NCBI GenBank assembly: GCA_935421135.1
Contig: OW285192.1
Coordinates: 3,887,501-3,951,500, forward strand
Direction of reading: 5' to 3'
Source: Bugulina stolonifera
Lineage: Eukaryota > Bryozoa > Gymnolaemata > Cheilostomatida > Bugulidae
DNA length: 64,000 nucleotides
Of this stretch, positions 1-64,000 are shown piece by piece. The position numbers and the translations under genes are program-made. A model generated the notes under the pieces. The model searched no databases. It had not been told where the DNA came from and saw only the letters and a list, made by a program, of their open reading frames with translations. The stretch's first letter is position 1; each line of letters starts with the position of its first letter.

Positions 1-310
1 AAATCCAAAATACAAAATGCAACGCTATAAGATCATAGCAAGAAGTAATAATTCTGAAATCAACAGCTGAAGATCTTTATCAAGAAAGTTCATCTACAGG
101 ATTATGTCCTCTTAAAAGAAAGGCTAGGCTAAATCACCTCCACATATTTACATTCCTGTAAAACATGTTTTCAATTATGGAAGTTATTTGGTACTTCCTG
201 TGGCTCATAACCAACTTTATAGTATGAACATTTTTTGTATGTAACCCTCACTTCACCCAAAACTTCATACTCCGATTTCTACAATTACCATCAAAGAAAT
301 AGAATCTCAC

Positions 311-3310
311 CTGTACCGAGAGCTGGAAATGCTATCGATCTCGTGTCTAACTTCTCACATATCTGCAGACATGACTTGGAAAACTTCTGCAGACTGACTC
401 CATGGTCTCCATCAATCAACCTGAACCCAAACAGGTACTTGGCAGGTAGGTTAGGTGCTGTCGTTACTGCAATCTTTCCTGCCCCATCAACTACAACAAA
501 AAAGAACTTGATTATGGTACGCAGATAGTGTAGATATCATACAGGGATCAACAGTGAACCTTCTGTATCTTTTCAAACAGAGAGTAGACATTGCAAGACA
601 TGCAATATTCAGACTCAAGGATTGTGTTTATCTACTGAATTTCATACTGGACTGAAATGGTAGAAGAAGACGCACAAGACAGGGTTAAATGGAGACTGAT
701 CCACAATGGTAACCCCACCTGATAGGAAAAGCCAGAAGAAGAAAAAAACTACTGAATTTCATATATTTGTGCACTGGCCTCACTTCTCCAGTAAGTAATT
801 TAAGCTTCCGGCATGCTAATGGTTAAATCAGTGACAAAACTGCTAAATCTAATAAATACATGTAAGTGGTTGACTGCTGTGAATATAACAGCAATCAGGC
901 TAAAGAATAAAAGTAATAGGAACTTATCGTAAGCCTGAGGTTTAAACAAATATCTGTAGTAAAACTGAGGAATTTTCAACTTCCTGTAACGGTTCTAACT
1001 CAGTATGTTGGTTAGCGGCTGTGAAAAGTTAAAAGACGTCACAATGTAATCTCATATAATACTCAGCCCCTCCTCACCTTCAACAGTTTCGATAGTCTCC
1101 ACATTGGTTGAGCCTGTGTTACACTTTCTATGTAGCATGCTTGAGGTATATCCTACAGTAATAATATATCCAAGTGATGCTCTGCTTGTCTTACAACAAG
1201 AAACATTACATTGCATTTTATAAACCCTACAGCAACAACTAGTCAAATCATACTCAGGAGTTTGAATGTCCAACTAACTAGGAGTCGTCTATTAGGAGCA
1301 GTCTGTAAGCAACCAAAGACTTAGTTCCACGCCTGTAGAAATAATCCATCCTTGACTGGGGTTTTTAACCCTGAGGCTAGATGGCACCTAATCATCTGGC
1401 ATAGTGGGCACACACAGTGCTCCAAGTTTTCTCTCTTAGCAAAGCAGTTCCAGCTCTTGGTCCCATTGGACCACTGGCCCGAACTGACTTTTAGGTTACC
1501 GTACACATATCGGTCACTATACCAGCTTGTAAAACCAATTCCTGGGCTGCTCACAAATAAAGTTTATTGCAAAAACTATCACCATCATTTACTGTTACTT
1601 ACCTCGACTGTGTGCCAACACATCAGCTGCATGCTGACTAAGATCTCCTCTAATTAACCTCATAATACAGTTATTCACTTGGATACAGCCTTGTAGGTTG
1701 ACAGGTGGCACAGGTGGCACTGGTTCAGGCTTAGCAGGTGGAGCAGGTGCCCTTGGAACTGACAGCTGTTGCAGACTATATTCTGCAGGGTTATGTACTT
1801 CATGAGGTTTCAGTGACTGTGTATCTATCTGCTCATAAATGTGGCCTGCAATATACATCCGGAATTGTTTTCTCTACCTCTTGTTTTCTCTACCTCGTTC
1901 ATTTAATGGATTTCAACAACGGAAAAAACACACTATCGTCCAAATGTCAATAAATTGATGGTGCATATAAAATCGGGTTAAGAAAATCTTGAATTAAGTC
2001 AAACCAACGTGGTGAAAATGCTACAGCAACTATCATTTCTACTACATGTAGCTTCATAAAATTCTGATGCTTTATGGTAGCTGAGCGGTTCGCAATCAAA
2101 ACTGTACAAACAATAACTGCCATGTTCGGTCGAATATTTGTAATATATCGTTTATAGAATATTTAGTGCAGAATGAGAAAATGAGGAGACATTTCTTTGG
2201 TGTCTTAAGTTTACGACTCCTAAAAATATACCAGGTATATCTATGACAAGCATCTTCAACAATACTGCAAGCAAAATAAGATATGAAACTACATGTACAT
2301 ACTCGTAACATACAATGTTTCCAATTTGAGGTTTTTCTTAAAATTTGAAAAGTGACCAACAGTAGTATAGTCAGTGCAGATCTACACAGACACCCGGCCC
2401 TTTCCGCGTCGTATTAGCCCTAGATCCAAAAACTCCCCGGGCGGACGACCACCCCACCCGTCCTCTCGCCCCTCCTCTCCCCTAAACCTCACTCTATGTG
2501 CAAAGCCCTAGAACCTACTCCCCCCGATCGCGGGTGGGGTTTCAAAAACCTCATCGGCTGTTCCGCGGAACCCAGTCTAAAGAGCAAACCCCTCGCCCCA
2601 TCCCACGGCTCGGGCGAGGGGGCGCGCGCGTACGCGCGCGCCCCCCCGCCCCGCGAACCCCACCCGTCCTCCCTCCACCCGTCCCCGCCCCTCCCCACCC
2701 CTCCCCACCCCAAACCCCTCCGCCTCGCCCTCCGCCTCGCGGCGGTTCTCGTTCGCGAGTCCAGCCGTGGTCCCACGCCGCCCTCCCCCCGCCCATCCCC
2801 CGCCCCTCCCCCGCCCTCCCGCCCCAACGACCCGTCGCGACCCTCGCGGGCGGACCGTCGGCTGGAGTAGGGTGAAGCGAAGGAAAATACGGGTTAGAGT
2901 AATGATAGGCTACACCCGTGCGGAGTGCCCGTGCAGAGTTTACGACGCTGACTATACTACTATAAAAAACTTACCGAGTGGTGGTGGTGGTGCTTCCGGA
3001 TGATTTCTTCGCCGGGGACTGTTGAGACTGAACTGGTCGGGGTGACACCGCACTCGCGCGCTCCTCCGTTCGAGCGCCCCCGGACCTTCGATGAAAGACT
3101 CGCGTCTTAACCCTCATTTTCCCCGGACCCTCCCCTAGGGGAATCGCCCGTCCCCGTGACGAGCGGCGAGAGAAAGTGAAGGCGGTGGCTCTTCCGCGCT
3201 TCAAACCGTAGACTTCGCGAGGAGGTTAGCCGACGACATCATCGCTCGGAGGGGTAGAAATAGAAATAGATAAACGGGATAGATGGATGCTTGTCTTCTC
3301 ATCGCCATCG

Positions 3311-3357
<47 letters not shown>

Positions 3358-6300
3358 CAAATAGACCCGCCTCTACGATGATGTCGTTGACTCGCCACCG
3401 ATTTCTTTGACCACCGCGTCCACTTTCCCCCGGGTAGCAAACTCCGATAGGGAGAGAGCGCATCGTGCGCGTGCGATGTCACCCCCCACCTACGAATGAA
3501 GACAATAGAAGAAATGTGAACTGATAAGGGGTGAGTATGAGCGGAAGCTGCGCTAGTATCGTCTACCCCTTTGGTTTGGAGAGGTAAATGGTTTTTAATG
3601 TATTAGCTAGTGTTTTATTGCTCGGTTTTAAGGCTACAACCGGTAAACCCTCCGTTTTGAGGACGGAGACCCCTTACAATAGAGAGTGAATGTGAAAAAA
3701 ATTATACGGGTATATGTACAAGGGTTATGATGCACTGTTCGTTTACTCTCCAATTTATCGAATGAAGTAGTCTCATCTCCGAGAAATCAGTACTAGCATT
3801 CTATAGGACTCGTACTCACCCCGTCTTCTGCAACCTTCCGCTTACCATAGAAGTAGGTGAGTCCGGTCTTTAGCTGGGTGTAGCTATACGTTTGGTTTCC
3901 TCTTCTGATAAAACCCCGATTGTCCCCTCTCACCGACTCCCCTGTCCTGAGCACGGAGAGGAACTTCTCTTTGGTTAGGGCGTTTCCTCTTTTGTTTAGT
4001 CCTTTGCTGCTATACTTGCTATCACCATCAGCGGACCAGCAAAAGTATGTTTTTGAGTTGAGCGCGATGACCCCCTCTCCCCGAAACTCCTCCTTAAACA
4101 GGCCGGGGGTTCGTGTTTCGTATCGTTGCACCTTCTCACAACATTCCCTCATCTCCCACTCTTGGCCAAGCACCTTGGTCGTGATAAAGTCTTCCTTGTG
4201 CCTATCGCAGAAGGGTCTGGGAAACCATCTACCATATTCTCTGTAGAACTCTTCTTTTTTATCTTTTCGGATGACCTCATCTATACTACGAGCACTCAGA
4301 GCCATGTAAGCGCTATCCGTGTCCATTTCTACGTACTCAAAGTCCTCTCTGCTGACGAATCTGTGAAAATAAAACGGACGGGTTGTAGGGGGGGGGGGGG
4401 GGGTTGGGGTTGACACCAAAGAATAAATAGAGAAGGATTTGATAAAATCTTTGTATAGTCCAGTTCTACTTACCTATCCATAAAGTCGTAGTAGAATTCT
4501 AGCATTCTCAACTTGGCTCTCTGGAGGATAACGAATCCTACGACAGATGGAACATCCATTCGAATCTAAAAGAAAGAAAGAGAGAGAGAGTTTACCCTAC
4601 CACTCAGAAAAAGTTTCGTCAAATCAAGAATCAAAATAAAAAAAAAAGATTGTCAACACTTGCCTTTTTCTTGTGAAGCTCTATCTCAAAGTAGTTTTCA
4701 TCAACTTCGTTTAGACTAGAAAAGTGCCTACTCCTCACTTTGACAGCCGCCTCCTCTACTGTCTCCACATACTTGACAGTCTTATGTTTCTCTTTATTTG
4801 TTATGGTCTTTCCGTAGGCTGAATTCCCAACGAGCTTGCTGGTGCTGGCCAAGAGGGCCAGGTCGGGGTTCACATCCCCACCTCTTCTTGCGTCTGAGAC
4901 CGAAGAACCAAAGTCTTTGTAGATGGCTCGTGGGATAAAGTGAACAAACTGATAGATCCTGGTAATTATCAAACCTTGATCTAGATACCATCTAGCCAGA
5001 TCGGAGAGTAGTGTGATTCGCTCGCCAAAAAGACTCCCCACGAGCATTCGCTGAGGTCTCTTCAAGAATCCGTTCTGTTCGGCAAAAGCGCGCATGTGTT
5101 CGCTAAGGTGTTCTCTTCCCACGTTTATATTCTTGAAAATAGGTGCCATCTCAGAGAACTTCGCTTTTAGCTCTTCGGGTACGGAAATGTCACACTCCAC
5201 TAAACCATAGTACTCTCCACTACGAATGTTATTGATTATCTTATCGAGGTTGACGTAACCCCTCTCCGGATAGAGAGAAGAAAAGAAGATGGCGAGAAAT
5301 GTCCTAACTTCTACATCCGAACGAACTCGCGCTTCCCACTCACACTGCCGAGTGGTGATGAGCTTATAGCCTAGAGCCTTGATGTAATCTTCTTTCCTTG
5401 CAGTGTCCACCCGGAGCTCTTCATTCGTCATGTTTCTGACACCTTTTCCGTTCCCTCCTAGCTCGCACTCGTGCCCATGCCAGTAGCAACCGTGGAATTG
5501 GTACACCGTCCGACTCTGTTCGCTATAACCATCCACTGGTAGGTTGTGACAGCCTATCCTCATTTCTCCTCCATTCTGTTGGTGAAGGATGACCTCTCCT
5601 CTCTTCCACGATTGGAACTCTAACCAACCATGCGCCACTTTGCTGAACTTTTTAATAGGTTCTAGAGCAAAGCCTCGGCTCTCTAGCCTCCGCCTGGGAT
5701 AACCCGTAGGCATATTCCCCATCATACAGTATAGGTAGAGGGCGTTGGCATCAACTCCCAGAATGGACCTACAGGGTTTTGCGGATGTGCCATACATCTT
5801 CTCTCGAATAGAGGTCACTCCAACTTCATGATGTCTGTGAAAGATAATGCTTGGCCCTCCCACGAGGTTATCGCGAAGAGTATGGTACAGACTTTTGCTC
5901 TCCTCATCGAACAGACATATGGGTTGCGAGTTGCAAAGTTCGTCTCGGAGAGACATTAACCTATGCAGCGGAAGAGTGGCTTGTGGAGGAGAGTAGCCAT
6001 AAGGTCGGGCCTCCACCTCCATAAACAACCATCTGATAGCCAAGCCTGGAAGCGAGATTGCGGATTTCAACATGTCAATACCCTTTTGTCGATAGATAGA
6101 GCTCTGACGTGCAATGGCCTCGATGAATGGGGCCACATCGAGGTTGTTGTACCAGATGAGAAAATCCCTGAACGTTTCCATGTTCTCTCTTTCCCACACG
6201 ACCTGACAGTGGTGATAATCTTGCTCGCTCAATTCTTGCTGAGTCAGCGAGTTGAAAAAACTCTCTCGGGGAGGGAGTCCATAATAATCCAACCTTCTCA

Positions 6301-9300
6301 GGGAATCTACCCAGTCGTAAGGAAAGAATCCCTTACTCTCTGACACGCCAAATGCCTTCAAGTATTTGGAGTAGTTGAATCCCGGTGCGATAAAGTTGCA
6401 TATGTCAAGGAACCTAAAACGTCTACTCTCCACGCAGGACATACTGTTAACACGCTTAACGATGAAGACAAAATCTTCTCCCTCCTCCTCTTGTAGAGAG
6501 CGAAGCAAAGGTCCCTTTAGTATATTTAGGTCATACTTTTGTGAGTTGAAACCAACCACCGGAACGCTGGAGATGTGCTGTTCTAACTCTCTTTCTAATC
6601 CGGAGAGACCGGACTTCACCCTGTAAGTCGAGACGTTAGAGAACTTTTCGTCAGCAAAGGCTTCTTCTCTATCCGCCCGATCCGCAAGGAAAGTAGAGAG
6701 TCGCTTGCGTACATCCCGGAATCTTTCTCCGAACAAATCTCCTGCCACGTCAGCAATCTTTGCTATGTAGTGGACGAATTGACGAATGCACTTCGTTCCA
6801 TCCTTGCTGTCGACACTCCTCACAAAGCACTTGGCCTGCTCAAACCCCGGGACGTTAGAACATACAGATATGCTCAGTAACTCGTGTCTTGCACTAAAAG
6901 TCATTGTGGAGGTGTTAGTTTGTAGGTTGTCTTTTGGCATGAAGCATTCAATATCATAGGTGATATAGTAGGGGTAGTATAAGAGGTCGGGGTTCACCAC
7001 CTCTATTCCCGCCACTCGCTTGAGTTTTGTGAATATGGTTGGCGGGGGTCCAAACGTTCCACCAGGGAAAACAAACACCGATGCTTCCTCTGGCGAGCAC
7101 TTATGTCGCCGTAGGCTGGACAAACGTGTGAAAGCGCCATCGCACAACTTGCAGGTGAAACATCTGGCAAACAAATCAACATTCTTTATCCAGCTGAAGT
7201 GGTTTTCGTACATGTTGACAAAGAGTTTACGGGCTTTGTTTCGTGCCCCAGATGACCAAACTATCGGAGCTACCCCCTCATCAGTTAGGCAGAAGACTAT
7301 TATAGATATGTCAAAATGATCTTCCAAGGCCAGCAGATCACTCGCGCCCACCCCGGGAAAGTCTGACAAAGTTGATGAGGGTGGGGAAGAAGATCTAGAT
7401 TGTCTCATGTATTGTTTAAACAAGCGATGTGTTGTGGTCTGAGAGGGGCGATGACAGCAACATCCCTTCTTTGGGTCGCAGTTACAGTCATACATCATGG
7501 CCAAACATCTAAAGAAACACAATTTGTCTGGGTAGGGACGGGCACCTCCTCTGGACCAAAAGTCTACATCTAGTGCTATCACATGTCGGTTGTTAAGTAT
7601 GTAGTCTGGGAGTTTGCTCACTACACCACCCACCTTGCCAATCTCTAGGAGTTTATAGATGTAGAATGTCAAATTTGCAATGTGACGTAAAACCCAAGCG
7701 GTGTTCGGTCTCCTTTGTGCTGACCTCTCTCTCAAGTCGAGCTCCTGCACAGATTCGCAAAACTCTCTCATCTCATTCTCTGCTCTGATCAGTCTTGGCT
7801 TGGGGAAGAACGCGGCATTGTTGCTTGATGAGTGAAAGTAGCGCAACTCTCCACTGGTCTTATGCTCGAGGATGACTCCAGCGCTACAGTTAATCTTCAC
7901 AGTACAAGGTACTCTCTTCCACATCGCTCTCAATTTAGTCCACACCTCTTCATCTCCTTCATCTTCACATTCCCCTCTCCACACTCGAACGTTGAGAATG
8001 TCTTCTACAGGACGAGAGTGTATTGTGGACCTGATCGAGCTCCAATAGCGGGCTAGTAGCACCCCCATCTCATCCCCCTCTTCAGCTGTTGGAGGTTTGG
8101 ACCAGAAAACATCATCAAACTTCTCTGCATCCCCCTCATCTTTTTCCGCCTTGGCCTCGCTATGAAATCGTCTCATGTGATGACCTAGCTTTCTCCTCCC
8201 ATCAAAACATCCGCCACAAACCGGGCACTTGTGTGGGTGAGCCTGTGCATGCATTCTCTTCGTGTGCCTGTCTAGAGAAAACGCTGTTTTGAGAACCAGA
8301 CCGCATAGTTGACAAGTGTGCTCGGCCTGACGAGAGCTCTCCCCCCCTATAAAAATACAAAATAGTAGGGTGTAAGTTATTCTTTTACCTCATACTACTA
8401 TTAGCAATCCACAATTGTTACCAACTACCTCATTTAGCACTAACCTTTTTTACTTGTTGACATCTCTGAACAGGTGCTGACTAGTAGGTAAGTGTCTCTG
8501 TTTAGTCTCCCTATAAAAAATATATAGTAGTAGGGTGTAAGTTAATTTTTTTTGTTTTTGGCTCAATAGCGTTATATACAATAGACACTTCACAATTGCT
8601 GCCGATTACCCTATTTAGCACTAACCTTATGTTGTACTTGTTGACATCTCTGATCAGGTGCTGACTAGTAGGTAGCTGTCTCTGTTTACTCTCACTCTGT
8701 TGACTAGAGGCTGATTGTTCATACTGCTAGAGTGAGAAACTCATACCTTAAATAGTAGTATTCAGTGGGCGGAGTCTAACCATTTCCCCACCCTTGGCAA
8801 TACCACCCCGATGTGAATCCGAAGCCTCCCGATGTGATTCCGAAGCTTCCCGATGCATCCCGATGTGATTCCGAAGCTTCCCGATGCATCCCGATGTGAA
8901 TCCGACGCTTCCCGATGCATCCCGATGTGATTCCGAAGCCTCCCGATGCATCCCGATGTGATTCCGAAGCTTCCCGATGCATCCCGATGTGAATCCGAAG
9001 CTTCCCGATGCATCCCGATGTGATTCCGAAGCTTCCCGATGCATCCCGATGTGAATCCGAAGCTTCCCGATGCATCCCGATGCATCCCGATGTGATTCCG
9101 AAGCCTCCCGATGCACCCCGATGTGAATTGACACATCGGGACACATCGGGATGCATCGGGAAGCTTCGGAATCACATCGGGATGCATCGGGAAGCTTCGG
9201 AATCACATCGGGATGCATCGGGAAGCTTCGGATTCACATCGGGATGCATCGGGAAGCTTCGGAATCACATCGGGATGCATCGGGAAGCTTCGGAATCACA

Positions 9301-12300
9301 TCGGGATGCATCGGGAAGCTTCGGAATCACATCGGGATGCATCGGGAAGCTTCGGATTCACATCGGGATGCATCGGGAAGCTTCGGAATCACATCGGGAT
9401 GCATCGGGAAGCTTCGGATTCACATCGGGATGCATCGGGAAGCTTCGGAATCACATCGGGATGCATCGGGAAGCTTCGGATTCACATCGGGATGCATCGG
9501 GAAGCTTCGGATTCACATCGGGATGCATCGGGAGGCTTCGGATTCACATCGGGGTGCATCGGGACACATTGGGATTGGATAATAAAAAGGGAGGAGTCAA
9601 GAAATGAGCAGATGTATAAAGGGAGAGTGGGATCACAGTCTCAGCATTCAAAGTTCAGCACATCACTACTGTACAGGAACACTACTACAATAGTACATTA
9701 TCAATGGATACTGACAACATAGTCCAGAACCAAGAAGAGTTATTTGCGGGCTTAACGGACTCACAAATGGATGGAATTATTGAAGAAGAAGAGTGCAGTC
9801 AGAAGAGGAAAGAAGAGGTGGATGCGTTAAAAGAGGCACGGAAGAAGGGGAAAATAATAGGAGTGGGGAGTCTTGCCCGAAAGGATCTTTCTAACATGGC
9901 GGACTCTCCGTCCTCCCCGGAGCGGGCCTCGGATAGGGGCGAGACCACAACAACCAAGAAGAGGAAGAACCCAAAAGGAGATGAAATCTGTGCTAAGAAA
10001 AAAAAGAAACCCCAGGCGATTGTAATATCAGATGATGATGATGATGATGGCCACGGAGCCGATACGGCTACGGAAGAAATGGATGGTGGTGAGACGACGA
10101 AGGGAAAAAAAGCTACCAAGTCCCCTTGCAAGGGGAAGAAAAAGAGCGGGGGACTAAGCCTGGAGAAAGCTCGTGCAGTGGCGGCAACCCTAATGTAAGT
10201 AGCCCTATTCGTATATCTATAAATTACCGTACTATCTTTCTCCCGTTTAACCACTTTGTCGGATCTATATACACCACTTTCATTATTGTAGGAGCATGGG
10301 AGCGGAGAAGAGGAGCTCTCTGCAGACGACGGTGAAGCTGTCGGAGCTAGAGCCAGGAACCGTGCTAGAAGTGAGTGGAGGTTCGGTGGTTGAAACGGCA
10401 TTCGGAAAAGCATTCTTAGCCAGGGCAAGCTATGTGGATGACAAGGGGATGAGACATTGCATCAGCTTTCACACCAACATTCGTCACGCCATGCCCAAGC
10501 TAGCGGATGTCAAAGAAGAGGAGCTAAAGGACCTTACCCTTCCACCTAGGATCATGGTGTACTTGGGACAGCAGGAGACCGCTAAAGGACAAAACACATT
10601 CAACCGTATCGAGAGCGTGTGCTCCCTGCCAGGAGCAGCCATGAAAAAGCTGGCCGGTGACTTGAGAAAGAAGACCTTGGTCCAGTTGGAAGAATTTTTT
10701 CGAGTGCAAACGCTATCTTCCTTCCCCGTTGGTTCTGTGCTGGTGGTGACCGCGCTCCGACCCACATACGTCCCAAGATGCGGTGATGGTGATAATGCGA
10801 GCAACTCCATTGCCACCTACGAGTGCCGGATTGGAAACGAAGAAAAAAAGGGAGAAGTCTTCCTTCCGGGACGTCTGGCAGTTTCGATGAAAGAGCTCCT
10901 CCCCTCCGTGATGGTGTACAAGGGACAGAAGACTTCCAAGAGCGGGAGAACATTCTACGATTGTGCCATTCTAGACTCCATCCTCGGCGAGCGTCTCCTC
11001 CCCGCCACTGCACAGTTTTGAGGCAAAAACTTTTGTCATTCACACTCATTCGTGTCTACTTATCAATTGATTTTATATTATTACTCTCAAACTCGTGTAT
11101 CGTTAGCCTTACTCATATTTTTCATAGTCGTATATCGGTTTTTATCGATTGATTTTATATTATTACTCTCAAACGTATTGAAAATTAAAACAAACTCGTG
11201 TATCATTACCCTTACTCATATTTTTCATAGTCGTATATCAAGTTTTTTATCGCTTGATTTTATATTATTACTCTCAAACGAATTGAAAATTAAAACAAAC
11301 TCGCGTATCATTACCCTTACTCATATTTTTCGTAGTCACATATCAAGTTTTTTATCGATTGATTTTATATTATTACTCTCAAACGCATTGAAAATTAAAA
11401 CAAACTCGTGTATCATTACCCTGACTCATATTTTCATAGTCGTATATCATCTATTCTAGAATACATCACACACCATTACTCTAACCCGTATTTTCCTTCG
11501 CTTCACCCTACTCCAGCCGACGGTCCGCCCGCGAGGGTCGCGACGGGTCGTTGGGGCGGGAGGGCGGGGGAGGGGCGGGGGATGGGCGGGGGGAGGGCGG
11601 CGTGGGACCACGGCTGGACTCGCGAACGAGAACCGCCGCGAGGCGGAGGGCGAGGCGGAGGGGTTTGGGGTGGGGAGGGGTGGGGAGGGGCGGGGACGGG
11701 TGGAGGGAGGACGGGTGGGGTTCGCGGGGCGGGGGGGGCGCGCGCGTACGCGCGCGCCCCCTCGCCCGAGCCGTGGGATGGGGCGAGGGGTTTGCTCTTT
11801 AGACTGGGTTCCGCGGAACAGCCGATGAGGTTTTTGAAACCCCACCCGCGATCGGGGGGAGTAGGTTCTAGGGCTTTGCACATAGAGTGAGGTTTAGGGG
11901 AGAGGAGGGGCGAGAGGACGGGTGGGGTGGTCGTCCGCCCGGGGAGTTTTTGGATCTAGGGCTAATACGACGCGGAAAGGGCCGGGTGTCTGTGTAGATC
12001 TGCACTGACTATACTACTACCAACTGACTACTTGATCGGTTGCTACAAGCACAAATAAAAAGGACTTTTGCTAGTAGGCAATAGCTTGTAATTTTCCACT
12101 ATTGCGCAGGCACAGCGCCCATTTATGACGGACAATTATACAATAATTGCTACGTTATGCTACGTTGCGCTGCGTTATGCTATGCTATGTTACGTTACAC
12201 TGCGTTATGCTATGCTATGCTATGTTACTCTACGTTACGCTACGCTAGCATAATTATATGCTATGATATGCTAGGTGTTGGTTAAAAGGTGAACGGCTAC

Positions 12301-15300
12301 TTACTGTCTGTATTTGATAAACTGCTAGTTGGTTCAAGGTCATTCATCGGATGCTGCTGGTCACTCAACGTCAGTGGACTCATATCGCTACTGGTGACAT
12401 CATCATAGTTAGACTCTGGTACTGCCTGAGAGACATCAAACCTGAGGGAATATGTAGAGTCGTTCCTACCTTTAGGTGGCTTGTAAGGTGGTAGAATACT
12501 AGATACACTGTCCATACCAAAGTTTAGGGAGAGGGATGTACCACTGGGACTGGATGGTTCATCGACATCATCTATAACATTATTTAGTAGTGTTTTGCTG
12601 ACTTTACAAATTAGTGAATGATTTTCTATAATATTTCTCAACAAGTTTATTACTACTAGGCCATACTAAACTACAAAGAAAATCACCACTTGCAGTAACT
12701 ACATACACTTCTACCACAAGTTCGCAAAACGCTGTCAAATAATCTCATGACCTGTACTAGCATTTAATTTGCTGAGCATTGCATGGTGTGCTAATCATTT
12801 GCATGAAAAGCAGAAATTTTCCAAACATGTCTAACTAAACAATACCTGTAGATCTCAAAGCGAATTTATTTTACATGTATTTTTTACAGTGTTAGTGCAC
12901 CTGACGGCTGAACATGTGCTGAAGATATTATAACGTAACGTAGAATTATGTTCATGCAAGTAGGACTAAGGTTTACGCATGTATACTCAATTATATTCAC
13001 ACGAGGGAGTACATGTAGAGTACATGTAGAGTACATGTAGAGTACATGTAGAGTACATGTAGAGTACATGTAGAGTACATGTAGAGTACATGTAGAGTAC
13101 ATGTAGAGTACATGTAGAGTACATGTAGAGTACATGTAGAGTACATGTAGAGTACATGTAGAGTACATGTAGAGTACATGTAGAGTACATGTAGAGTACA
13201 TGTAGAGTACATGTAGAGTACATGTAGAGTACATGTAGAGTACATGTAGCTTAGATTCTTACCATATGAACTCAGCATATCATCTTTAAGTAGTTTGGTA
13301 TTTATAGTGAGATCCTGGGTGACATGGTGAATTGGCACAGAGGCTACCTTCTCAGCACCTACAGTAAGTAACATACATGTATATAATTTTGCATCGGGTG
13401 AATACGTTGTACAGTGGATAGCTTGCATATGCTAAAGAAAGTAAAGTTAAAACATATCTGCATTGATTTCGTCATAAACTTTGTCCTCTACCATCATTTT
13501 GGTTACCTTGACCACACTCAGCTGGTCTTCACTTTGCTAAACCCATTCAACAACCTATCAGGTACACAGTTATCAGGTACCCGACTATCAGGTACCCGAC
13601 TATAATGTATTCACCTACCAGCTATCCCTTACCCACTAACCCATTACCCACTTGTCCAACCGACTCATCTACAGGGAGGTGCACACATCACATTACAACA
13701 GTTGTAGTGCAACATATAACGTAGGCCAGTAGTCTAACATACAGTGTATGAATGTAGGTCAGTAGTCTAACATACAGTGTATGAATGTAGGTCAGCAGTC
13801 TAACATACAATGTATGAATGTAGGTCAGCAGTCTAACATACAGTGTATGAATGTAGGTCAGTAGTCTAACATACAGCGTATGAATGTAGGTCAGTAGTCT
13901 AACATACAGTGTATGAATGTAGGTCAGCAGTCTAACATACAATGTATGAATGTAGGTCAGCAGTCTAACATACAGTGTATGAATGTAGGTCAGTAGTCTA
14001 ACATACAGCGCATGAATGTAGGTCAGCAGTCTAACATACAGTGTATGAATGTAGGTCAGTAGTCTAACATACAATGTATGAATGTAGGTCAGCAGTCTAA
14101 CATACAGTGTATGAATGTAGGTCAGTAGTCTAACATACAATGTATGAATGTAGGTCAGCAGTCTAACATACAGTGTATGAATGTAGGTCAGTAGTCTAAC
14201 ATACGGTGTATGAATGTAGGTCAGTAGTCTAACATACAGTGTATGAATGTAGGTCAAGCTAGTCACTTGGTACCACTACTGACAACTCTGTGAGCATGAC
14301 TGCAGAACTTACAAGATGACTCTTTAAATGTAAGGATGGCTCTGTAGTCTCCAAACAGAATAGCGTACTGTTGATGGCAACAGTTCTCTATCTCACCAAA
14401 CTTCTTGAAGTAGCTCTTTATCATTCTAGAACTCATTTCATGTTCACATGTTATCAATACTTGAGTACATCTACGTACTTCTAGTCGGCTGATTTTAATC
14501 TCAGAACTTGGATCTTCTTCATCTAGAAGCTGTACTGGTCTCTCCATTATCTTGTCTACATCTGTTAAGAAAAAATGTGTTTATATGTATGATGTATTAG
14601 ATTTGAGATTTTGTACCAATCAATAACATAACAAACATCTATAATTATTGCTTCATAGTTTAGACCAACCATGGGCAACGTGCGACCTTTAGGCCACTGC
14701 GGCCTTTTTGCTGATTTGATGTGGCCTTTTTGTTGTTGGCAACACAAAAATATTACATGACATTGTGTTTTTTCTAAATCTTCATGTTTTTTGCATTTGG
14801 TGGATAAAACAGTCATTGCAATAACTAGACGAAGATGAGTATTTTCAATTTTTTTAGAAATATTAAATTTATGAAATACTGATATGAAGTAACATATGAA
14901 GAATCATGTTATGAGCCTTAGCATCTTAACAAACTGGGATATGGGGGGGGGGTGGTAGACATTTTTTGTCATCAAAAGTTGTAGGTAGGTGATGGTGGCC
15001 TTTTATGAAATCATCATCTAAAAGTGGCCTTAGGCTAGAAAAGGTTGCCCGCCCATGGTTTAGACTATGCTCACCTGAAGTAGAGAATTCCAGAACAAAT
15101 GTGGATGACCTTGGGTTCCACATCCTGTTTATTGGAGTCTTGCATTGTGCTGAATATGGAGGACATGAGAAATGGTAGGACAACTCTGCTGCTACACAAT
15201 CAGTTGGGAATTCATATATCTCCAACACTGAAAATATTGTAAACCATATGAGAGTAAATACATTGGTAGGGGTGGCCTATATCTACACACCAGATACTTG

Positions 15301-15968
15301 AAGTTATCAACATGAAGCACTCAGGCTAAACCTCTCTCCCAGTCATTACTTTTCTCCAAGTGTGGATATAACTGTTTTCTTACACACAACTAAATTATTG
15401 GCCCTACAGTACTAGAGAAGTACAACTGAATGTGTCACTAGGTCAGCTCTGTTCCTAACATACATGTACATGTACATGTACATGGAAATTACTACTAACT
15501 AAAGACAATGGTAACCGGTAGTGGTAAAAGACGTGAGCGTGACGTGAGAGATAGATGGCGTGAGAGCGTGAAGACAAATCCAACTATCATTAGAATACCT
15601 GTACTAGGAAGGAATTAAAGATAAAAGTAAAGCTTTCAGATTCGGGGATTGAGGTTTCGGGCTACGTGGTCTTTAGCTATGTCCTAGTGTAGGTATTTCA
15701 ATGTTAGTCACTTTAGTTGGAGTTGTCTTCTTTTACCGTCACACTATTTCCTTCTCACATATATTACCACTACTGATTGGTAATAGGGACACAAATTCCA
15801 CAATTTACATGTAGCATTACTACTACTATCAACATCATAACTGCTACACTTTAGTACTTGTACTAAAACACTAACTAAAATAGTATAGAGTCAACACTTA
15901 CAGCCACTGTCACCCTTCACAGTTTCACTAGTGTCTCGATTCTCCTGTCTTCCAGTCTTGTCTAGCAT
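311..15968 (-). CDS. Macrodomain protein, PARP14-like (gene A), 3' end off window
   Basis: Spliced gene with exons at 15902-15968, 15075-15227, 14313-14561, 13263-13358, 12305-12571, 1603-1845, 1078-1152 and 311-478. All junctions are GT-AG by eye, and the last macrodomain exon lies left of base 1. ATG at 15968. Exons 2 and 3 encode compact segments resembling the RRM-like N-terminal modules of PARP10/14-type proteins (EIYEFPTDC; CTQVLITCEHE...YAILFGDYRAILTFK). A proline-rich linker in exon 6 leads into a macrodomain (IMRLIRGDLSQHAADVLAHS; exon 8 AVTTAPNL...IAFPALGTG). Macrodomains bind ADP-ribose, and in this family act in ADP-ribosylation and innate immune signalling. No PARP catalytic domain is seen. 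The gene is a divergent paralogue of the plus-strand gene at 33006-39254. A complete Polinton element occupies the intron between exons 5 and 6, which is thereby enlarged to ~10.5 kb. Family call firm for the macrodomain, tentative for the RRM-like parts. Confidence 0.8.
1321..1400 (-). repeat. SINE-like dispersed repeat, copy 1
   Basis: On the minus strand this stretch (GATTAGGTGCC... ending TTTCTACAGGCGTGGAA) matches 34463-34525 on the plus strand. The matching segment contains a tRNA B-box-like stretch around GGTTTCAAACCCC in the other copy. It lies in an intron of gene A, while the other copy lies in a non-equivalent intron of gene B, so it is dispersed and not part of the gene duplication. 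Boundaries are uncertain. Confidence 0.45.
2355..2360. repeat. Target site duplication of E1, left (ACCAAC)
   Basis: ACCAAC immediately before the element start matches ACCAAC at 12019-12024 immediately after its end. A 6-bp duplication is the hallmark length for Polinton integrase. Confidence 0.95.
2361..2904 (+). repeat. E1 left terminal inverted repeat
   Basis: Matches the reverse complement of 11473-12018 almost base for base, with small length differences in C-runs. The outer ~33 bases are near-identical to E2's ends. The inner part is extremely GC-rich with CCCCACCC-type tracts and a CGCGCG-rich palindromic spot near 2620-2645. Long proline-, arginine- or glycine-rich open frames here are composition artefacts. 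Confidence 0.95.
2905..3792. other. E1 left interior, no gene recognised
   Basis: Between the left TIR and the polymerase stop there is no convincing coding sequence. It holds an internal copy of the terminal motif CTGACTATACTACT at 2948-2961, a (CAT/ATC)n microsatellite at about 3310-3353, and an AATAAA signal for minus-strand transcription (TTTATT at 3614-3619), ~175 bases past the polymerase stop codon. Short open frames here look compositional. Confidence 0.6.
3793..8463 (-). CDS. polB: Polinton DNA polymerase B, spliced
   Basis: Four exons: 8445-8463, 4664-8346, 4474-4565 and 3793-4360; 1453 codons plus stop if this model is right. Introns are 98, 98 and 113 nt; the second has a GC-AG donor (GCAAGT). 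The N-terminus has two C2H2 zinc fingers (C18/C21/H34/H39 and C47/C50/H63/H68), the first visible only if the frame continues upstream of the ATG at 8254. Next comes the cysteine/histidine-rich region typical of Polinton polymerases, with a third finger (CKLCDGAF). Exonuclease motifs follow: YDIE near 471, GFNSQKYDLN near 606, and YNNLD near 740. Polymerase motifs: VDANALY near 872, GNSAYG near 1180, and DTDS at 1278-1281 in the last exon. All catalytic carboxylates are present and no stop interrupts the frame. The family replicates linear genomes by protein priming. It is the only core Polinton gene in E1. Confidence 0.92.
8348..8697 (-). repeat. Tandem duplication of polB first exon and intron
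   Basis: Two copies of a ~165-185-bp unit, 8348-8511 and 8512-8697. On the minus strand each contains TATAG acceptor-like ends, the shared stretch ACCTACTAGTCAGCACCTG, an ATGTCAACAAGT start and a GTTAGTGC donor. The copy nearest polB supplies the proposed start codon and splices in frame. In the outer copy the ATG is followed within six codons by TAA, so it can serve only as untranslated leader or an upstream short frame. Confidence 0.75.
8746..8754 (-). promoter_or_regulatory. TATA-like box, leftward (polB)
   Basis: TATTTAAGG on the minus strand, ~285 bases upstream of the proposed polB start, at the left edge of the central cassette. Its counterpart in E2 is at 21614-21621. Position and symmetry support it; function is inferred. 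Confidence 0.5.
8771..8793. promoter_or_regulatory. Conserved block beside the E1 minisatellite
   Basis: GGAGTCTAACCATTTCCCC followed by ACCC closely matches the block at about 21639-21660 in E2 (GGGTCTGACTAATTCCCCAC). In both elements it sits between the leftward TATA-like box and the CCCGATGT minisatellite. Shared position in two otherwise different elements suggests a common regulatory or replication role. Confidence 0.5.
8806..9573. repeat. E1 central minisatellite, two arms in opposite orientation
   Basis: A 31-bp unit (two CCCGATG blocks plus a TTCCGAAGCTT block) repeats ~10 times in one orientation from 8806 to about 9125, then ~14 times in the reverse orientation from about 9130 to 9573. 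The whole is therefore a large inverted repeat able to form a cruciform. Open frames across it (repeated SHRDASGSFG-type peptides) exist on both strands only because the unit lacks stops, and are not treated as genes. Confidence 0.9.
9615..9620 (+). promoter_or_regulatory. TATA box, rightward (OB-like gene)
   Basis: TATAAA 84 bases before the ATG at 9704, followed by GGGAGAGTGG and initiator-like CAGTCTCAG. An inverted CCAAT (ATTGG) lies just upstream near 9573. Confidence 0.6.
9704..11021 (+). CDS. Putative ssDNA-binding protein with duplicated OB-like domain, spliced
   Basis: Two exons, 9704-10194 and 10292-11021, joined across a 97-nt GT-AG intron (GTAAGT donor, ATTGTAG acceptor) that keeps frame; 406 residues. 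The N-terminal ~160 residues are charged and disordered, with nuclear-localisation-like basic runs (KKRK, KKKKK), an acidic SDDDDDD tract and a second lysine-rich patch. The C-terminal part contains two similar ~100-residue domains: one begins PGTVLEVSGG and ends near IMVYLGQQ...NTFNRIES, the other begins VGSVLVVTAL and ends near VMVYKGQK...RTFYDCAI. The pattern (strands, GxxL..., closing MVYxGQ) resembles OB-fold single-stranded DNA-binding proteins. That would fit a partner for the neighbouring polymerase, with which it shares a divergent promoter region. No specific family is recognised; the function is inference. Confidence 0.7.
11047..11455. repeat. AT-rich tandem repeat of ~112 bp
   Basis: About four copies of a unit containing TTTATATTATTACTCTCAAA and ACTCATATTTTTCATAGTCG, directly after the OB-like gene stop and before the right TIR. 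The first copy lacks the internal GAAAATTAAAACAAACTC segment. No coding sequence is supported here. Confidence 0.85.
11473..12018 (-). repeat. E1 right terminal inverted repeat
   Basis: Reverse-complement partner of 2361-2904; ends GACTATACTACT directly before the ACCAAC duplication at 12019-12024. Confidence 0.95.
12019..12024. repeat. Target site duplication of E1, right (ACCAAC)
   Basis: Perfect match to 2355-2360. Confidence 0.95.
12130..12270. repeat. Low-order GCTA(C/T)GTTATGC repeat
   Basis: Irregular run of TACGTTATGC and TATGCTATGC motifs in a gene A intron beside E1. No function visible. Confidence 0.6.
13010..13250. repeat. 11-bp microsatellite GAGTACATGTA, ~22 copies
   Basis: Nearly perfect tandem array in the gene A intron, beginning within ~15 bases of the 5' splice site of exon 4 (13263-13358). 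The YMYSTCTLHVL open frames it creates are not real genes. Confidence 0.95.
13720..14262. repeat. 33-bp minisatellite, ~16 copies
   Basis: Unit GTAGGTCAGTAGTCTAACAT plus ACAGTGTATGAAT, with G/A variants. It lies in the intron after exon 3, ending ~45 bases from that exon's donor site. Its 33-bp period leaves an open frame (YIHTLYVRLLT repeats) that is an artefact. Confidence 0.95.
14666..15057. mobile_element. Non-autonomous hAT-type element in gene A intron
   Basis: 392 bp with imperfect inverted ends (CAACCATGGGCAACG... / ...GGTTGCCCGCCCATG) and inner GGCCAC/GTGGCC matches, flanked by a perfect 8-bp duplication GTTTAGAC (14658-14665 and 15058-15065). An 8-bp duplication is characteristic of hAT transposase. 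It landed three bases from the GTGAGC donor of exon 2. No coding capacity. Confidence 0.8.
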
Positions 15969-17545
15969 CTTTTGTTAGCTACTAGAATTATATATGTACA
16001 AAAAGGATTATTTTCAGAAAAGTGAGCTTTCGAAAATATTCAAAAAACGACAGCAATGTTAGAAGAACACCCAAAGCCTATCACACACACCGCCTCCTAT
16101 CCAGTAAACAGGCATGCACCGACACCAACATGTACACTATATGTTCATCTATAAATTGTAGTTTAATTGTAGCCTTACTTTTTAATGTTATCAGGTGAGC
16201 TGGAGGAATTCTCTATGTGGTTTTACTCCATGAATAACTGAGCCTACCTGAAAAATTATATTTTATCATACTTTAGGTGAGATGCATGTACTTTAGCCTA
16301 ATAATCGTATATCTGGTTTCTCTATACTATAAATATCAATAATACAGGTGCCACCTAAAGGACTAGTCACACGGTCACGAAATTACCAATGAAACGTGAA
16401 ATGACAACTCCAACGAAATCGGTAAAGCTGGGATGAGTTGGAGTTGTCGTTCCACACTTTGTTGGTAATTTGTAACCATGTGACTCTAGTCCTTTACTGT
16501 GTAGAGAGGTTTATCACAAATATCAGTTGGCAGCTGAATGTTGCAAACTTATATACATGTAGTATCTGAGGCTACGGGCAAAGTCATAATAGTCATTTCC
16601 TAAGATAAATTTACAAAAACACCAAAAATCCATATCATTGTAAGTCTTTCTGAGGCTCTATTCATTGGGGGCTACTAACAACCTGACTTTGATAACGGTT
16701 GATTCCAAAGAAGCGCAGACATAAACAGGGGTGTGGTAAAACTTCTCTCTTCTCACTCAGTTGTGCATGTATGGATTTTTCTGTGATTTACACTAGGCAT
16801 CTATACACATAGTCAATAATAGATATATAAAAGGACAGTATGCAGATACAGTATAGAGCGATGTGCCAACAAGATGTCTGCTCTTTGGATGTGCAGTATA
16901 ACGTGCCAAATCCAGGTAAAACTTAGAGTAACAATAACACTACTTATTATACTAGCTGATAGAGCATCAAATTCTACTTCTGAACAGTAAATTTCTCAGC
17001 CTACATGTAGTTGTATCTAGCATTCCTAGAGTCTAGCTTGATCAAATGTCAGCGATGCAATGTTCAATGTACATGTACATGTATCTGCATTCCTAAGCTG
17101 CAAAACATTCTACATAATAAATGTAGAATGTTGAACATTGTTCCAGGCATTTGGACAACTAAAAATGGCCAACGTTCTGCTACGTGTACCAATAACATAC
17201 TAGCCAATGCAGTGCTCTAGAGTAGAAATAAGTCCAATCATTTGGTGGCAGGTGAGCATAGATGCCTCCTACTATTTATTATGATAACTGCAAGGTACAT
17301 GTGAATTCCTCATATATGGAGTGGAAACCTGTAGAAGGACATTTTCAAGTCGTATGCTGCTTTTTAAACCACGCCTTTGCATGGCTGCAATAGCTACAAG
17401 TATAATTATAGTGCTCACACAGTAGTTTGACAGCATCAGTAGAATAGGGGGGACTTGGCACAATCCTTGAACACATGCATGGGTAGGTGTCACAACAAAG
17501 GTGACTATGAGTATAAACTACATGTATTAGTATACATGTACATGT
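15969..17545. other. Intergenic DNA upstream of gene A
   Basis: AT-rich, with no supported exon. It contains a 138-bp foldback element at 16357-16494 and scattered ACATGT microsatellite spots. The shared upstream region of divergent genes A and B begins here; no promoter could be pinned down. Confidence 0.5.
16357..16494. mobile_element. Foldback (MITE-like) element
   Basis: Starts AAAGGACTAGTCACACGGT and ends in the imperfect reverse complement ACCATGTGACTCTAGTCCTT; inner ATTACCAA/TTGGTAAT and GACAACTCCAAC/GTTGGAGTTGTC-like pairs also match. No clear target duplication seen. Confidence 0.7.
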
Positions 17546-18023
17546 CAGGGGCGGATATAGGAAATATTTCAACAGCAGCCTATTTTCAAGAAGTCATGAA
17601 TTTCACGCGTCTGAGGGAGTTAATACAAGATAAGTGTGGAACATGAACATGCATGGGTACAGTCTACACATATAACATGACTATTACAGCACTATAAAAT
17701 GACTGTACTGCCTGAGCTAGTAAATAGAAAATGAATTGGAGTTAGGTGCAGAAGTGGAGAAATTCGAAATAGCCTTTGTTCTTCGCCAAAACTGAAGCAG
17801 GAGAAGTTGTCTTCTCTATATTTTGCTGGTTGACCGCCCTTACCCCAAACCCCAACCACAAACAAGGAACTAAGACCATCTAAATTTCTCCACTACTGCA
17901 CTTAATTGATGAATTGAAGCCTAGATATGCATAGTATTGATAGTTTACAGAGCACAGCTAGTATTGCATGCTTGATTGAACACACGACTAGGATGGTGGC
18001 GTGGGTGCCTATAGCCGCCCCTG
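17546..18023. mobile_element. Non-autonomous hAT-type MITE, copy 1
   Basis: Ends CAGGGGCGGATATAGG and CCTATAGCCGCCCCTG are inverted with one mismatch. Flanks are GTACATGT on both sides (8 bp), though the right flank is itself a GTACAT microsatellite. A second, inverted copy lies at 42156-42455. A smaller element appears nested inside (17747-17903). Confidence 0.8.
17747..17903. mobile_element. Small element nested in the hAT MITE
   Basis: Ends GTGCAGAAGTGGAGAAATT and AATTTCTCCACTACTGCAC are inverted with one mismatch. The segment is absent from the other copy of the host MITE at 42156-42455, which supports a separate later insertion. Boundaries are accurate to a few bases. Confidence 0.65.
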
Positions 18024-18172
18024 GTACATGTACATGTACATGTACATATACATGTACATGTACATGTACATATACATGTACATGTACATGTACATATACA
18101 TGCACATGTACATGTACATATACATGTACATGTACATGTACATATACATGTACATGTACATGCACATGTATA
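18024..18172. repeat. (GTACAT)n / (ACATGT)n microsatellite
   Basis: ~150 bp of alternating TACATG and TACATA units right after the MITE. Short open frames on both strands (TCTCTC-, VHVHVH-, MYMYMY-type) are artefacts. Confidence 0.95.
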
Positions 18173-20788
18173 CCAATACATTCCACTTAAAGTTCTAGTG
18201 TAGCATAGTTACTCCATTTTCTCATAATTTCTCTGCATACTATGATTATATATATCAAAGTGAGGTTCCGCTCCTCAAATACCTCTGATTACACTAACAA
18301 GAACTGACCTGATCACAACCTTTTAACAGATGAGGCGTTCTAAAGAAGAAGAGGTAAGAGGTTAGAACACCTCACCTTCTCTAGATAAAGGTAGTATTGG
18401 ATCCAGAGAAAAGTTCCCTTCTGTTCAATGTCCAGTACGGTCAGTTGATGTCCAGTATGGTCAGTTGATGTCCGGTATGGTCAGTTGATGTCCAGTAATG
18501 CACTAAATGCACTCAACTTGTAGAAATAAACAGGACAATCACACTCACATTGTTTTGCTCTACTACTGACCACTGTCTAGTAAATACTACACTCCTACAC
18601 TCCGCGCTTAGAATATAACAAGATAACTAACTAGTATAACTGATGTCACGCATCACTGAAAATCAATATTTTTAAGCCTCAGCTCCAAATAGACTATATA
18701 GTTATTGACAGGCCTGACAGATACTACAATCATCTGATTTTGTTGCGGGCGTTCATGAAACTGCCCACAAAAATAGCTTGTGGGCAGTCTGTAAAGCAGG
18801 CTATAGACAATTAAACTGATTCATCTACTGTTCAGCTCAACTGTCTGCTACTTTCTTAGGATCATAAGGTAAGAAAAGAAACTGTGACAAAGTGTATTTT
18901 TGATTGAAAGCCATGACACAATCACAGGCTGAGGGGGTGCAACCTTTGGTGATGACTACTGAACACACTGTCCAGTACACTGTGGTGTGTGGACGCACTT
19001 TTTGACAATCTGACTTTCTCAAACCAAACATTGAAGTGTTTTGGAAAGGACATGAGCTTTGTTCTGATGGAATAGCCTATGATACAAACACAATACATGC
19101 ACATAGTTTACAGAGCTGTGACAATTTTTTTTGTTTATGCAGTAAGAATTCCCAGCTGCGTTCATGGCTGAAAGTTGTCTGTAACTTTATATCCAGAATT
19201 GACAAAATATGTTGGTGCTCCATGTACTTATAGTGTTTCTTGTATAGAAATATATAGCACTGGTAATTACTTTGTCACATATAAACAAAGCCCAATATTA
19301 AAGATTCACACTCAAAAGTTGTGTTACAGTGTTTTCCCCTATTTGGAATTTCAATCAAATATTCTCCTTGTGAAACAACCTTGTAAGACATTTCTCCCAT
19401 ATACATGTGTACCTCTATGACTGCACATGTTAGTACCTCACTAAATCCTTGTGTTGATTGATTGACTTAATGACTAGTGTGATATACACTAACACAGAAG
19501 TTATGGTCTCTTTATCTATGTGATGCTGGAGGTAGGAAAGACAACTTCAATGTAATCAGTCCACTAGTCCAGGGCTTCTCCTAGCTGAGTGATGAAAGAA
19601 CCTGAAATACGCTGGAAACCACTGACCATCAGCATTGGTAATGGTGACCCTGTTTCTACAGCAGCAGCATCACCTGGAAGGCTTGCTGTTACTCCCCTAG
19701 TTTGACCATAATTCAATGAATTGTGATATAAATATAGGCTACACTGTATATCTGATAATTTATAGCCACCATGTTTTATTGGCTGCATGTATATACAGTA
19801 ATAGGCAAAGCGTATACTGCCATGATTGGAAGACCTGGTGTTTCACTGACAGCCCTATCATACAGCTCTGCATGAGTGATGTGTATATTTGTTACAATGA
19901 TCAGTGTAGAAGTGAACATTCGTGTACTACTGAATATATAGTAGTGAGTTGTGCTCTCTTTATATCTTCTCTCAGAGCAAAACAAAGACAGGAGGAAAAA
20001 CAGAGAGAGGAGAAAATTCCATGATATGTTAAGTAGGCCTGGCCATTTACTAAGACATCACTGAATTCAGCTTTAATCAGCAGGAAGTGTTATAACTATA
20101 CCAGTGGTAACTGTCTTTGATAAAACACAGTGAGATAAAAATTGATTTGAATACAACGCAATGCAGTGCAACACAATGCAATGCAATGTACATGTAATGC
20201 AATGCAACAAAATATAACCCAACACAATACTATGAAATGCAATACCATGCAATATTACAAGATACAATAATTGAGATAAAAAAAGTGAGTTGGATACAGG
20301 TTATGACATGTGATTTATACAATCATTTATGCAATGCGGAGCTGTTCCTAGCTATTAAAAGAATGCGTATTCGATAAATAGAAGATTGGCAGTTTGTGAT
20401 CTAAATTCTTCAACCCTATTGACACTTCTTGAGCAGATCAGTTGTTCTACATGGTGGAAGGCAAATATAAAGTGTGAAATAATGTTCAGTGTTGTGGGTT
20501 GTTGTACAGGGTTTAAGATTCAGCCTACTCACAACTCACAAGTTTGATTATGTACGTACATGTACCTTCGCTCAGCTGTAGTCGGTGTTGTACTTGTATG
20601 AGACCTGGTACTTCAAGTCAGAATCAGTTCTGACACACAAATGCTTAGTACCTTCATCTATCTGCAGGACTCTACACTTCATGTTCAGCAGAATTGGGGG
20701 TAATATAGTTGGGGTGATATTCACCACACTCGTACTGATATTCACCACACTCGTACTGATATTCACCACTTTGTTGATCTTACTCGTA
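18173..20788. other. Intergenic region left of E2, two possible exon remnants
   Basis: No gene is firmly supported. A triple repeat of TGTCCAGTATGGTCAGTTGA is at about 18430-18495. On the minus strand 19564-19700 reads ASLPGDAAAVETGSPLPML and on to a stop, and 20576-20680 reads MKCRVLQIDEGTKHLC and on to a stop; both have coding-like composition but no recognised family. Short AATGC-type repeats lie at 20155-20245. A ~21-bp unit (CACACTCGTACTGATATTCAC) repeats just before E2. Confidence 0.35.
20783..20788. repeat. Target site duplication of E2, left (CTCGTA)
   Basis: CTCGTA directly before the element matches CTCGTA at 30983-30988 directly after it. Confidence 0.95.
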
Positions 20789-21424
20789 AGTAGTATAGTC
20801 AGTGCACTTCTATACAGACACGCACTCATTGACCCCTGTTTTCAACCAATCACAAGCCGGTATTTCCGATTTCAACCAATCACAGAAGAGCACAAAAATT
20901 TTGCACACGACCTTGCCAAGGTCACCCCAAAATCCCCCCTTCTGATTGGTCGAAAAAACATTTGCACACTTGACCCCAAACCCGGCCACGACCCCTTCCC
21001 TCCCTCCTTCCCACCCTCCTCCCCTCCCCCTCCCCCACCCCCACTCCTCCCTCCTCCCCGCCACCGCCCTCGTCCCGTCCGCACCACCGCCACCACCGCC
21101 ACCGCCGCCACCGTTGCCGCCACCACCACCGCCACCACCGCCGCCGCCACCGCCGCCACCGCCACCACCGCCACCACCACCACCGCCACCACCACCACCA
21201 CCACCGCCACCACCACCGCCGCCATCACCGTCATCACCCCCACCCCTCCTCCACCGCCGCCCACCCTCCCCCCCCCCCCGCAACCCCCACTCACCCGAAC
21301 GACCGATCGTTTGAGGCGGTCAAGCCGCGTCCGCCCACGTTGCGTGCGGCGCCGACCGTACACGTGGAGGCGACGCCAGTGCCCCGTATCCACCGGGCCA
21401 AGCGACTAGGCCGCGGCCCGCCGC
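20789..21424 (+). repeat. E2 left terminal inverted repeat
   Basis: Reverse complement of 30290-30982. The outer part has direct copies of CAACCAATCACA (about 20842 and 20873) and further CCAAT boxes; the inner part is a long CCACCG trinucleotide tract, shorter than in the right TIR, which accounts for the length difference (636 versus 693 bp). Large Pro/Thr/Ala- or Gly-rich frames here are artefacts. Confidence 0.93.
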
Positions 21425-21672
21425 TTCTCCTGCGCCCCCCACTCGAAAAGCTTGTGATCTAAACGAGCGAATTCCGCTGCACTTCGCCTATAGCTCTCAT
21501 CAGCGATAAGAAGAAGTACTACAGAAGGCTTGGTTTATGATGTGCATTGCAACATTAATAAAAAAACATGTAAAGACTGGGCTACAAATATACTGATGGA
21601 GTGAAAACCTCCACCTATATAGTAGAGCTTAGTAGGAGGGGTCTGACTAATTCCCCACCCATTATAGTACAA
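21425..21672. promoter_or_regulatory. E2 left interior with leftward TATA-like box
   Basis: No gene. A minus-strand TATATAGG (21614-21621) and the conserved block near 21639-21660 mirror the layout left of the E1 minisatellite. There it faces polB; here it faces only ~190 bp of non-coding DNA and the TIR. It may be a vestige of a deleted polymerase module or an element needed in cis. Confidence 0.5.
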
Positions 21673-22298
21673 CCCGATGTGCCCCGATGTTGCCCCGATG
21701 TGTCCCGATGTGCCCCGATGTTGCCCCGATGTGCCCCGATGTGTCCCGATGTTGCCCCGATGTGCCCCGATGTTGCCCCGATGTGCCCCGATGTTGCCCC
21801 GATGTGCCCCGATGTTGCCCCGATGTGTCCCGATGTTGCCCCGATGTGCCCCGATGTTGCCCCGATGTTGCCCCGACGTGCCCCGATGTTGCCCCGATGT
21901 GCCCCGATGTGTCCCGATGTTGCCCCGATGTGCCCCGATGTGTCCCGATGTTGCCCCGATGTGTCCCGATGTTGCCCCGATGTGCCCCGATGTTGCCCCG
22001 ATGTTGCCCCGATGTGCCCCGATGTTGCCCCGATGTTGCCCCGATGTGCCCCGATGTGCCCCGATGTTGCCCCGATGTGTCCCGATGTTGCCCCGATGTG
22101 TCCCGATGTTGCCCCGATGTGCCCCGATGTTGCCCCGATGTGTCCCGATGTTGCCCCGATGTGTCCCGATGTTGCCCCGATGTGTCCCGATGTTGCCCCG
22201 ATGTGTCCCGATGTTGCCCCGATGTGTCCCGATGTTGCCCCGATGTGTCCCGATGTGCCGCGATGTTGCCCCGATGTGCCCCGATGTTGCCCCGATGT
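21673..22298. repeat. E2 central minisatellite (CCCCGATGT units)
   Basis: About 58 tandem units of CCCCGATGT followed by G, TG or T, all in one orientation. The same CCCGATGT core builds the E1 array. Open frames (PDVAPMC, GTHRGNI repeats) are artefacts of the repeat. Confidence 0.95.
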
Positions 22299-22355
22299 CA
22301 ATCCAAAGCATACAAAGGGGTATTTTCTTATTGGATGATATATTAGAAAGTTTAG

Positions 22356-22364
22356 TATATAAGG
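22356..22364 (+). promoter_or_regulatory. Rightward TATA-like box without a gene
   Basis: TATATAAGG, preceded by ATTGGAT at 22330-22336 as in E1 (near 9574). Downstream there is only a 14-codon frame before the convergent protease gene, so any rightward transcript appears non-coding or vestigial. Confidence 0.45.
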
Positions 22365-22613
22365 AAGGTTTCTACAGTAGTAGAGCAGCTTGAGTTGGAT
22401 GAGTATTATTCCAAGATAGAAAAGATGCAGCTTTCTTCAGTAGTATTGTTTTATTACGAAGATAAATAGAGAAAAAATAAAAGAATCAAGAATCAAGCAG
22501 AAATCTAAAAAGCAAAGAAAAAAAAAGAATGCAGGTAAGATAAAAACTATTGGTCTCTTTTTTTAGTTATAGTAGTATAAAAACGAATTATAAGTAAGGT
22601 GAAGTATTTCTCT
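22365..22613. terminator. 3' region of the E2 minus-strand gene block
   Basis: AT-rich stretch after the protease stop. On the minus strand an AATAAAA polyadenylation-type signal lies at about 22449-22455, ~160 bases past the stop. Confidence 0.45.
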
Positions 22614-23141
22614 CTAGTCAAAGTGAAAAGGTGAAAAAAGCATAATATTGTTTACATGCGTTGTGAGTGAGAAAGTATTATTTCTTTTATTATAGTATAA
22701 ACGTTGTAATAGAGCTCTTATAGAATGATCTCGAACTCCTCCTTCTACTCTGCTTAGCCGTGTAATTATTCCCTCCATACTCCACCCTCGAGCTCGAAGG
22801 AGACAGAACAAGATGCAGTAGTCTCCACACACGTTAGTACTCTCTTCTTGTAGACACTCTCCATTCCATACTATTGGTATTCCCCATTGTTGTAACATCT
22901 TACCCACATCAGGATAAATAGAAGGGGGGAGTCCATAGGAGTCAAAATACTCTATTTCTTTTCCATTCGAAAAAACAGAGATCCAATGCTCGCCACTTTT
23001 CTCACTTGCTTGAGTGTTGAAAACAAAAGATCCAGATGGGGAGAAGGAGTCTAAGAAGTGATCCCTTGGCATAACCCCTCTAAAGGAGGTTGATGAGAGT
23101 TTATCATCAGATAGAATATTCGAGATTGAGAATGTATCCAT
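22614..23141 (-). CDS. PRO: Adenovirus-type cysteine protease (maturation protease)
   Basis: 175 residues. The catalytic pattern of the adenain/Ulp1-like family is complete: H52 (EHWISVF), D67 (YFDSYG), glutamine 98 (CLQEES) and C105 (NVCGDYCILFC). In Polintons this enzyme is thought to process capsid proteins as in adenoviruses. It starts six bases after the major capsid stop codon, so it is the last gene of the minus-strand block. No internal stops and normal length for the family. Confidence 0.93.
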   Translation of the reverse strand: MDTFSISNILSDDKLSSTSFRGVMPRDHFLDSFSPSGSFVFNTQASEKSGEHWISVFSNGKEIEYFDSYGLPPSIYPDVGKMLQQWGIPIVWNGECLQEESTNVCGDYCILFCLLRARGWSMEGIITRLSRVEGGVRDHSIRALLQRLYYNKRNNTFSLTTHVNNIMLFSPFHFD

Positions 23142-23146
23142 TCTTT

Positions 23147-24493
23147 TTACATCATCCCGGCTACCATAGATACTTCGTGATTTGCATTCAAGTTGATAAT
23201 GTCATCTTTTTCTTCGTATACAAACAGTCCAAGTGTATTTTGAGTTTGATTAGCAAATGCTAGATTAATAGATAGACTCCCATTTGATAACAAGTGAAAG
23301 TTGTCATCACACAAATCTCCTGAAATGTCAAAGGCGTAGAGAGCAGCGCAGGACTTGTATTTGCTAGGGGAGATCTCATTCCCTGTGTCAGCATCGGATG
23401 TATTTGTGACAGTGAACAAATTCATGAATTCACGAGCAAACTTTCCACTTGCAAAGTTTGGTTCATATCTTCGGGTCACTGGTGTTCCATCAATTAGTAG
23501 TTCTAATGAACTTAGGTTGTTATGTCCGAATTTGAAGGGATTTTGCTTATACATTCCACTCTTTCCAGTATGGTTGACTAGTCTGACAAAGACTCTGTTT
23601 GGCTTCTGTCCCGCTTGATCAAAGTTTACTCTCACTGACTGGTGTCCAGCAGGGATGACATGGAAATGAGTTTTTATTCGGTCAATTGGTAGTTTTATAG
23701 ACTCTTGTTGCACAACCCAAACATCCATTTGTGCTTTTTGTAATGCTGGATTGGCTTGTACACGTCGAATCCACAATTCTGTCTTAGTTATAGAAATCTT
23801 CGCCCCTCCTGCAGGGTTGTCTGTCTCTGCTAAGAGGGCCATTTGTGGAATAGCACGTTGTAGAGTAAGGCGAGAGCGAACTCCTGGTGGAATAAGTTTT
23901 CCTTGAGAAAACATACTCAACCTAGGTCTCCCATAGAAACTCATCTCTTTACTTGTGGCTATAAGTTTCTTTCTTTTTTCAATCACTTCGGGAGGAATAC
24001 CATCATAGTCTTCTCCAGTTCCTTCATCCTCCATCCACCCACTCCCAACTTTCATATATGTGCTCTTAGCATCTTTACCATAGTTTAAGAGATTCTCGAC
24101 ATAAGCTCTATGTCCATAGTTTGGTTCATACTCAACATCTTGCCCAGCCAGTTGAACAGTGGCAGAAGAAAAGAGACTGTGCATAAAATTGTCTCCTGGA
24201 ACAACCTTTAGTTCTTCTTCCGCAGCTAGTACGCTTCCATCAGCCTTGCTCACCTTTACTGTGGTGTGTAAGTAAGACCTTGATAGATCTGTGTAGAGTT
24301 CGTCTGCGGGTGGGATGTTAAATTCAATAGTACCATCAGGGGAGTCCGTAACAGGAGCCAAAGGTACCCACTCACCTCTGAGCACGCTAGTATGAGTTGG
24401 CGGAGTGGCAAATAAGTCAAAACTGGAGTCAACCGTGTCTGGAGAGTCTTCAGAAACCTTGGAGAGAGAGATGGCTCGATGTGTGACGGACAT
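23147..24493 (-). CDS. MCP: Major capsid protein, double jelly-roll
   Basis: 448 residues, intact. Hallmarks of the Polinton major capsid family are visible near the N-terminus (DELYTDLSRSYLHTTVKVSK at 65-84, NFMHSLFSSATVQLAG) followed by HRAYVENLLNYG. The second half has VRVNF..., LELLIDGTPV and a C-terminal strand-rich region (NLAFANQTQNTLGLFVYEE). In relatives it forms the pseudo-hexameric capsomers of an icosahedral shell. It is immediately followed by the protease and preceded by a TATA-like box at 24581-24588. Recognition is by family pattern, not alignment. Confidence 0.9.
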   Translation of the reverse strand: MSVTHRAISLSKVSEDSPDTVDSSFDLFATPPTHTSVLRGEWVPLAPVTDSPDGTIEFNIPPADELYTDLSRSYLHTTVKVSKADGSVLAAEEELKVVPGDNFMHSLFSSATVQLAGQDVEYEPNYGHRAYVENLLNYGKDAKSTYMKVGSGWMEDEGTGEDYDGIPPEVIEKRKKLIATSKEMSFYGRPRLSMFSQGKLIPPGVRSRLTLQRAIPQMALLAETDNPAGGAKISITKTELWIRRVQANPALQKAQMDVWVVQQESIKLPIDRIKTHFHVIPAGHQSVRVNFDQAGQKPNRVFVRLVNHTGKSGMYKQNPFKFGHNNLSSLELLIDGTPVTRRYEPNFASGKFAREFMNLFTVTNTSDADTGNEISPSKYKSCAALYAFDISGDLCDDNFHLLSNGSLSINLAFANQTQNTLGLFVYEEKDDIINLNANHEVSMVAGMM

Positions 24494-24580
24494 GTTCGAT
24501 AGTGTGAGAGTTTTTCCATCTAGTACTTGCTCCTACAAACGTTTGTCTAAGAGTGGGGAGTGGTGAGTATAGATGTGGAT

Positions 24581-24588
24581 TATATATT
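24581..24588 (-). promoter_or_regulatory. TATA-like box before major capsid gene
   Basis: TAAATATATAATCC on the minus strand, ~90 bases upstream of the capsid ATG at 24493, in the only gap (105 bp) between it and the previous gene. Confidence 0.5.
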
Positions 24589-24598
24589 TATCTTTCAT

Positions 24599-25009
24599 TT
24601 AGTCAAAAACTGTTTTTCTTCCTTTACGTTTCTTCTTTGTAGACTTTTGACTAACTCGTGCACGTTTGGCGGGTGGTTCACGTAGTTCGTCTTCTACATC
24701 ACCTAGAAGATCCCCACCAGCATCACGAAAACGTTTCGCTGCAGAAGATTTGAAGTTTTCTCCCTTGATTACATCTCCCAGAACCGAAGCTCCAGTAGTC
24801 AATAGCTTTTTCCCAATAGTTTTGGCACCATTCTTTAGCATGGGAAGGACCCCTCGGGCCAGTCCAGAAAAGAGTGAGCCGATCCCATTACCCGTCATAA
24901 TAGGTTTTCCCCTGTACACACTCATTCCCTCTCCCACCTGGTTTGCATAATAGTCTTCATACATCTCACCTGACTCATCAGGAAAATATGGAACTATGCG
25001 AGGGACCAT
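24599..25009 (-). CDS. Small basic virion-type protein (pVI/pX-like)
   Basis: 136 residues. It has a glycine-rich amphipathic middle (GNGIGSLFSGLARGVLPMLK, then KKLLTTGASVLGDVIKGE) and a strongly basic tail (KRARVSQKSTKKKRKGRK). Small proteins of this kind sit between the minor and major capsid genes in many Polintons and have been compared with adenovirus internal proteins VI/X. Here it starts 18 bases past the penton-like gene's stop. The likely role, as an internal capsid or DNA-associated protein, is inferred from position and composition. Confidence 0.7.
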   Translation of the reverse strand: MVPRIVPYFPDESGEMYEDYYANQVGEGMSVYRGKPIMTGNGIGSLFSGLARGVLPMLKNGAKTIGKKLLTTGASVLGDVIKGENFKSSAAKRFRDAGGDLLGDVEDELREPPAKRARVSQKSTKKKRKGRKTVFD

Positions 25010-25027
25010 GTTATTTCTCTGTCTGTA

Positions 25028-25774
25028 CTATTTCTCTCCACGCGGTCTGAAACGAACCGTCAGCACAACCTTTCCACTGCGAAATGAGACCCTTTCTCCG
25101 TCATCACGTCTTATATCTACCTCGATGAGGTCTGTGCTTGTATTAGACACTGGAGAGTATTGAACATTCGAAAACTCAAAGAAAACGGTGCTATTTCTTT
25201 CACTCTCTGTTATAGGAACTGTGCGAAGTAGGGGGACTAGACTATCTCCAACAAGTCTTGGTGAGACTACGGAGGAGTAGACATAGAGGGATGTAAAACC
25301 AGCATTGATGTCTGGAGGGTTTTGACTCCTGTTGATTTCCGCAGCATATTCTACATCAGGCTTGAATCCCAACACCCACGCAACATCACGTGACATCATG
25401 ACAGAGTGTTCCTGTTCTCTCAACATGAGGAAAGTTTCATTCCGTAGACTATCATAGTAAAAGCTCACTACTTTTTCTAAGTCGTAGTTTATTAGTATTC
25501 TATTGATCTCACTCAAAAGTTCACCCATGGAAGCATACCTTCCACTCCTGATTTCACATTTTCGTTCGACTCCATCTTTTGTATTCGTAACCACTACATA
25601 GCCATCTTCTACATTTCTCCAGGATGCGGGGTACTGAATGTCAAGTAACCCAACCTCCCACTGAGATGAGTGAAGCTTCAACGACTTGGCTAGCTTCGTA
25701 ATGAAGTGAGCATTGGTGTTTGTGTCACTCCCACCGATGCGGACATTTGAGGTAAGTGTGACATTGAAGGCCAT
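25028..25774 (-). CDS. mCP: Minor capsid (penton-like) protein
   Basis: 248 residues, intact, starting MAFNVTLTSN. Family features include the early IQYPASWRNV segment (…WEVGLLDIQYPASW), DVAWVLGFKP, and a C-terminal region of alternating strands (VDIRRDDGERVSF...VVLTVRFRPRG). This matches the single-jelly-roll minor capsid (formerly PY) of Polintons, which forms the vertices in the predicted virion. It lies in the standard order penton-basic protein-major capsid-protease. Confidence 0.85.
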   Translation of the reverse strand: MAFNVTLTSNVRIGGSDTNTNAHFITKLAKSLKLHSSQWEVGLLDIQYPASWRNVEDGYVVVTNTKDGVERKCEIRSGRYASMGELLSEINRILINYDLEKVVSFYYDSLRNETFLMLREQEHSVMMSRDVAWVLGFKPDVEYAAEINRSQNPPDINAGFTSLYVYSSVVSPRLVGDSLVPLLRTVPITESERNSTVFFEFSNVQYSPVSNTSTDLIEVDIRRDDGERVSFRSGKVVLTVRFRPRGEK

Positions 25775-25810
25775 CTTTGAGAGTGAGCAAAACTGAACTT
25801 ACATATTGAA

Positions 25811-25816
25811 TTTATA
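25811..25816 (-). promoter_or_regulatory. TATA box before minor capsid gene
   Basis: TATAAA on the minus strand 37 bases before the ATG at 25774, implying a very short leader. Confidence 0.5.
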
Positions 25817-25828
25817 CTACCTTTGATT

Positions 25829-26891
25829 TTACACAAACTGACTAGAATCTATCCAACTATTAAATGAAGAGGGATAACCACTCCATTTCACGAAACTCTC
25901 TTCTTTTCCTCTCCTTCTCCGCTTACGTATTACTTTCTCAACTCTAAAGATTTCAGGTAGGTTAACATGTTGCAATTCTTGTGCATAGAATGTTCCATCT
26001 ACTCCTTCTTTGTTTAGGTCTTCCAGTGTATAGACAGGGGGTGAGGTATGTGCCTTGACTGCTTTTATGGTGAATATCTCGGTTGACCAGTTTGGTGTGA
26101 ACCCTCGCTCTACGGGCCATCGAAATCCGAACATGATCACCTGGTGAATATTTTACTCTTGTTTTCTTTAACCATCGTTTAGGTGAGAACTCATTTAACC
26201 GAACCCAAACTTCTTCTTGATTATCGTAATCAACCTCAATAGGTTTCATTCCAATTGACCTATTAAAACTGTTGTTATATCCTTGGACTAGGTCTTCTAC
26301 ATCTTCTAAGTAGCGTCCATCTCCTCTATAAGTGAGTAGACGATGAATTTTCCCTCTCAATGTTCTATTAAAGCGTTCAACAAGAGCAGCCTTGATGATC
26401 TCATTCTCAGAGGTGAAATGGCTAACTCCATACTTCTTTAGCACTTCGCTCACCCTTCTGTTTAGGAACTCCTTACCTTTATCAGTTTGTATTTGTCTAA
26501 AGCTTTCATTTTCGAATAGAGAGATGAGTGCATTGGACACTTCCAGACCAGACTTGGAATGAAGAGGAAAGACCCATGCTTTCCGTGAGAAGGCATCTAT
26601 GCAGGTGAGCAAAAATGTTACTCCATCATTTGAGTCCTTGTGCGCACGCACATCCACGAGATCTGCCTGGAGTTGTTCACCAATCCCACTCACAAACGTT
26701 TTTCTCCTTGTAAACTTCATTCTAATCGGGCGATGAAGAGTGTATGCGTCTTGACTTCTCAACCACTTCTCAACATCATTCTCATTAATACCAGGAGGAG
26801 AAGCTAAAACTAACTTTCTCTTTCCTCCAAAAGATGGTGGTTGAGGAGGGGAGAAGTAAATATCGCGTAGACCTTCATCTATATCATCCAT
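25829..26891 (-). pseudogene. INT: Retroviral-type integrase with chromodomain, one frameshift
   Basis: The first frame (26891 down to about 26120) holds the rve core with D77 (QADLVD), D137 (QTDKGKEF) and E172 (ALVERFNRTL), a D-D-35-E-like arrangement. It then enters the beta domain (SPGDHVRIS). The frame breaks near 26110-26130; homologous sequence continues in another frame (ERGFTPNWSTEIFTIKAV) to a C-terminal chromodomain-like end (EKVIRKRRRRG...FVKWSGYPSSFNSWI) with a stop at 25829. In Polintons this enzyme inserts the linear element and makes the 6-bp duplication seen at both E1 and E2. The catalytic triad is intact. The break could be real decay or a single-base assembly error. It is listed as a pseudogene only because of this break. 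Confidence 0.85.
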
Positions 26892-27438
26892 CTTTCTTTT
26901 TTACTATCGCTTGCAAGAGGGGTTTTAGGAAGCTTTCGCCTAGACCTAGTTTTGATAGGACTTCTATTATCACCCTTCCTACTCCAACGTGCGCCAGCTT
27001 CTGACTTCTCTGGTTTTGTTTCTCTCCTATATGGGTATGGTAGTGGTGACCTTGAGCCACTTCGCCTCTTTTCATCATCTCTTTTTTTCTCTCTTGTGCT
27101 TCTTCTTCTCTTTGTCTCCATGTATGCATTTCATTAAACCTAGTGTTAATTCCCTCTAATGTATTATACAACTCCTGCTGGGGATGGCGTGATCTCTCCA
27201 ACTCTTTTAGGAACTTATTCATTCTATGAGTATGTTGCTCTAGCTGAGAGTAGATGTCTGTATTAGGGTTTTTGAGGTTAGATATTACATCTTTTCTGCT
27301 TTTTTCTGCCAGGAGCAGATCCCCATTTGTAGAGAGTGAGGGTAGATGCTCTCCTTCTTTTTTGTTGTTTCTACTATTCATTGATTCATATGTATGTTTA
27401 TCCATAAGAAGATACTTTTTAGAAAACTTGAGACTCAT
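26884..27438 (-). CDS. Coiled-coil protein of Polinton type, unknown role
   Basis: 184 residues from the ATG at 27438, which follows the preceding gene's TGA by one base (TGAAATG). A GTG further upstream is less likely. Starts with KFSKKYLLMDKHTYE, a motif found near the start of a conserved small Polinton protein. A charged helical stretch follows (LEQHTHRMNKFLKELERSR, RQREEEAQERKKEMMKRG), then a hydrophobic C-terminal helix (LGLGESFLKPLLQAIVKKK). It overlaps the integrase start slightly. Possibly structural; function unknown. Confidence 0.6.
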   Translation of the reverse strand: MSLKFSKKYLLMDKHTYESMNSRNNKKEGEHLPSLSTNGDLLLAEKSRKDVISNLKNPNTDIYSQLEQHTHRMNKFLKELERSRHPQQELYNTLEGINTRFNEMHTWRQREEEAQERKKEMMKRGEVAQGHHYHTHIGEKQNQRSQKLAHVGVGRVIIEVLSKLGLGESFLKPLLQAIVKKKDG

Positions 27439-27439
27439 T

Positions 27440-27838
27440 TCACCTTTGTCTACCACCTAATCCACCAAGCACACCTCCGAGTAAACTTGCCAATGGCTTC
27501 AAAAGAAGACCTAAAAATCCACCACGTTGTAGGATTAACTTTTTCTGCCTCACACTAGTACGAGAGTTGGTGAGATCCTCAATGGCCCTTCTATGTCGGC
27601 GTAGAGAGTTCAACTGAGCGGTAGTCAGATGAACATTACCTAATAATACATTTCTAGCACACTCAACAAGAGCGAGTATAAGGTCTTTGTTAGCCTCAGC
27701 AATGGTTGAATCTCTGATGGTTGCAGATGCTTTTGTCAGTGCATATATACTCAAGGCATTCCTCCTCAACCTTGGAGAATATTTGGGCGAATTAATGTAT
27801 CTCATGCTTGATGATGGATGTGCTCTCTCCGAGTCCAA
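27440..27838 (-). CDS. Conserved small Polinton protein with hydrophobic tail
   Basis: 132 residues. The middle is helical and basic (RRHRRAIEDLTNSRTSVRQK), followed by KLILQRGGFLGLLLKPLASL and a glycine-rich hydrophobic end (LGGVLGGLGG). The QRGGF + hydrophobic tail arrangement recurs in small proteins of many Polinton-type elements. The tail suggests membrane contact or pore formation (inference). Translation is probably coupled to the next gene through the TGAAATG junction. Confidence 0.6.
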   Translation of the reverse strand: MDSERAHPSSSMRYINSPKYSPRLRRNALSIYALTKASATIRDSTIAEANKDLILALVECARNVLLGNVHLTTAQLNSLRRHRRAIEDLTNSRTSVRQKKLILQRGGFLGLLLKPLASLLGGVLGGLGGRQR

Positions 27839-27870
27839 GACAGTTTATGGAGAGAGTAGAGATGTGAATG

Positions 27871-28529
27871 CTACTTATATTCCAGGGTATTCGGGATATA
27901 TACAGTCATGGGAGAGTGCTCAGAAGCAAAATTACCGATCAGTCTAGCCCACTCCGGGGTTTCCTGGCGAAGATTCAAGAATAGAAAAGAGTGTGGCTTA
28001 CGTGTAGCATCACTAAAAGCTTCTTGAACAGCTCTTGTACTCTGAGGAAAAGCCTGCTTTGCAAGATTGGTAACAGACATTCCGTCTCTGGGGTTCTTGA
28101 ACAAGAAAAAGTACTGCGAGTTTATTGACACTGTTCTATTATCTTTCGGGAAAAGGTTCTGTAGTAAGAAAAAGACGCTTATGTTCAGGTGGTGACTGAA
28201 CTTTGTAAAGATTGCATTAGTAGTCTCTTTCCCCCGACTTCACCCATCAAGTCATCAATGATGAGCCAGCGATTCTTCCCATCACGCTCTATATCCATCT
28301 CTACATCAATGAGTCCTGAATGAAACCTTACTTTATCTTTGTAATCCTCAAAGCGGCGTTGCCAAACTCCATAGCAGTAAATGATTTCAACAGGAGTGGG
28401 TGAAGCAATTTCATCAACTCTCTTAATAAGACTAAATAGTAGTTTCGTTTTTCCACTCCCTGTTGGACCACAGACTAGAGCTGTGAAGGGACTCTGCAAG
28501 CGAAGATCGATTTCTTGGTGTGAACGCAT
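27871..28529 (-). pseudogene. ATP: FtsK/HerA-type packaging ATPase, one frameshift
   Basis: The first frame starts at 28529 and shows Walker A (CGPTGSGKT) near residue 20 and Walker B (RWLIIDDLM) near 90. It breaks around 28195-28215. Homologous sequence continues in another frame with the expected conserved block (SHHLNISVF, LLQNLFPK, SQYFFLFKNPRD) and ends at 27871. The enzyme is the genome-packaging ATPase of the PRD1/adenovirus-like lineage. Both nucleotide-binding motifs are intact. No GT-AG intron would restore frame at the break, so it is a true indel or an assembly error. Confidence 0.85.
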
Positions 28530-28839
28530 GCTGATCCAGTTGAGTAGCTAATAGAGTTGTGTTTGTTTTTAAAAAGTGTCCTTGCTTAAGTACTCCTTTG
28601 TCTTTGCCATTGGGTGGTTCCCTATCACTTAGATATGTGTAAACTGATGGGGATAAAGATGAGCAAGAAAGTATAAATAGTATTATGATTATGTAGAATG
28701 TGAACTTCTTTCTTTTGTTGCTTCTCTCTCCTATTTGCTCCCTTCCCTCTTCAGCAGAGATAGCTACTACTTCATCTAAGAGACCATCAGCCACATCTTC
28801 ATAATTCTCATTTCTACATACTACCTCTTGCTTTGACAT
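28432..28839 (-). CDS. Small single-span membrane protein, unknown
   Basis: 135 residues. N-terminal ~38 residues are acidic; then a basic KKRKK-like segment precedes one hydrophobic helix (FTFYIIIILFILSC), followed by a hydrophilic tail. The last ~30 codons overlap the ATPase start in another frame. No family recognised. Topology and position among virion genes suggest a minor membrane-associated component, which is inference only. Confidence 0.5.
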   Translation of the reverse strand: MSKQEVVCRNENYEDVADGLLDEVVAISAEEGREQIGERSNKRKKFTFYIIIILFILSCSSLSPSVYTYLSDREPPNGKDKGVLKQGHFLKTNTTLLATQLDQHAFTPRNRSSLAESLHSSSLWSNREWKNETTI

Positions 28840-28879
28840 CTTGCCCTTGTTTGAGAGAACAATTGGAATCTATACACTT

Positions 28880-29917
28880 TTATTCATCATTACTTTCTCC
28901 TGTTGGAACCCACTGTGGCAGTTTAGTATCTTCCCCTTCTGCTTTTGCATCATCATCATCTAGTTTGTTAGCCAGGTGGGGAATTATGTGATCAATAATT
29001 GATACACTATCCATTTTTTCTTCTTCTTCTTCTTTTTGCAAACGCTCGATTTCCATCATTAACCTCTCTTTTTCCATTCTTTCCTCTGTTAACTTTTTTT
29101 CTAAGAAGGCAATGCGATTTGTTCTTCTCTCTTTTCTTGCATCAATTCTCTGTTGCATCTCTAGTGCTTCTTTCCACCCCAGTGCTCCCGCCAATTCCAC
29201 TTTCTTTAGTGCCAATTCTTGTTCTATCTTTCTAATCTCTTGTTCCCTTTTGTCACACATTTCAACCTCTTCTTTAGTTTCTACATGAGTTTGCTCTTCT
29301 ATCATAATCTGGTTATTCTCTCCTGTAGAAGTCTCTCTCACTTCCACCCTAGCTTCTCCTGGTGAAGGGCTTCTTATCTCCTCTAACCCGTTTTTGGATG
29401 AATCTAGTTCTCCAATGTCACACATTTCAGCCTCTTCTATCATAACCTGGTTAGTCTCTCCTGTAGAAGTCTCTCTCACCTCTAATCTAGCATCTCCTGG
29501 TGAAGGGCTTCTTATCACCTCTAACCCATTTTTGGATGGATCTAGTTCTCCAAACAATCGCCCTGCATATAGCGTATTACCTCTACTAAGAATTAAACCA
29601 GGGATGCTTTCTTCATTGTAACTCCTCTTCGCTCGCGATTTCTCCTTCCCATCCTCAAAGCGACATCTTCTTGCCCCATCCTTTAATATGTTCAATACTC
29701 TATGATAGAGTTCATTCTTTGAGCCTTCCCCACCAGGTTCATTATCCAGATATAGTAAGAAGTGAGTGTTAAAAGTGGCCTCCGCTCCCACACCAGTTTC
29801 ATCCCAGTTTCTATCTTCAATAATCTTCTCAACCTCCACTCTACACCAGGTTGACAACTCCGCATTCCTAAGAAGGAGTAAGGGAGAAGAAACGGATGCG
29901 TTTTTTGTTTCTACCAT
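28880..29917 (-). CDS. Coiled-coil protein with internal 46-residue duplication, unknown
   Basis: 345 residues. The N-terminal ~110 residues look globular (WCRVEVEKIIEDRNWDE, HFLLYLDNEPGG). Residues ~123-168 and ~169-208 are a tandem duplication (GELDPSKNGLE…IRSPSPGDAR / GELDSSKNGLE…IRSPSPGEAR). Residues ~220-305 form a strongly charged coiled coil (KRE...ELALKKVELAGALGWKEAL, then EKKLTEERMEKERLMMEIE). The start overlaps the preceding stop (ATGGTAG). No family recognised; possibly a structural or fibre-like component. Confidence 0.6.
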   Translation of the reverse strand: MVETKNASVSSPLLLLRNAELSTWCRVEVEKIIEDRNWDETGVGAEATFNTHFLLYLDNEPGGEGSKNELYHRVLNILKDGARRCRFEDGKEKSRAKRSYNEESIPGLILSRGNTLYAGRLFGELDPSKNGLEVIRSPSPGDARLEVRETSTGETNQVMIEEAEMCDIGELDSSKNGLEEIRSPSPGEARVEVRETSTGENNQIMIEEQTHVETKEEVEMCDKREQEIRKIEQELALKKVELAGALGWKEALEMQQRIDARKERRTNRIAFLEKKLTEERMEKERLMMEIERLQKEEEEEKMDSVSIIDHIIPHLANKLDDDDAKAEGEDTKLPQWVPTGESNDE

Positions 29918-30201
29918 AGATGAAAATCTTGACCTGTTAAGTCTTCATAACAAAGTGCCATTTTCCTCAACTTTTCCTCTCCTATCTTAAAAGGGATATT
30001 CATAGAGAGTGAAAGTGTTCTAAAATAGATGGCAAGCTCTACCACTAAGGAATTATGAGCAAGTCTGTCAACCCAATACCACATCCATGGACTATTCGTT
30101 TCTTCGATATTACTTTTGATCATATAATCCCATACAGACTTCGGGAGGACTTCCTTTAAAAGTACATATCTCCCCGCTGCTCCTTTGGTGAGAAAAGACA
30201 T
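29911..30201 (-). CDS. Small protein, first gene of the E2 block, unknown
   Basis: 96 residues, MSFLTKGAAGRYVLLKEVLP..., with a tryptophan-rich middle (SPWMWYWVDRLAHNS). A good TATA box (TATAAAAG, 30255-30262) lies 54 bases upstream of the ATG, next to the right TIR. Its stop overlaps the next start. No family recognised. Confidence 0.55.
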   Translation of the reverse strand: MSFLTKGAAGRYVLLKEVLPKSVWDYMIKSNIEETNSPWMWYWVDRLAHNSLVVELAIYFRTLSLSMNIPFKIGEEKLRKMALCYEDLTGQDFHLW

Positions 30202-30254
30202 GTTTGCTATGACTAAGTCTTCTTTGTATTAATACTATCATCAGTCAAACTTAT

Positions 30255-30262
30255 CTTTTATA
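30255..30262 (-). promoter_or_regulatory. TATA box at the right end of E2
   Basis: TATAAAAG on the minus strand just inside the right TIR, positioned to start the minus-strand gene block. Confidence 0.6.
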
Positions 30263-30289
30263 GTCCCACCCCAGTGGAACTCGGAATGG

Positions 30290-30623
30290 GCGGCGGGCCG
30301 CGGCCTAGTCGCTTGGCCCGGTGGATACGGGGCACTGGCGTCGCCTCCACATGTACGGTCGGCGCCGCACGCAACGTGGGCGGACGCGGCTTGACCGCCT
30401 CAAACGATCGGTCGTTCGGGTGAGTGGGGGTTGCGGGGGGAGGGTGGGCGGCGGTGGAGGAGGGGTGGCGGTGATGACGGTGATGACGGTGATGGCGGCG
30501 GTGGTGGTGGCGGTGGTGGTGGTGGTGGTGGCGGTGGTGGTGGTGGCGGTGGTGGCGGTGGCGGCGGTGGCAGCGGCGGTGGTGAGGGCGGTGGTGGCGG
30601 CGGCGGTGGCGGCGGTGGCGGCG

Positions 30624-30655
<32 letters not shown>

Positions 30656-30982
30656 GGTGGCGGTGGCGGCGGCGGCGGTGGCGGTGGTGCGGACGGGACG
30701 AGGGCGGTGGCGGGGAGGAGGGAGGAGTGGGGGTGGGGGAGGGGGAGGGGAGGAGGGTGAGAAGGAGGGAGGGAAGGGGTCGTGGCCGGGTTTGGGGTCA
30801 AGTGTGCAAATGTTTTTTCGACCAATCAGAAGGGGGGATTTTGGGGTGACCTTGGCAAGGTCGTGTGCAAAATTTTTGTGCTCTTCTGTGATTGGTTGAA
30901 ATCGGAAATACCGGCTTGTGATTGGTTGAAAACAGGGGTCAATGAGTGCGTGTCTGTATAGAAGTGCACTGACTATACTACT
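30290..30982 (-). repeat. E2 right terminal inverted repeat
   Basis: Partner of 20789-21424; its inner GGT/GGC tract is ~60 bp longer, consistent with slippage after insertion. Ends GACTATACTACT before CTCGTA. Confidence 0.93.
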
Positions 30983-30988
30983 CTCGTA
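30983..30988. repeat. Target site duplication of E2, right (CTCGTA)
   Basis: Perfect match to 20783-20788. Confidence 0.95.
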
Positions 30989-33005
30989 CTAACATATATA
31001 AGATTTCCATCAAATATATTATGGTGAACCGACTACGCAGAGAGCCAACCTTAGCCTGAGGACCGACTACCAACTACAACCAGGGGCACCTGAGTACAAG
31101 GGCCGATGCACATTATATCAGATTAAATATATTGTTATGAAGCTTAATATATTTTCCCATGATTAGTTTTGAAGTTTTTGAAACGTCCTGTTTCTAACTG
31201 ACATTTTCGAACAGTCGCAAATTTTTCTTCCTTGTAGTTTCATAGGCTACACTAATTACTAAGATCTATCCACTCTTTAGTTGAATAAATGAGCAGAAAA
31301 CTTCTTTATTTTACAAGAAAAAACCGTAACAGATGTGTAGCACCTAACAACGTTTTCCTTTTTAGAATTTTTGGTATTCATAGCAGTTGTGCGTCCATGT
31401 AGCATGCCCTTTAGAACAAGTCGGTGGGCTCTGAGAGCTGAGATTCAGAAGAATAAGAGTTTTTTTATTCTCAGCGATTGCTTATTTGAGATTCCAATAC
31501 TTCCGCGTGCTAGCATGCTTATTGATTCGGGACTTCAAACTTCTTATGAAAAGAGGAGACAATTTTTAGGTAACCTTGATACTGACCAAGGAAAATAGAT
31601 TTCTTGGGACAATCTGGTATGTTTGTGTACTTGAAAAGTGCAAATGACATCATAAAGTACAGAAACTAAAATTTCACTTCTGCTGCTGTAGATACAACAA
31701 ATATATTAGCTTGCCCTTTGCTTTCAACATAATTTATAGCAAGGATGATTGCCTATTCATATATTGCATAATGTAGTAAACATTATAGCTATGATTTGTC
31801 ACAAATTACATCACACATGCACAAACACGCAGTCATTGATACATGTATGTAAATGTACATAGAATGTGGGATTACATTGTATTTTCAGCAGTCAAACGTT
31901 CACACTTGACTGACTTGATGAAGTACAAAGTGATTATATTTATTGTAAACACACAGTTAGTAGCCTGGGTATCAGGCATACTAGTCTAAACCAATCAGCA
32001 AGTAAGGTTAGTTCAGTTCATCTACATGTATACTAAGAGCGGAGCTACTCACACTCCAGTCATCAGAGTAGAGACTTTTACTGCTAGTCAGTACTCAGTC
32101 ATACTAAAACATCATTCAGAGCTCAGCTAAGCAGCTAGTAGGCTCAGCAGAAAGTACGGTACGGATATATACCTCCCATATATTCATTGCAGAAGGTGAG
32201 TATGTACCAGTAGGCAGTATATGTATGTTATATTGCAAGTACATTTACATGTAGTACAAGTCATGTCAAATAAATGTGTCTGTGAAGTAGAGGCTTACAA
32301 CCTGCTTATTATGTACAATATCTACTACCTTGTAGAGCATGACTATTCTCGTCATTTTCCAACTTTGTAGGCTTAGTTACTATTACCCTTTAATGTGCAG
32401 CCGTTCACAAATGTATAATAAAAGCAGATTTATTGGAAAACAGACCGTAATTCCCCCACCTCCCCCTTCCCATTCATATCCATCTTACATATTGGTTGCG
32501 TAACTTCCAGTTTAGAACCAATACAAACCTGCAGTGTAAAAAAGTGATGACGTTTATAGTGGTCGCCCTCACTACTCTATTAGGATTACCAGCTGTTAAT
32601 AAGTAACAGCTGATTTTGTAGAGTAAGGAATGTCACATGTATTACACTTACACTAAATCATCAGTTTCCCTTCTACATGTAAATCAAATGCTTCTGTATC
32701 CCAAGCAAGCTCTCTGTCATCATAAGTTCTCTTTGGATCCCCTTTTGCCCCAGTTTGTGTATTACCATCAATCTTTCTGCTCCTGCCGTGCAAAGATACT
32801 ATTTGTAGTTCTAGTATATCACTCCCGTGTGCCGCAGCAATATCGTTTTCACTTCACTCCCGTTCCACAGAACTGTGTTCTTAACTTCTCAGGAGATTGT
32901 AGAGGCCAGTGTCGGGTGTTCTTTCCAGCCGAGTATTAATATTATGTCTCCTTCCCAGGGAACACAACACAATATAATAATACAGTGTGAAATCTACACG
33001 TGAGA
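30989..33005. other. Intergenic region upstream of gene B
   Basis: No supported exon. AT-rich with a C-rich spot near 32452-32470. It probably contains the gene B promoter, but no element could be identified with confidence. Confidence 0.4.
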
Positions 33006-36000
33006 ATGAATATAGAATCAAGTAAGAATGTCAGCCACGGCAAACAGGAGAATATCCCAGAATCCTCTCCAGCTGATATAATGCCTAAAGACACTTCCTG
33101 TAAGTATTCGCTGTGTGTGCTTGCGTGGGTTGGATACCTTGTACAAATAAATGTGTGTTAAATATGGTAGCTGCTACCCTTGCTACTGCACTAAAATATT
33201 TAGTACATGATTGAATTACAACTTCATGCAAGTTTAGATTTTGAACTACCTAACCCACAAGACAGACAACTTATGTATTCATAATTCAAAATAACCTGAA
33301 ACACCCATAATGTATATATAGCCATTTTTACAGTGAGAATACTAGCATTCTGTGACTCGGTAGCCATTTTCTATCAACTGTATCCAGAATAAGTAGATCA
33401 AACTCGGGCTGTTCTAAATAAGCGTAGGACAATATTTTATCGGCACTTGGTGACTCACCAGCTAATAATTTTTTTAATTTCATGTTTGTTTATTAGATTA
33501 TTTTTGTTGCAATAGTTTATAAATTCGATTTAAAACCAGCCATTCTTAATTTAATGAATTTTTTGACAAAAACCATACATGTTCATTGCAGTGTATATTA
33601 AACTAATTTCAGCCTCCAGATGTGCCCAGAGGTTAAGCCATTCACTGCATATCAGGTGATGTCAGTCCAACTATATTAATACAGTAAAAGGCCTGTTTAG
33701 CTGCCAAGAGCTTAATTGGGCTTTCAGGGCTTTCAGGGCTTTCAGGGTTTTCAGGATACACATTTACAAATGTATATAGTGTATCTAGTAATGACAGTAA
33801 TTTAATATTTTGCACCTTGTAAATTTACATGAATAATACAACCTTGTATGTTGTTATCTGTAATCCAATGTACATGGAACTTTTAAAAAGATTTTATGTG
33901 TCAAACACACAATCATGTATAGTATGACCTTCTGGTGATGAGGATGTTGTTTGACATCTTCTGACGCAAAAGTCAATGTAAGCATGTATTTCAATGAGAG
34001 TGTTTACTCTTTAGGGTTGGAGGTATACGGATTCCCTACCGATTGTGTAGCTACAGAGTTGTCCTACCATTTCTCATGTCCTCCATATTTGGCAGAATGC
34101 AAGACCTCAATAAACAGGATGTGGAACCCAAGATCATCCACATTTGTTCTAGAATTTTCTACTTCAGGTAAACTACACCCACATAACAACTAATAGACAT
34201 GCAATGGTTCAAAATAAAACTACATGTATACACATAATTAGCTATACTTTGTATATGAAATATATCATGTAAAAAGTATAGCCAACCCCCCTTTCACACC
34301 CTAACACCCCATATAAAATGTACAGCCAGGTGGCCGTCAAGGAATGACTTGTGTGTAGATGGTTCAGTGCACAGGACTGCTCCCTAGCAAAAGTTCATTT
34401 TTAATAATACTGAGCTGGTGTGGTGGTAATGTGTTCTGGTCACTGTGGTTGGCGATTAGGTGCCGTAGAGCCTCGGTTTCAAACCCCAATCGGGGCTGGA
34501 CTATTTTTACAGTTGTGGAATCAAATCCCTGACTGCTTAGAAAATTGTCTTACAATGAACGTACCTCATACACATATTTGTTTACTCCGTTGTATGCGGT
34601 TTGGCTTGCTATCAGTTTTATGCACCTATTGAACTTGCACTGACCGCCATTAAATTCTCATGCATGTTGTCAAGTCCTTAACACAATTTTCTCTACAGAT
34701 GTAGATAAGATAATGGAGAGACCAGTACAGCTTCTAGATGAAGAAGATCCAAGTTCTGAGATTAAAATCAGTCGACTAGAAGTACGGAGATGTACTCAAG
34801 TATTAGTAACATGTGAGCATGAAATGAGTTCGAGAATGATAAAGAGCTACTTCAAGAAGTTTGGTGAGATAGAGAATTGTTGCCATCAACAGTACGCTAT
34901 TCTGTTTGGAGACTACAGGGCCATTCTCACATTCAAGACCCAGAGTGGTACGTACCTTCTACTACCATGTGTAGTATATGCACTTACGTAGTGTATGTGG
35001 TGACAACTCCCACCAGTGCATTGCTATGCTGCATATCACTAGTACAACCATGAGTAGTATCTGTCTTTGAGACATGACTTCTTCCACTATTATAACCAAT
35101 AGCTTGTATAATTATTATATTATGATAATTATACAAGTTATTGCTTATGATTGGAAGAAATCATGTCTCAAAAACAATAGAAGTAAAGAAATTAAGAGAG
35201 AAATACATGTACATGTACTTCTAATCATAAACAATGTAGCAGCCGTAGTCATAATTAGAAGTTGTCCTCTCTCAATCTGCTTTTTCTATAGTAGAAGGGA
35301 ACAGAGTAAAAGAGGACAACTTCACATTGCCCAGGGTCGTAAAATAGTAGCCTTCTAAAGGCTCGGGCTTGTTCGTTAGCATGACATGGCATGGCTCATG
35401 TAGCCGAGCCTTTAGCTGTTATGTTCACTATGCTAGAACAATAACTTCGAAATGTGTGAGAATCATTAATCATTAGAAGGCAAAGCATCTCACCAATTGG
35501 TTGTAGGCACAACTACAAAATTACATGAAAGAGACAAATTCAACCTTTAACAAAAGTACACAATGCAATTAAATGTAGGTAGGCTGAGCTTTCAATCTGA
35601 CAGGCTTGGATCGCGAATAAAAATTCAAATCTGGCTGTCGAGCTTAGGCCGAAACGGCTATTGACCTGGGAATTTGCTTGGTTGGAGGCAACCATCTCTA
35701 GCTCATCGGTACACCCAGGTTTCTTACACGAAAGTAAGGATTTTGCATTTGACCCAGGGTGGTGTGTTCACAACCCTGTGACGAACGTCGGCCAGAAAAT
35801 TCTCGAACAAGTTGGCATGTGCATGAAATTTAGGTTGTGAAGACACTAGATGTCTAATGGTTCTAGTATAAAAAGCTGGTTTGATACATTGTAGTTGCAG
35901 AAGAAGTAGCCTCAGTTCTTCACCACCAGATAGGACCAGGTGTTACTGTAAACTCTCAGCTACTAAAGGATGATATGCTCAGGTCTATAGACCCAGGTAC

Positions 36001-39000
36001 AGATGCTATTCGCGCACTAGACATATTATGTAATATATGAGTACTTGTTCAATTCTACCTGGCACAAGGTGGCATTGTTCTTAGAAACACTTAATTTATT
36101 CATTCATACATAACTTTATGAGTGAATTAGTGTCAAGGACAGATATTTTATGATGTAAAATATTGAAGACTTTGTATAGTCACTGTGCATAATATACAGA
36201 GTGTACATGTAGGATAATCTCTTCATGTGCTGTAAAACTACTTTTGTGTAGATGAACCCAACAGCCCTGGCATGGAAACTTCGTTCTCGTTAAACTTTGA
36301 CATGGAGAGTGTCTCCAGTATACTGCCACCATATAAACCCTCTAGAATACAAGAGTCTTCCACAGCAGAGGAACTAGACATCGCACATATGAACACAGAA
36401 CCTCAGTCTAATGTTTATGAGGAAGTCAATATTGGCAGTAATCTGTTGACATTGAACGCACAGCCGATGCCACCAGAATCGGGTTCGTCTACATCTAGTG
36501 CTACTATGCACTCTCAATCAGGTAACGATAACCTTCATGTAGCTGTATTACGATTGTGTTCATAAGATATAAGGGAGAGAAATTTTCCTGCTGGAATTTC
36601 AATGAAAGTTTCTCATTATGTCAAACTTATGACAGATTGCAGCTGCCCAGACTTGCCAAGTCTCCCCAATTCCGAGAAGACTTTTTGATTTTTAACTTAA
36701 ATTTGGCACTCCACCCCACACCCCCAACTCAAATGCTGAATCTCCCTGATTTTCACCAGTGGAATTTGGCAAGCTTGCAGCTACCAAAAGCTTTAGTTGA
36801 CTCTGCTGTACTGCACAGTAGTGATAAGGGATGAATCATTGCTTTACAGGTTTAGTTTCCACAGTTTCAGGAACTCAGTCAAATTCATATTGTAGCTGAA
36901 TACATTCTGTCTATCTATAAATAGTCTCAGCCCTTCTTCTCTTCTTCAATAGCAGGGAGATGCTCTACGCTCACAGGTAACCATGGGAACCGATATTGTC
37001 ACAGGTAACCATGGGAACCGATATTGTCACAGGTAACCATGGGAACCGATATTGTCACAGGTAACCATAGGAACTGATATTGCCACGGGTAACCATGGAA
37101 ACTGATATTATCACGGGTAACCATGGGAACTGATATTATCACCTTGTTTGCTGCAGGAGATGAGACAACTTATGATACGGTAAACATTAAGTCAACTGTA
37201 GCAATTCAAGCACCTGTTCCACCCTTAGTACCTCCTAAACAAGTACCTGTTCTGCCTGCTCTACCTGCTAAACAAGTACCTGTTCCCCCTGTTAGTCTGC
37301 ATTGCTGTGTTCAAGTAAACAACTGCATTGTGAGGTTGGTCAGAGGCGATCTGAGTCAGCATGCAGCAGACGTATTGGTACACAGTAGCGGTGAGTATAA
37401 CAAGCCTTGGTTCACCTCATGTAACAATAAATTTTAGTATCAGACAAATGCATTCGAGGTGTTGAAATGACTGTATGTACCTAACATTAGGTACCAAAAA
37501 GTTTTATATAATTATACCACGTATATACATGTATAAATATATTACATGTATATACAATGTATACATTGTGTATATTTTTAATAGTACACTAGAATGCTAT
37601 CAATGCTGCAAATATCTTATGAATATATTTATTCTGTGGATAGGTTCAACTTCTCAAGTATTGTACAGGAAATGTAACACGAGCATCTCATCTGTCCAGG
37701 TTATTCAAACTTTAGAAGGTAAAATAATTATTACAAATATATACATAGGTTACCCCTAGTAATCCTAATGGGTGAAGTTGTGGAGAGGTTTGTATTTGTA
37801 TTTTTGTTATTGTGGTAATCTGATTAAGGGTGGTCAGAAATGAATAGGGAAGGCATCAGCTTTGGTAAAGAACTAAAGCTATCTCATTTTTTTTCCTTTA
37901 TGCAGTTTAAATTAAATGAATGTTGATTATTATAAACAAGATGGTTATTATAAGTACATGTACATGTATTTATAATATACATTGCTTACCCCTAGTAATC
38001 CTAATGGGTGAAGTTGTGGAGAGGTTTGTGTTATTCAAGATCTCTACTTGCGATTGTGGTGAATTTATTAGAGGTGGTAAAAAATGAATAGGGAAGGTAT
38101 CGGCTTTAGTCAAGTACTAAAGCAATCACGGAATTTTCCCATATCTGCATTTTAAACTAAACATCCCTATGCAAATACTACACCTACTTTCACCGAACAC
38201 TTGGCAGTTTAATTTGATGCATTGTTCCGGATTTATATCCCTAATCAGAATGCACCTTGGGGTTGAATCTAGGAACTGGTAGGGAGCACTAACAACTCTG
38301 GCTATGTCATGTCAATGTAAGTTTTTGCCTACCTCTTGTAGCTTCACCTTCCGAATACTTCACTCTTACTACGGCCCCCAACCTGGCTGCTCGGTACCTC
38401 ATTGGTTTCAAACTGAACCCCAATGAGGTCAAGGAGAGTCTGCGGAGGTGTGTAGTGGCTACTCTACAGCATTGTGACAAACTGAAGGTAAAGTCCGTGG
38501 CATTCCCAGCGCTTGGTACAGGTGAGAGCATAACATACGTACATGTACCCTAACACTATCTGTATCAACTAAACGCCGCATGTGGACCCTGCAATGTGTT
38601 GATGATGTAATTATAGTTAGCCCATATTGTCATCTACATGTAAGCCAATACTATATTACAGATGATAGTTTACTCTTGGCTTGCTTCAAATCTTTCAAAG
38701 TACATTACATGGATATCAGTCTACGCCAGAAGGCAAAACAACAATATTGTTTATAATTCCGTTTTTGCAAAATAAGATTTTTCACATCTGTTAAAAAATG
38801 TCAATTTTTAGTGAAATTAAAGAAGCTGTTTAAACTATGGAGGGATAAGAGTATTTTCTAGCAACTTCAACATTTTCTCAAATTTCTTTGATGAGAATGT
38901 GCAGTATCTATTAAATGCATCATACATGTATAAGACTAATAATATACCGTGCTATATAATTATCGCCTTGTGTTTAATTGTCAATCATTCGTATGTTTAT

Positions 39001-39254
39001 TTCCAGGCTGTCTTGAAGAGACCCCAAAAACAATGGCACCGGCCCTCGTGAGATCCATAACAGAGTGTATGATTAGCCAATCACAGAGCACCTTAGAAAT
39101 CATTGATATAGTAATATACAATGAGAGTACAGTTGATGCATACTCTAAGGCTATGCTTGATGTCCCTAAAGAAAAGACAACTCCTAAAGCAAAGATACAA
39201 TCTGTGAACAAAATATCCAGCATACTAAATAAACTGTTTATCGGTGACCATTGA
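33006..39254 (+). CDS. Macrodomain protein, PARP14-like (gene B)
   Basis: Nine exons: 33006-33099, 34015-34167, 34699-34947, 35901-35996, 36252-36521, 37157-37390, 37644-37718, 38342-38521, 39007-39254. All junctions GT-AG and frame holds; 532 residues. Exons 2-3 are RRM-like modules (VYGFPTDCVATELSYHFSC; CTQVLVTCEHEMSSRMIK). After a low-complexity linker with VPPL/VPVLPA repeats comes a macrodomain: VRLVRGDLSQHAADVLVHSS, LTTAPNLAARYLIGFK, VKSVAFPALGTG, then GCLEETPKTMAPALV... near the C-terminus. ADP-ribose binding is expected; no PARP catalytic domain. Exons of 153, 249, 96 and 75 nt are the same length as those of gene A, showing an inverted gene duplication. E2 sits between the two. Confidence 0.85.
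34440..34530 (+). repeat. SINE-like dispersed repeat, copy 2
   Basis: GATTAGGTGCCGTAGAGCCT followed by GGTTTCAAACCCC (B-box-like) and TTTTTACAGTTGTGGAA; related to 1321-1400 in inverse orientation. Confidence 0.45.
35068..35166. mobile_element. Foldback element in gene B intron
   Basis: GAGACATGACTTCTTCCA at the left and TGGAAGAAATCATGTCTC at the right are inverted with few mismatches; AGCTTGTATAATTAT / ATAATTATACAAGT form the inner stem. Confidence 0.75.
36974..37142. repeat. 28-bp minisatellite, ~6 copies
   Basis: Unit ACAGGTAACCATGGGAACCG plus ATATTGTC in the intron just before exon 6 of gene B. Confidence 0.9.
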
Positions 39255-39550
39255 AAAGGTAACAGGCACATACATGCGCAAACCTGCTGCCTATTGGCAA
39301 TAATACAAAACATGCAATGGAATTAACTGCATGTGTGTACTATGCCTTTAAGTTTGAATTACTTTTGCAAATGTATACTTTCTAATTTCCTCATGGCTAT
39401 ACTTTTGCGACAAACGAAATATAAAGTAGCTATAAAAATATTTCTCCAAGCTATTTTATTGATCTGAGCTTGCATGTACAACGATATAAGAACTTGCAGA
39501 TAGTCATGCCTTCCCGGCTTTACTGCTGTAGTGCGCGGTTCTGCCGGAGT

Positions 39551-41347
39551 TTAACCAATGACTGGTCGATTCTTATAGAACTTCTGACTCTTCTCGCAGG
39601 CGAATGCATGACTCTGGTCACACCAGTCGCCATCCATCTGCATGTTACCTTTACCAAAGCACCTGTACCCACCTGTACCCACCTTTACCAAAGCACCTGT
39701 ACCCACCTTTACCAAAGCACCTGTACCCACCTGTACCCACCTTTACCAAAGCACCTGTACCCACCTGTACCCACCTTTACCAAAGCACCTGTACCCACCT
39801 GTACCCACCTTTACCAAAGCACCTGTACCCACCTGTACCCACCTTTACCAAAGCACCTGTACCCACCTGTACCCACCTGTACCCACCGTATATGTTTAGA
39901 CAATCTCCCACATTCTTCTTGTATCCGTATCCACTTGGCTCTCCCGGTGCCCAATCAAAATTCACGATGTTTTGTCTAACATTCATATCGCGATCCATCC
40001 AATACCATGTACCATTTATTCTTCTCCCACCAAACCACATGTGTGGAATTTGTCTTAAATCTACAACCCAAAAATCTATGAGTTGGGAGTTAAAAAATAT
40101 ATAAAGATGTTGGTGTGAGCTAATATTTTGATAATGAATAGTAAAACAAGACGCACTTTTTATACTTTTGATTTGCTCCTAATATTTCAATGCTTGTCCA
40201 AACATCATCATCAGACAAGCATTGAAATATTAAAAGCAAATCAAAACAATAAAAAATGTGTCTTGTTTTATTATTCATATATATGGGTTGAGAGGGATGT
40301 AGGGTGGCATTTGGAATAATATCTTGAATGACTTGCCGGTTTCACGGCTGGACCAATGAGAACTATATGAATTACCCGGAAGGGGGAGGGGAGGTAATCA
40401 CAGCATTATACAGGCGGGCACCAGGTAACTTGAATTAGCAAGAATAGAATGAGAAAATAGTCGAGTGCACAATGATAACACACTTGCTATCACTGCCGTA
40501 AAACTTCTTCCCGCTATTCCACATTGTGTCATACTCATACCATATCATGGCAATCCGCACAAAACCATGTGCTATAACCACATAATTATACACTGCATTA
40601 GTGTAAACATACAAGGCTTGTTAGTACGACGTCCTTTCATAAAGTTAAGCTCTTCCAGCGTATCTAGGGTAGCGAGGGAAGCCTCCTCTCCACTGCAGAT
40701 AGTTTGAGCCTGTTCCCAGGTGGCCTTCTGATTGGTAAAGAACTTGTAGCACGTTCCAAACGGTGTCCATACCCAACCGCTATCCTTGTCACATGTCCCT
40801 AAAATTTTGACAGTTGCTCTAAAGTTAAAGTGCCGTTTTAAGCTGAAAGAGAGGAATAGTTGAGGTCTGTTCAGCCACACAACTATACAGTCTGTGACCT
40901 GCAACCAGTATACATATACTTTAAATTTATTGATACACAAAATGTATAACGAGTTCTAGATATGGCTAATTATTGCAAGCTCCATTTATATTGCCGTTGA
41001 CACTTTTACTTGGATTGATTTCTCATGAAATAACACACTTTGTGGTCTAATGCTTTTCTCTGCAGCGATTTTATACCATTCAGTCAAAATAAATATAAGT
41101 TGGACTATGAATAATACCTCTAAGTACCTGTTCCAAGACTAAGGCAGGTATTTGAATACATTAGATTTGAATAAAGTTGATTTAATCATGCAGGTAAAGG
41201 TGACTGCCAGCAGATATACAATGTATATAAATATTCAGCATTATAATATTATATAGAAAACACAAGCTTATAGTTCCTACCTGCTTCGCCGAGAGACAGC
41301 AGAGCCGCCACTGTAAGCACATTGGGAAAGAGGCTAGTCAATTGCAT
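39551..41347 (-). CDS. Secreted C-type lectin 1, domain interrupted by a minisatellite
   Basis: Exons 41281-41347, 40613-40798 and 39551-40060. Exon 1 encodes a signal peptide (MQLTSLFPNVLTVAALLSLG). Exon 2 starts the C-type lectin domain (SGWVWTPFGTCYKFF...TWEQAQTIC...SLATLDTLEEL). Exon 3 continues with MWFGGRRINGTWYWMD, FDWAPGEPSGYGY and CLNIYG; a 238-bp minisatellite (39647-39884) then interrupts the exon. The expected end follows it (MQMDGDWCDQSHAFACEK...VIG, stop). GEPSGYGY replaces the classical EPN/QPD sugar-binding triplet. The array shifts frame and introduces stops, so this allele is probably non-functional or needs unusual splicing. Confidence 0.75.
39647..39884. repeat. Minisatellite inside a lectin exon (14-bp and 10-bp blocks)
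   Basis: Seven ACCTTTACCAAAGC blocks and fourteen ACCTGTACCC blocks, total 238 bp. The flanking codons align directly with the paralogue at 41863-42122 if the array is removed. Confidence 0.9.
40133..40280. mobile_element. Foldback element in lectin 1 intron
   Basis: TGATAATGAATAGTAAAACA at the left and TGTTTTATTATTCAT at the right are inverted; AATATTTCAATGCTTGTC / GACAAGCATTGAAATATT form the inner stem. A related element is at 54263-54440. Confidence 0.75.
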
Positions 41348-41860
41348 TGTGGACAAATTATTTCTGGCTCAGTGGTTGGTTAAAATACATAAAAATAATA
41401 TGACAGCGTATGCAGGTAGTCTCTAGTGAGTTGAGGGGATTTATGCAACGCCCCACACTGTTAAATAATAGACATAGTATACATGTAGGTAGCAAGAACT
41501 AAGGCTATGCTAACCATCTGTCAGTACACATGCATACGTAGCTCATTATGAAATAGTAAATACATAAGATAGTTTTCAAAAACACTTTGTACATGTAGCA
41601 CAGGCTAGTGAATGTGGTGAGAAAACATCTTGTGAAGCAGTCAGACACTATTTTTTACTGGCGTATATACAATGCATACCAATTTCACCTAGATATATGT
41701 GCAATCAAGTATATATACTTGAATTTATTGTAAAAACTTGTAATAATAACTCAATGTGTGATCCGTGAGACATTAGCCTTGGTAAGAGGTTGTAACATTC
41801 TAATATATTTTATATACGACCCAACCAGGTTTTAGCATCAATGAAATGCACAGTATTGAT

Positions 41861-44800
41861 AATCAACCAATCACTACGTCATTTACATTCATCTCGCAGA
41901 CGTACGCATGTTTCTGAGAACACCAATCATCATCCATCTGACCGTTAGAGTAGATATTCAGACACTCGGCTCTGTTTCTTTTGTAACCGTATCCATTAGG
42001 TTCTCCTTTTCTCCAATCAAAATGAGCTATTCTCTCGACTGCATCGGTGCTTTTGTCCATCCAGTACCAAACACCCTCATACTTCCTACCTCCGTACCAC
42101 ATATACCTAACACCTTTTAGCTCTACAAGATATCAAATTGTAGATATAACTAATTCAGAGGCGGCTATAGGTACCCACGCCACCATCCTAGGTGTGTGTT
42201 CAATCAAGCATGCAATACTAGCTGTGCTCTGTAAACTATCAATACTATGCATGCCCAGGCTTCAATTCATTTTCTATTTACTTGCTGAGGCGGTATAGTC
42301 ATTGTATAGTGCTGTAATAGTCATGTTATATATGTAGACTGTACCCATACATGTTCATGTTCCACACTTATCTTGTATTAACTCACTCAGACGCGTGAAA
42401 TCCATGACTTCTCGAAAATAGGCTGCTGTTGTAATTTTTCCTATATCCGCCCCATACTAATTCACTCGGAAAACTGCAGCAATAGCTATTTATTATGTTG
42501 TAGTCACTGCACTTCGCTACATAAAATGTGTTATTAAAAATTATGGTTAAAGTAAGGTTTATCGAAAATTTCGGTTTGAAAGATCAATGTAACATTTTAA
42601 GTGTGATCAAAAAGTTTTTCTTAACATATTCTGCATCTCGCACTTACTGGTTCAAAGCGTTTTCATGTGCCTCAGTTCCTCAAGAGTTTCCATCACAGCC
42701 AAAGCTCCGCCCAGTTTCCTGCAGGCCTCCTGGGCAGTGTCCCATGTAGCTCTCTCCTTATCAAAGAATTTGTAACAAGTTCCAACGGCGTTAAACATCC
42801 ACCCTTTCTGGCAGCCTGATATGAAAGCAGAAGACTAAACAGTTGTAAAAACCAATAATTGCTAATTATAGCCGCTATTCGGACCAGTCCATTTAGATCA
42901 CATCAAGTTTGTACTCTTCAGCAAATATAGTGAATTGTCAAAGACATCTGCTCTGAAACCTATATGCACATGCACAAATTTTAATAACTCCTGGTATATC
43001 ATTCATTAGACGAATTGTTGTTAAAATCAGTAAGGAGATAGTAGGCAGTTTGATCAGGTGGGAGTTATCTTTCCTTAACTATGCATATCTATCCTTTTGC
43101 ATGTGTTTATAGATTCCACTCAATACTTTAACATACTAGAGTGTTCCAGCCAGCCTCCTACTGAGCACTGAAGTCCGATTATTGAAGTGTTGCACCAACT
43201 TGATGATAGTGCTCGTTTTTCATCTTGTAATAGTCGTCTCACCCTCCTTGAGCCCATTAATTTATTGGTGTATATATTATATAAAACTGTGCTAATACAC
43301 ACCCACAGTACAGCAGATGCCACAAGCTCATCCAACCCAAAACTACATGAATATGTATATTTTGTTTGCTGATATTTACTAAAATCCATTCAACACCAGA
43401 CCTTATTGCTATTTCCTCGTATTACTGCGGTGAAACAGCCTCCGTGGTTATGGCACCTAGGCCAGCCACACAAACATTATAATAGCTGACATTGAATTAC
43501 TATACATAATCTTATCCATGCATGACATTGTTATCCATATCCATCCATGCATTCATTATTATCTTATATACTGCGTGTCTTATATATAAAAATATACTAG
43601 CAATCAAGCCTTGGGATTACGTTCTATTGCAACTTGGTTTTTTCCACATTTATGTACCTATTTAGTAATTGTCTGTTCTTGCTTGATTGTGAATTATTAG
43701 TCTTTTTGCCATTTTATATAGTAACTTCGTGGCCGACCTTATAGATTAAGCTCATAATTATATACGACATGTTTCTCCTTATTGTAAGCACATTTTGTGC
43801 AAAGGCCGACCTTTTATGTGGCCAAGTCGGGCGGAACCAGACAAATTGTTGCATCAGTTCCGGAGCCGACCCCATGTCGGATAGCCGACACCATGTCGGG
43901 CTCTTTTGGCCGGAAGTTTGTTATGTATATAAGGCAGTGCATTTTGTGTTGTAATTCAATTGTTGATTGCGCTTGAATAAAGCAACATCTCCTAACTCAA
44001 CCTACAGAGGCCTACTCTTTAGGCGGGTAGCTCCACCTGAGAATCCTTTGGATTCAGTACGGCTCGAGCTCACCTCATCCTAGGCTAAGTACATCTCTAT
44101 CCACCCCTTAGACTTAGGCCGATCTCGGGTTCTAATGAACCTAGTGTCAGACTTGGGCTCTCAAGGTTAAACATTCTTTCTTGCACTCCCTCGGAGTATA
44201 AACTCTACATGACCTACGTCGGTCCTGAGCTCCAATGAGTCTCGGCATCGGCCTACGTCTAATATAATCTACACTATAAAGAGCACCCATAACTGTTCAC
44301 TCTTTTATGTAATGAGCAGAAGGTATACTTGGTCGGCCTCTACCACCGTCCAAGCCCTTCCCATACTTGCAGCCCTCGGTTCTCGTATGCAATAGCACTC
44401 AAAAACATTACATTACTACAGGCCAATGAGTAGAATAGCTAGTGTATTTTACGTAACTAACAGGAGATGACAAAGGATACTGGTCGGTTTTAAAAGTAGT
44501 TAAATAGACACATGTTGTCATGTGCTCATTATTCAGGAACAGAAAAATTTCTGCTAATTCCCCAGAAACGTATGTATTTTTCCAGAAACGTATGTATTTT
44601 CCCAGAAACGTATGTAAAATACAGTACCTGTGGTATCAGTATTATTTACAATCAACAGAATAAAAGTTCTCTGGCGGAACAAAAAACTTGTGAGGTGCAT
44701 AATATGGGCTTTTGTCTGCTTTTCTGGATGATTTCCATGCATGGAAATATAATTTCTGATAGTAGCAAGTGAGGGTGATCTATAGACAATTTAGTGGCTA

Positions 44801-44926
44801 CATACTAAATTGTAGATTGCAGGTATGTGTTGTAGAAACATTACTATTAATAAGCTTACCTGCTTCAGAAGAAAGGAATAGTGCTGCCACTGACAGTAGA
44901 AGCAGAGTTATGCTGCCAACGTTCAT
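41861..44926 (-). CDS. Secreted C-type lectin 2
   Basis: Exons 44860-44926, 42648-42815 and 41861-42122. Exon 1 is a signal peptide (MNVGSITLLLLSVAALFLSS). Exon 2: GCQKGWMFNAVGTCYKFFDK, then TWDTAQEACRKLGGALAVME. Exon 3: MWYGGRKYEGVWYWMDK, FDWRKGEPNGYGYKR, CLNIYSNGQMDDDWCSQKHA and YVCE, ending VVIG. Here GEPNGYG contains the EPN triplet associated with mannose-type, calcium-dependent sugar binding, and conserved cysteines and WYWMD/WC motifs are present. The reading frame is intact. Intron 1 contains a solo-LTR-like repeat. Likely an innate recognition lectin. Confidence 0.82.
42156..42455. mobile_element. hAT-type MITE, copy 2 (inverted)
   Basis: Starts CAGAGGCGGCTATAGG and ends CCTATATCCGCCCCAT, matching the reverse complement of 17546-18023 without the nested insert. 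Flanks ACTAATT on the left and ACTAATT on the right form a slightly eroded target duplication. It lies in the intron of lectin 2, ~35 bases before exon 3. Confidence 0.8.
43783..44412 (+). mobile_element. Solo-LTR-like repeat, copy 1
   Basis: 630 bp, TGTAAGC...ATTACA ends, with a TATATAAGG box (about 43927) and AATAAAG signal (about 43975). The first ~200 and last ~150 bases match 47449-47894 in inverse orientation. No clean target duplication was found, so boundaries are provisional. Confidence 0.6.
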
Positions 44927-45258
44927 GATTGCTGCTGAGAGAAATAAAGCTCTGCTATAACAGTATAATCGTACTACAACATGCATACAGGTGTTGGCGG
45001 ATGTTTGCAGGTGTTTGGTCGCACAGTGCCATAGAGCACATATACTAATGTGCTGTAGTTTAGTCGTATGTAGCACATAAAGTATGAACATGGTAGCTTC
45101 GTCATACTTGCAGTAGACTAGTGAAATTTTTCCATGCATGTCATAGGCCCTCTTTAGACATACATGTACACCCCATAATATATGGACGCAGTACCAATCA
45201 GTAAACATACCCTGGCTTCAGTGCAAGTTTAGCTGCTACAGTAGTGACGGAAGTAGCA

Positions 45259-45500
45259 ATGGAGAAAACTGAAGACAGAGCAGTTATTAAATATCTTCAT
45301 TTAAAGGAAAACTAATCTATAAGGATATGCTGACTACTTTAGTGGAGGCTGCCCTTAGTTATGCCACAGTTAAAAATTGGGGTGCCAAGTTCAAAAGAGG
45401 GTAAACCAGCATTGAAGATGCTCTAAGATCAGGACGGTCTGCAGACACAACCACCTCAGACATGGTCAAAATGAAAACTTTTACTGCAATGGCTTAATGA
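45259..45500 (+). pseudogene. Mariner-type transposase fragment with stops
   Basis: Starts MEKTEDRAVIKYLHLK and continues, with internal stops, to TVKNWGAKFKRG and SIEDALRSGRSADTTTSDMV. This corresponds to the N-terminal helix-turn-helix region of mariner/Mos1-like transposases (typical WxxxFKRGRTSIEDxxRSGRP). The catalytic domain is not found, so this is a dead remnant. Confidence 0.75.
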
Positions 45501-45726
45501 AGCTGGAGGGTCAGTGGAAGAAGTGTATTGAGGTTAAGGGGACTACATGCATATTGAAAAATAGAAGCGAAAGCAAGTAAATATTATATTTTCATCTTTG
45601 CCAGGCTAAGCACTTTTAGATTTTTTTGATAACAGTCCACTTGACTAAAATTGTCAATCTTAGCAATTACATTGTATGTTATATAATTATTTTGAGACTG
45701 AATGAAAATTATACGCTTATGTTATC

Positions 45727-46726
45727 TTAGCCAAAAATTATTTTGTCATCATCCATTCTCTTTTCACAAACAAACTCGAGTTTCTTTTCACATCTGTAAT
45801 CGTCCATTTGACCGGTTGTGCCGTAGATACTCAGGCATAGTCCCTCTTCTAGACCGTTACTGTACTCATCAGGCTCACCAGCTGACCAATCAAAATCAGC
45901 CATGTGTTGAACAATCTCTAAATCTCGCACCATCCAGTACCATGTTCCATAGAACTTTCTGCCACCAAACCACATTCGGGTTACATTACTCAACTCTGGA
46001 AATATAAGTTTACAAGCCCAACAAGTCTCCCGCAGTAATATACCTGTCCATGTATAATGTTCCAATCAGCAGTTTTTCTCGAGTAAATATTTGCTCTTAA
46101 TTCTTAATTTATTGGAACAATCACATACCAGGACTGGTTCGCAGCATCTTCATGTTCTTTAGTTCGTCAAGTGTTTCTAATATAGCTAATGATCCGCCAT
46201 CTTTCTCACATATGCGCTGAGCACCCTCCCACGTCGCCTGCTGATTAACGTAAAACTTGTAACAGGTTTCAAAAGTGCTAGATTTCCAGCCAGAGTCTTC
46301 CTTGCAAGTTCCTGGAAAAGCATAAAACAAGATCTAAGTTCACATAGTACCTGTGTTGACATCAGTGCGTTGATATGTTTTATTGTCTAATCTTTTTTGG
46401 TATTGCAGGTGAACATATGCACTATATTTCTGTGTATGATACGGCAAAAGCAACACATTAAATAATGATATTTAAAAAGAAGGGTAGTGTTCGACATCTT
46501 AGTCAAGCGTTTTCGATAACCAAATAATGACATACCCTTTGAACTCTATCACCCATGGTAGGGACTCTGAACATGAAAGAGTTCAAGCTCACTATGATTG
46601 CACAGGTCAACCTGAGTGAGGCAACAACGACCTAATTTTATTAATAGTCTACTCACTGATCCCCGACACCAAGTAGGTCAGAGTAACGTTGAAGAGTAAA
46701 ACTAGTAGGAACTTGCTGGAGTACAT
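45727..46726 (-). CDS. Secreted C-type lectin 3
   Basis: Exons 46657-46726, 46129-46311 and 45727-45995. Exon 1: signal peptide (MYSSKFLLVLLFNVTLTYLV). Exon 2: GTCKEDSGWKSSTFETCYKF...TWEGAQRICEKDGGSLAILE. Exon 3: TRMWFGGRKFYGTWYWM, FDWSAGEPDEYSNG, CLSIYGTTGQMDDYRCEKK and FVCEKR, ending KIIFG. The EPN triplet is replaced by EPD and the usual WC near the end by RC, so sugar specificity may differ. Intact and compact (1 kb). Third member of a tandem cluster with the same exon structure. Confidence 0.85.
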
Positions 46727-49700
46727 CGTGTTATTGTACAGTGCACTGCCCCGCAGCAAATGCAATTCTGTAGCCTGAAACTTACCCCTTAACTACACAC
46801 ATACATTGTAGATTGCTTTACTTACTTTGATAGCATAAGTTGATAAAAAGGACCACCTGCTGTCCTACATGCGACATTATGCCACAAGTTGCTATGTGCT
46901 TGTACATCAACTAATTGCATAATACAGCAATGGAGGCGAAAACATTACCGCGCAGAGCCAACAGAAGATGTATATACTTTCTACATGCACAATATATAGA
47001 TATACTTATAGATGGTATGGCAAGTGATTGATGTGCAAATTCCATACAACCTCTCTTATTTGGTTCCACGACAATTTGTTCTGTAAGTTGTGAAGTTTCG
47101 TTTTCCTATTGTATTGTAAGAAATACAAACTCAGGCACTTATTGCAGTACCAACATATCTAGGAGCATACAAATTTGTTAGTACGTAACAAGCATGTGTC
47201 ACTGCTGTTGTAGTGACACATGTACGTATATGTAACATTGTATTAACATGTATTTACCTTATACACAACACATGTCCATATGGTCACCGCCTCGACCCAA
47301 ACATGTATCTCCAAACAACAAGAATACTTAACAAGACCAACCGTACTTGTACTTGCTTTGTTGGAGTAGATTAGACTTATGTAGGTGCATATACATGTAC
47401 AGTACATGTACATGCACACAAATTGTGCACATATACAGTGCTGCATATTGTAATGTTTTTGAGTACTATTGCATACGAGAGCCGAGGGCTACAAGTATGT
47501 GAAGGGCTTGGAAGGTGGTAGAGGCCGACCAAGTGTACCTTCTGCTCATTACATAAAAGAGTGAACAGTTATGGGTGCTCTTTATAGTGTAGATTATATC
47601 GGACATACCACCACATTCCCAGTGTCATTCACACACACCTGTTCAGTGCCAACCTGAACTTGTCTCATACACCACAAGCGCAAGCAAAGAACTACCTCTC
47701 CTACCACTTGTCTTACATAAACACTTGTTACCACTTGTTACATAAACAGAAAATGTGCTACCTTATATACTAAATATACTTCCGGTAAAATGAGGTCGAT
47801 AAGGTATCGGGTCCGAAACTGATGCAACAACATGGATGGTTCCGCCCGACGTCGGTCATAAAAAGGGTTGGCCTTGGCACAAAAGGTGCTTACAATGATC
47901 CGAAATGGAAAGTATATAAATATGAGCCTATTCCAAGATATCAGCCTTCAAAAGTATATGGTAAAAGACTCAGTTTAGTACAATCAGATAAGAGAAGATA
48001 ATTGCCTATAATATGTTGGAAAAGCCAAGTGTAATTGCAATAATCTGATTGGTGGATAACAATAATAGAGCACACGATAAGTGGGTGATTATAATAGAGT
48101 GTAAGCATGCATGTATAATATTAATAATTGTACAAGGTAAGACAATAATGCACGAATGGATAATATGGATAAGTGTCAATACATGTATGTATATGAATGT
48201 CATTGTCAGTGTGGCTAGCCCAGGGAGGCCATTACCACGGAGACTGTTTCACCACATAATATACTACATGTAATTGCGCAGCCAGTAGTCTCACATATAT
48301 GATTAGGATTTGTCTTCTCAATGCGAATGCCAATTTATTGTGAGTTGCATTTCCCTAGTAGAAACCTTATGTTTTCGTTCGAGAAGTGCAGCCTGCATGT
48401 TATTATGTAATTAGAAATATAAATTCCATCTTGCCTGTATACGTTATCTTCTGTCTCAGACTATAAACAACAAAGATGTTGAGGAGGTGTGGTTGGAAAA
48501 CGGCTACTGTCCTCCTCAGAGGATCGAGAAAGTCGTATTTTCCCCAAAGATGGAAAAGTGTGAGAATAGGATGCTCATCAGGGTTTTTTGGAGACACCAC
48601 AGTTTCAGGTTTGTGCAATTAAACTATTTAAAATTGCAATACGGTTTACAAAGGAAAAATAATGTAGTCAAAAGATGAAAATCTTTGAATTTTATATTTA
48701 TATTAATATTTTATTTAGTATTATATTAATAATAATAATAATTTGTTAATTTTATATTATTTTATTTATATTGTATTGCTTATATATAAATGCTATTGAT
48801 TTCATTTTTTGTTTTGGTCATTTATTCAATTATTGGATTAATTTTATTTTAAAATTAATTTTTGATTATTATAAGCAACATCAAATTCTTAGATCTCTCT
48901 ACAGTGTATACTGTATATCAACTATATGAATGCTTTTGACTTGTTTTTTTATAATTTATATCATGATCATCATGACTAGGTACAAGCTGTAGGGTTTTCT
49001 AAGGTTATGATAAGTGTTAACTATACCTTGTATAAAGTATCAGTCTTCTATAGTTAAGTAGCTTCTGGTTTTGTCCGTTTCAGTCACAAGAATGCCTTCT
49101 CACCGATTCCCCTTACACGTGTATCGTTTTCTTTACCTGACTGACCACATGATGCCATCAACTACTCCACACTAGCAGAAAAAAGTATGTTTGGATTTAG
49201 TTTTAGGAAGTTTTGAGCCATCAATGTTGGTGTGTTCAGCTGAGTAGCTGTGGTGCAGCAGCACAACATACAGGGTAGAGCAACTAGAGTGAGAGTGTCA
49301 AATCGGGTTTACCACGCAGAAGCTAGGGATCGAATCCAACCAAACAGCATAGCACATGTCGAGGAATGTGTGACGACCCCAGGGAAACCATCAAGACTCA
49401 TTTGTATGGGCACGAATCTTATAGCTAGATTAGTGTGGAGTCTTTTGACTCGGCACAATTTAGCAGTAGCGGTACGCTCGGCTGTAGGGAGGCGTTGGAG
49501 TGCTGGGTCCTGGTAGCAGTCATCAGACTGTACTTGGAAGTACTCAAGTCCAGGGAGAGTGCCTGATACCCTACTGTTTTCAGTAAATAAATAGAAACTA
49601 TACTTCAAATGGTAAGAGTACTTTATTGAGCAACAGTCTACAAGCAACTGAGGTAAGAAGGCAAATTTGTGCTCTTTAGCCTATATCTGAAAATCGGTTC

Positions 49701-51318
49701 CGGACCGAGGTCAAAAAGTTAATAAATGTATAATATGGTCAGTCACGGACCCAAAGGAGTCCAAGTTACTAGATATACAAAAGAGTCTTTTAATTGTAGG
49801 ATACAAAGGCACTGCTACACACCATATCAATGAGAACTATTAATACATTATATAAATAGACATTAAATAGACATCAAGACATGTGGTAAGTGTAACAGCC
49901 AACAATAGGTAGGTTAGCAAAAGTATGCAATAAAAGATACCAAATGAGAACATAAATTCCAGGGTTGGAACCCGCTGATAGAACAACAAGGGAATGGTCC
50001 TGAAGCGACTGTTTATCGTGTGAATTACATTAAAGTTTAACTGCATTCTTAATACAGCGATAAAATTCTAAACATCAAATCAAGCAAGCTTTTTTCATTT
50101 CTGTAATAAAAATTTAAACAAAAGCACTGATTCTAAATATAAAATGCAAATTTGACATTCTATGAAGCTAATTCCATTGTTTACATAGAAAAAGCTGGTG
50201 TAAACACAAAGCACATGTTTCAGTAATTTACTCACGTAACTGAATATAATATATCACGTGAGAATACTGATTCAAACATGCGGTTGCTAGGATTTTCAAG
50301 GGGTTTGATCAAAGATTTCATCATAGACTTTGCTCCAAAAACCTGTCTGAGCTTTCTTTAATATCTTATTGGTATACTGACAGAGTTATATTCAAATGTC
50401 TATGAACAATTCCTAAATCTAAGGCTTTAAAGTTACCCTTATTTGTTGATTTGGAAGCGATGCTGATGAATAGCCCAAGTCTAATAACACCGCAGGTAAC
50501 AATTAGTAACAAAAGACAGGACGCACCTGTTGAATTCTATTTTGATATTCTAAAAGATATCTACGCTTGTCTAAGGAACAATATAAAGCTGATCTGATTA
50601 ATATCTTGCTCTAAAGTACTTTATTAATCTCCATCTGGTAGCTAGCTTGCAGATCTAGCTCTAGCTAGTCACTCCAGAAGAAGTAATGGGTTTGAAATAC
50701 CTAGGATTAAAATTCCTAGTTACGCAAGGACTTGGGGCGGAGCTTATTACTGCGATATAAAATGTAAACAAAGATCTTACCCTCCGATAAAAGAAATTGA
50801 TCTTTTTAAAATGCATTTTTTAAAAAAATAGGTTTAGGATAATAAATAGCACATTTTATTTTATTAACGAAAAATTTTTCCTGTCTGGTTAGTGCAGTTA
50901 ATCTTTAATATTATTGCAGTTTCGCATCCATTTAGATGAAGCAATGCCAAAAATACACTTCAACATATTGGGCAGTAGGTATTGAGCAAATTCCCTCATA
51001 AAACTCCGAAGTATATTGGTAAGCCTAATATGTCGAATAAGCTGCACATTAATAGCTCTGTTAAATATTATGGTTTCTGAAGGTCACACATAGCATTACT
51101 CTGAGTGGATCAAAAGTCAATAGAAGATGTATGTAATAATGTCATAGGGGTTTTTATCGATTTAATATGTGTTTGGGTTTCTGCTTGCCTCCCCGGTTTT
51201 AAACTAATTTTTCCTGATAAAGAGGCTCAACAACTTTTGAATGAGTTGTTTTCGTGGATGTGATATTATATAGACTATTATAACACTTACAAAAATACAA
51301 CTATGATACTGATTACAG
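46727..51318. other. Intergenic region with repeats and one possible exon
   Basis: Contains the second solo-LTR-like copy (47449-47894, minus) and very AT-rich DNA at 48680-48900. A coding-like stretch on plus at about 48471-48615 (VWLENGYCPPQRIEKVVFSP) has no recognised family. An open frame with a B-box-like GGATCGAATCC lies near 49326 and may be a SINE. The missing first exon of the AtuA-like gene should lie here but was not found. Confidence 0.4.
47449..47894 (-). mobile_element. Solo-LTR-like repeat, copy 2
   Basis: 446 bp; the reverse complement starts TGTAAGCACC and ends CATTACA, matching both ends of 43783-44412 but with a different middle containing TAACAAGTG repeats. Confidence 0.6.
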
Positions 51319-54300
51319 CACGTCAGCTGGTGGAGAAAGGCAAACTAGACTATCTGGTTATGGACTACCTTTCAGAGATTACCATGTCACTGTTAGTGGC
51401 AGCGCAGAAGAAAAATCCCGTAGGTGTCTAAATATCTTTGTTACACTCATTACACATGCATTACAAAGAATTCAGCTACTAATTAATAGTTGTCAATGTT
51501 ATCAATGTGCACTGACATGCTTGAGTTGGGGGACACTACTCTGTTATATGGTAACGCCAATGCTTAGTGTAGTGCAGTATTTCTATAGTCTTCCAAGACG
51601 ACTCACGTTGTAACAGCAATGTGTCATCAATCTGGTGTATTAGGAGTTGTCTTGTCTTTGGTTTGGCCTAAATAGGGCTCTGTGTATTAAACTGAAACTA
51701 GCGGTACTTACGCCAAGCAAAGGAGGTGACAATTCCTAATTGATGGCATAGTAGATCATCTGAAATGGTTACTATAATAGGCTATTATGTTTGTACATGC
51801 AGGCTCTTGGGTTTATACCAGACTTTGTACAGCAGGCTAGAGTACTAATGGCTGCTAAATCTCAAGGTGAGGCACAGTTTTACTTGTATTGCAGTACCTA
51901 CTCTCTTACACGTGCGTCGACAGACTGTGTCACTACATACATATTATAATATTATACCAACAGTTCTGGTTATAGTAAATATAGTAAAGCAACAAATCTG
52001 TTGATTTATTGTACTATATTATATATCTACAAATCTAAATGTGTAGCATGTAAAGGGTATGGGTCCTATCCTATCCTGCCATACATCTATTTGCTGTTCA
52101 CATATGCATCAGTGCTTATGTTAATCTGTTACTACCTCATGTACAGCAAGGCGTTACTCATTATCCTGTACCATCCTGATATTTTATGTCCATCTCAAAA
52201 TTGACAATTCCAACTTTGCACAAGTTCCAATTATCTAATGGTATCCAAGAACTCATTGGAATTTGAAATCAAACTGAAGTAAGCAAATAATACTTCTCGC
52301 TTTTGCTAATATGTAGGTTTGAGTTGGTTGAAATCTTACTTTTAATAAGTTGTCTGGTCTTCTACAGTCATCAGGTCTGTGTTGATCCTCACTATGATAT
52401 GTGTTGTAGGAGTGAAAGTGGTGGCCAATGCTGGGGGTATCAACCCACTTGGTTGTGCTGCCGCTCTCCAGCAGCTTCTAGGAGACAAAGCTGACTTTGT
52501 AAAGATAGCCGTTGTTACCGGAGATAACCTCATAGAGCGGGTGGGTACACCATAACCCGTGTTTGGGAAACACTGAATGCATAAGCTATGTTTATGTAGC
52601 CTGTTGATACTACATTAGTATAACGCATGAACACATTATGTACTAGAGCTACTAAACATCCAAGTAATTTCCCCAGTTGTTATTTCTAAGTGAAGCTCGC
52701 AGTAGCATATTTCTCTCTATTCTGAATTGAATGTTTTGTTTTAGTCTTTATTTAGCGCAACTGATTTTCATCGAGTATTCAGAGGACTATATAGAGAGTT
52801 AAATATTTGCATTCTTTATTTCAGAATATTTACTTTAGATGTTGAGATTTTCTCCGTATATTAATAAATTTAGCCTGTGATTATGTGGATATTCTAGTTT
52901 GATGAGATCAAAGCTGCTGATGTCAGAGAGATGGGAACCAATCAGCCGCTGCCTAAGACAACCAACAGTATGACAGCATACCTAGGGTTAGTATCGTAGA
53001 TTCACGTCATGCACATGCACAGCGTACCTAAGGTCAGAATTGCAGAGTCACATCATGCACATACACACCGTACCTAGGGTTAGTATCGTAGAGTCACATC
53101 ATGCACATACACAGCGTACCTAGGGTTAGTATCGTAGAGTCACATCATGCACATGCACAGTGTACCTAGGGTTAGTACCGTAGAGTTACATCATGCACAG
53201 AATTACATATAGCATGTCTGTATCATACTAGACCACCATGAGACTTTATGTTAGCCTATAAGGTGTACCAGTATGTTTAAATCATCAATACGAAGCCGAG
53301 TCGGCCCACTGTGCAGCTGATTCGGTTCACACACTAGTCTTGTCAAGGTTGGATTCTTTCCTCAGTTTCAGAAACGAAAATCATCGCTGCTCATAAATCG
53401 ATCCCTTGCAATAAAAATATTTTCGATATTTTAGAAGTCATAATACAACACCATTTACATGTATTATATATTATAGTATAGCGATGATCTCTTCTCCAGG
53501 CCATACTACATATATTATAGTATACCATTGATCTCTCCTCAGGGCTGTACCCATAGCGAAGGCACTTGCTTCACAAGCTGACATTGTTATCACCGGAAGA
53601 TGTACAGACAGTGCCTTAGCCTTAGGCCCACTCATGTATTCGCATGGCTGGAAAGAGACGGATCTGGATCTTCTAGCTAGTGGCTCCTTAGCCGGGCATC
53701 TGATTGAATGTGGTGCCCAGGCTACGGGTGGTGTGTTCACAGACTGGCATACTGTGGATGGATGGTAAGAATGTGGTTTATTTCTTATTATATAGTAGAA
53801 CTTGACCTCTAAGATAAGGGTGGGCCACACAAAACTTTTGTATAATCGCCAAAAGCGAATTGAACAAAGATTGATAGCCACATTTGTCATTACATGAACA
53901 TCGATATGTAGTATGTGAAGTGAGATATTTACATCGATGTACATACAGTGACCTCATATGGTGGTAGGCGCAGGTTCAAACAATAAATGAGATAGCTTTT
54001 GTTCATTGTCAAAAATACACCTGGAGGAGTTGTCTTGTTTCATTTTTGTCACCCCCAACCCCAATGCTCCAACCATGAAGACGGATTTCAGTTTACCAAT
54101 ATGGTGTCATCAGTGTAACACTTGCCCTAACTGTACTGGAATAATAATTCACTGTATATGTGGAGATGAAATGGAGGCTGAACTTACATTGAGCATGTGA
54201 CCAGCATATGCACATGTGCAGATACATGTCTATTAGTTGGAAGATGTTGGTGTGAGATGATAGTTTGATAATAAACAGTAGTACCAGACACATTATAAGA

Positions 54301-57300
54301 TTTTATGATTTTTTAATATTTCGGCACTAGTACTAATGTCACCATCAGAGGAAAATCAAACTTTCCTCCGATAATGATTATTAGGAATAAAATTGTAAAA
54401 TTTTACAATGTGTCTAGTACTACTGTTTACTACTATTATAATATCATTTAATCTCAGGGTTGGATTTATCTCAATACTTCCATCCCATATGCTGCAGGGA
54501 TGACATTGGATTTCCCATAGTGCAGTGCGAAGCAGACGGTAGTTTCATTTTAACCAAACCACCAGGTACAGGTGGACTAGTGAGTCCAGCTACCGTTGCA
54601 GAGCAGATGTTGTATGAGATCCACGATCCAGCCAATTATATTCTACCAGACGTTACGTGTGACTTCACTCAAGTTACCATAGAGTCTACAGGAAGTAGGT
54701 GCTATACACTGGGTCATCCGGTTAGGTGTAATACATTGTGTAGCATGCAGAATGCTTGTTTTAGATGTAATCTACAGTGTAACTCTAAAAGGTGTAACCT
54801 GCAGCTATATCATCCTACAGTGTATCTACCTTATAGCATCTAACTAGTGAAGTACTGTGTACAGATGAAACAGTAAGCTGTGACAGATATCAATAATCAG
54901 TAATTAAAGGCAACCAGTAATTATATGATGCAATTTCTTACTAATTTTGCAGATCCAGATGAAGTGCAGGTTAGGGGAGTCAAAGGGAAAGCCCCATCTA
55001 GCAGTTATAAGGTATTGCTAAGGTTCGGTAGACTATTAGTATCATATACAGATCATTCATGTAGTTTAGCTGATGCTATAGTGCCTAGCTAACATATTAT
55101 CAGCTTGTAGCTGTATGCAAGTCATCCTGTTAGTTGATACATTGAACTCTAGATCAGAGATATTACATTCTCTCCACAATGCATCTGCACTTTGCTTATC
55201 AAGCATTCCTCACTCTATTATATATGTATGCAAGTACCACGTATGTATATATGTGTATATGGGATGCATAACATACATATGAAGCGAATAATGCTGTAAA
55301 ATTAATTTTGGGAAAGTTGTTGTTCTGTTGGTTAATAATAGATGAATGCACTCAAAATTATGGCATCGCCTTTCCTTTTGCATTTCTATAGGTATGCTCC
55401 ACATATGCAGACGGGTTCAGGCTGACTGGGGTTGCTGTACTCGGTGGACCAAAGAGTGCCGAAAAGGCAAGAAAGACAGCCACAGCAATTCTCACACGGT
55501 CTGTATAATAGACCTCAGCTATTGCCTGCTTACTTGTTGCATGTCTATACCATGCCTGTGCACCTTACTTCTCCAAAATATATTTGTTACTACTCTGTCA
55601 GCATTATACGTAGTATATGCCTGGATGTAAACGTCTATCGTACTGGTACCCTGCTGTCACTCACAAGAGAATGATTGACCCATTTATATATCATTTCTAC
55701 AATTTGTAACGATTTATCTATTTGGTGAATGGATTTAGATGTCTCACTGACCACACCTTATATCGTATGTTACTGTTAGTCTGGCTGGTTGACATTCCCT
55801 TATACTCATCGAGAGTTGTGCATATGTTGTATAATTCGTTTTCAGTGTAAACAAGGAGGCGGAGCTTCTCGGTCTTCAGCCAATCACTAGATATAACCTA
55901 CAGATTCTTGGATCAGAGCAGACATATGGGCCGCATGCAGACCCTCACATATATCAGGTGAGCTTTTGCCCCTTAAGCTAACATGGTGTCAGCTAAGAAT
56001 GTTACTGAAAGGCACAAGGATCTATTTCTTCAGCTTAATGTGCCATGCCCAAAACTTTTGCTTCGAATGAAAGGATGGTCCCATTTATTAATTTGTCTCT
56101 CTATCTTTGCCAATGAGGAAAGTCGTGATCACACACTATTGTTCTTTGATGACATTGTAGCTTGTCTCGTTTTCTTTCGACAAGTATATACATGTATGTA
56201 TAAATACTTATCACAGATTCGTATTCATAAACACTTCTATTTAGAGTACGTTGTCATTGAGCTTATGCTATGCGCTCTACAGAATAACAGAGAGTCTGTG
56301 ATGTGGTTGGCTGCACACCATCAAGATAAGAAGGTTCTAGAAATTCTCTCCAAGGAGCTGGCGCCAGCTGGTACAGGAATGGGTGAGTATTGTAAAGAGA
56401 TGCACTGCGTATAAATAACACTTGACAATATACTGTTTAAGGGTTTAGAGTTGTTTCCTCCGGTGAGAACAAAATTATTAGTTTGATAGATATTTTCATT
56501 CATTTACAGCAGGTAATAGAATGCTGATGGCAACTTTACCCGTAGGTAGATATAAGTGAAACACATGGATGTGCAAGTACTCTGTCTGAACCATAGAATC
56601 TGATGGTATATATAGTGTGGTGATATATTTACATTCTTTGTCTGAAATTGTGAATTAAGTTGGATTATACGTGCATGTGATTTGAAACCATAAGACAATC
56701 GTACTGTGATAATCTCAAACCATAAGCATACCTCTAAGCCTTAGTGTATAATGTTGTGTTGTAGCCCCTGGACTAACAGCCCTTGTTGGAGGCAGACCCA
56801 AAGTGTAAGTCTATCTCAGTCTATATAATATCTACATGTAGACTGGGTTCCTTATTATTCACTAAGTACACTATCTAACATACCCACATAATGTATTCAT
56901 GTTTTAAACACAAGTTCTGGTTTCAATACAAATTCGACTATGGCTATGGCCACTACTCCATATGTAGCTTGTATTCCAAGAATTATGGTGTTTACGACTT
57001 GCATTAAATTCAAGTCGCTACTGGCAATCAAATAGGGATTTGCAAAACCATTTTACCAGGAAGACTTTGAGTTCAAAAGTAGTCAAACTAAGTGACGTTT
57101 CTGCAGCCTAAGTTCTAGACTTGTAACAGTAATTCTCCGATATTCGATATTACGGGACGCTAGTCACTAGCGTCCCGTAATATCGAACACATTATCTTGT
57201 ACATGTAGGTCTCCTGTGTTCAGTCTCTACTCCTTCCTATACCCAAAGAGCAAAGTCGAGGTAAGATAACTACAACTTGCCTTATGGTGGTACATGTGTA

Positions 57301-58682
57301 TCCCTCCATCTCACCAGTTACTGTAGTCCCACATCTATTGCACTTTGGCTTCAAACTACTTGCAGGTAGTGCACTTCAGATACTCCAGTTAGTGTCTTCA
57401 TATAGCATACCGACTGAGTAACAGTGTACTAGACATGATCTATGTATGCTGTCTTCCCATAGGTGGATATTAATGTAAATGGTCAATCTATTGGTAGTTA
57501 CATAGCCAATAGCAATTCAAGTCTGTCTGAGAGTCAATCCACTGCAAATAAAACTGAGACAGAAGAATCTAATGTTGACTTGACCGGCTCAGCGAGCTAC
57601 AGGTATGTTCGTACCATATTCTCTCCTATCTAGTGTGCGTCCTGTACAAGTTTACATACACCATGTATGTTTATTTGACAATAGGAAATGTATTCTTATT
57701 GCAAATACACGCCAATATTTACATATATGTACATGATATACACGATTCTATGGCATACTCCTAAATATACGTGCATTAAGCAGTATTCATTGTTGTCTTT
57801 CCCTGATCAATAACTGGAGCACGATAACACAACTCCTGCCTCTTATACACCTGTATATATGTACGAGTGCATGTTCACCATGTGGGTTTATTGTAACATA
57901 AGTTCACTGCTTGTCTGAAGAGTAAAACCAATATTTTGTTTTCCATGGTTGCAGAATAGAGGAGTTGGCATACACAAGGTCTGGTGACAAAGGGGACAAT
58001 TGTAATATCGGGGTGGTATGTAGGCACCCCTCACTATATCCCATACTGTTGAAGCATTTGACTACAGAGAGAGTTGCGGAATATTTTAAGCATGTTTTTG
58101 ATGGCGAAGTTGAAGTAGAAAGGTAAGAATATACATATGCATGTAAGTAACCCTACATGACAAGTAAATGGACAATTTATACATCATGGTGTGATAGCAT
58201 GACGCTCAGGGTCGCTGGGAGCATTGTGTAACAGCAAATCCCTTATACATATTCTCTATGTTATTATTGCTGTTAGATAAGTTTATGCGTGAATCAAGAA
58301 TGCAGTTGAGCAAAGAATGTACATGTTCCATTTTATTTATTGCTTCCTGTTTTTAGATACGAGTTACCGGGAGTGAAAGCAATGAACTTTGTGTTGAAGA
58401 ACTCTCTGGGTGGTGGAGGTATAGCGTCACTCAGGTCAGACCCACAGGTAAGCCATCTTGTATCCATACTCTAATCTGATTGGATCAATCGGTAACACAT
58501 AACTTACACCATCATGACTAGTGGCTTGGAACTCAAACTAACCCTACCACTTTCTTATTTATATTTCCGTTCTCTTATCATAATAATTTAGACTGTAAAC
58601 CTTTGATTTGATTTTGTAGGGGAAGGCATATGGACAAATGTTGCTAGATTTGAAGTTGGAAGGTTTGCCAAGTGGCCTTTAG
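51319..58682 (+). CDS. AtuA-like (acyclic terpene utilization family) protein, first exon not found
   Basis: Sixteen exons recognised: 51319-51419, 51803-51866, 52412-52540, 52898-52986, 53543-53764, 54498-54691, 54953-55011, 55392-55498, 55846-55957, 56245-56382, 56765-56804, 57209-57260, 57463-57602, 57955-58122, 58357-58447, 58620-58682. Family blocks in order: [93 protein letters not shown] near the C-terminus. These match the DUF1446/AtuA family, known in bacterial terpenoid breakdown and present in some eukaryotes; the substrate here is unknown. The junction at 54691 reads G^GAAGTA, a non-GT donor if the frame is right. A residue block of type IGxxSGFxGD expected at the N-terminus is missing. 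Confidence 0.8.
52975..53200. repeat. ~48-bp tandem repeat, ~4 copies
   Basis: Unit GTACCTAGGGTTAGTATCGT plus AGAGTCACATCATGCACATACACAGC. It begins within exon 4 of the AtuA-like gene: the 5' splice site CTAGG^GTTAGT is itself part of the unit, so the splice donor is repeated several times in the intron. Confidence 0.85.
54263..54440. mobile_element. Foldback element in AtuA-like intron
   Basis: GATAATAAACAGTAGTACCA at the left and an inverted TAGTACTACTGTTTACTACT at the right, with ACACATTATAA/TTTACAATGTGT and GAGGAAA/TTTCCTC inner pairs. Its start resembles that of 40133-40280, suggesting one family. Confidence 0.7.
57143..57187. other. Perfect 22-bp inverted repeat with 1-base centre
   Basis: TTCGATATTACGGGACGCTA plus GT, a central C, then the exact reverse complement. 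It lies in the intron before exon 12 (57209). A near-perfect palindrome of this GC content stands out from its AT-rich surroundings. Confidence 0.9.
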
Positions 58683-60985
58683 TGATATAATACACCAGTA
58701 CATAATTCCTGTCTATTATATACATGCACGAGTACATAACTCCTGTCTATTATATACATACACGAGTACATAATTCCTGTCTATTATATACATACACGAG
58801 TACATAACTCCTGTCTATTATATACATACACCAGTACATAACTCCTGTCTATTATATACATACACGAGTACATAACTGCTGTCTATTATATACATGCACG
58901 AGTACATAACTCCTGTCTATTATATACATACACGAGTACATAACTCCTGTCTATTATATACATACACGAGTACATAACTCCTGTCTATTATATACATACA
59001 CGAGTACATAACTCCTGTCTATTATATACATACACCAGTACATAACTCCTGTCTATTATATACATACACGAGTACATAACTCCTGTCTATTATATACATG
59101 CACGAGTACATAACTGCTGTCTATATATACATACACCAGTACATAACTCCTGTCTATTATATACATACACGAGTACATAACTCCTGTCTATTATATACAT
59201 ACACCAGTACATAACTCCTGTCTATATATGCATACACGAGTACATAACTCCTGTCTATATATGCATACACGAGTACATAACTCCTGTCTATATATGCATA
59301 CACGAGTACATAACTCCTGTCTATAATTAATACATGCACCAGTACATAACTCCTGTCTATTATATACATACACGAGTACATAACTGCTGTCTATTATATA
59401 CATACACGAGTACATAACTGCTGTCTATATATACATACACGAGTACATAACTCCTGTCTATTATATACATACACCAGTACATAACTCCTGTCTATTATAT
59501 ACATACACGAGTACATAACTGCTGTCTATATATACATACACTAGTACATAACTCCTGTCTATTATATACATACACCAGTACATAATTCCTGTCTATTATA
59601 TACATGCACGAGTACATAACTCCTGTCTATTATATACATACACCAGTACATAACTCCTGTCTATTATATACATACACCAGTACATAACTCCTGTCTATTA
59701 TATACATACACGAGTACATAACTCCTGTCTATTATATACATACACGAGTACATAACTCCTGTCTATTATATACATACACCAGTACATAACTCCTGTCTAT
59801 TATATACATACACGAGTACATAACTCCTGTCTATTATATACATGCACGAGTACATAACTGCTGTCTATATATACATACACCAGTACATAACTCCTGTCTA
59901 TTATATACATACACGAGTACATAACTCCTGTCTATTATATACATACACCAGTACATAACTCCTGTCTATATATGCATACACGAGTACATAACTCCTGTCT
60001 ATTATATACATACACGAGTACATAACTCCTGTCTATTATATACATACACGAGTACATAACTCCTGTCTATTATATACATACACCAGTACATAACTCCTGT
60101 CTATTATATACATACACGAGTACATAACTCCTGTCTATTATATACATGCACGAGTACATAACTGCTGTCTATATATACATACACCAGTACATAACTCCTG
60201 TCTATATATGCATACACGAGTACATAACTCCTGTCTATTATATACATACACGAGTACATAACTCCTGTCTATTATATACATACACGAGTACATAACTCCT
60301 GTCTATTATATACATACACCAGTACATAACTCCTGTCTATTATATACATACACGAGTACATAACTCCTGTCTATTATATACATGCACGAGTACATAACTG
60401 CTGTCTATATATACATACACCAGTACATAACTCCTGTCTATTATATACATACACGAGTACATAACTCCTGTCTATTATATACATACACCAGTACATAACT
60501 CCTGTCTATATACATACACGAGTACATAACTCCTGTCTATATATGCATACACGAGTACATAACTCCTGTCTATATATGCATACACGAGTACATAACTCCT
60601 GTCTATAATTAATACATGCACCAGTACATAACTCCTGTCTATTATATACATACACGAGTACATAACTGCTGTCTATTATATACATACACGAGTACATAAC
60701 TGCTGTCTATATATACATACACGAGTACATAACTCCTGTCTATTATATACATACACGAGTACATAACTCCTGTCTATTATATACATACACGAGTACATAA
60801 CTGCTGTCTATATATACATACACTAGTACATAACTCCTGTCTATTATATACATACACCAGTACATAATTCCTGTCTATTATATACATACACTAGTACATA
60901 ACTCCTGTCTATATATGCATACACGAGTACATAACTCCTGTCTATAATTAATACATACACGAGTACATAGCTGCTGTCTATAGTA
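58683..60985. repeat. ~34-bp minisatellite, about 70 copies
   Basis: Unit ACACGAGTACATAACTCCTG plus TCTATTATATACAT, with CGAG/CCAG, CTCC/CTGC and TATATGCA variants, and higher-order blocks (for example the run near 59150-59440 recurs near 60430-60720). It begins directly after the AtuA-like stop codon, so the 3' UTR lies in or across the array. Confidence 0.95.
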
Positions 60986-61950
60986 ATTATTTTAGTTTAC
61001 TAGTCTAGCTGCAAAGCTGTGGTGGGTTGACAATAAAAGTTTCTCTTGGCAAATTATACTAATGTGGCTACCATTTTTCTCTCAAGGCTTGAAAACCAGC
61101 CTAACCTCATTCTATTAATAGCAGAAGAGTTGACTCGCTGTGTAAACTATGTAAAATGTAGGACCCGATATTTTTGTATTGATTGTTACTGATAGTAATA
61201 GTTAGTAAATCAGCTGTTGCTTAGGTTTTGGCGAAACATTCTGACTAAATGGTGCCACAAGTTCACTTTTTAAGCAAAATGTCACTAGTAGTAGTGTAAA
61301 ATATGTTGTCATTTCATTGATTTTGATTATTTCTATTCATTGCAATTTACAGCTTTCCAATAAAAACTGAGTTATCTAATGTTTCCTATTGATGTGGAGT
61401 TAAGCCATTATTCAAGTTTAACATTTAACCACTATTCCAGTGACAAACTTTTTATAGTTATCAATTCAAACCATGAGTCCATTTAATGAGCCACAAATGA
61501 GATTCTTCAACTCTGTTATTTACATGTTTATTTGAGGTTAGAAATACAAGCACATTGTAAACACTATGTGATCACAAGGACAATTCAAGAAAAATATAGA
61601 AATGAGGCAAAATTTTATTATAATAATACAAAATAAATGTGAAAAATATTTGGACAGACAATCGGGATTAGAAAACTATTGGACAGTAGTTAGGCTTGGC
61701 CTGGAATGATATCCTCTACTACAGCCTACCATGTGAACACTAGAACTAGGAATTTCATTCCTTTAGTAAAAATATATAACAATTAACAGAATATTAGTAG
61801 AAGCACCATTTGTTATAGACACTATTCTGACCCTATCTAAACGCCATAAGTAATAGAAGAGAAATAATATAAGTAATATATAGGCATAACATCTGTAATA
61901 TAAGTGTAACATAAAGTTCACTATTTGATAATTTATAGTTGTTAGGGAAA
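60986..61950. other. Intergenic, AT-rich, no gene seen
   Basis: About 965 bp of unique AT-rich DNA between the array and the transporter stop; convergent 3' ends meet here. An AATAAA-type sequence for the plus gene is at about 61031. No exon supported. Confidence 0.4.
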
Positions 61951-63834
61951 TCAGTTGATGTCAGATTCGGCAGGAACAATATATGTTCTATCTTCATAAG
62001 TACCCCTCTTACTAAGTATACGATGAATGAATATAGTGATGACAGCAGCGACTAGAGCTAAGGCTAAGCTAACAAAGAAACTAGCACTTGGTGTGTGTTC
62101 CTCAGTATACTTCCATAGCAGGTAGTTGTACAGTGCTGCAAATATATTTTAATAATTCTATCAAATGTGCAGCATTTATACAGCATGTAAATTCAAACAA
62201 TGTGACCTATAATGTATACTACATAGATTATACAGTATACTGCAGAGTACATGTATATACATTCACTAACACAATTTATACATATTACACAGCGTATACA
62301 GTATATACTACACAACGTATACAGTATAAACTACACAACATATACAGTATATATTACACAACACACATACCGGATGTAAGCAGTTGTAATATCCCATCAG
62401 ACCCGCTTATAAAGGCAAAGAGCTTGCTCTGGTCAGTTGAACTGACCAGTTGAGCAGCTATTGACCTCAGGCTAGCTGGTCCAGTGACCTTCAACATACC
62501 AGCCATCGGGCTGGACCACCACAGGAACTGAAACGCCTGTAATCACAGTAAATACAGCTAAACAGTTGTGCATATCCCTGATAATAGCATGCATGGTACA
62601 ATGTGAATGGTAATGACTATCCAATAACCAGAGTTGTCTCCACTCTATAAGGTTATCGTGCCAACTGTACCCAACCACTACAGATACAATGCTACAGACC
62701 ACTACAGATACAATGCTACAGACCACTACAGATACAATGCTACAGACCACTACAGATACAATGCTACAGACCACTACAGATGCAATGCTACAGACCACTA
62801 CAGATACAATACTACAGGTCATAGGATATTGAGCAGATGTGGACGGTGGGGGGGGCAACTCCTCAATAGCGTAGAGTACATGTAGGTAGAGACGATTATC
62901 TATCTACAATGTATTTAGTGTAACAGTTGAATTATCCCTTGACACAAGCTAGGGATAACTATTCGTGTACATGTATACATACATGTATATATAGCATTGC
63001 GTAGGATATGAGGCTATATGATACGATAGGACCTCTACCAACCAGGGAGTATCTCTTGTAGTACTTACCACAGAGTCACCTGGGAAGAACCCACTGATGC
63101 CAATGAATAACAACTCTAGACAGGCGGAGAGCAGACCAATGATGGCGAGTACTGCATCAGATATATTGAGCCTCCTTTTGAATATGAAGACAGCCAACGC
63201 ACCAATAACTGACTGCGCTATAGCCCCATACCCTAAAATTTACAGATACAATAGACGAGTCATTATAGTACTCAGCGATACACAACAAACAAGGTTATAT
63301 TTGCTAAAAGACTGGCAATTGGCCAAACACCATAATATTGTATAATACTTTCCTTCTATTTGACCAGAATCCACTACTTGTATATAAATGATAATCAACC
63401 TACAGTTCAGCATCATATTATAATGCAACAAGTGGCTGTTGGTTCAGTAGCATACACTGACAATTAGAGGATTGGTCAGTGTCTCTGATCATAGCAACAG
63501 GTGATATATATGATCATGCTGTGAGCTACACTCTACCACCACCCCACAATACTGCATATTATATATTATACATGATTGTTGTACACTGTATACAACATGC
63601 ATATAAAGGTAGTACGTACTGTCTACACGTACCTGCATAGTACCCATACACTGATCTCTACACATACCTGCATAGTACCCATACACCGATCTGTCTAGTC
63701 CCATTCTCTGGGTGTAGTAAAACAGAACGTCAAACTCTCCTAGCCCAGTGACCCATGTGAACCATATCGCTACAAGTGTTAGCTGCAGAACACCAGGGAA
63801 ACCTTGAAACACTGTAGATAACACTTTACCGATG
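61951..63834 (-). CDS. SLC46-like membrane transporter, 3' part
   Basis: Exons 63668-63834, 63069-63232, 62371-62536 and 61951-62135, GT-AG throughout; the 5' exons lie beyond the window. Membrane helices include VLQLTLVAIWFTWVTGLG, SDAVLAIIGLLSACLELLFI and FFVSLALALVAAVITIFIH. The helix-loop pattern (FYYTQRMGLDRSVYGYYAG, RSIAAQLVSSTDQSKLFAFI) resembles SLC46/proton-coupled folate transporter family members of the major facilitator superfamily. The C-terminal tail (YEDRTYIVPAESDIN) is cytosolic. Substrate unknown. The exon end at 63668 and its donor are partly duplicated at about 63633-63655. Confidence 0.75.
62676..62818. repeat. 24-bp minisatellite, ~6 copies
   Basis: Unit ACCACTACAGATACAATGCT plus ACAG in an intron of the transporter gene; the open frames over it are artefacts. 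Confidence 0.95.
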
Positions 63835-64000
63835 CTACAAATAGAGTGGAATACAGTTACAAAGTTATCTATTAGTGCACATGGGTGTCTTACTGAAGAA
63901 GGATAACTGTTGAATGTAAACAACATCAAAAACAACTCAGTAGGCTGTATGTAACTCATAGCTGGCCATCAACATGTTGTCAATGTCAATCATTGACAAT

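What the first reader, a model, noticed from the sequence alone, without database searches (positions are those of the whole stretch)
2361..30982. Two complementary Polinton elements: a possible bipartite (two-segment) Polinton
Seen: two complete elements (E1 9658 bp, E2 10194 bp), each with long TIRs and a perfect 6-bp target duplication. E1 has polB and an OB-like gene only; E2 has integrase, ATPase, protease and both capsid genes but no polymerase. No core gene is shared, and together they make the usual full set. Their first 18 bases are identical and 30 of the first 33 agree. Known: Polintons normally carry all these genes in one 15-20 kb element. Inference: one integrase recognises both, E1 replicates both, and E2 packages both, as in a segmented virus. 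I know of no described bipartite Polinton.
Basis: partly seen in the sequence, partly recalled or inferred. Interest (0 to 1): 0.97.

Follow-up and report, generated by a model that had tools for sequence, protein, structure and literature searches.

The report
A Polinton split into three segments
This genome holds hundreds of closely similar copies of three kinds of roughly 10-kb element with the same ends, one carrying a Polinton's polymerase, one its integrase and capsid genes and one other genes, so the three are likely segments of a single segmented virus-like element.

Summary
The two elements are real and are not one-off deletion copies. The genome (G000, 235 Mb) holds 1371 copies of their shared 18-base end. 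Genome-wide markers: polymerase exon 263, S1 second gene 262, integrase 198, ATPase 200, S3 gene 144. On contig C1, 0 of 63 end-bounded pairs carry markers of two classes. Target duplications of 6 bp are perfect in 24 of 24 copies tested. All classes prefer Y-R-centred targets and carry a CCCGATG array. Polymerase dN/dS is 0.14; capsid 0.15-0.21 in 5 of 7 comparisons. Best reading: a segmented Polinton, one integrase inserting all parts. Copying of all parts by the S1 polymerase, packaging and virions are inferred. Main rival: an unseen full-length helper; the protein searches that could find a diverged one did not complete. The window's own E2 has broken integrase and ATPase frames, and the 'OB' label is unsupported.

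The parts
2361..12018 (.). E1, a class S1 (polymerase) element
   Evidence: marker genes 262-263 copies genome-wide
2355..2360 (.). E1 left target duplication ACCAAC
12019..12024 (.). E1 right target duplication ACCAAC
2361..2904 (+). E1 left inverted repeat
11474..12018 (-). E1 right inverted repeat
2938..2961 (-). internal copy of the element end (AGTAGTATAGTCAGCGTC...), about 600 bp from one end; seen in 12 of 12 fetched S1-ended loci
3793..4473 (-). frame with polymerase motif C (DTDS), apparently a second exon
   Evidence: dN/dS 0.05-0.06 between S1 lineages
4631..8254 (-). family-B DNA polymerase frame, 1207 aa (PF03175; motifs A and B; Vsr-like insert)
8806..9575 (.). CCCGATG repeat array, palindromic
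9704..10198 (+). 164-aa frame; its first 84 codons recur in 6 of 7 fetched S2 copies
10296..11021 (+).
20789..30982 (.). E2, a class S2 (integrase and capsid) element
   Evidence: markers 198 and 200 copies
20783..20788 (.). E2 left target duplication CTCGTA
30983..30988 (.). E2 right target duplication CTCGTA
20789..21424 (+). E2 left inverted repeat
30290..30982 (-). E2 right inverted repeat
21667..22298 (.). CCCGATG repeat array of E2
22614..23141 (-). protease candidate, 175 aa (weak PF00770 match; a CGDYC cysteine motif, recalled as adenovirus-protease-like)
23147..24493 (-). major capsid protein, 448 aa, double jelly-roll by fold search
24599..25009 (-). 136-aa frame, candidate minor virion protein (by position only)
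   Evidence: no family match
25028..25774 (-). 248-aa frame, candidate minor capsid protein (recalled motif; not confirmed)
   Evidence: no family match
25962..26891 (-). rve integrase; frame broken late in this copy, open over 359 codons with a chromodomain in other copies
26884..27438 (-). 184-aa frame; its relatives in other S2 copies match in two pieces, so the frame differs between copies
27440..27805 (-). 121-aa frame
27871..28547 (-). packaging-type ATPase; frame broken in this copy
28432..28839 (-). 135-aa frame
28880..29917 (-). 345-aa frame, no informative family match

Best explanation
A Polinton's polymerase sits on one kind of 9-11 kb element, its integrase and capsid genes on a second and other genes on a third, all three with the same 18-base ends, and they are likely the segments (S1, S2, S3) of one segmented Polinton in which the S2 integrase is predicted to insert all three. 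Inferred working: the S2 integrase (rve core plus chromodomain) binds the common AGTAGTATAGTCAGTGCA end and inserts each segment, leaving 6-bp duplications; the S1 polymerase copies the linear segments from their inverted repeats, by protein priming as proposed for Polintons; the S2 ATPase and capsid proteins package each segment of about 10 kb singly, perhaps marked by the CCCGATG array; S3, in which I found neither polymerase nor integrase nor capsid genes, rides along and supplies accessory functions. Shown: the three classes, copy numbers, gene separation, shared ends, duplications, shared target preference, shared type of array, sequence exchange between S1 and S2, selection on S1 and S2 genes. 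Not shown: which protein acts on which segment, replication, packaging, virions.
For: 1371 copies of the common end, 0 in the control; 650 continue GATCT and 690 CTTCTA. Markers with up to 2 mismatches: polymerase exon 263, S1 second gene 262, integrase 198, ATPase 200, S3 gene 144. Of 25 C1 elements fetched, 11 carry S1 genes, 7 S2, 6 S3, 1 only fragments. Of 63 end-bounded pairs on C1, 0 hold markers of two classes, and end type fits gene class in 53 of 53 pairs that hold a marker. 24 of 24 tested copies have perfect 6-bp duplications. Target centre is Y-R in 15 of 17 S1, 12 of 15 S2, 6 of 6 S3 sites against 0.27 in the flank; with a triplicated S2 site counted once, 31 of 36. CCCGATG 28-59 times in 24 of 25 loci against 1 in 32 kb of flank. 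dN/dS between S1 lineages: polymerase 0.14, motif-C exon 0.05-0.06, second gene 0.15-0.17; capsid 0.15-0.21 in 5 of 7 comparisons. The two S1 lineages are collinear over 9.8 kb at 94%, so the polymerase-only layout is older than their split. S1 carries no integrase match in any copy read, yet inserts with the same kind of duplication.
Against: Co-replication, packaging and virions are untested. The capsid and polymerase protein searches of the whole genome did not complete (see Tried and rejected), so a diverged full-length Polinton elsewhere in the genome is not excluded. One 17.2-kb S2-ended pair (C1:26262243-26279407) was not read; it holds integrase and ATPase markers but none for polymerase, S1 second gene or S3. 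10 of 63 pairs hold no marker, and 9 unpaired ends on C1 were set aside. 8 of 68 ATPase markers on C1-C4 lie within 20 kb of a polymerase marker; two of these cases are shown to be separate neighbouring elements, the other six were not read. Capsid dN/dS was 0.41 and 1.05 in two of seven comparisons, with few changes. Apart from the first 18-42 bases the S1 and S2/S3 inverted repeats are unrelated. S3 selection could not be measured (too few changes). Polintons lacking capsid, protease and ATPase genes are known (nine elements, PMC4028283, passage).
Confidence: 0.72

Rival explanations
1. S1, S2 and S3 are complementary non-autonomous derivatives of a complete Polinton (rare, diverged, lost, or an outside virus) that supplies everything in trans.
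For: Polintons are described as single 15-20 kb elements, and some lack the capsid set (PMC4028283, passages). A diverged helper in this genome could not be searched for by protein. One 17.2-kb S2-ended pair was not read.
Against: No element with both gene sets among 25 read or 63 marked pairs. S1 polymerase and S2 capsid genes are mostly open (7 of 11; 6 of 7) and selected, which a helper that supplies everything would not require. The S1 layout predates the split of two S1 lineages.
Confidence: 0.17
2. S1 and S2 are independent mobile families that merely share ends by recombination or capture; S1 replicates for itself and borrows the integrase, and S2 is a virus with some other polymerase.
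For: The S1 and S2 repeats are unrelated beyond the first 18-42 bases; copy numbers differ (about 262, 199 and 144).
Against: The same end, duplication length, target preference and CCCGATG array type in all classes; a block exchanged between S1 and S2 at 93-99% identity; no polymerase match in any S2 copy read.
Confidence: 0.1
3. Assembly or deletion artefact: a single element broken in two.
For: None found.
Against: Perfect target duplications in 24 of 24 tested copies and hundreds of regular copies.
Confidence: 0.01

Closest known systems
Polintons / Mavericks (adintoviruses)
   Same: (AGT)2 ... (ACT)2 ends, 6-bp target duplications, long inverted repeats, family-B polymerase, rve integrase (chromodomain in L021), packaging ATPase, double-jelly-roll capsid protein (features per PMC8097293, PMC4028283 and PMC11071296, passages)
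   Different: the gene set is divided among separate 9-11 kb elements instead of one 15-20 kb element; apparent intron in the polymerase, whereas intact vertebrate Mavericks have none (PMC8097293, passage); an extra class S3
Bidnaviruses (Bombyx mori bidensovirus and relatives)
   Same: segmented DNA virus with a PolB and terminal inverted repeats held to derive from a Polinton (PMC4061559, abstract and passages); some with up to twelve segments (PMC11071296, passage)
   Different: ssDNA with parvovirus-type capsid and superfamily-3 helicase, segments of about 6 kb; here double-jelly-roll capsid, integrase and integrated copies
Polydnaviruses of parasitoid wasps
   Same: segmented DNA kept as integrated copies in a genome (PMC2646287, abstract start in a search listing)
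   Different: their particles are replication-deficient; here the segments carry polymerase, integrase and capsid genes and insert with 6-bp duplications at many sites
Polintons that lost capsid genes
   Same: nine elements lack MCP, protease and ATPase together (PMC4028283, passage), as S1 does
   Different: S1 lacks the integrase too, and the missing genes sit in an abundant partner with the same ends

Membership tests
Polinton/Maverick | inverted repeats with 6-bp target duplication | tested here: met
   24 of 24 tested copies plus both window elements
Polinton/Maverick | (AGT)2 // (ACT)2 end motif reported for vertebrate Mavericks | tested here: met
   AGTAGT...ACTACT ends; motif from PMC8097293, passage
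Polinton/Maverick | protein-primed family-B polymerase | tested here: inconclusive
   family-B polymerase met in S1 only (PF03175 above cut-off; motifs A, B and C; my ExoI pattern found nothing); protein priming not testable here
Polinton/Maverick | rve integrase, usually with chromodomain | tested here: met
   S2 only: PF00665 and PF00385 above cut-off in L021
Polinton/Maverick | FtsK/A32-type packaging ATPase | tested here: met
   S2 only: PF04665 25.9 bits, cut-off 22.8, in L021
Polinton/Maverick | double-jelly-roll major capsid protein | tested here: met
   S2 only: model pLDDT 59.8; PDB hits PBCV-1 3.1e-15, Sputnik 4.0e-14, mavirus 3.8e-13, TM about 0.3
Polinton/Maverick | adenovirus-type cysteine protease and single-jelly-roll minor capsid protein | tested here: inconclusive
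   weak PF00770 match, E 0.07; the 248-aa frame has no family match
Polinton/Maverick | whole gene set in one 15-20 kb element | tested here: not met
   0 of 25 elements read, 0 of 63 end-bounded pairs
Segmented virus | needed genes divided without overlap among regular molecules with common ends | tested here: met
   one promoter/first-exon block is shared by S1 and 6 of 7 S2
Segmented virus | segments replicated and packaged together | not testable with these tools
   needs particle DNA or expression data
Bidnaviridae | parvovirus-type capsid protein and superfamily-3 helicase | tested here: not met
   capsid is double jelly-roll; no helicase family above its cut-off in the Pfam scans
Bidnaviridae | single-stranded DNA genome | not testable with these tools
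   only integrated copies seen

The most novel reading that the evidence does not exclude
A three-part Polinton: an integrating virus of the double-jelly-roll lineage with separate replication, capsid/integration and accessory segments of about 10 kb, each packaged singly, sharing one integration end and one CCCGATG array as packaging or replication mark; the first segmented member of that lineage as far as my paper searches reach.
Probability: 0.5. Interest if true: 0.96.

Novelty: new variant of a known kind. Interest (0 to 1): 0.92.

Why it matters
Polintons are treated as single, self-sufficient elements. A three-part one would show that this virus lineage can become segmented, offer a counterpart to the proposed origin of bidnavirus PolB and repeats from a Polinton, and change how 10-kb 'incomplete' Polintons elsewhere are read: some may be partners and not deletion copies. 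The young, abundant copies make it testable in one species.

Tried and rejected
Rejected: one-off deletion copies; mis-assembly; OB fold for the 241-aa gene; a fused S1+S2 element on C1 by markers. The 15.0-kb element (L032+L040) reads as S3 with a long insert and had no match to the 14 S1/S2 protein queries.

Paper searches listed no segmented Polinton. They cover open-licence PMC papers only, with up to 20 rows shown per search; I read passages of PMC4028283, PMC4061559, PMC8097293, PMC11071296 and PMC12567637 and no whole paper.
Full report
Observation. E1 (2361-12018) and E2 (20789-30982) are bounded by inverted repeats and perfect 6-bp duplications; their first 18 bases are the same and 30 of 33 agree. 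E1 has a family-B polymerase frame (PF03175) with motifs A and B; motif C lies in a separate downstream frame, apparently a second exon (motif names are recalled). E2 has integrase, ATPase motif, capsid protein and a protease candidate. In this copy the integrase and ATPase frames are broken; intact copies exist. The OB label for the 241-aa S1 protein was not supported.

Genome-wide. The common 18-base end occurs 678+693 times, 0 in the reversed control; the first 100 places, all on C1, mostly pair as inverted ends 9-11 kb apart. Ends continuing GATCT (S1) number 650, ends continuing CTTCTA (S2, S3) 690, leaving 31 of 1371 of other kinds. Markers of 40 bases, up to 2 mismatches: polymerase exon 263, S1 second gene 262, integrase 198, ATPase 200, S3 gene 144. 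About 680 elements of about 10 kb would be near 3% of the genome (inference).

Classes. None carries genes of two sets, except that 6 of 7 S2 copies share a promoter/first-exon block with S1 at 93-99% identity (the start of the 164-aa frame). S3 has S2-type ends, a 466/467-aa S/T-rich protein with a Cys/His-rich N-terminal part and no homologue found for residues 40-175, a 93-aa frame, and a short frame with an ankyrin match below cut-off (E 0.0027).

Exclusion test. On C1, pairing neighbouring ends by hand (9 unpaired ends set aside), 63 pairs hold: polymerase and/or S1 second gene in 25 of 30 GATCT pairs; integrase and/or ATPase in 19 and the S3 gene in 9 of 33 CTTCTA pairs; no marker in 10; markers of two classes in 0. 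Of 68 ATPase markers on C1-C4, 8 lie within 20 kb of a polymerase marker and 1 within 10 kb; that one, and the case near C1:14.2 Mb, are separate neighbouring elements by their ends; six were not read. With integrase against S1 second gene, 4 of 60 lie within 20 kb. Two of 63 pairs exceed 14 kb: 15.0 kb (read: S3 with a long insert, no S1/S2 gene) and 17.2 kb (not read; integrase and ATPase markers only). Sizes are tight: S1 with second gene 9.1-9.95 kb in 21 of 23, S2 10.0-11.1 kb in 15 of 19, S3 8.9-9.6 kb in 7 of 9.

One integrase. All 24 copies with both ends fetched have perfect 6-bp duplications (L033's right end was not fetched). The target centre is pyrimidine-purine in 15 of 17 S1, 12 of 15 S2 and 6 of 6 S3 sites, 0.27 in the window flanks. 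Three S2 sites share one flank, so probably one duplicated locus; counted once, S2 gives 10 of 13 and all classes 31 of 36, p 2e-13. Flanking A2/T5 was less even: S1 16 of 34, S2 20 of 30, S3 10 of 12. S1 has no integrase match in any copy read, so it needs one in trans.

Shared inner signal. CCCGATG occurs 28-59 times in 24 of 25 loci, clustered in one array per element, and once in 32 kb of flank. The 25th (L035) is a first piece; similar repeat frames lie in its second piece L036.

Age and selection. In the pieces compared, copies differ by 0-0.2% within S1a, 0.1-0.8% within S1b, about 4% between them, 0-0.4% in the main S2 group and 1-2% to the other S2 copies, and 0.1-1.1% in S3 (OB and S2/S3 second pieces similar or lower). 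dN/dS between S1 lineages is 0.14 for the polymerase (4 comparisons), 0.05-0.06 for the motif-C exon, 0.15-0.17 for the second gene; capsid 0.15-0.21 in 5 of 7 comparisons, 0.41 and 1.05 in the others; protease 0.36 and 0.55, all from few changes; S3 and ATPase could not be measured. S1 lineages are collinear over 9.8 kb at 94%. Open frames: polymerase of at least 1238 codons in 7 of 11 S1; second gene 9 of 11; integrase 7 of 7, capsid 6 of 7, ATPase 6 of 7 S2; S3 protein 6 of 6. A stricter alignment-based count gave lower figures for several genes, for example polymerase 4 of 10 and the 184-aa frame 1 of 8.

Proteins. The capsid model (pLDDT 59.8) finds double-jelly-roll capsids (PBCV-1 3.1e-15, Sputnik 4.0e-14, mavirus 3.8e-13; TM about 0.3) and a bracovirus-labelled Cotesia protein at 26% identity (2.1e-21). 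Sequence homologues of the capsid: 7. The ATPase matches Pox_A32 and the integrase has a chromodomain, both above cut-off, in L021. The polymerase has 1547 relatives, 120 listed, some named from sea anemone, sea cucumber, sea star, sea urchin and lancelet, and a Vsr-endonuclease-like insert. An animal host is likely but not shown.

Reading. I hold a segmented Polinton most likely (0.72). Insertion of all classes by one enzyme is well supported but indirect; copying of all parts by the S1 polymerase and packaging by S2 are inferred. The main gap is a diverged full-length helper. Literature: Polintons as 15-20 kb elements, some without capsid genes (PMC4028283, passages); vertebrate Mavericks with (AGT)2 ends, 6-bp duplications, two gene modules and no introns (PMC8097293, passages); two-segment bidnaviruses with PolB and repeats from a Polinton (PMC4061559, abstract and passages). 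The two modules of vertebrate Mavericks put the ATPase with the polymerase; here it is with the capsid genes. No listing or 104 showed a segmented Polinton.

Noticed in passing
L014, L017, L022, L027, L029, L032+L040: Class S3: same type of ends as S2, 467-aa S/T-rich protein, 93-aa frame, ankyrin-like exon; 144 marker copies genome-wide. It became part of the finding.
   Followed up: yes
window 2938-2961; 12 of 12 fetched S1-ended loci: A conserved internal copy of the element end about 600 bp inside one end of S1, in none of the 13 S2/S3 first pieces; purpose unknown.
   Followed up: partly
window about 5462-5518: Vsr-endonuclease-like stretch inside the polymerase between motifs A and B, shared with its relatives.
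   Followed up: partly
L021:8609-8980, L015:1753-2124 and four more S2 loci: A promoter/first-exon block of S1 present in 6 of 7 fetched S2 copies but not in L033 or the window's E2: exchange between segments.
   Followed up: yes
L046, L047, L048 (C1 near 14.21, 14.31 and 14.37 Mb): Three S2 copies share the same right flank, which suggests a duplicated host region, so some copies are not separate insertions.
   Followed up: partly
L024 and C1:14505550-14505589: An S1-ended element with gene fragments at both sides only, and a 40-bp pair of head-to-head ends.
   Followed up: no
C1:26262243-26279407: A 17.2-kb S2-ended pair that could not be read; the largest on C1.
   Followed up: no
window 59001-61000: Strong GC skew of -0.44 at low GC, not examined.
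   Followed up: no
window 14324-14573 with 34687-34936; 17548-17741 with 42260-42453: Other inverted repeat pairs, 93-94% alike, in the flanks.
   Followed up: no
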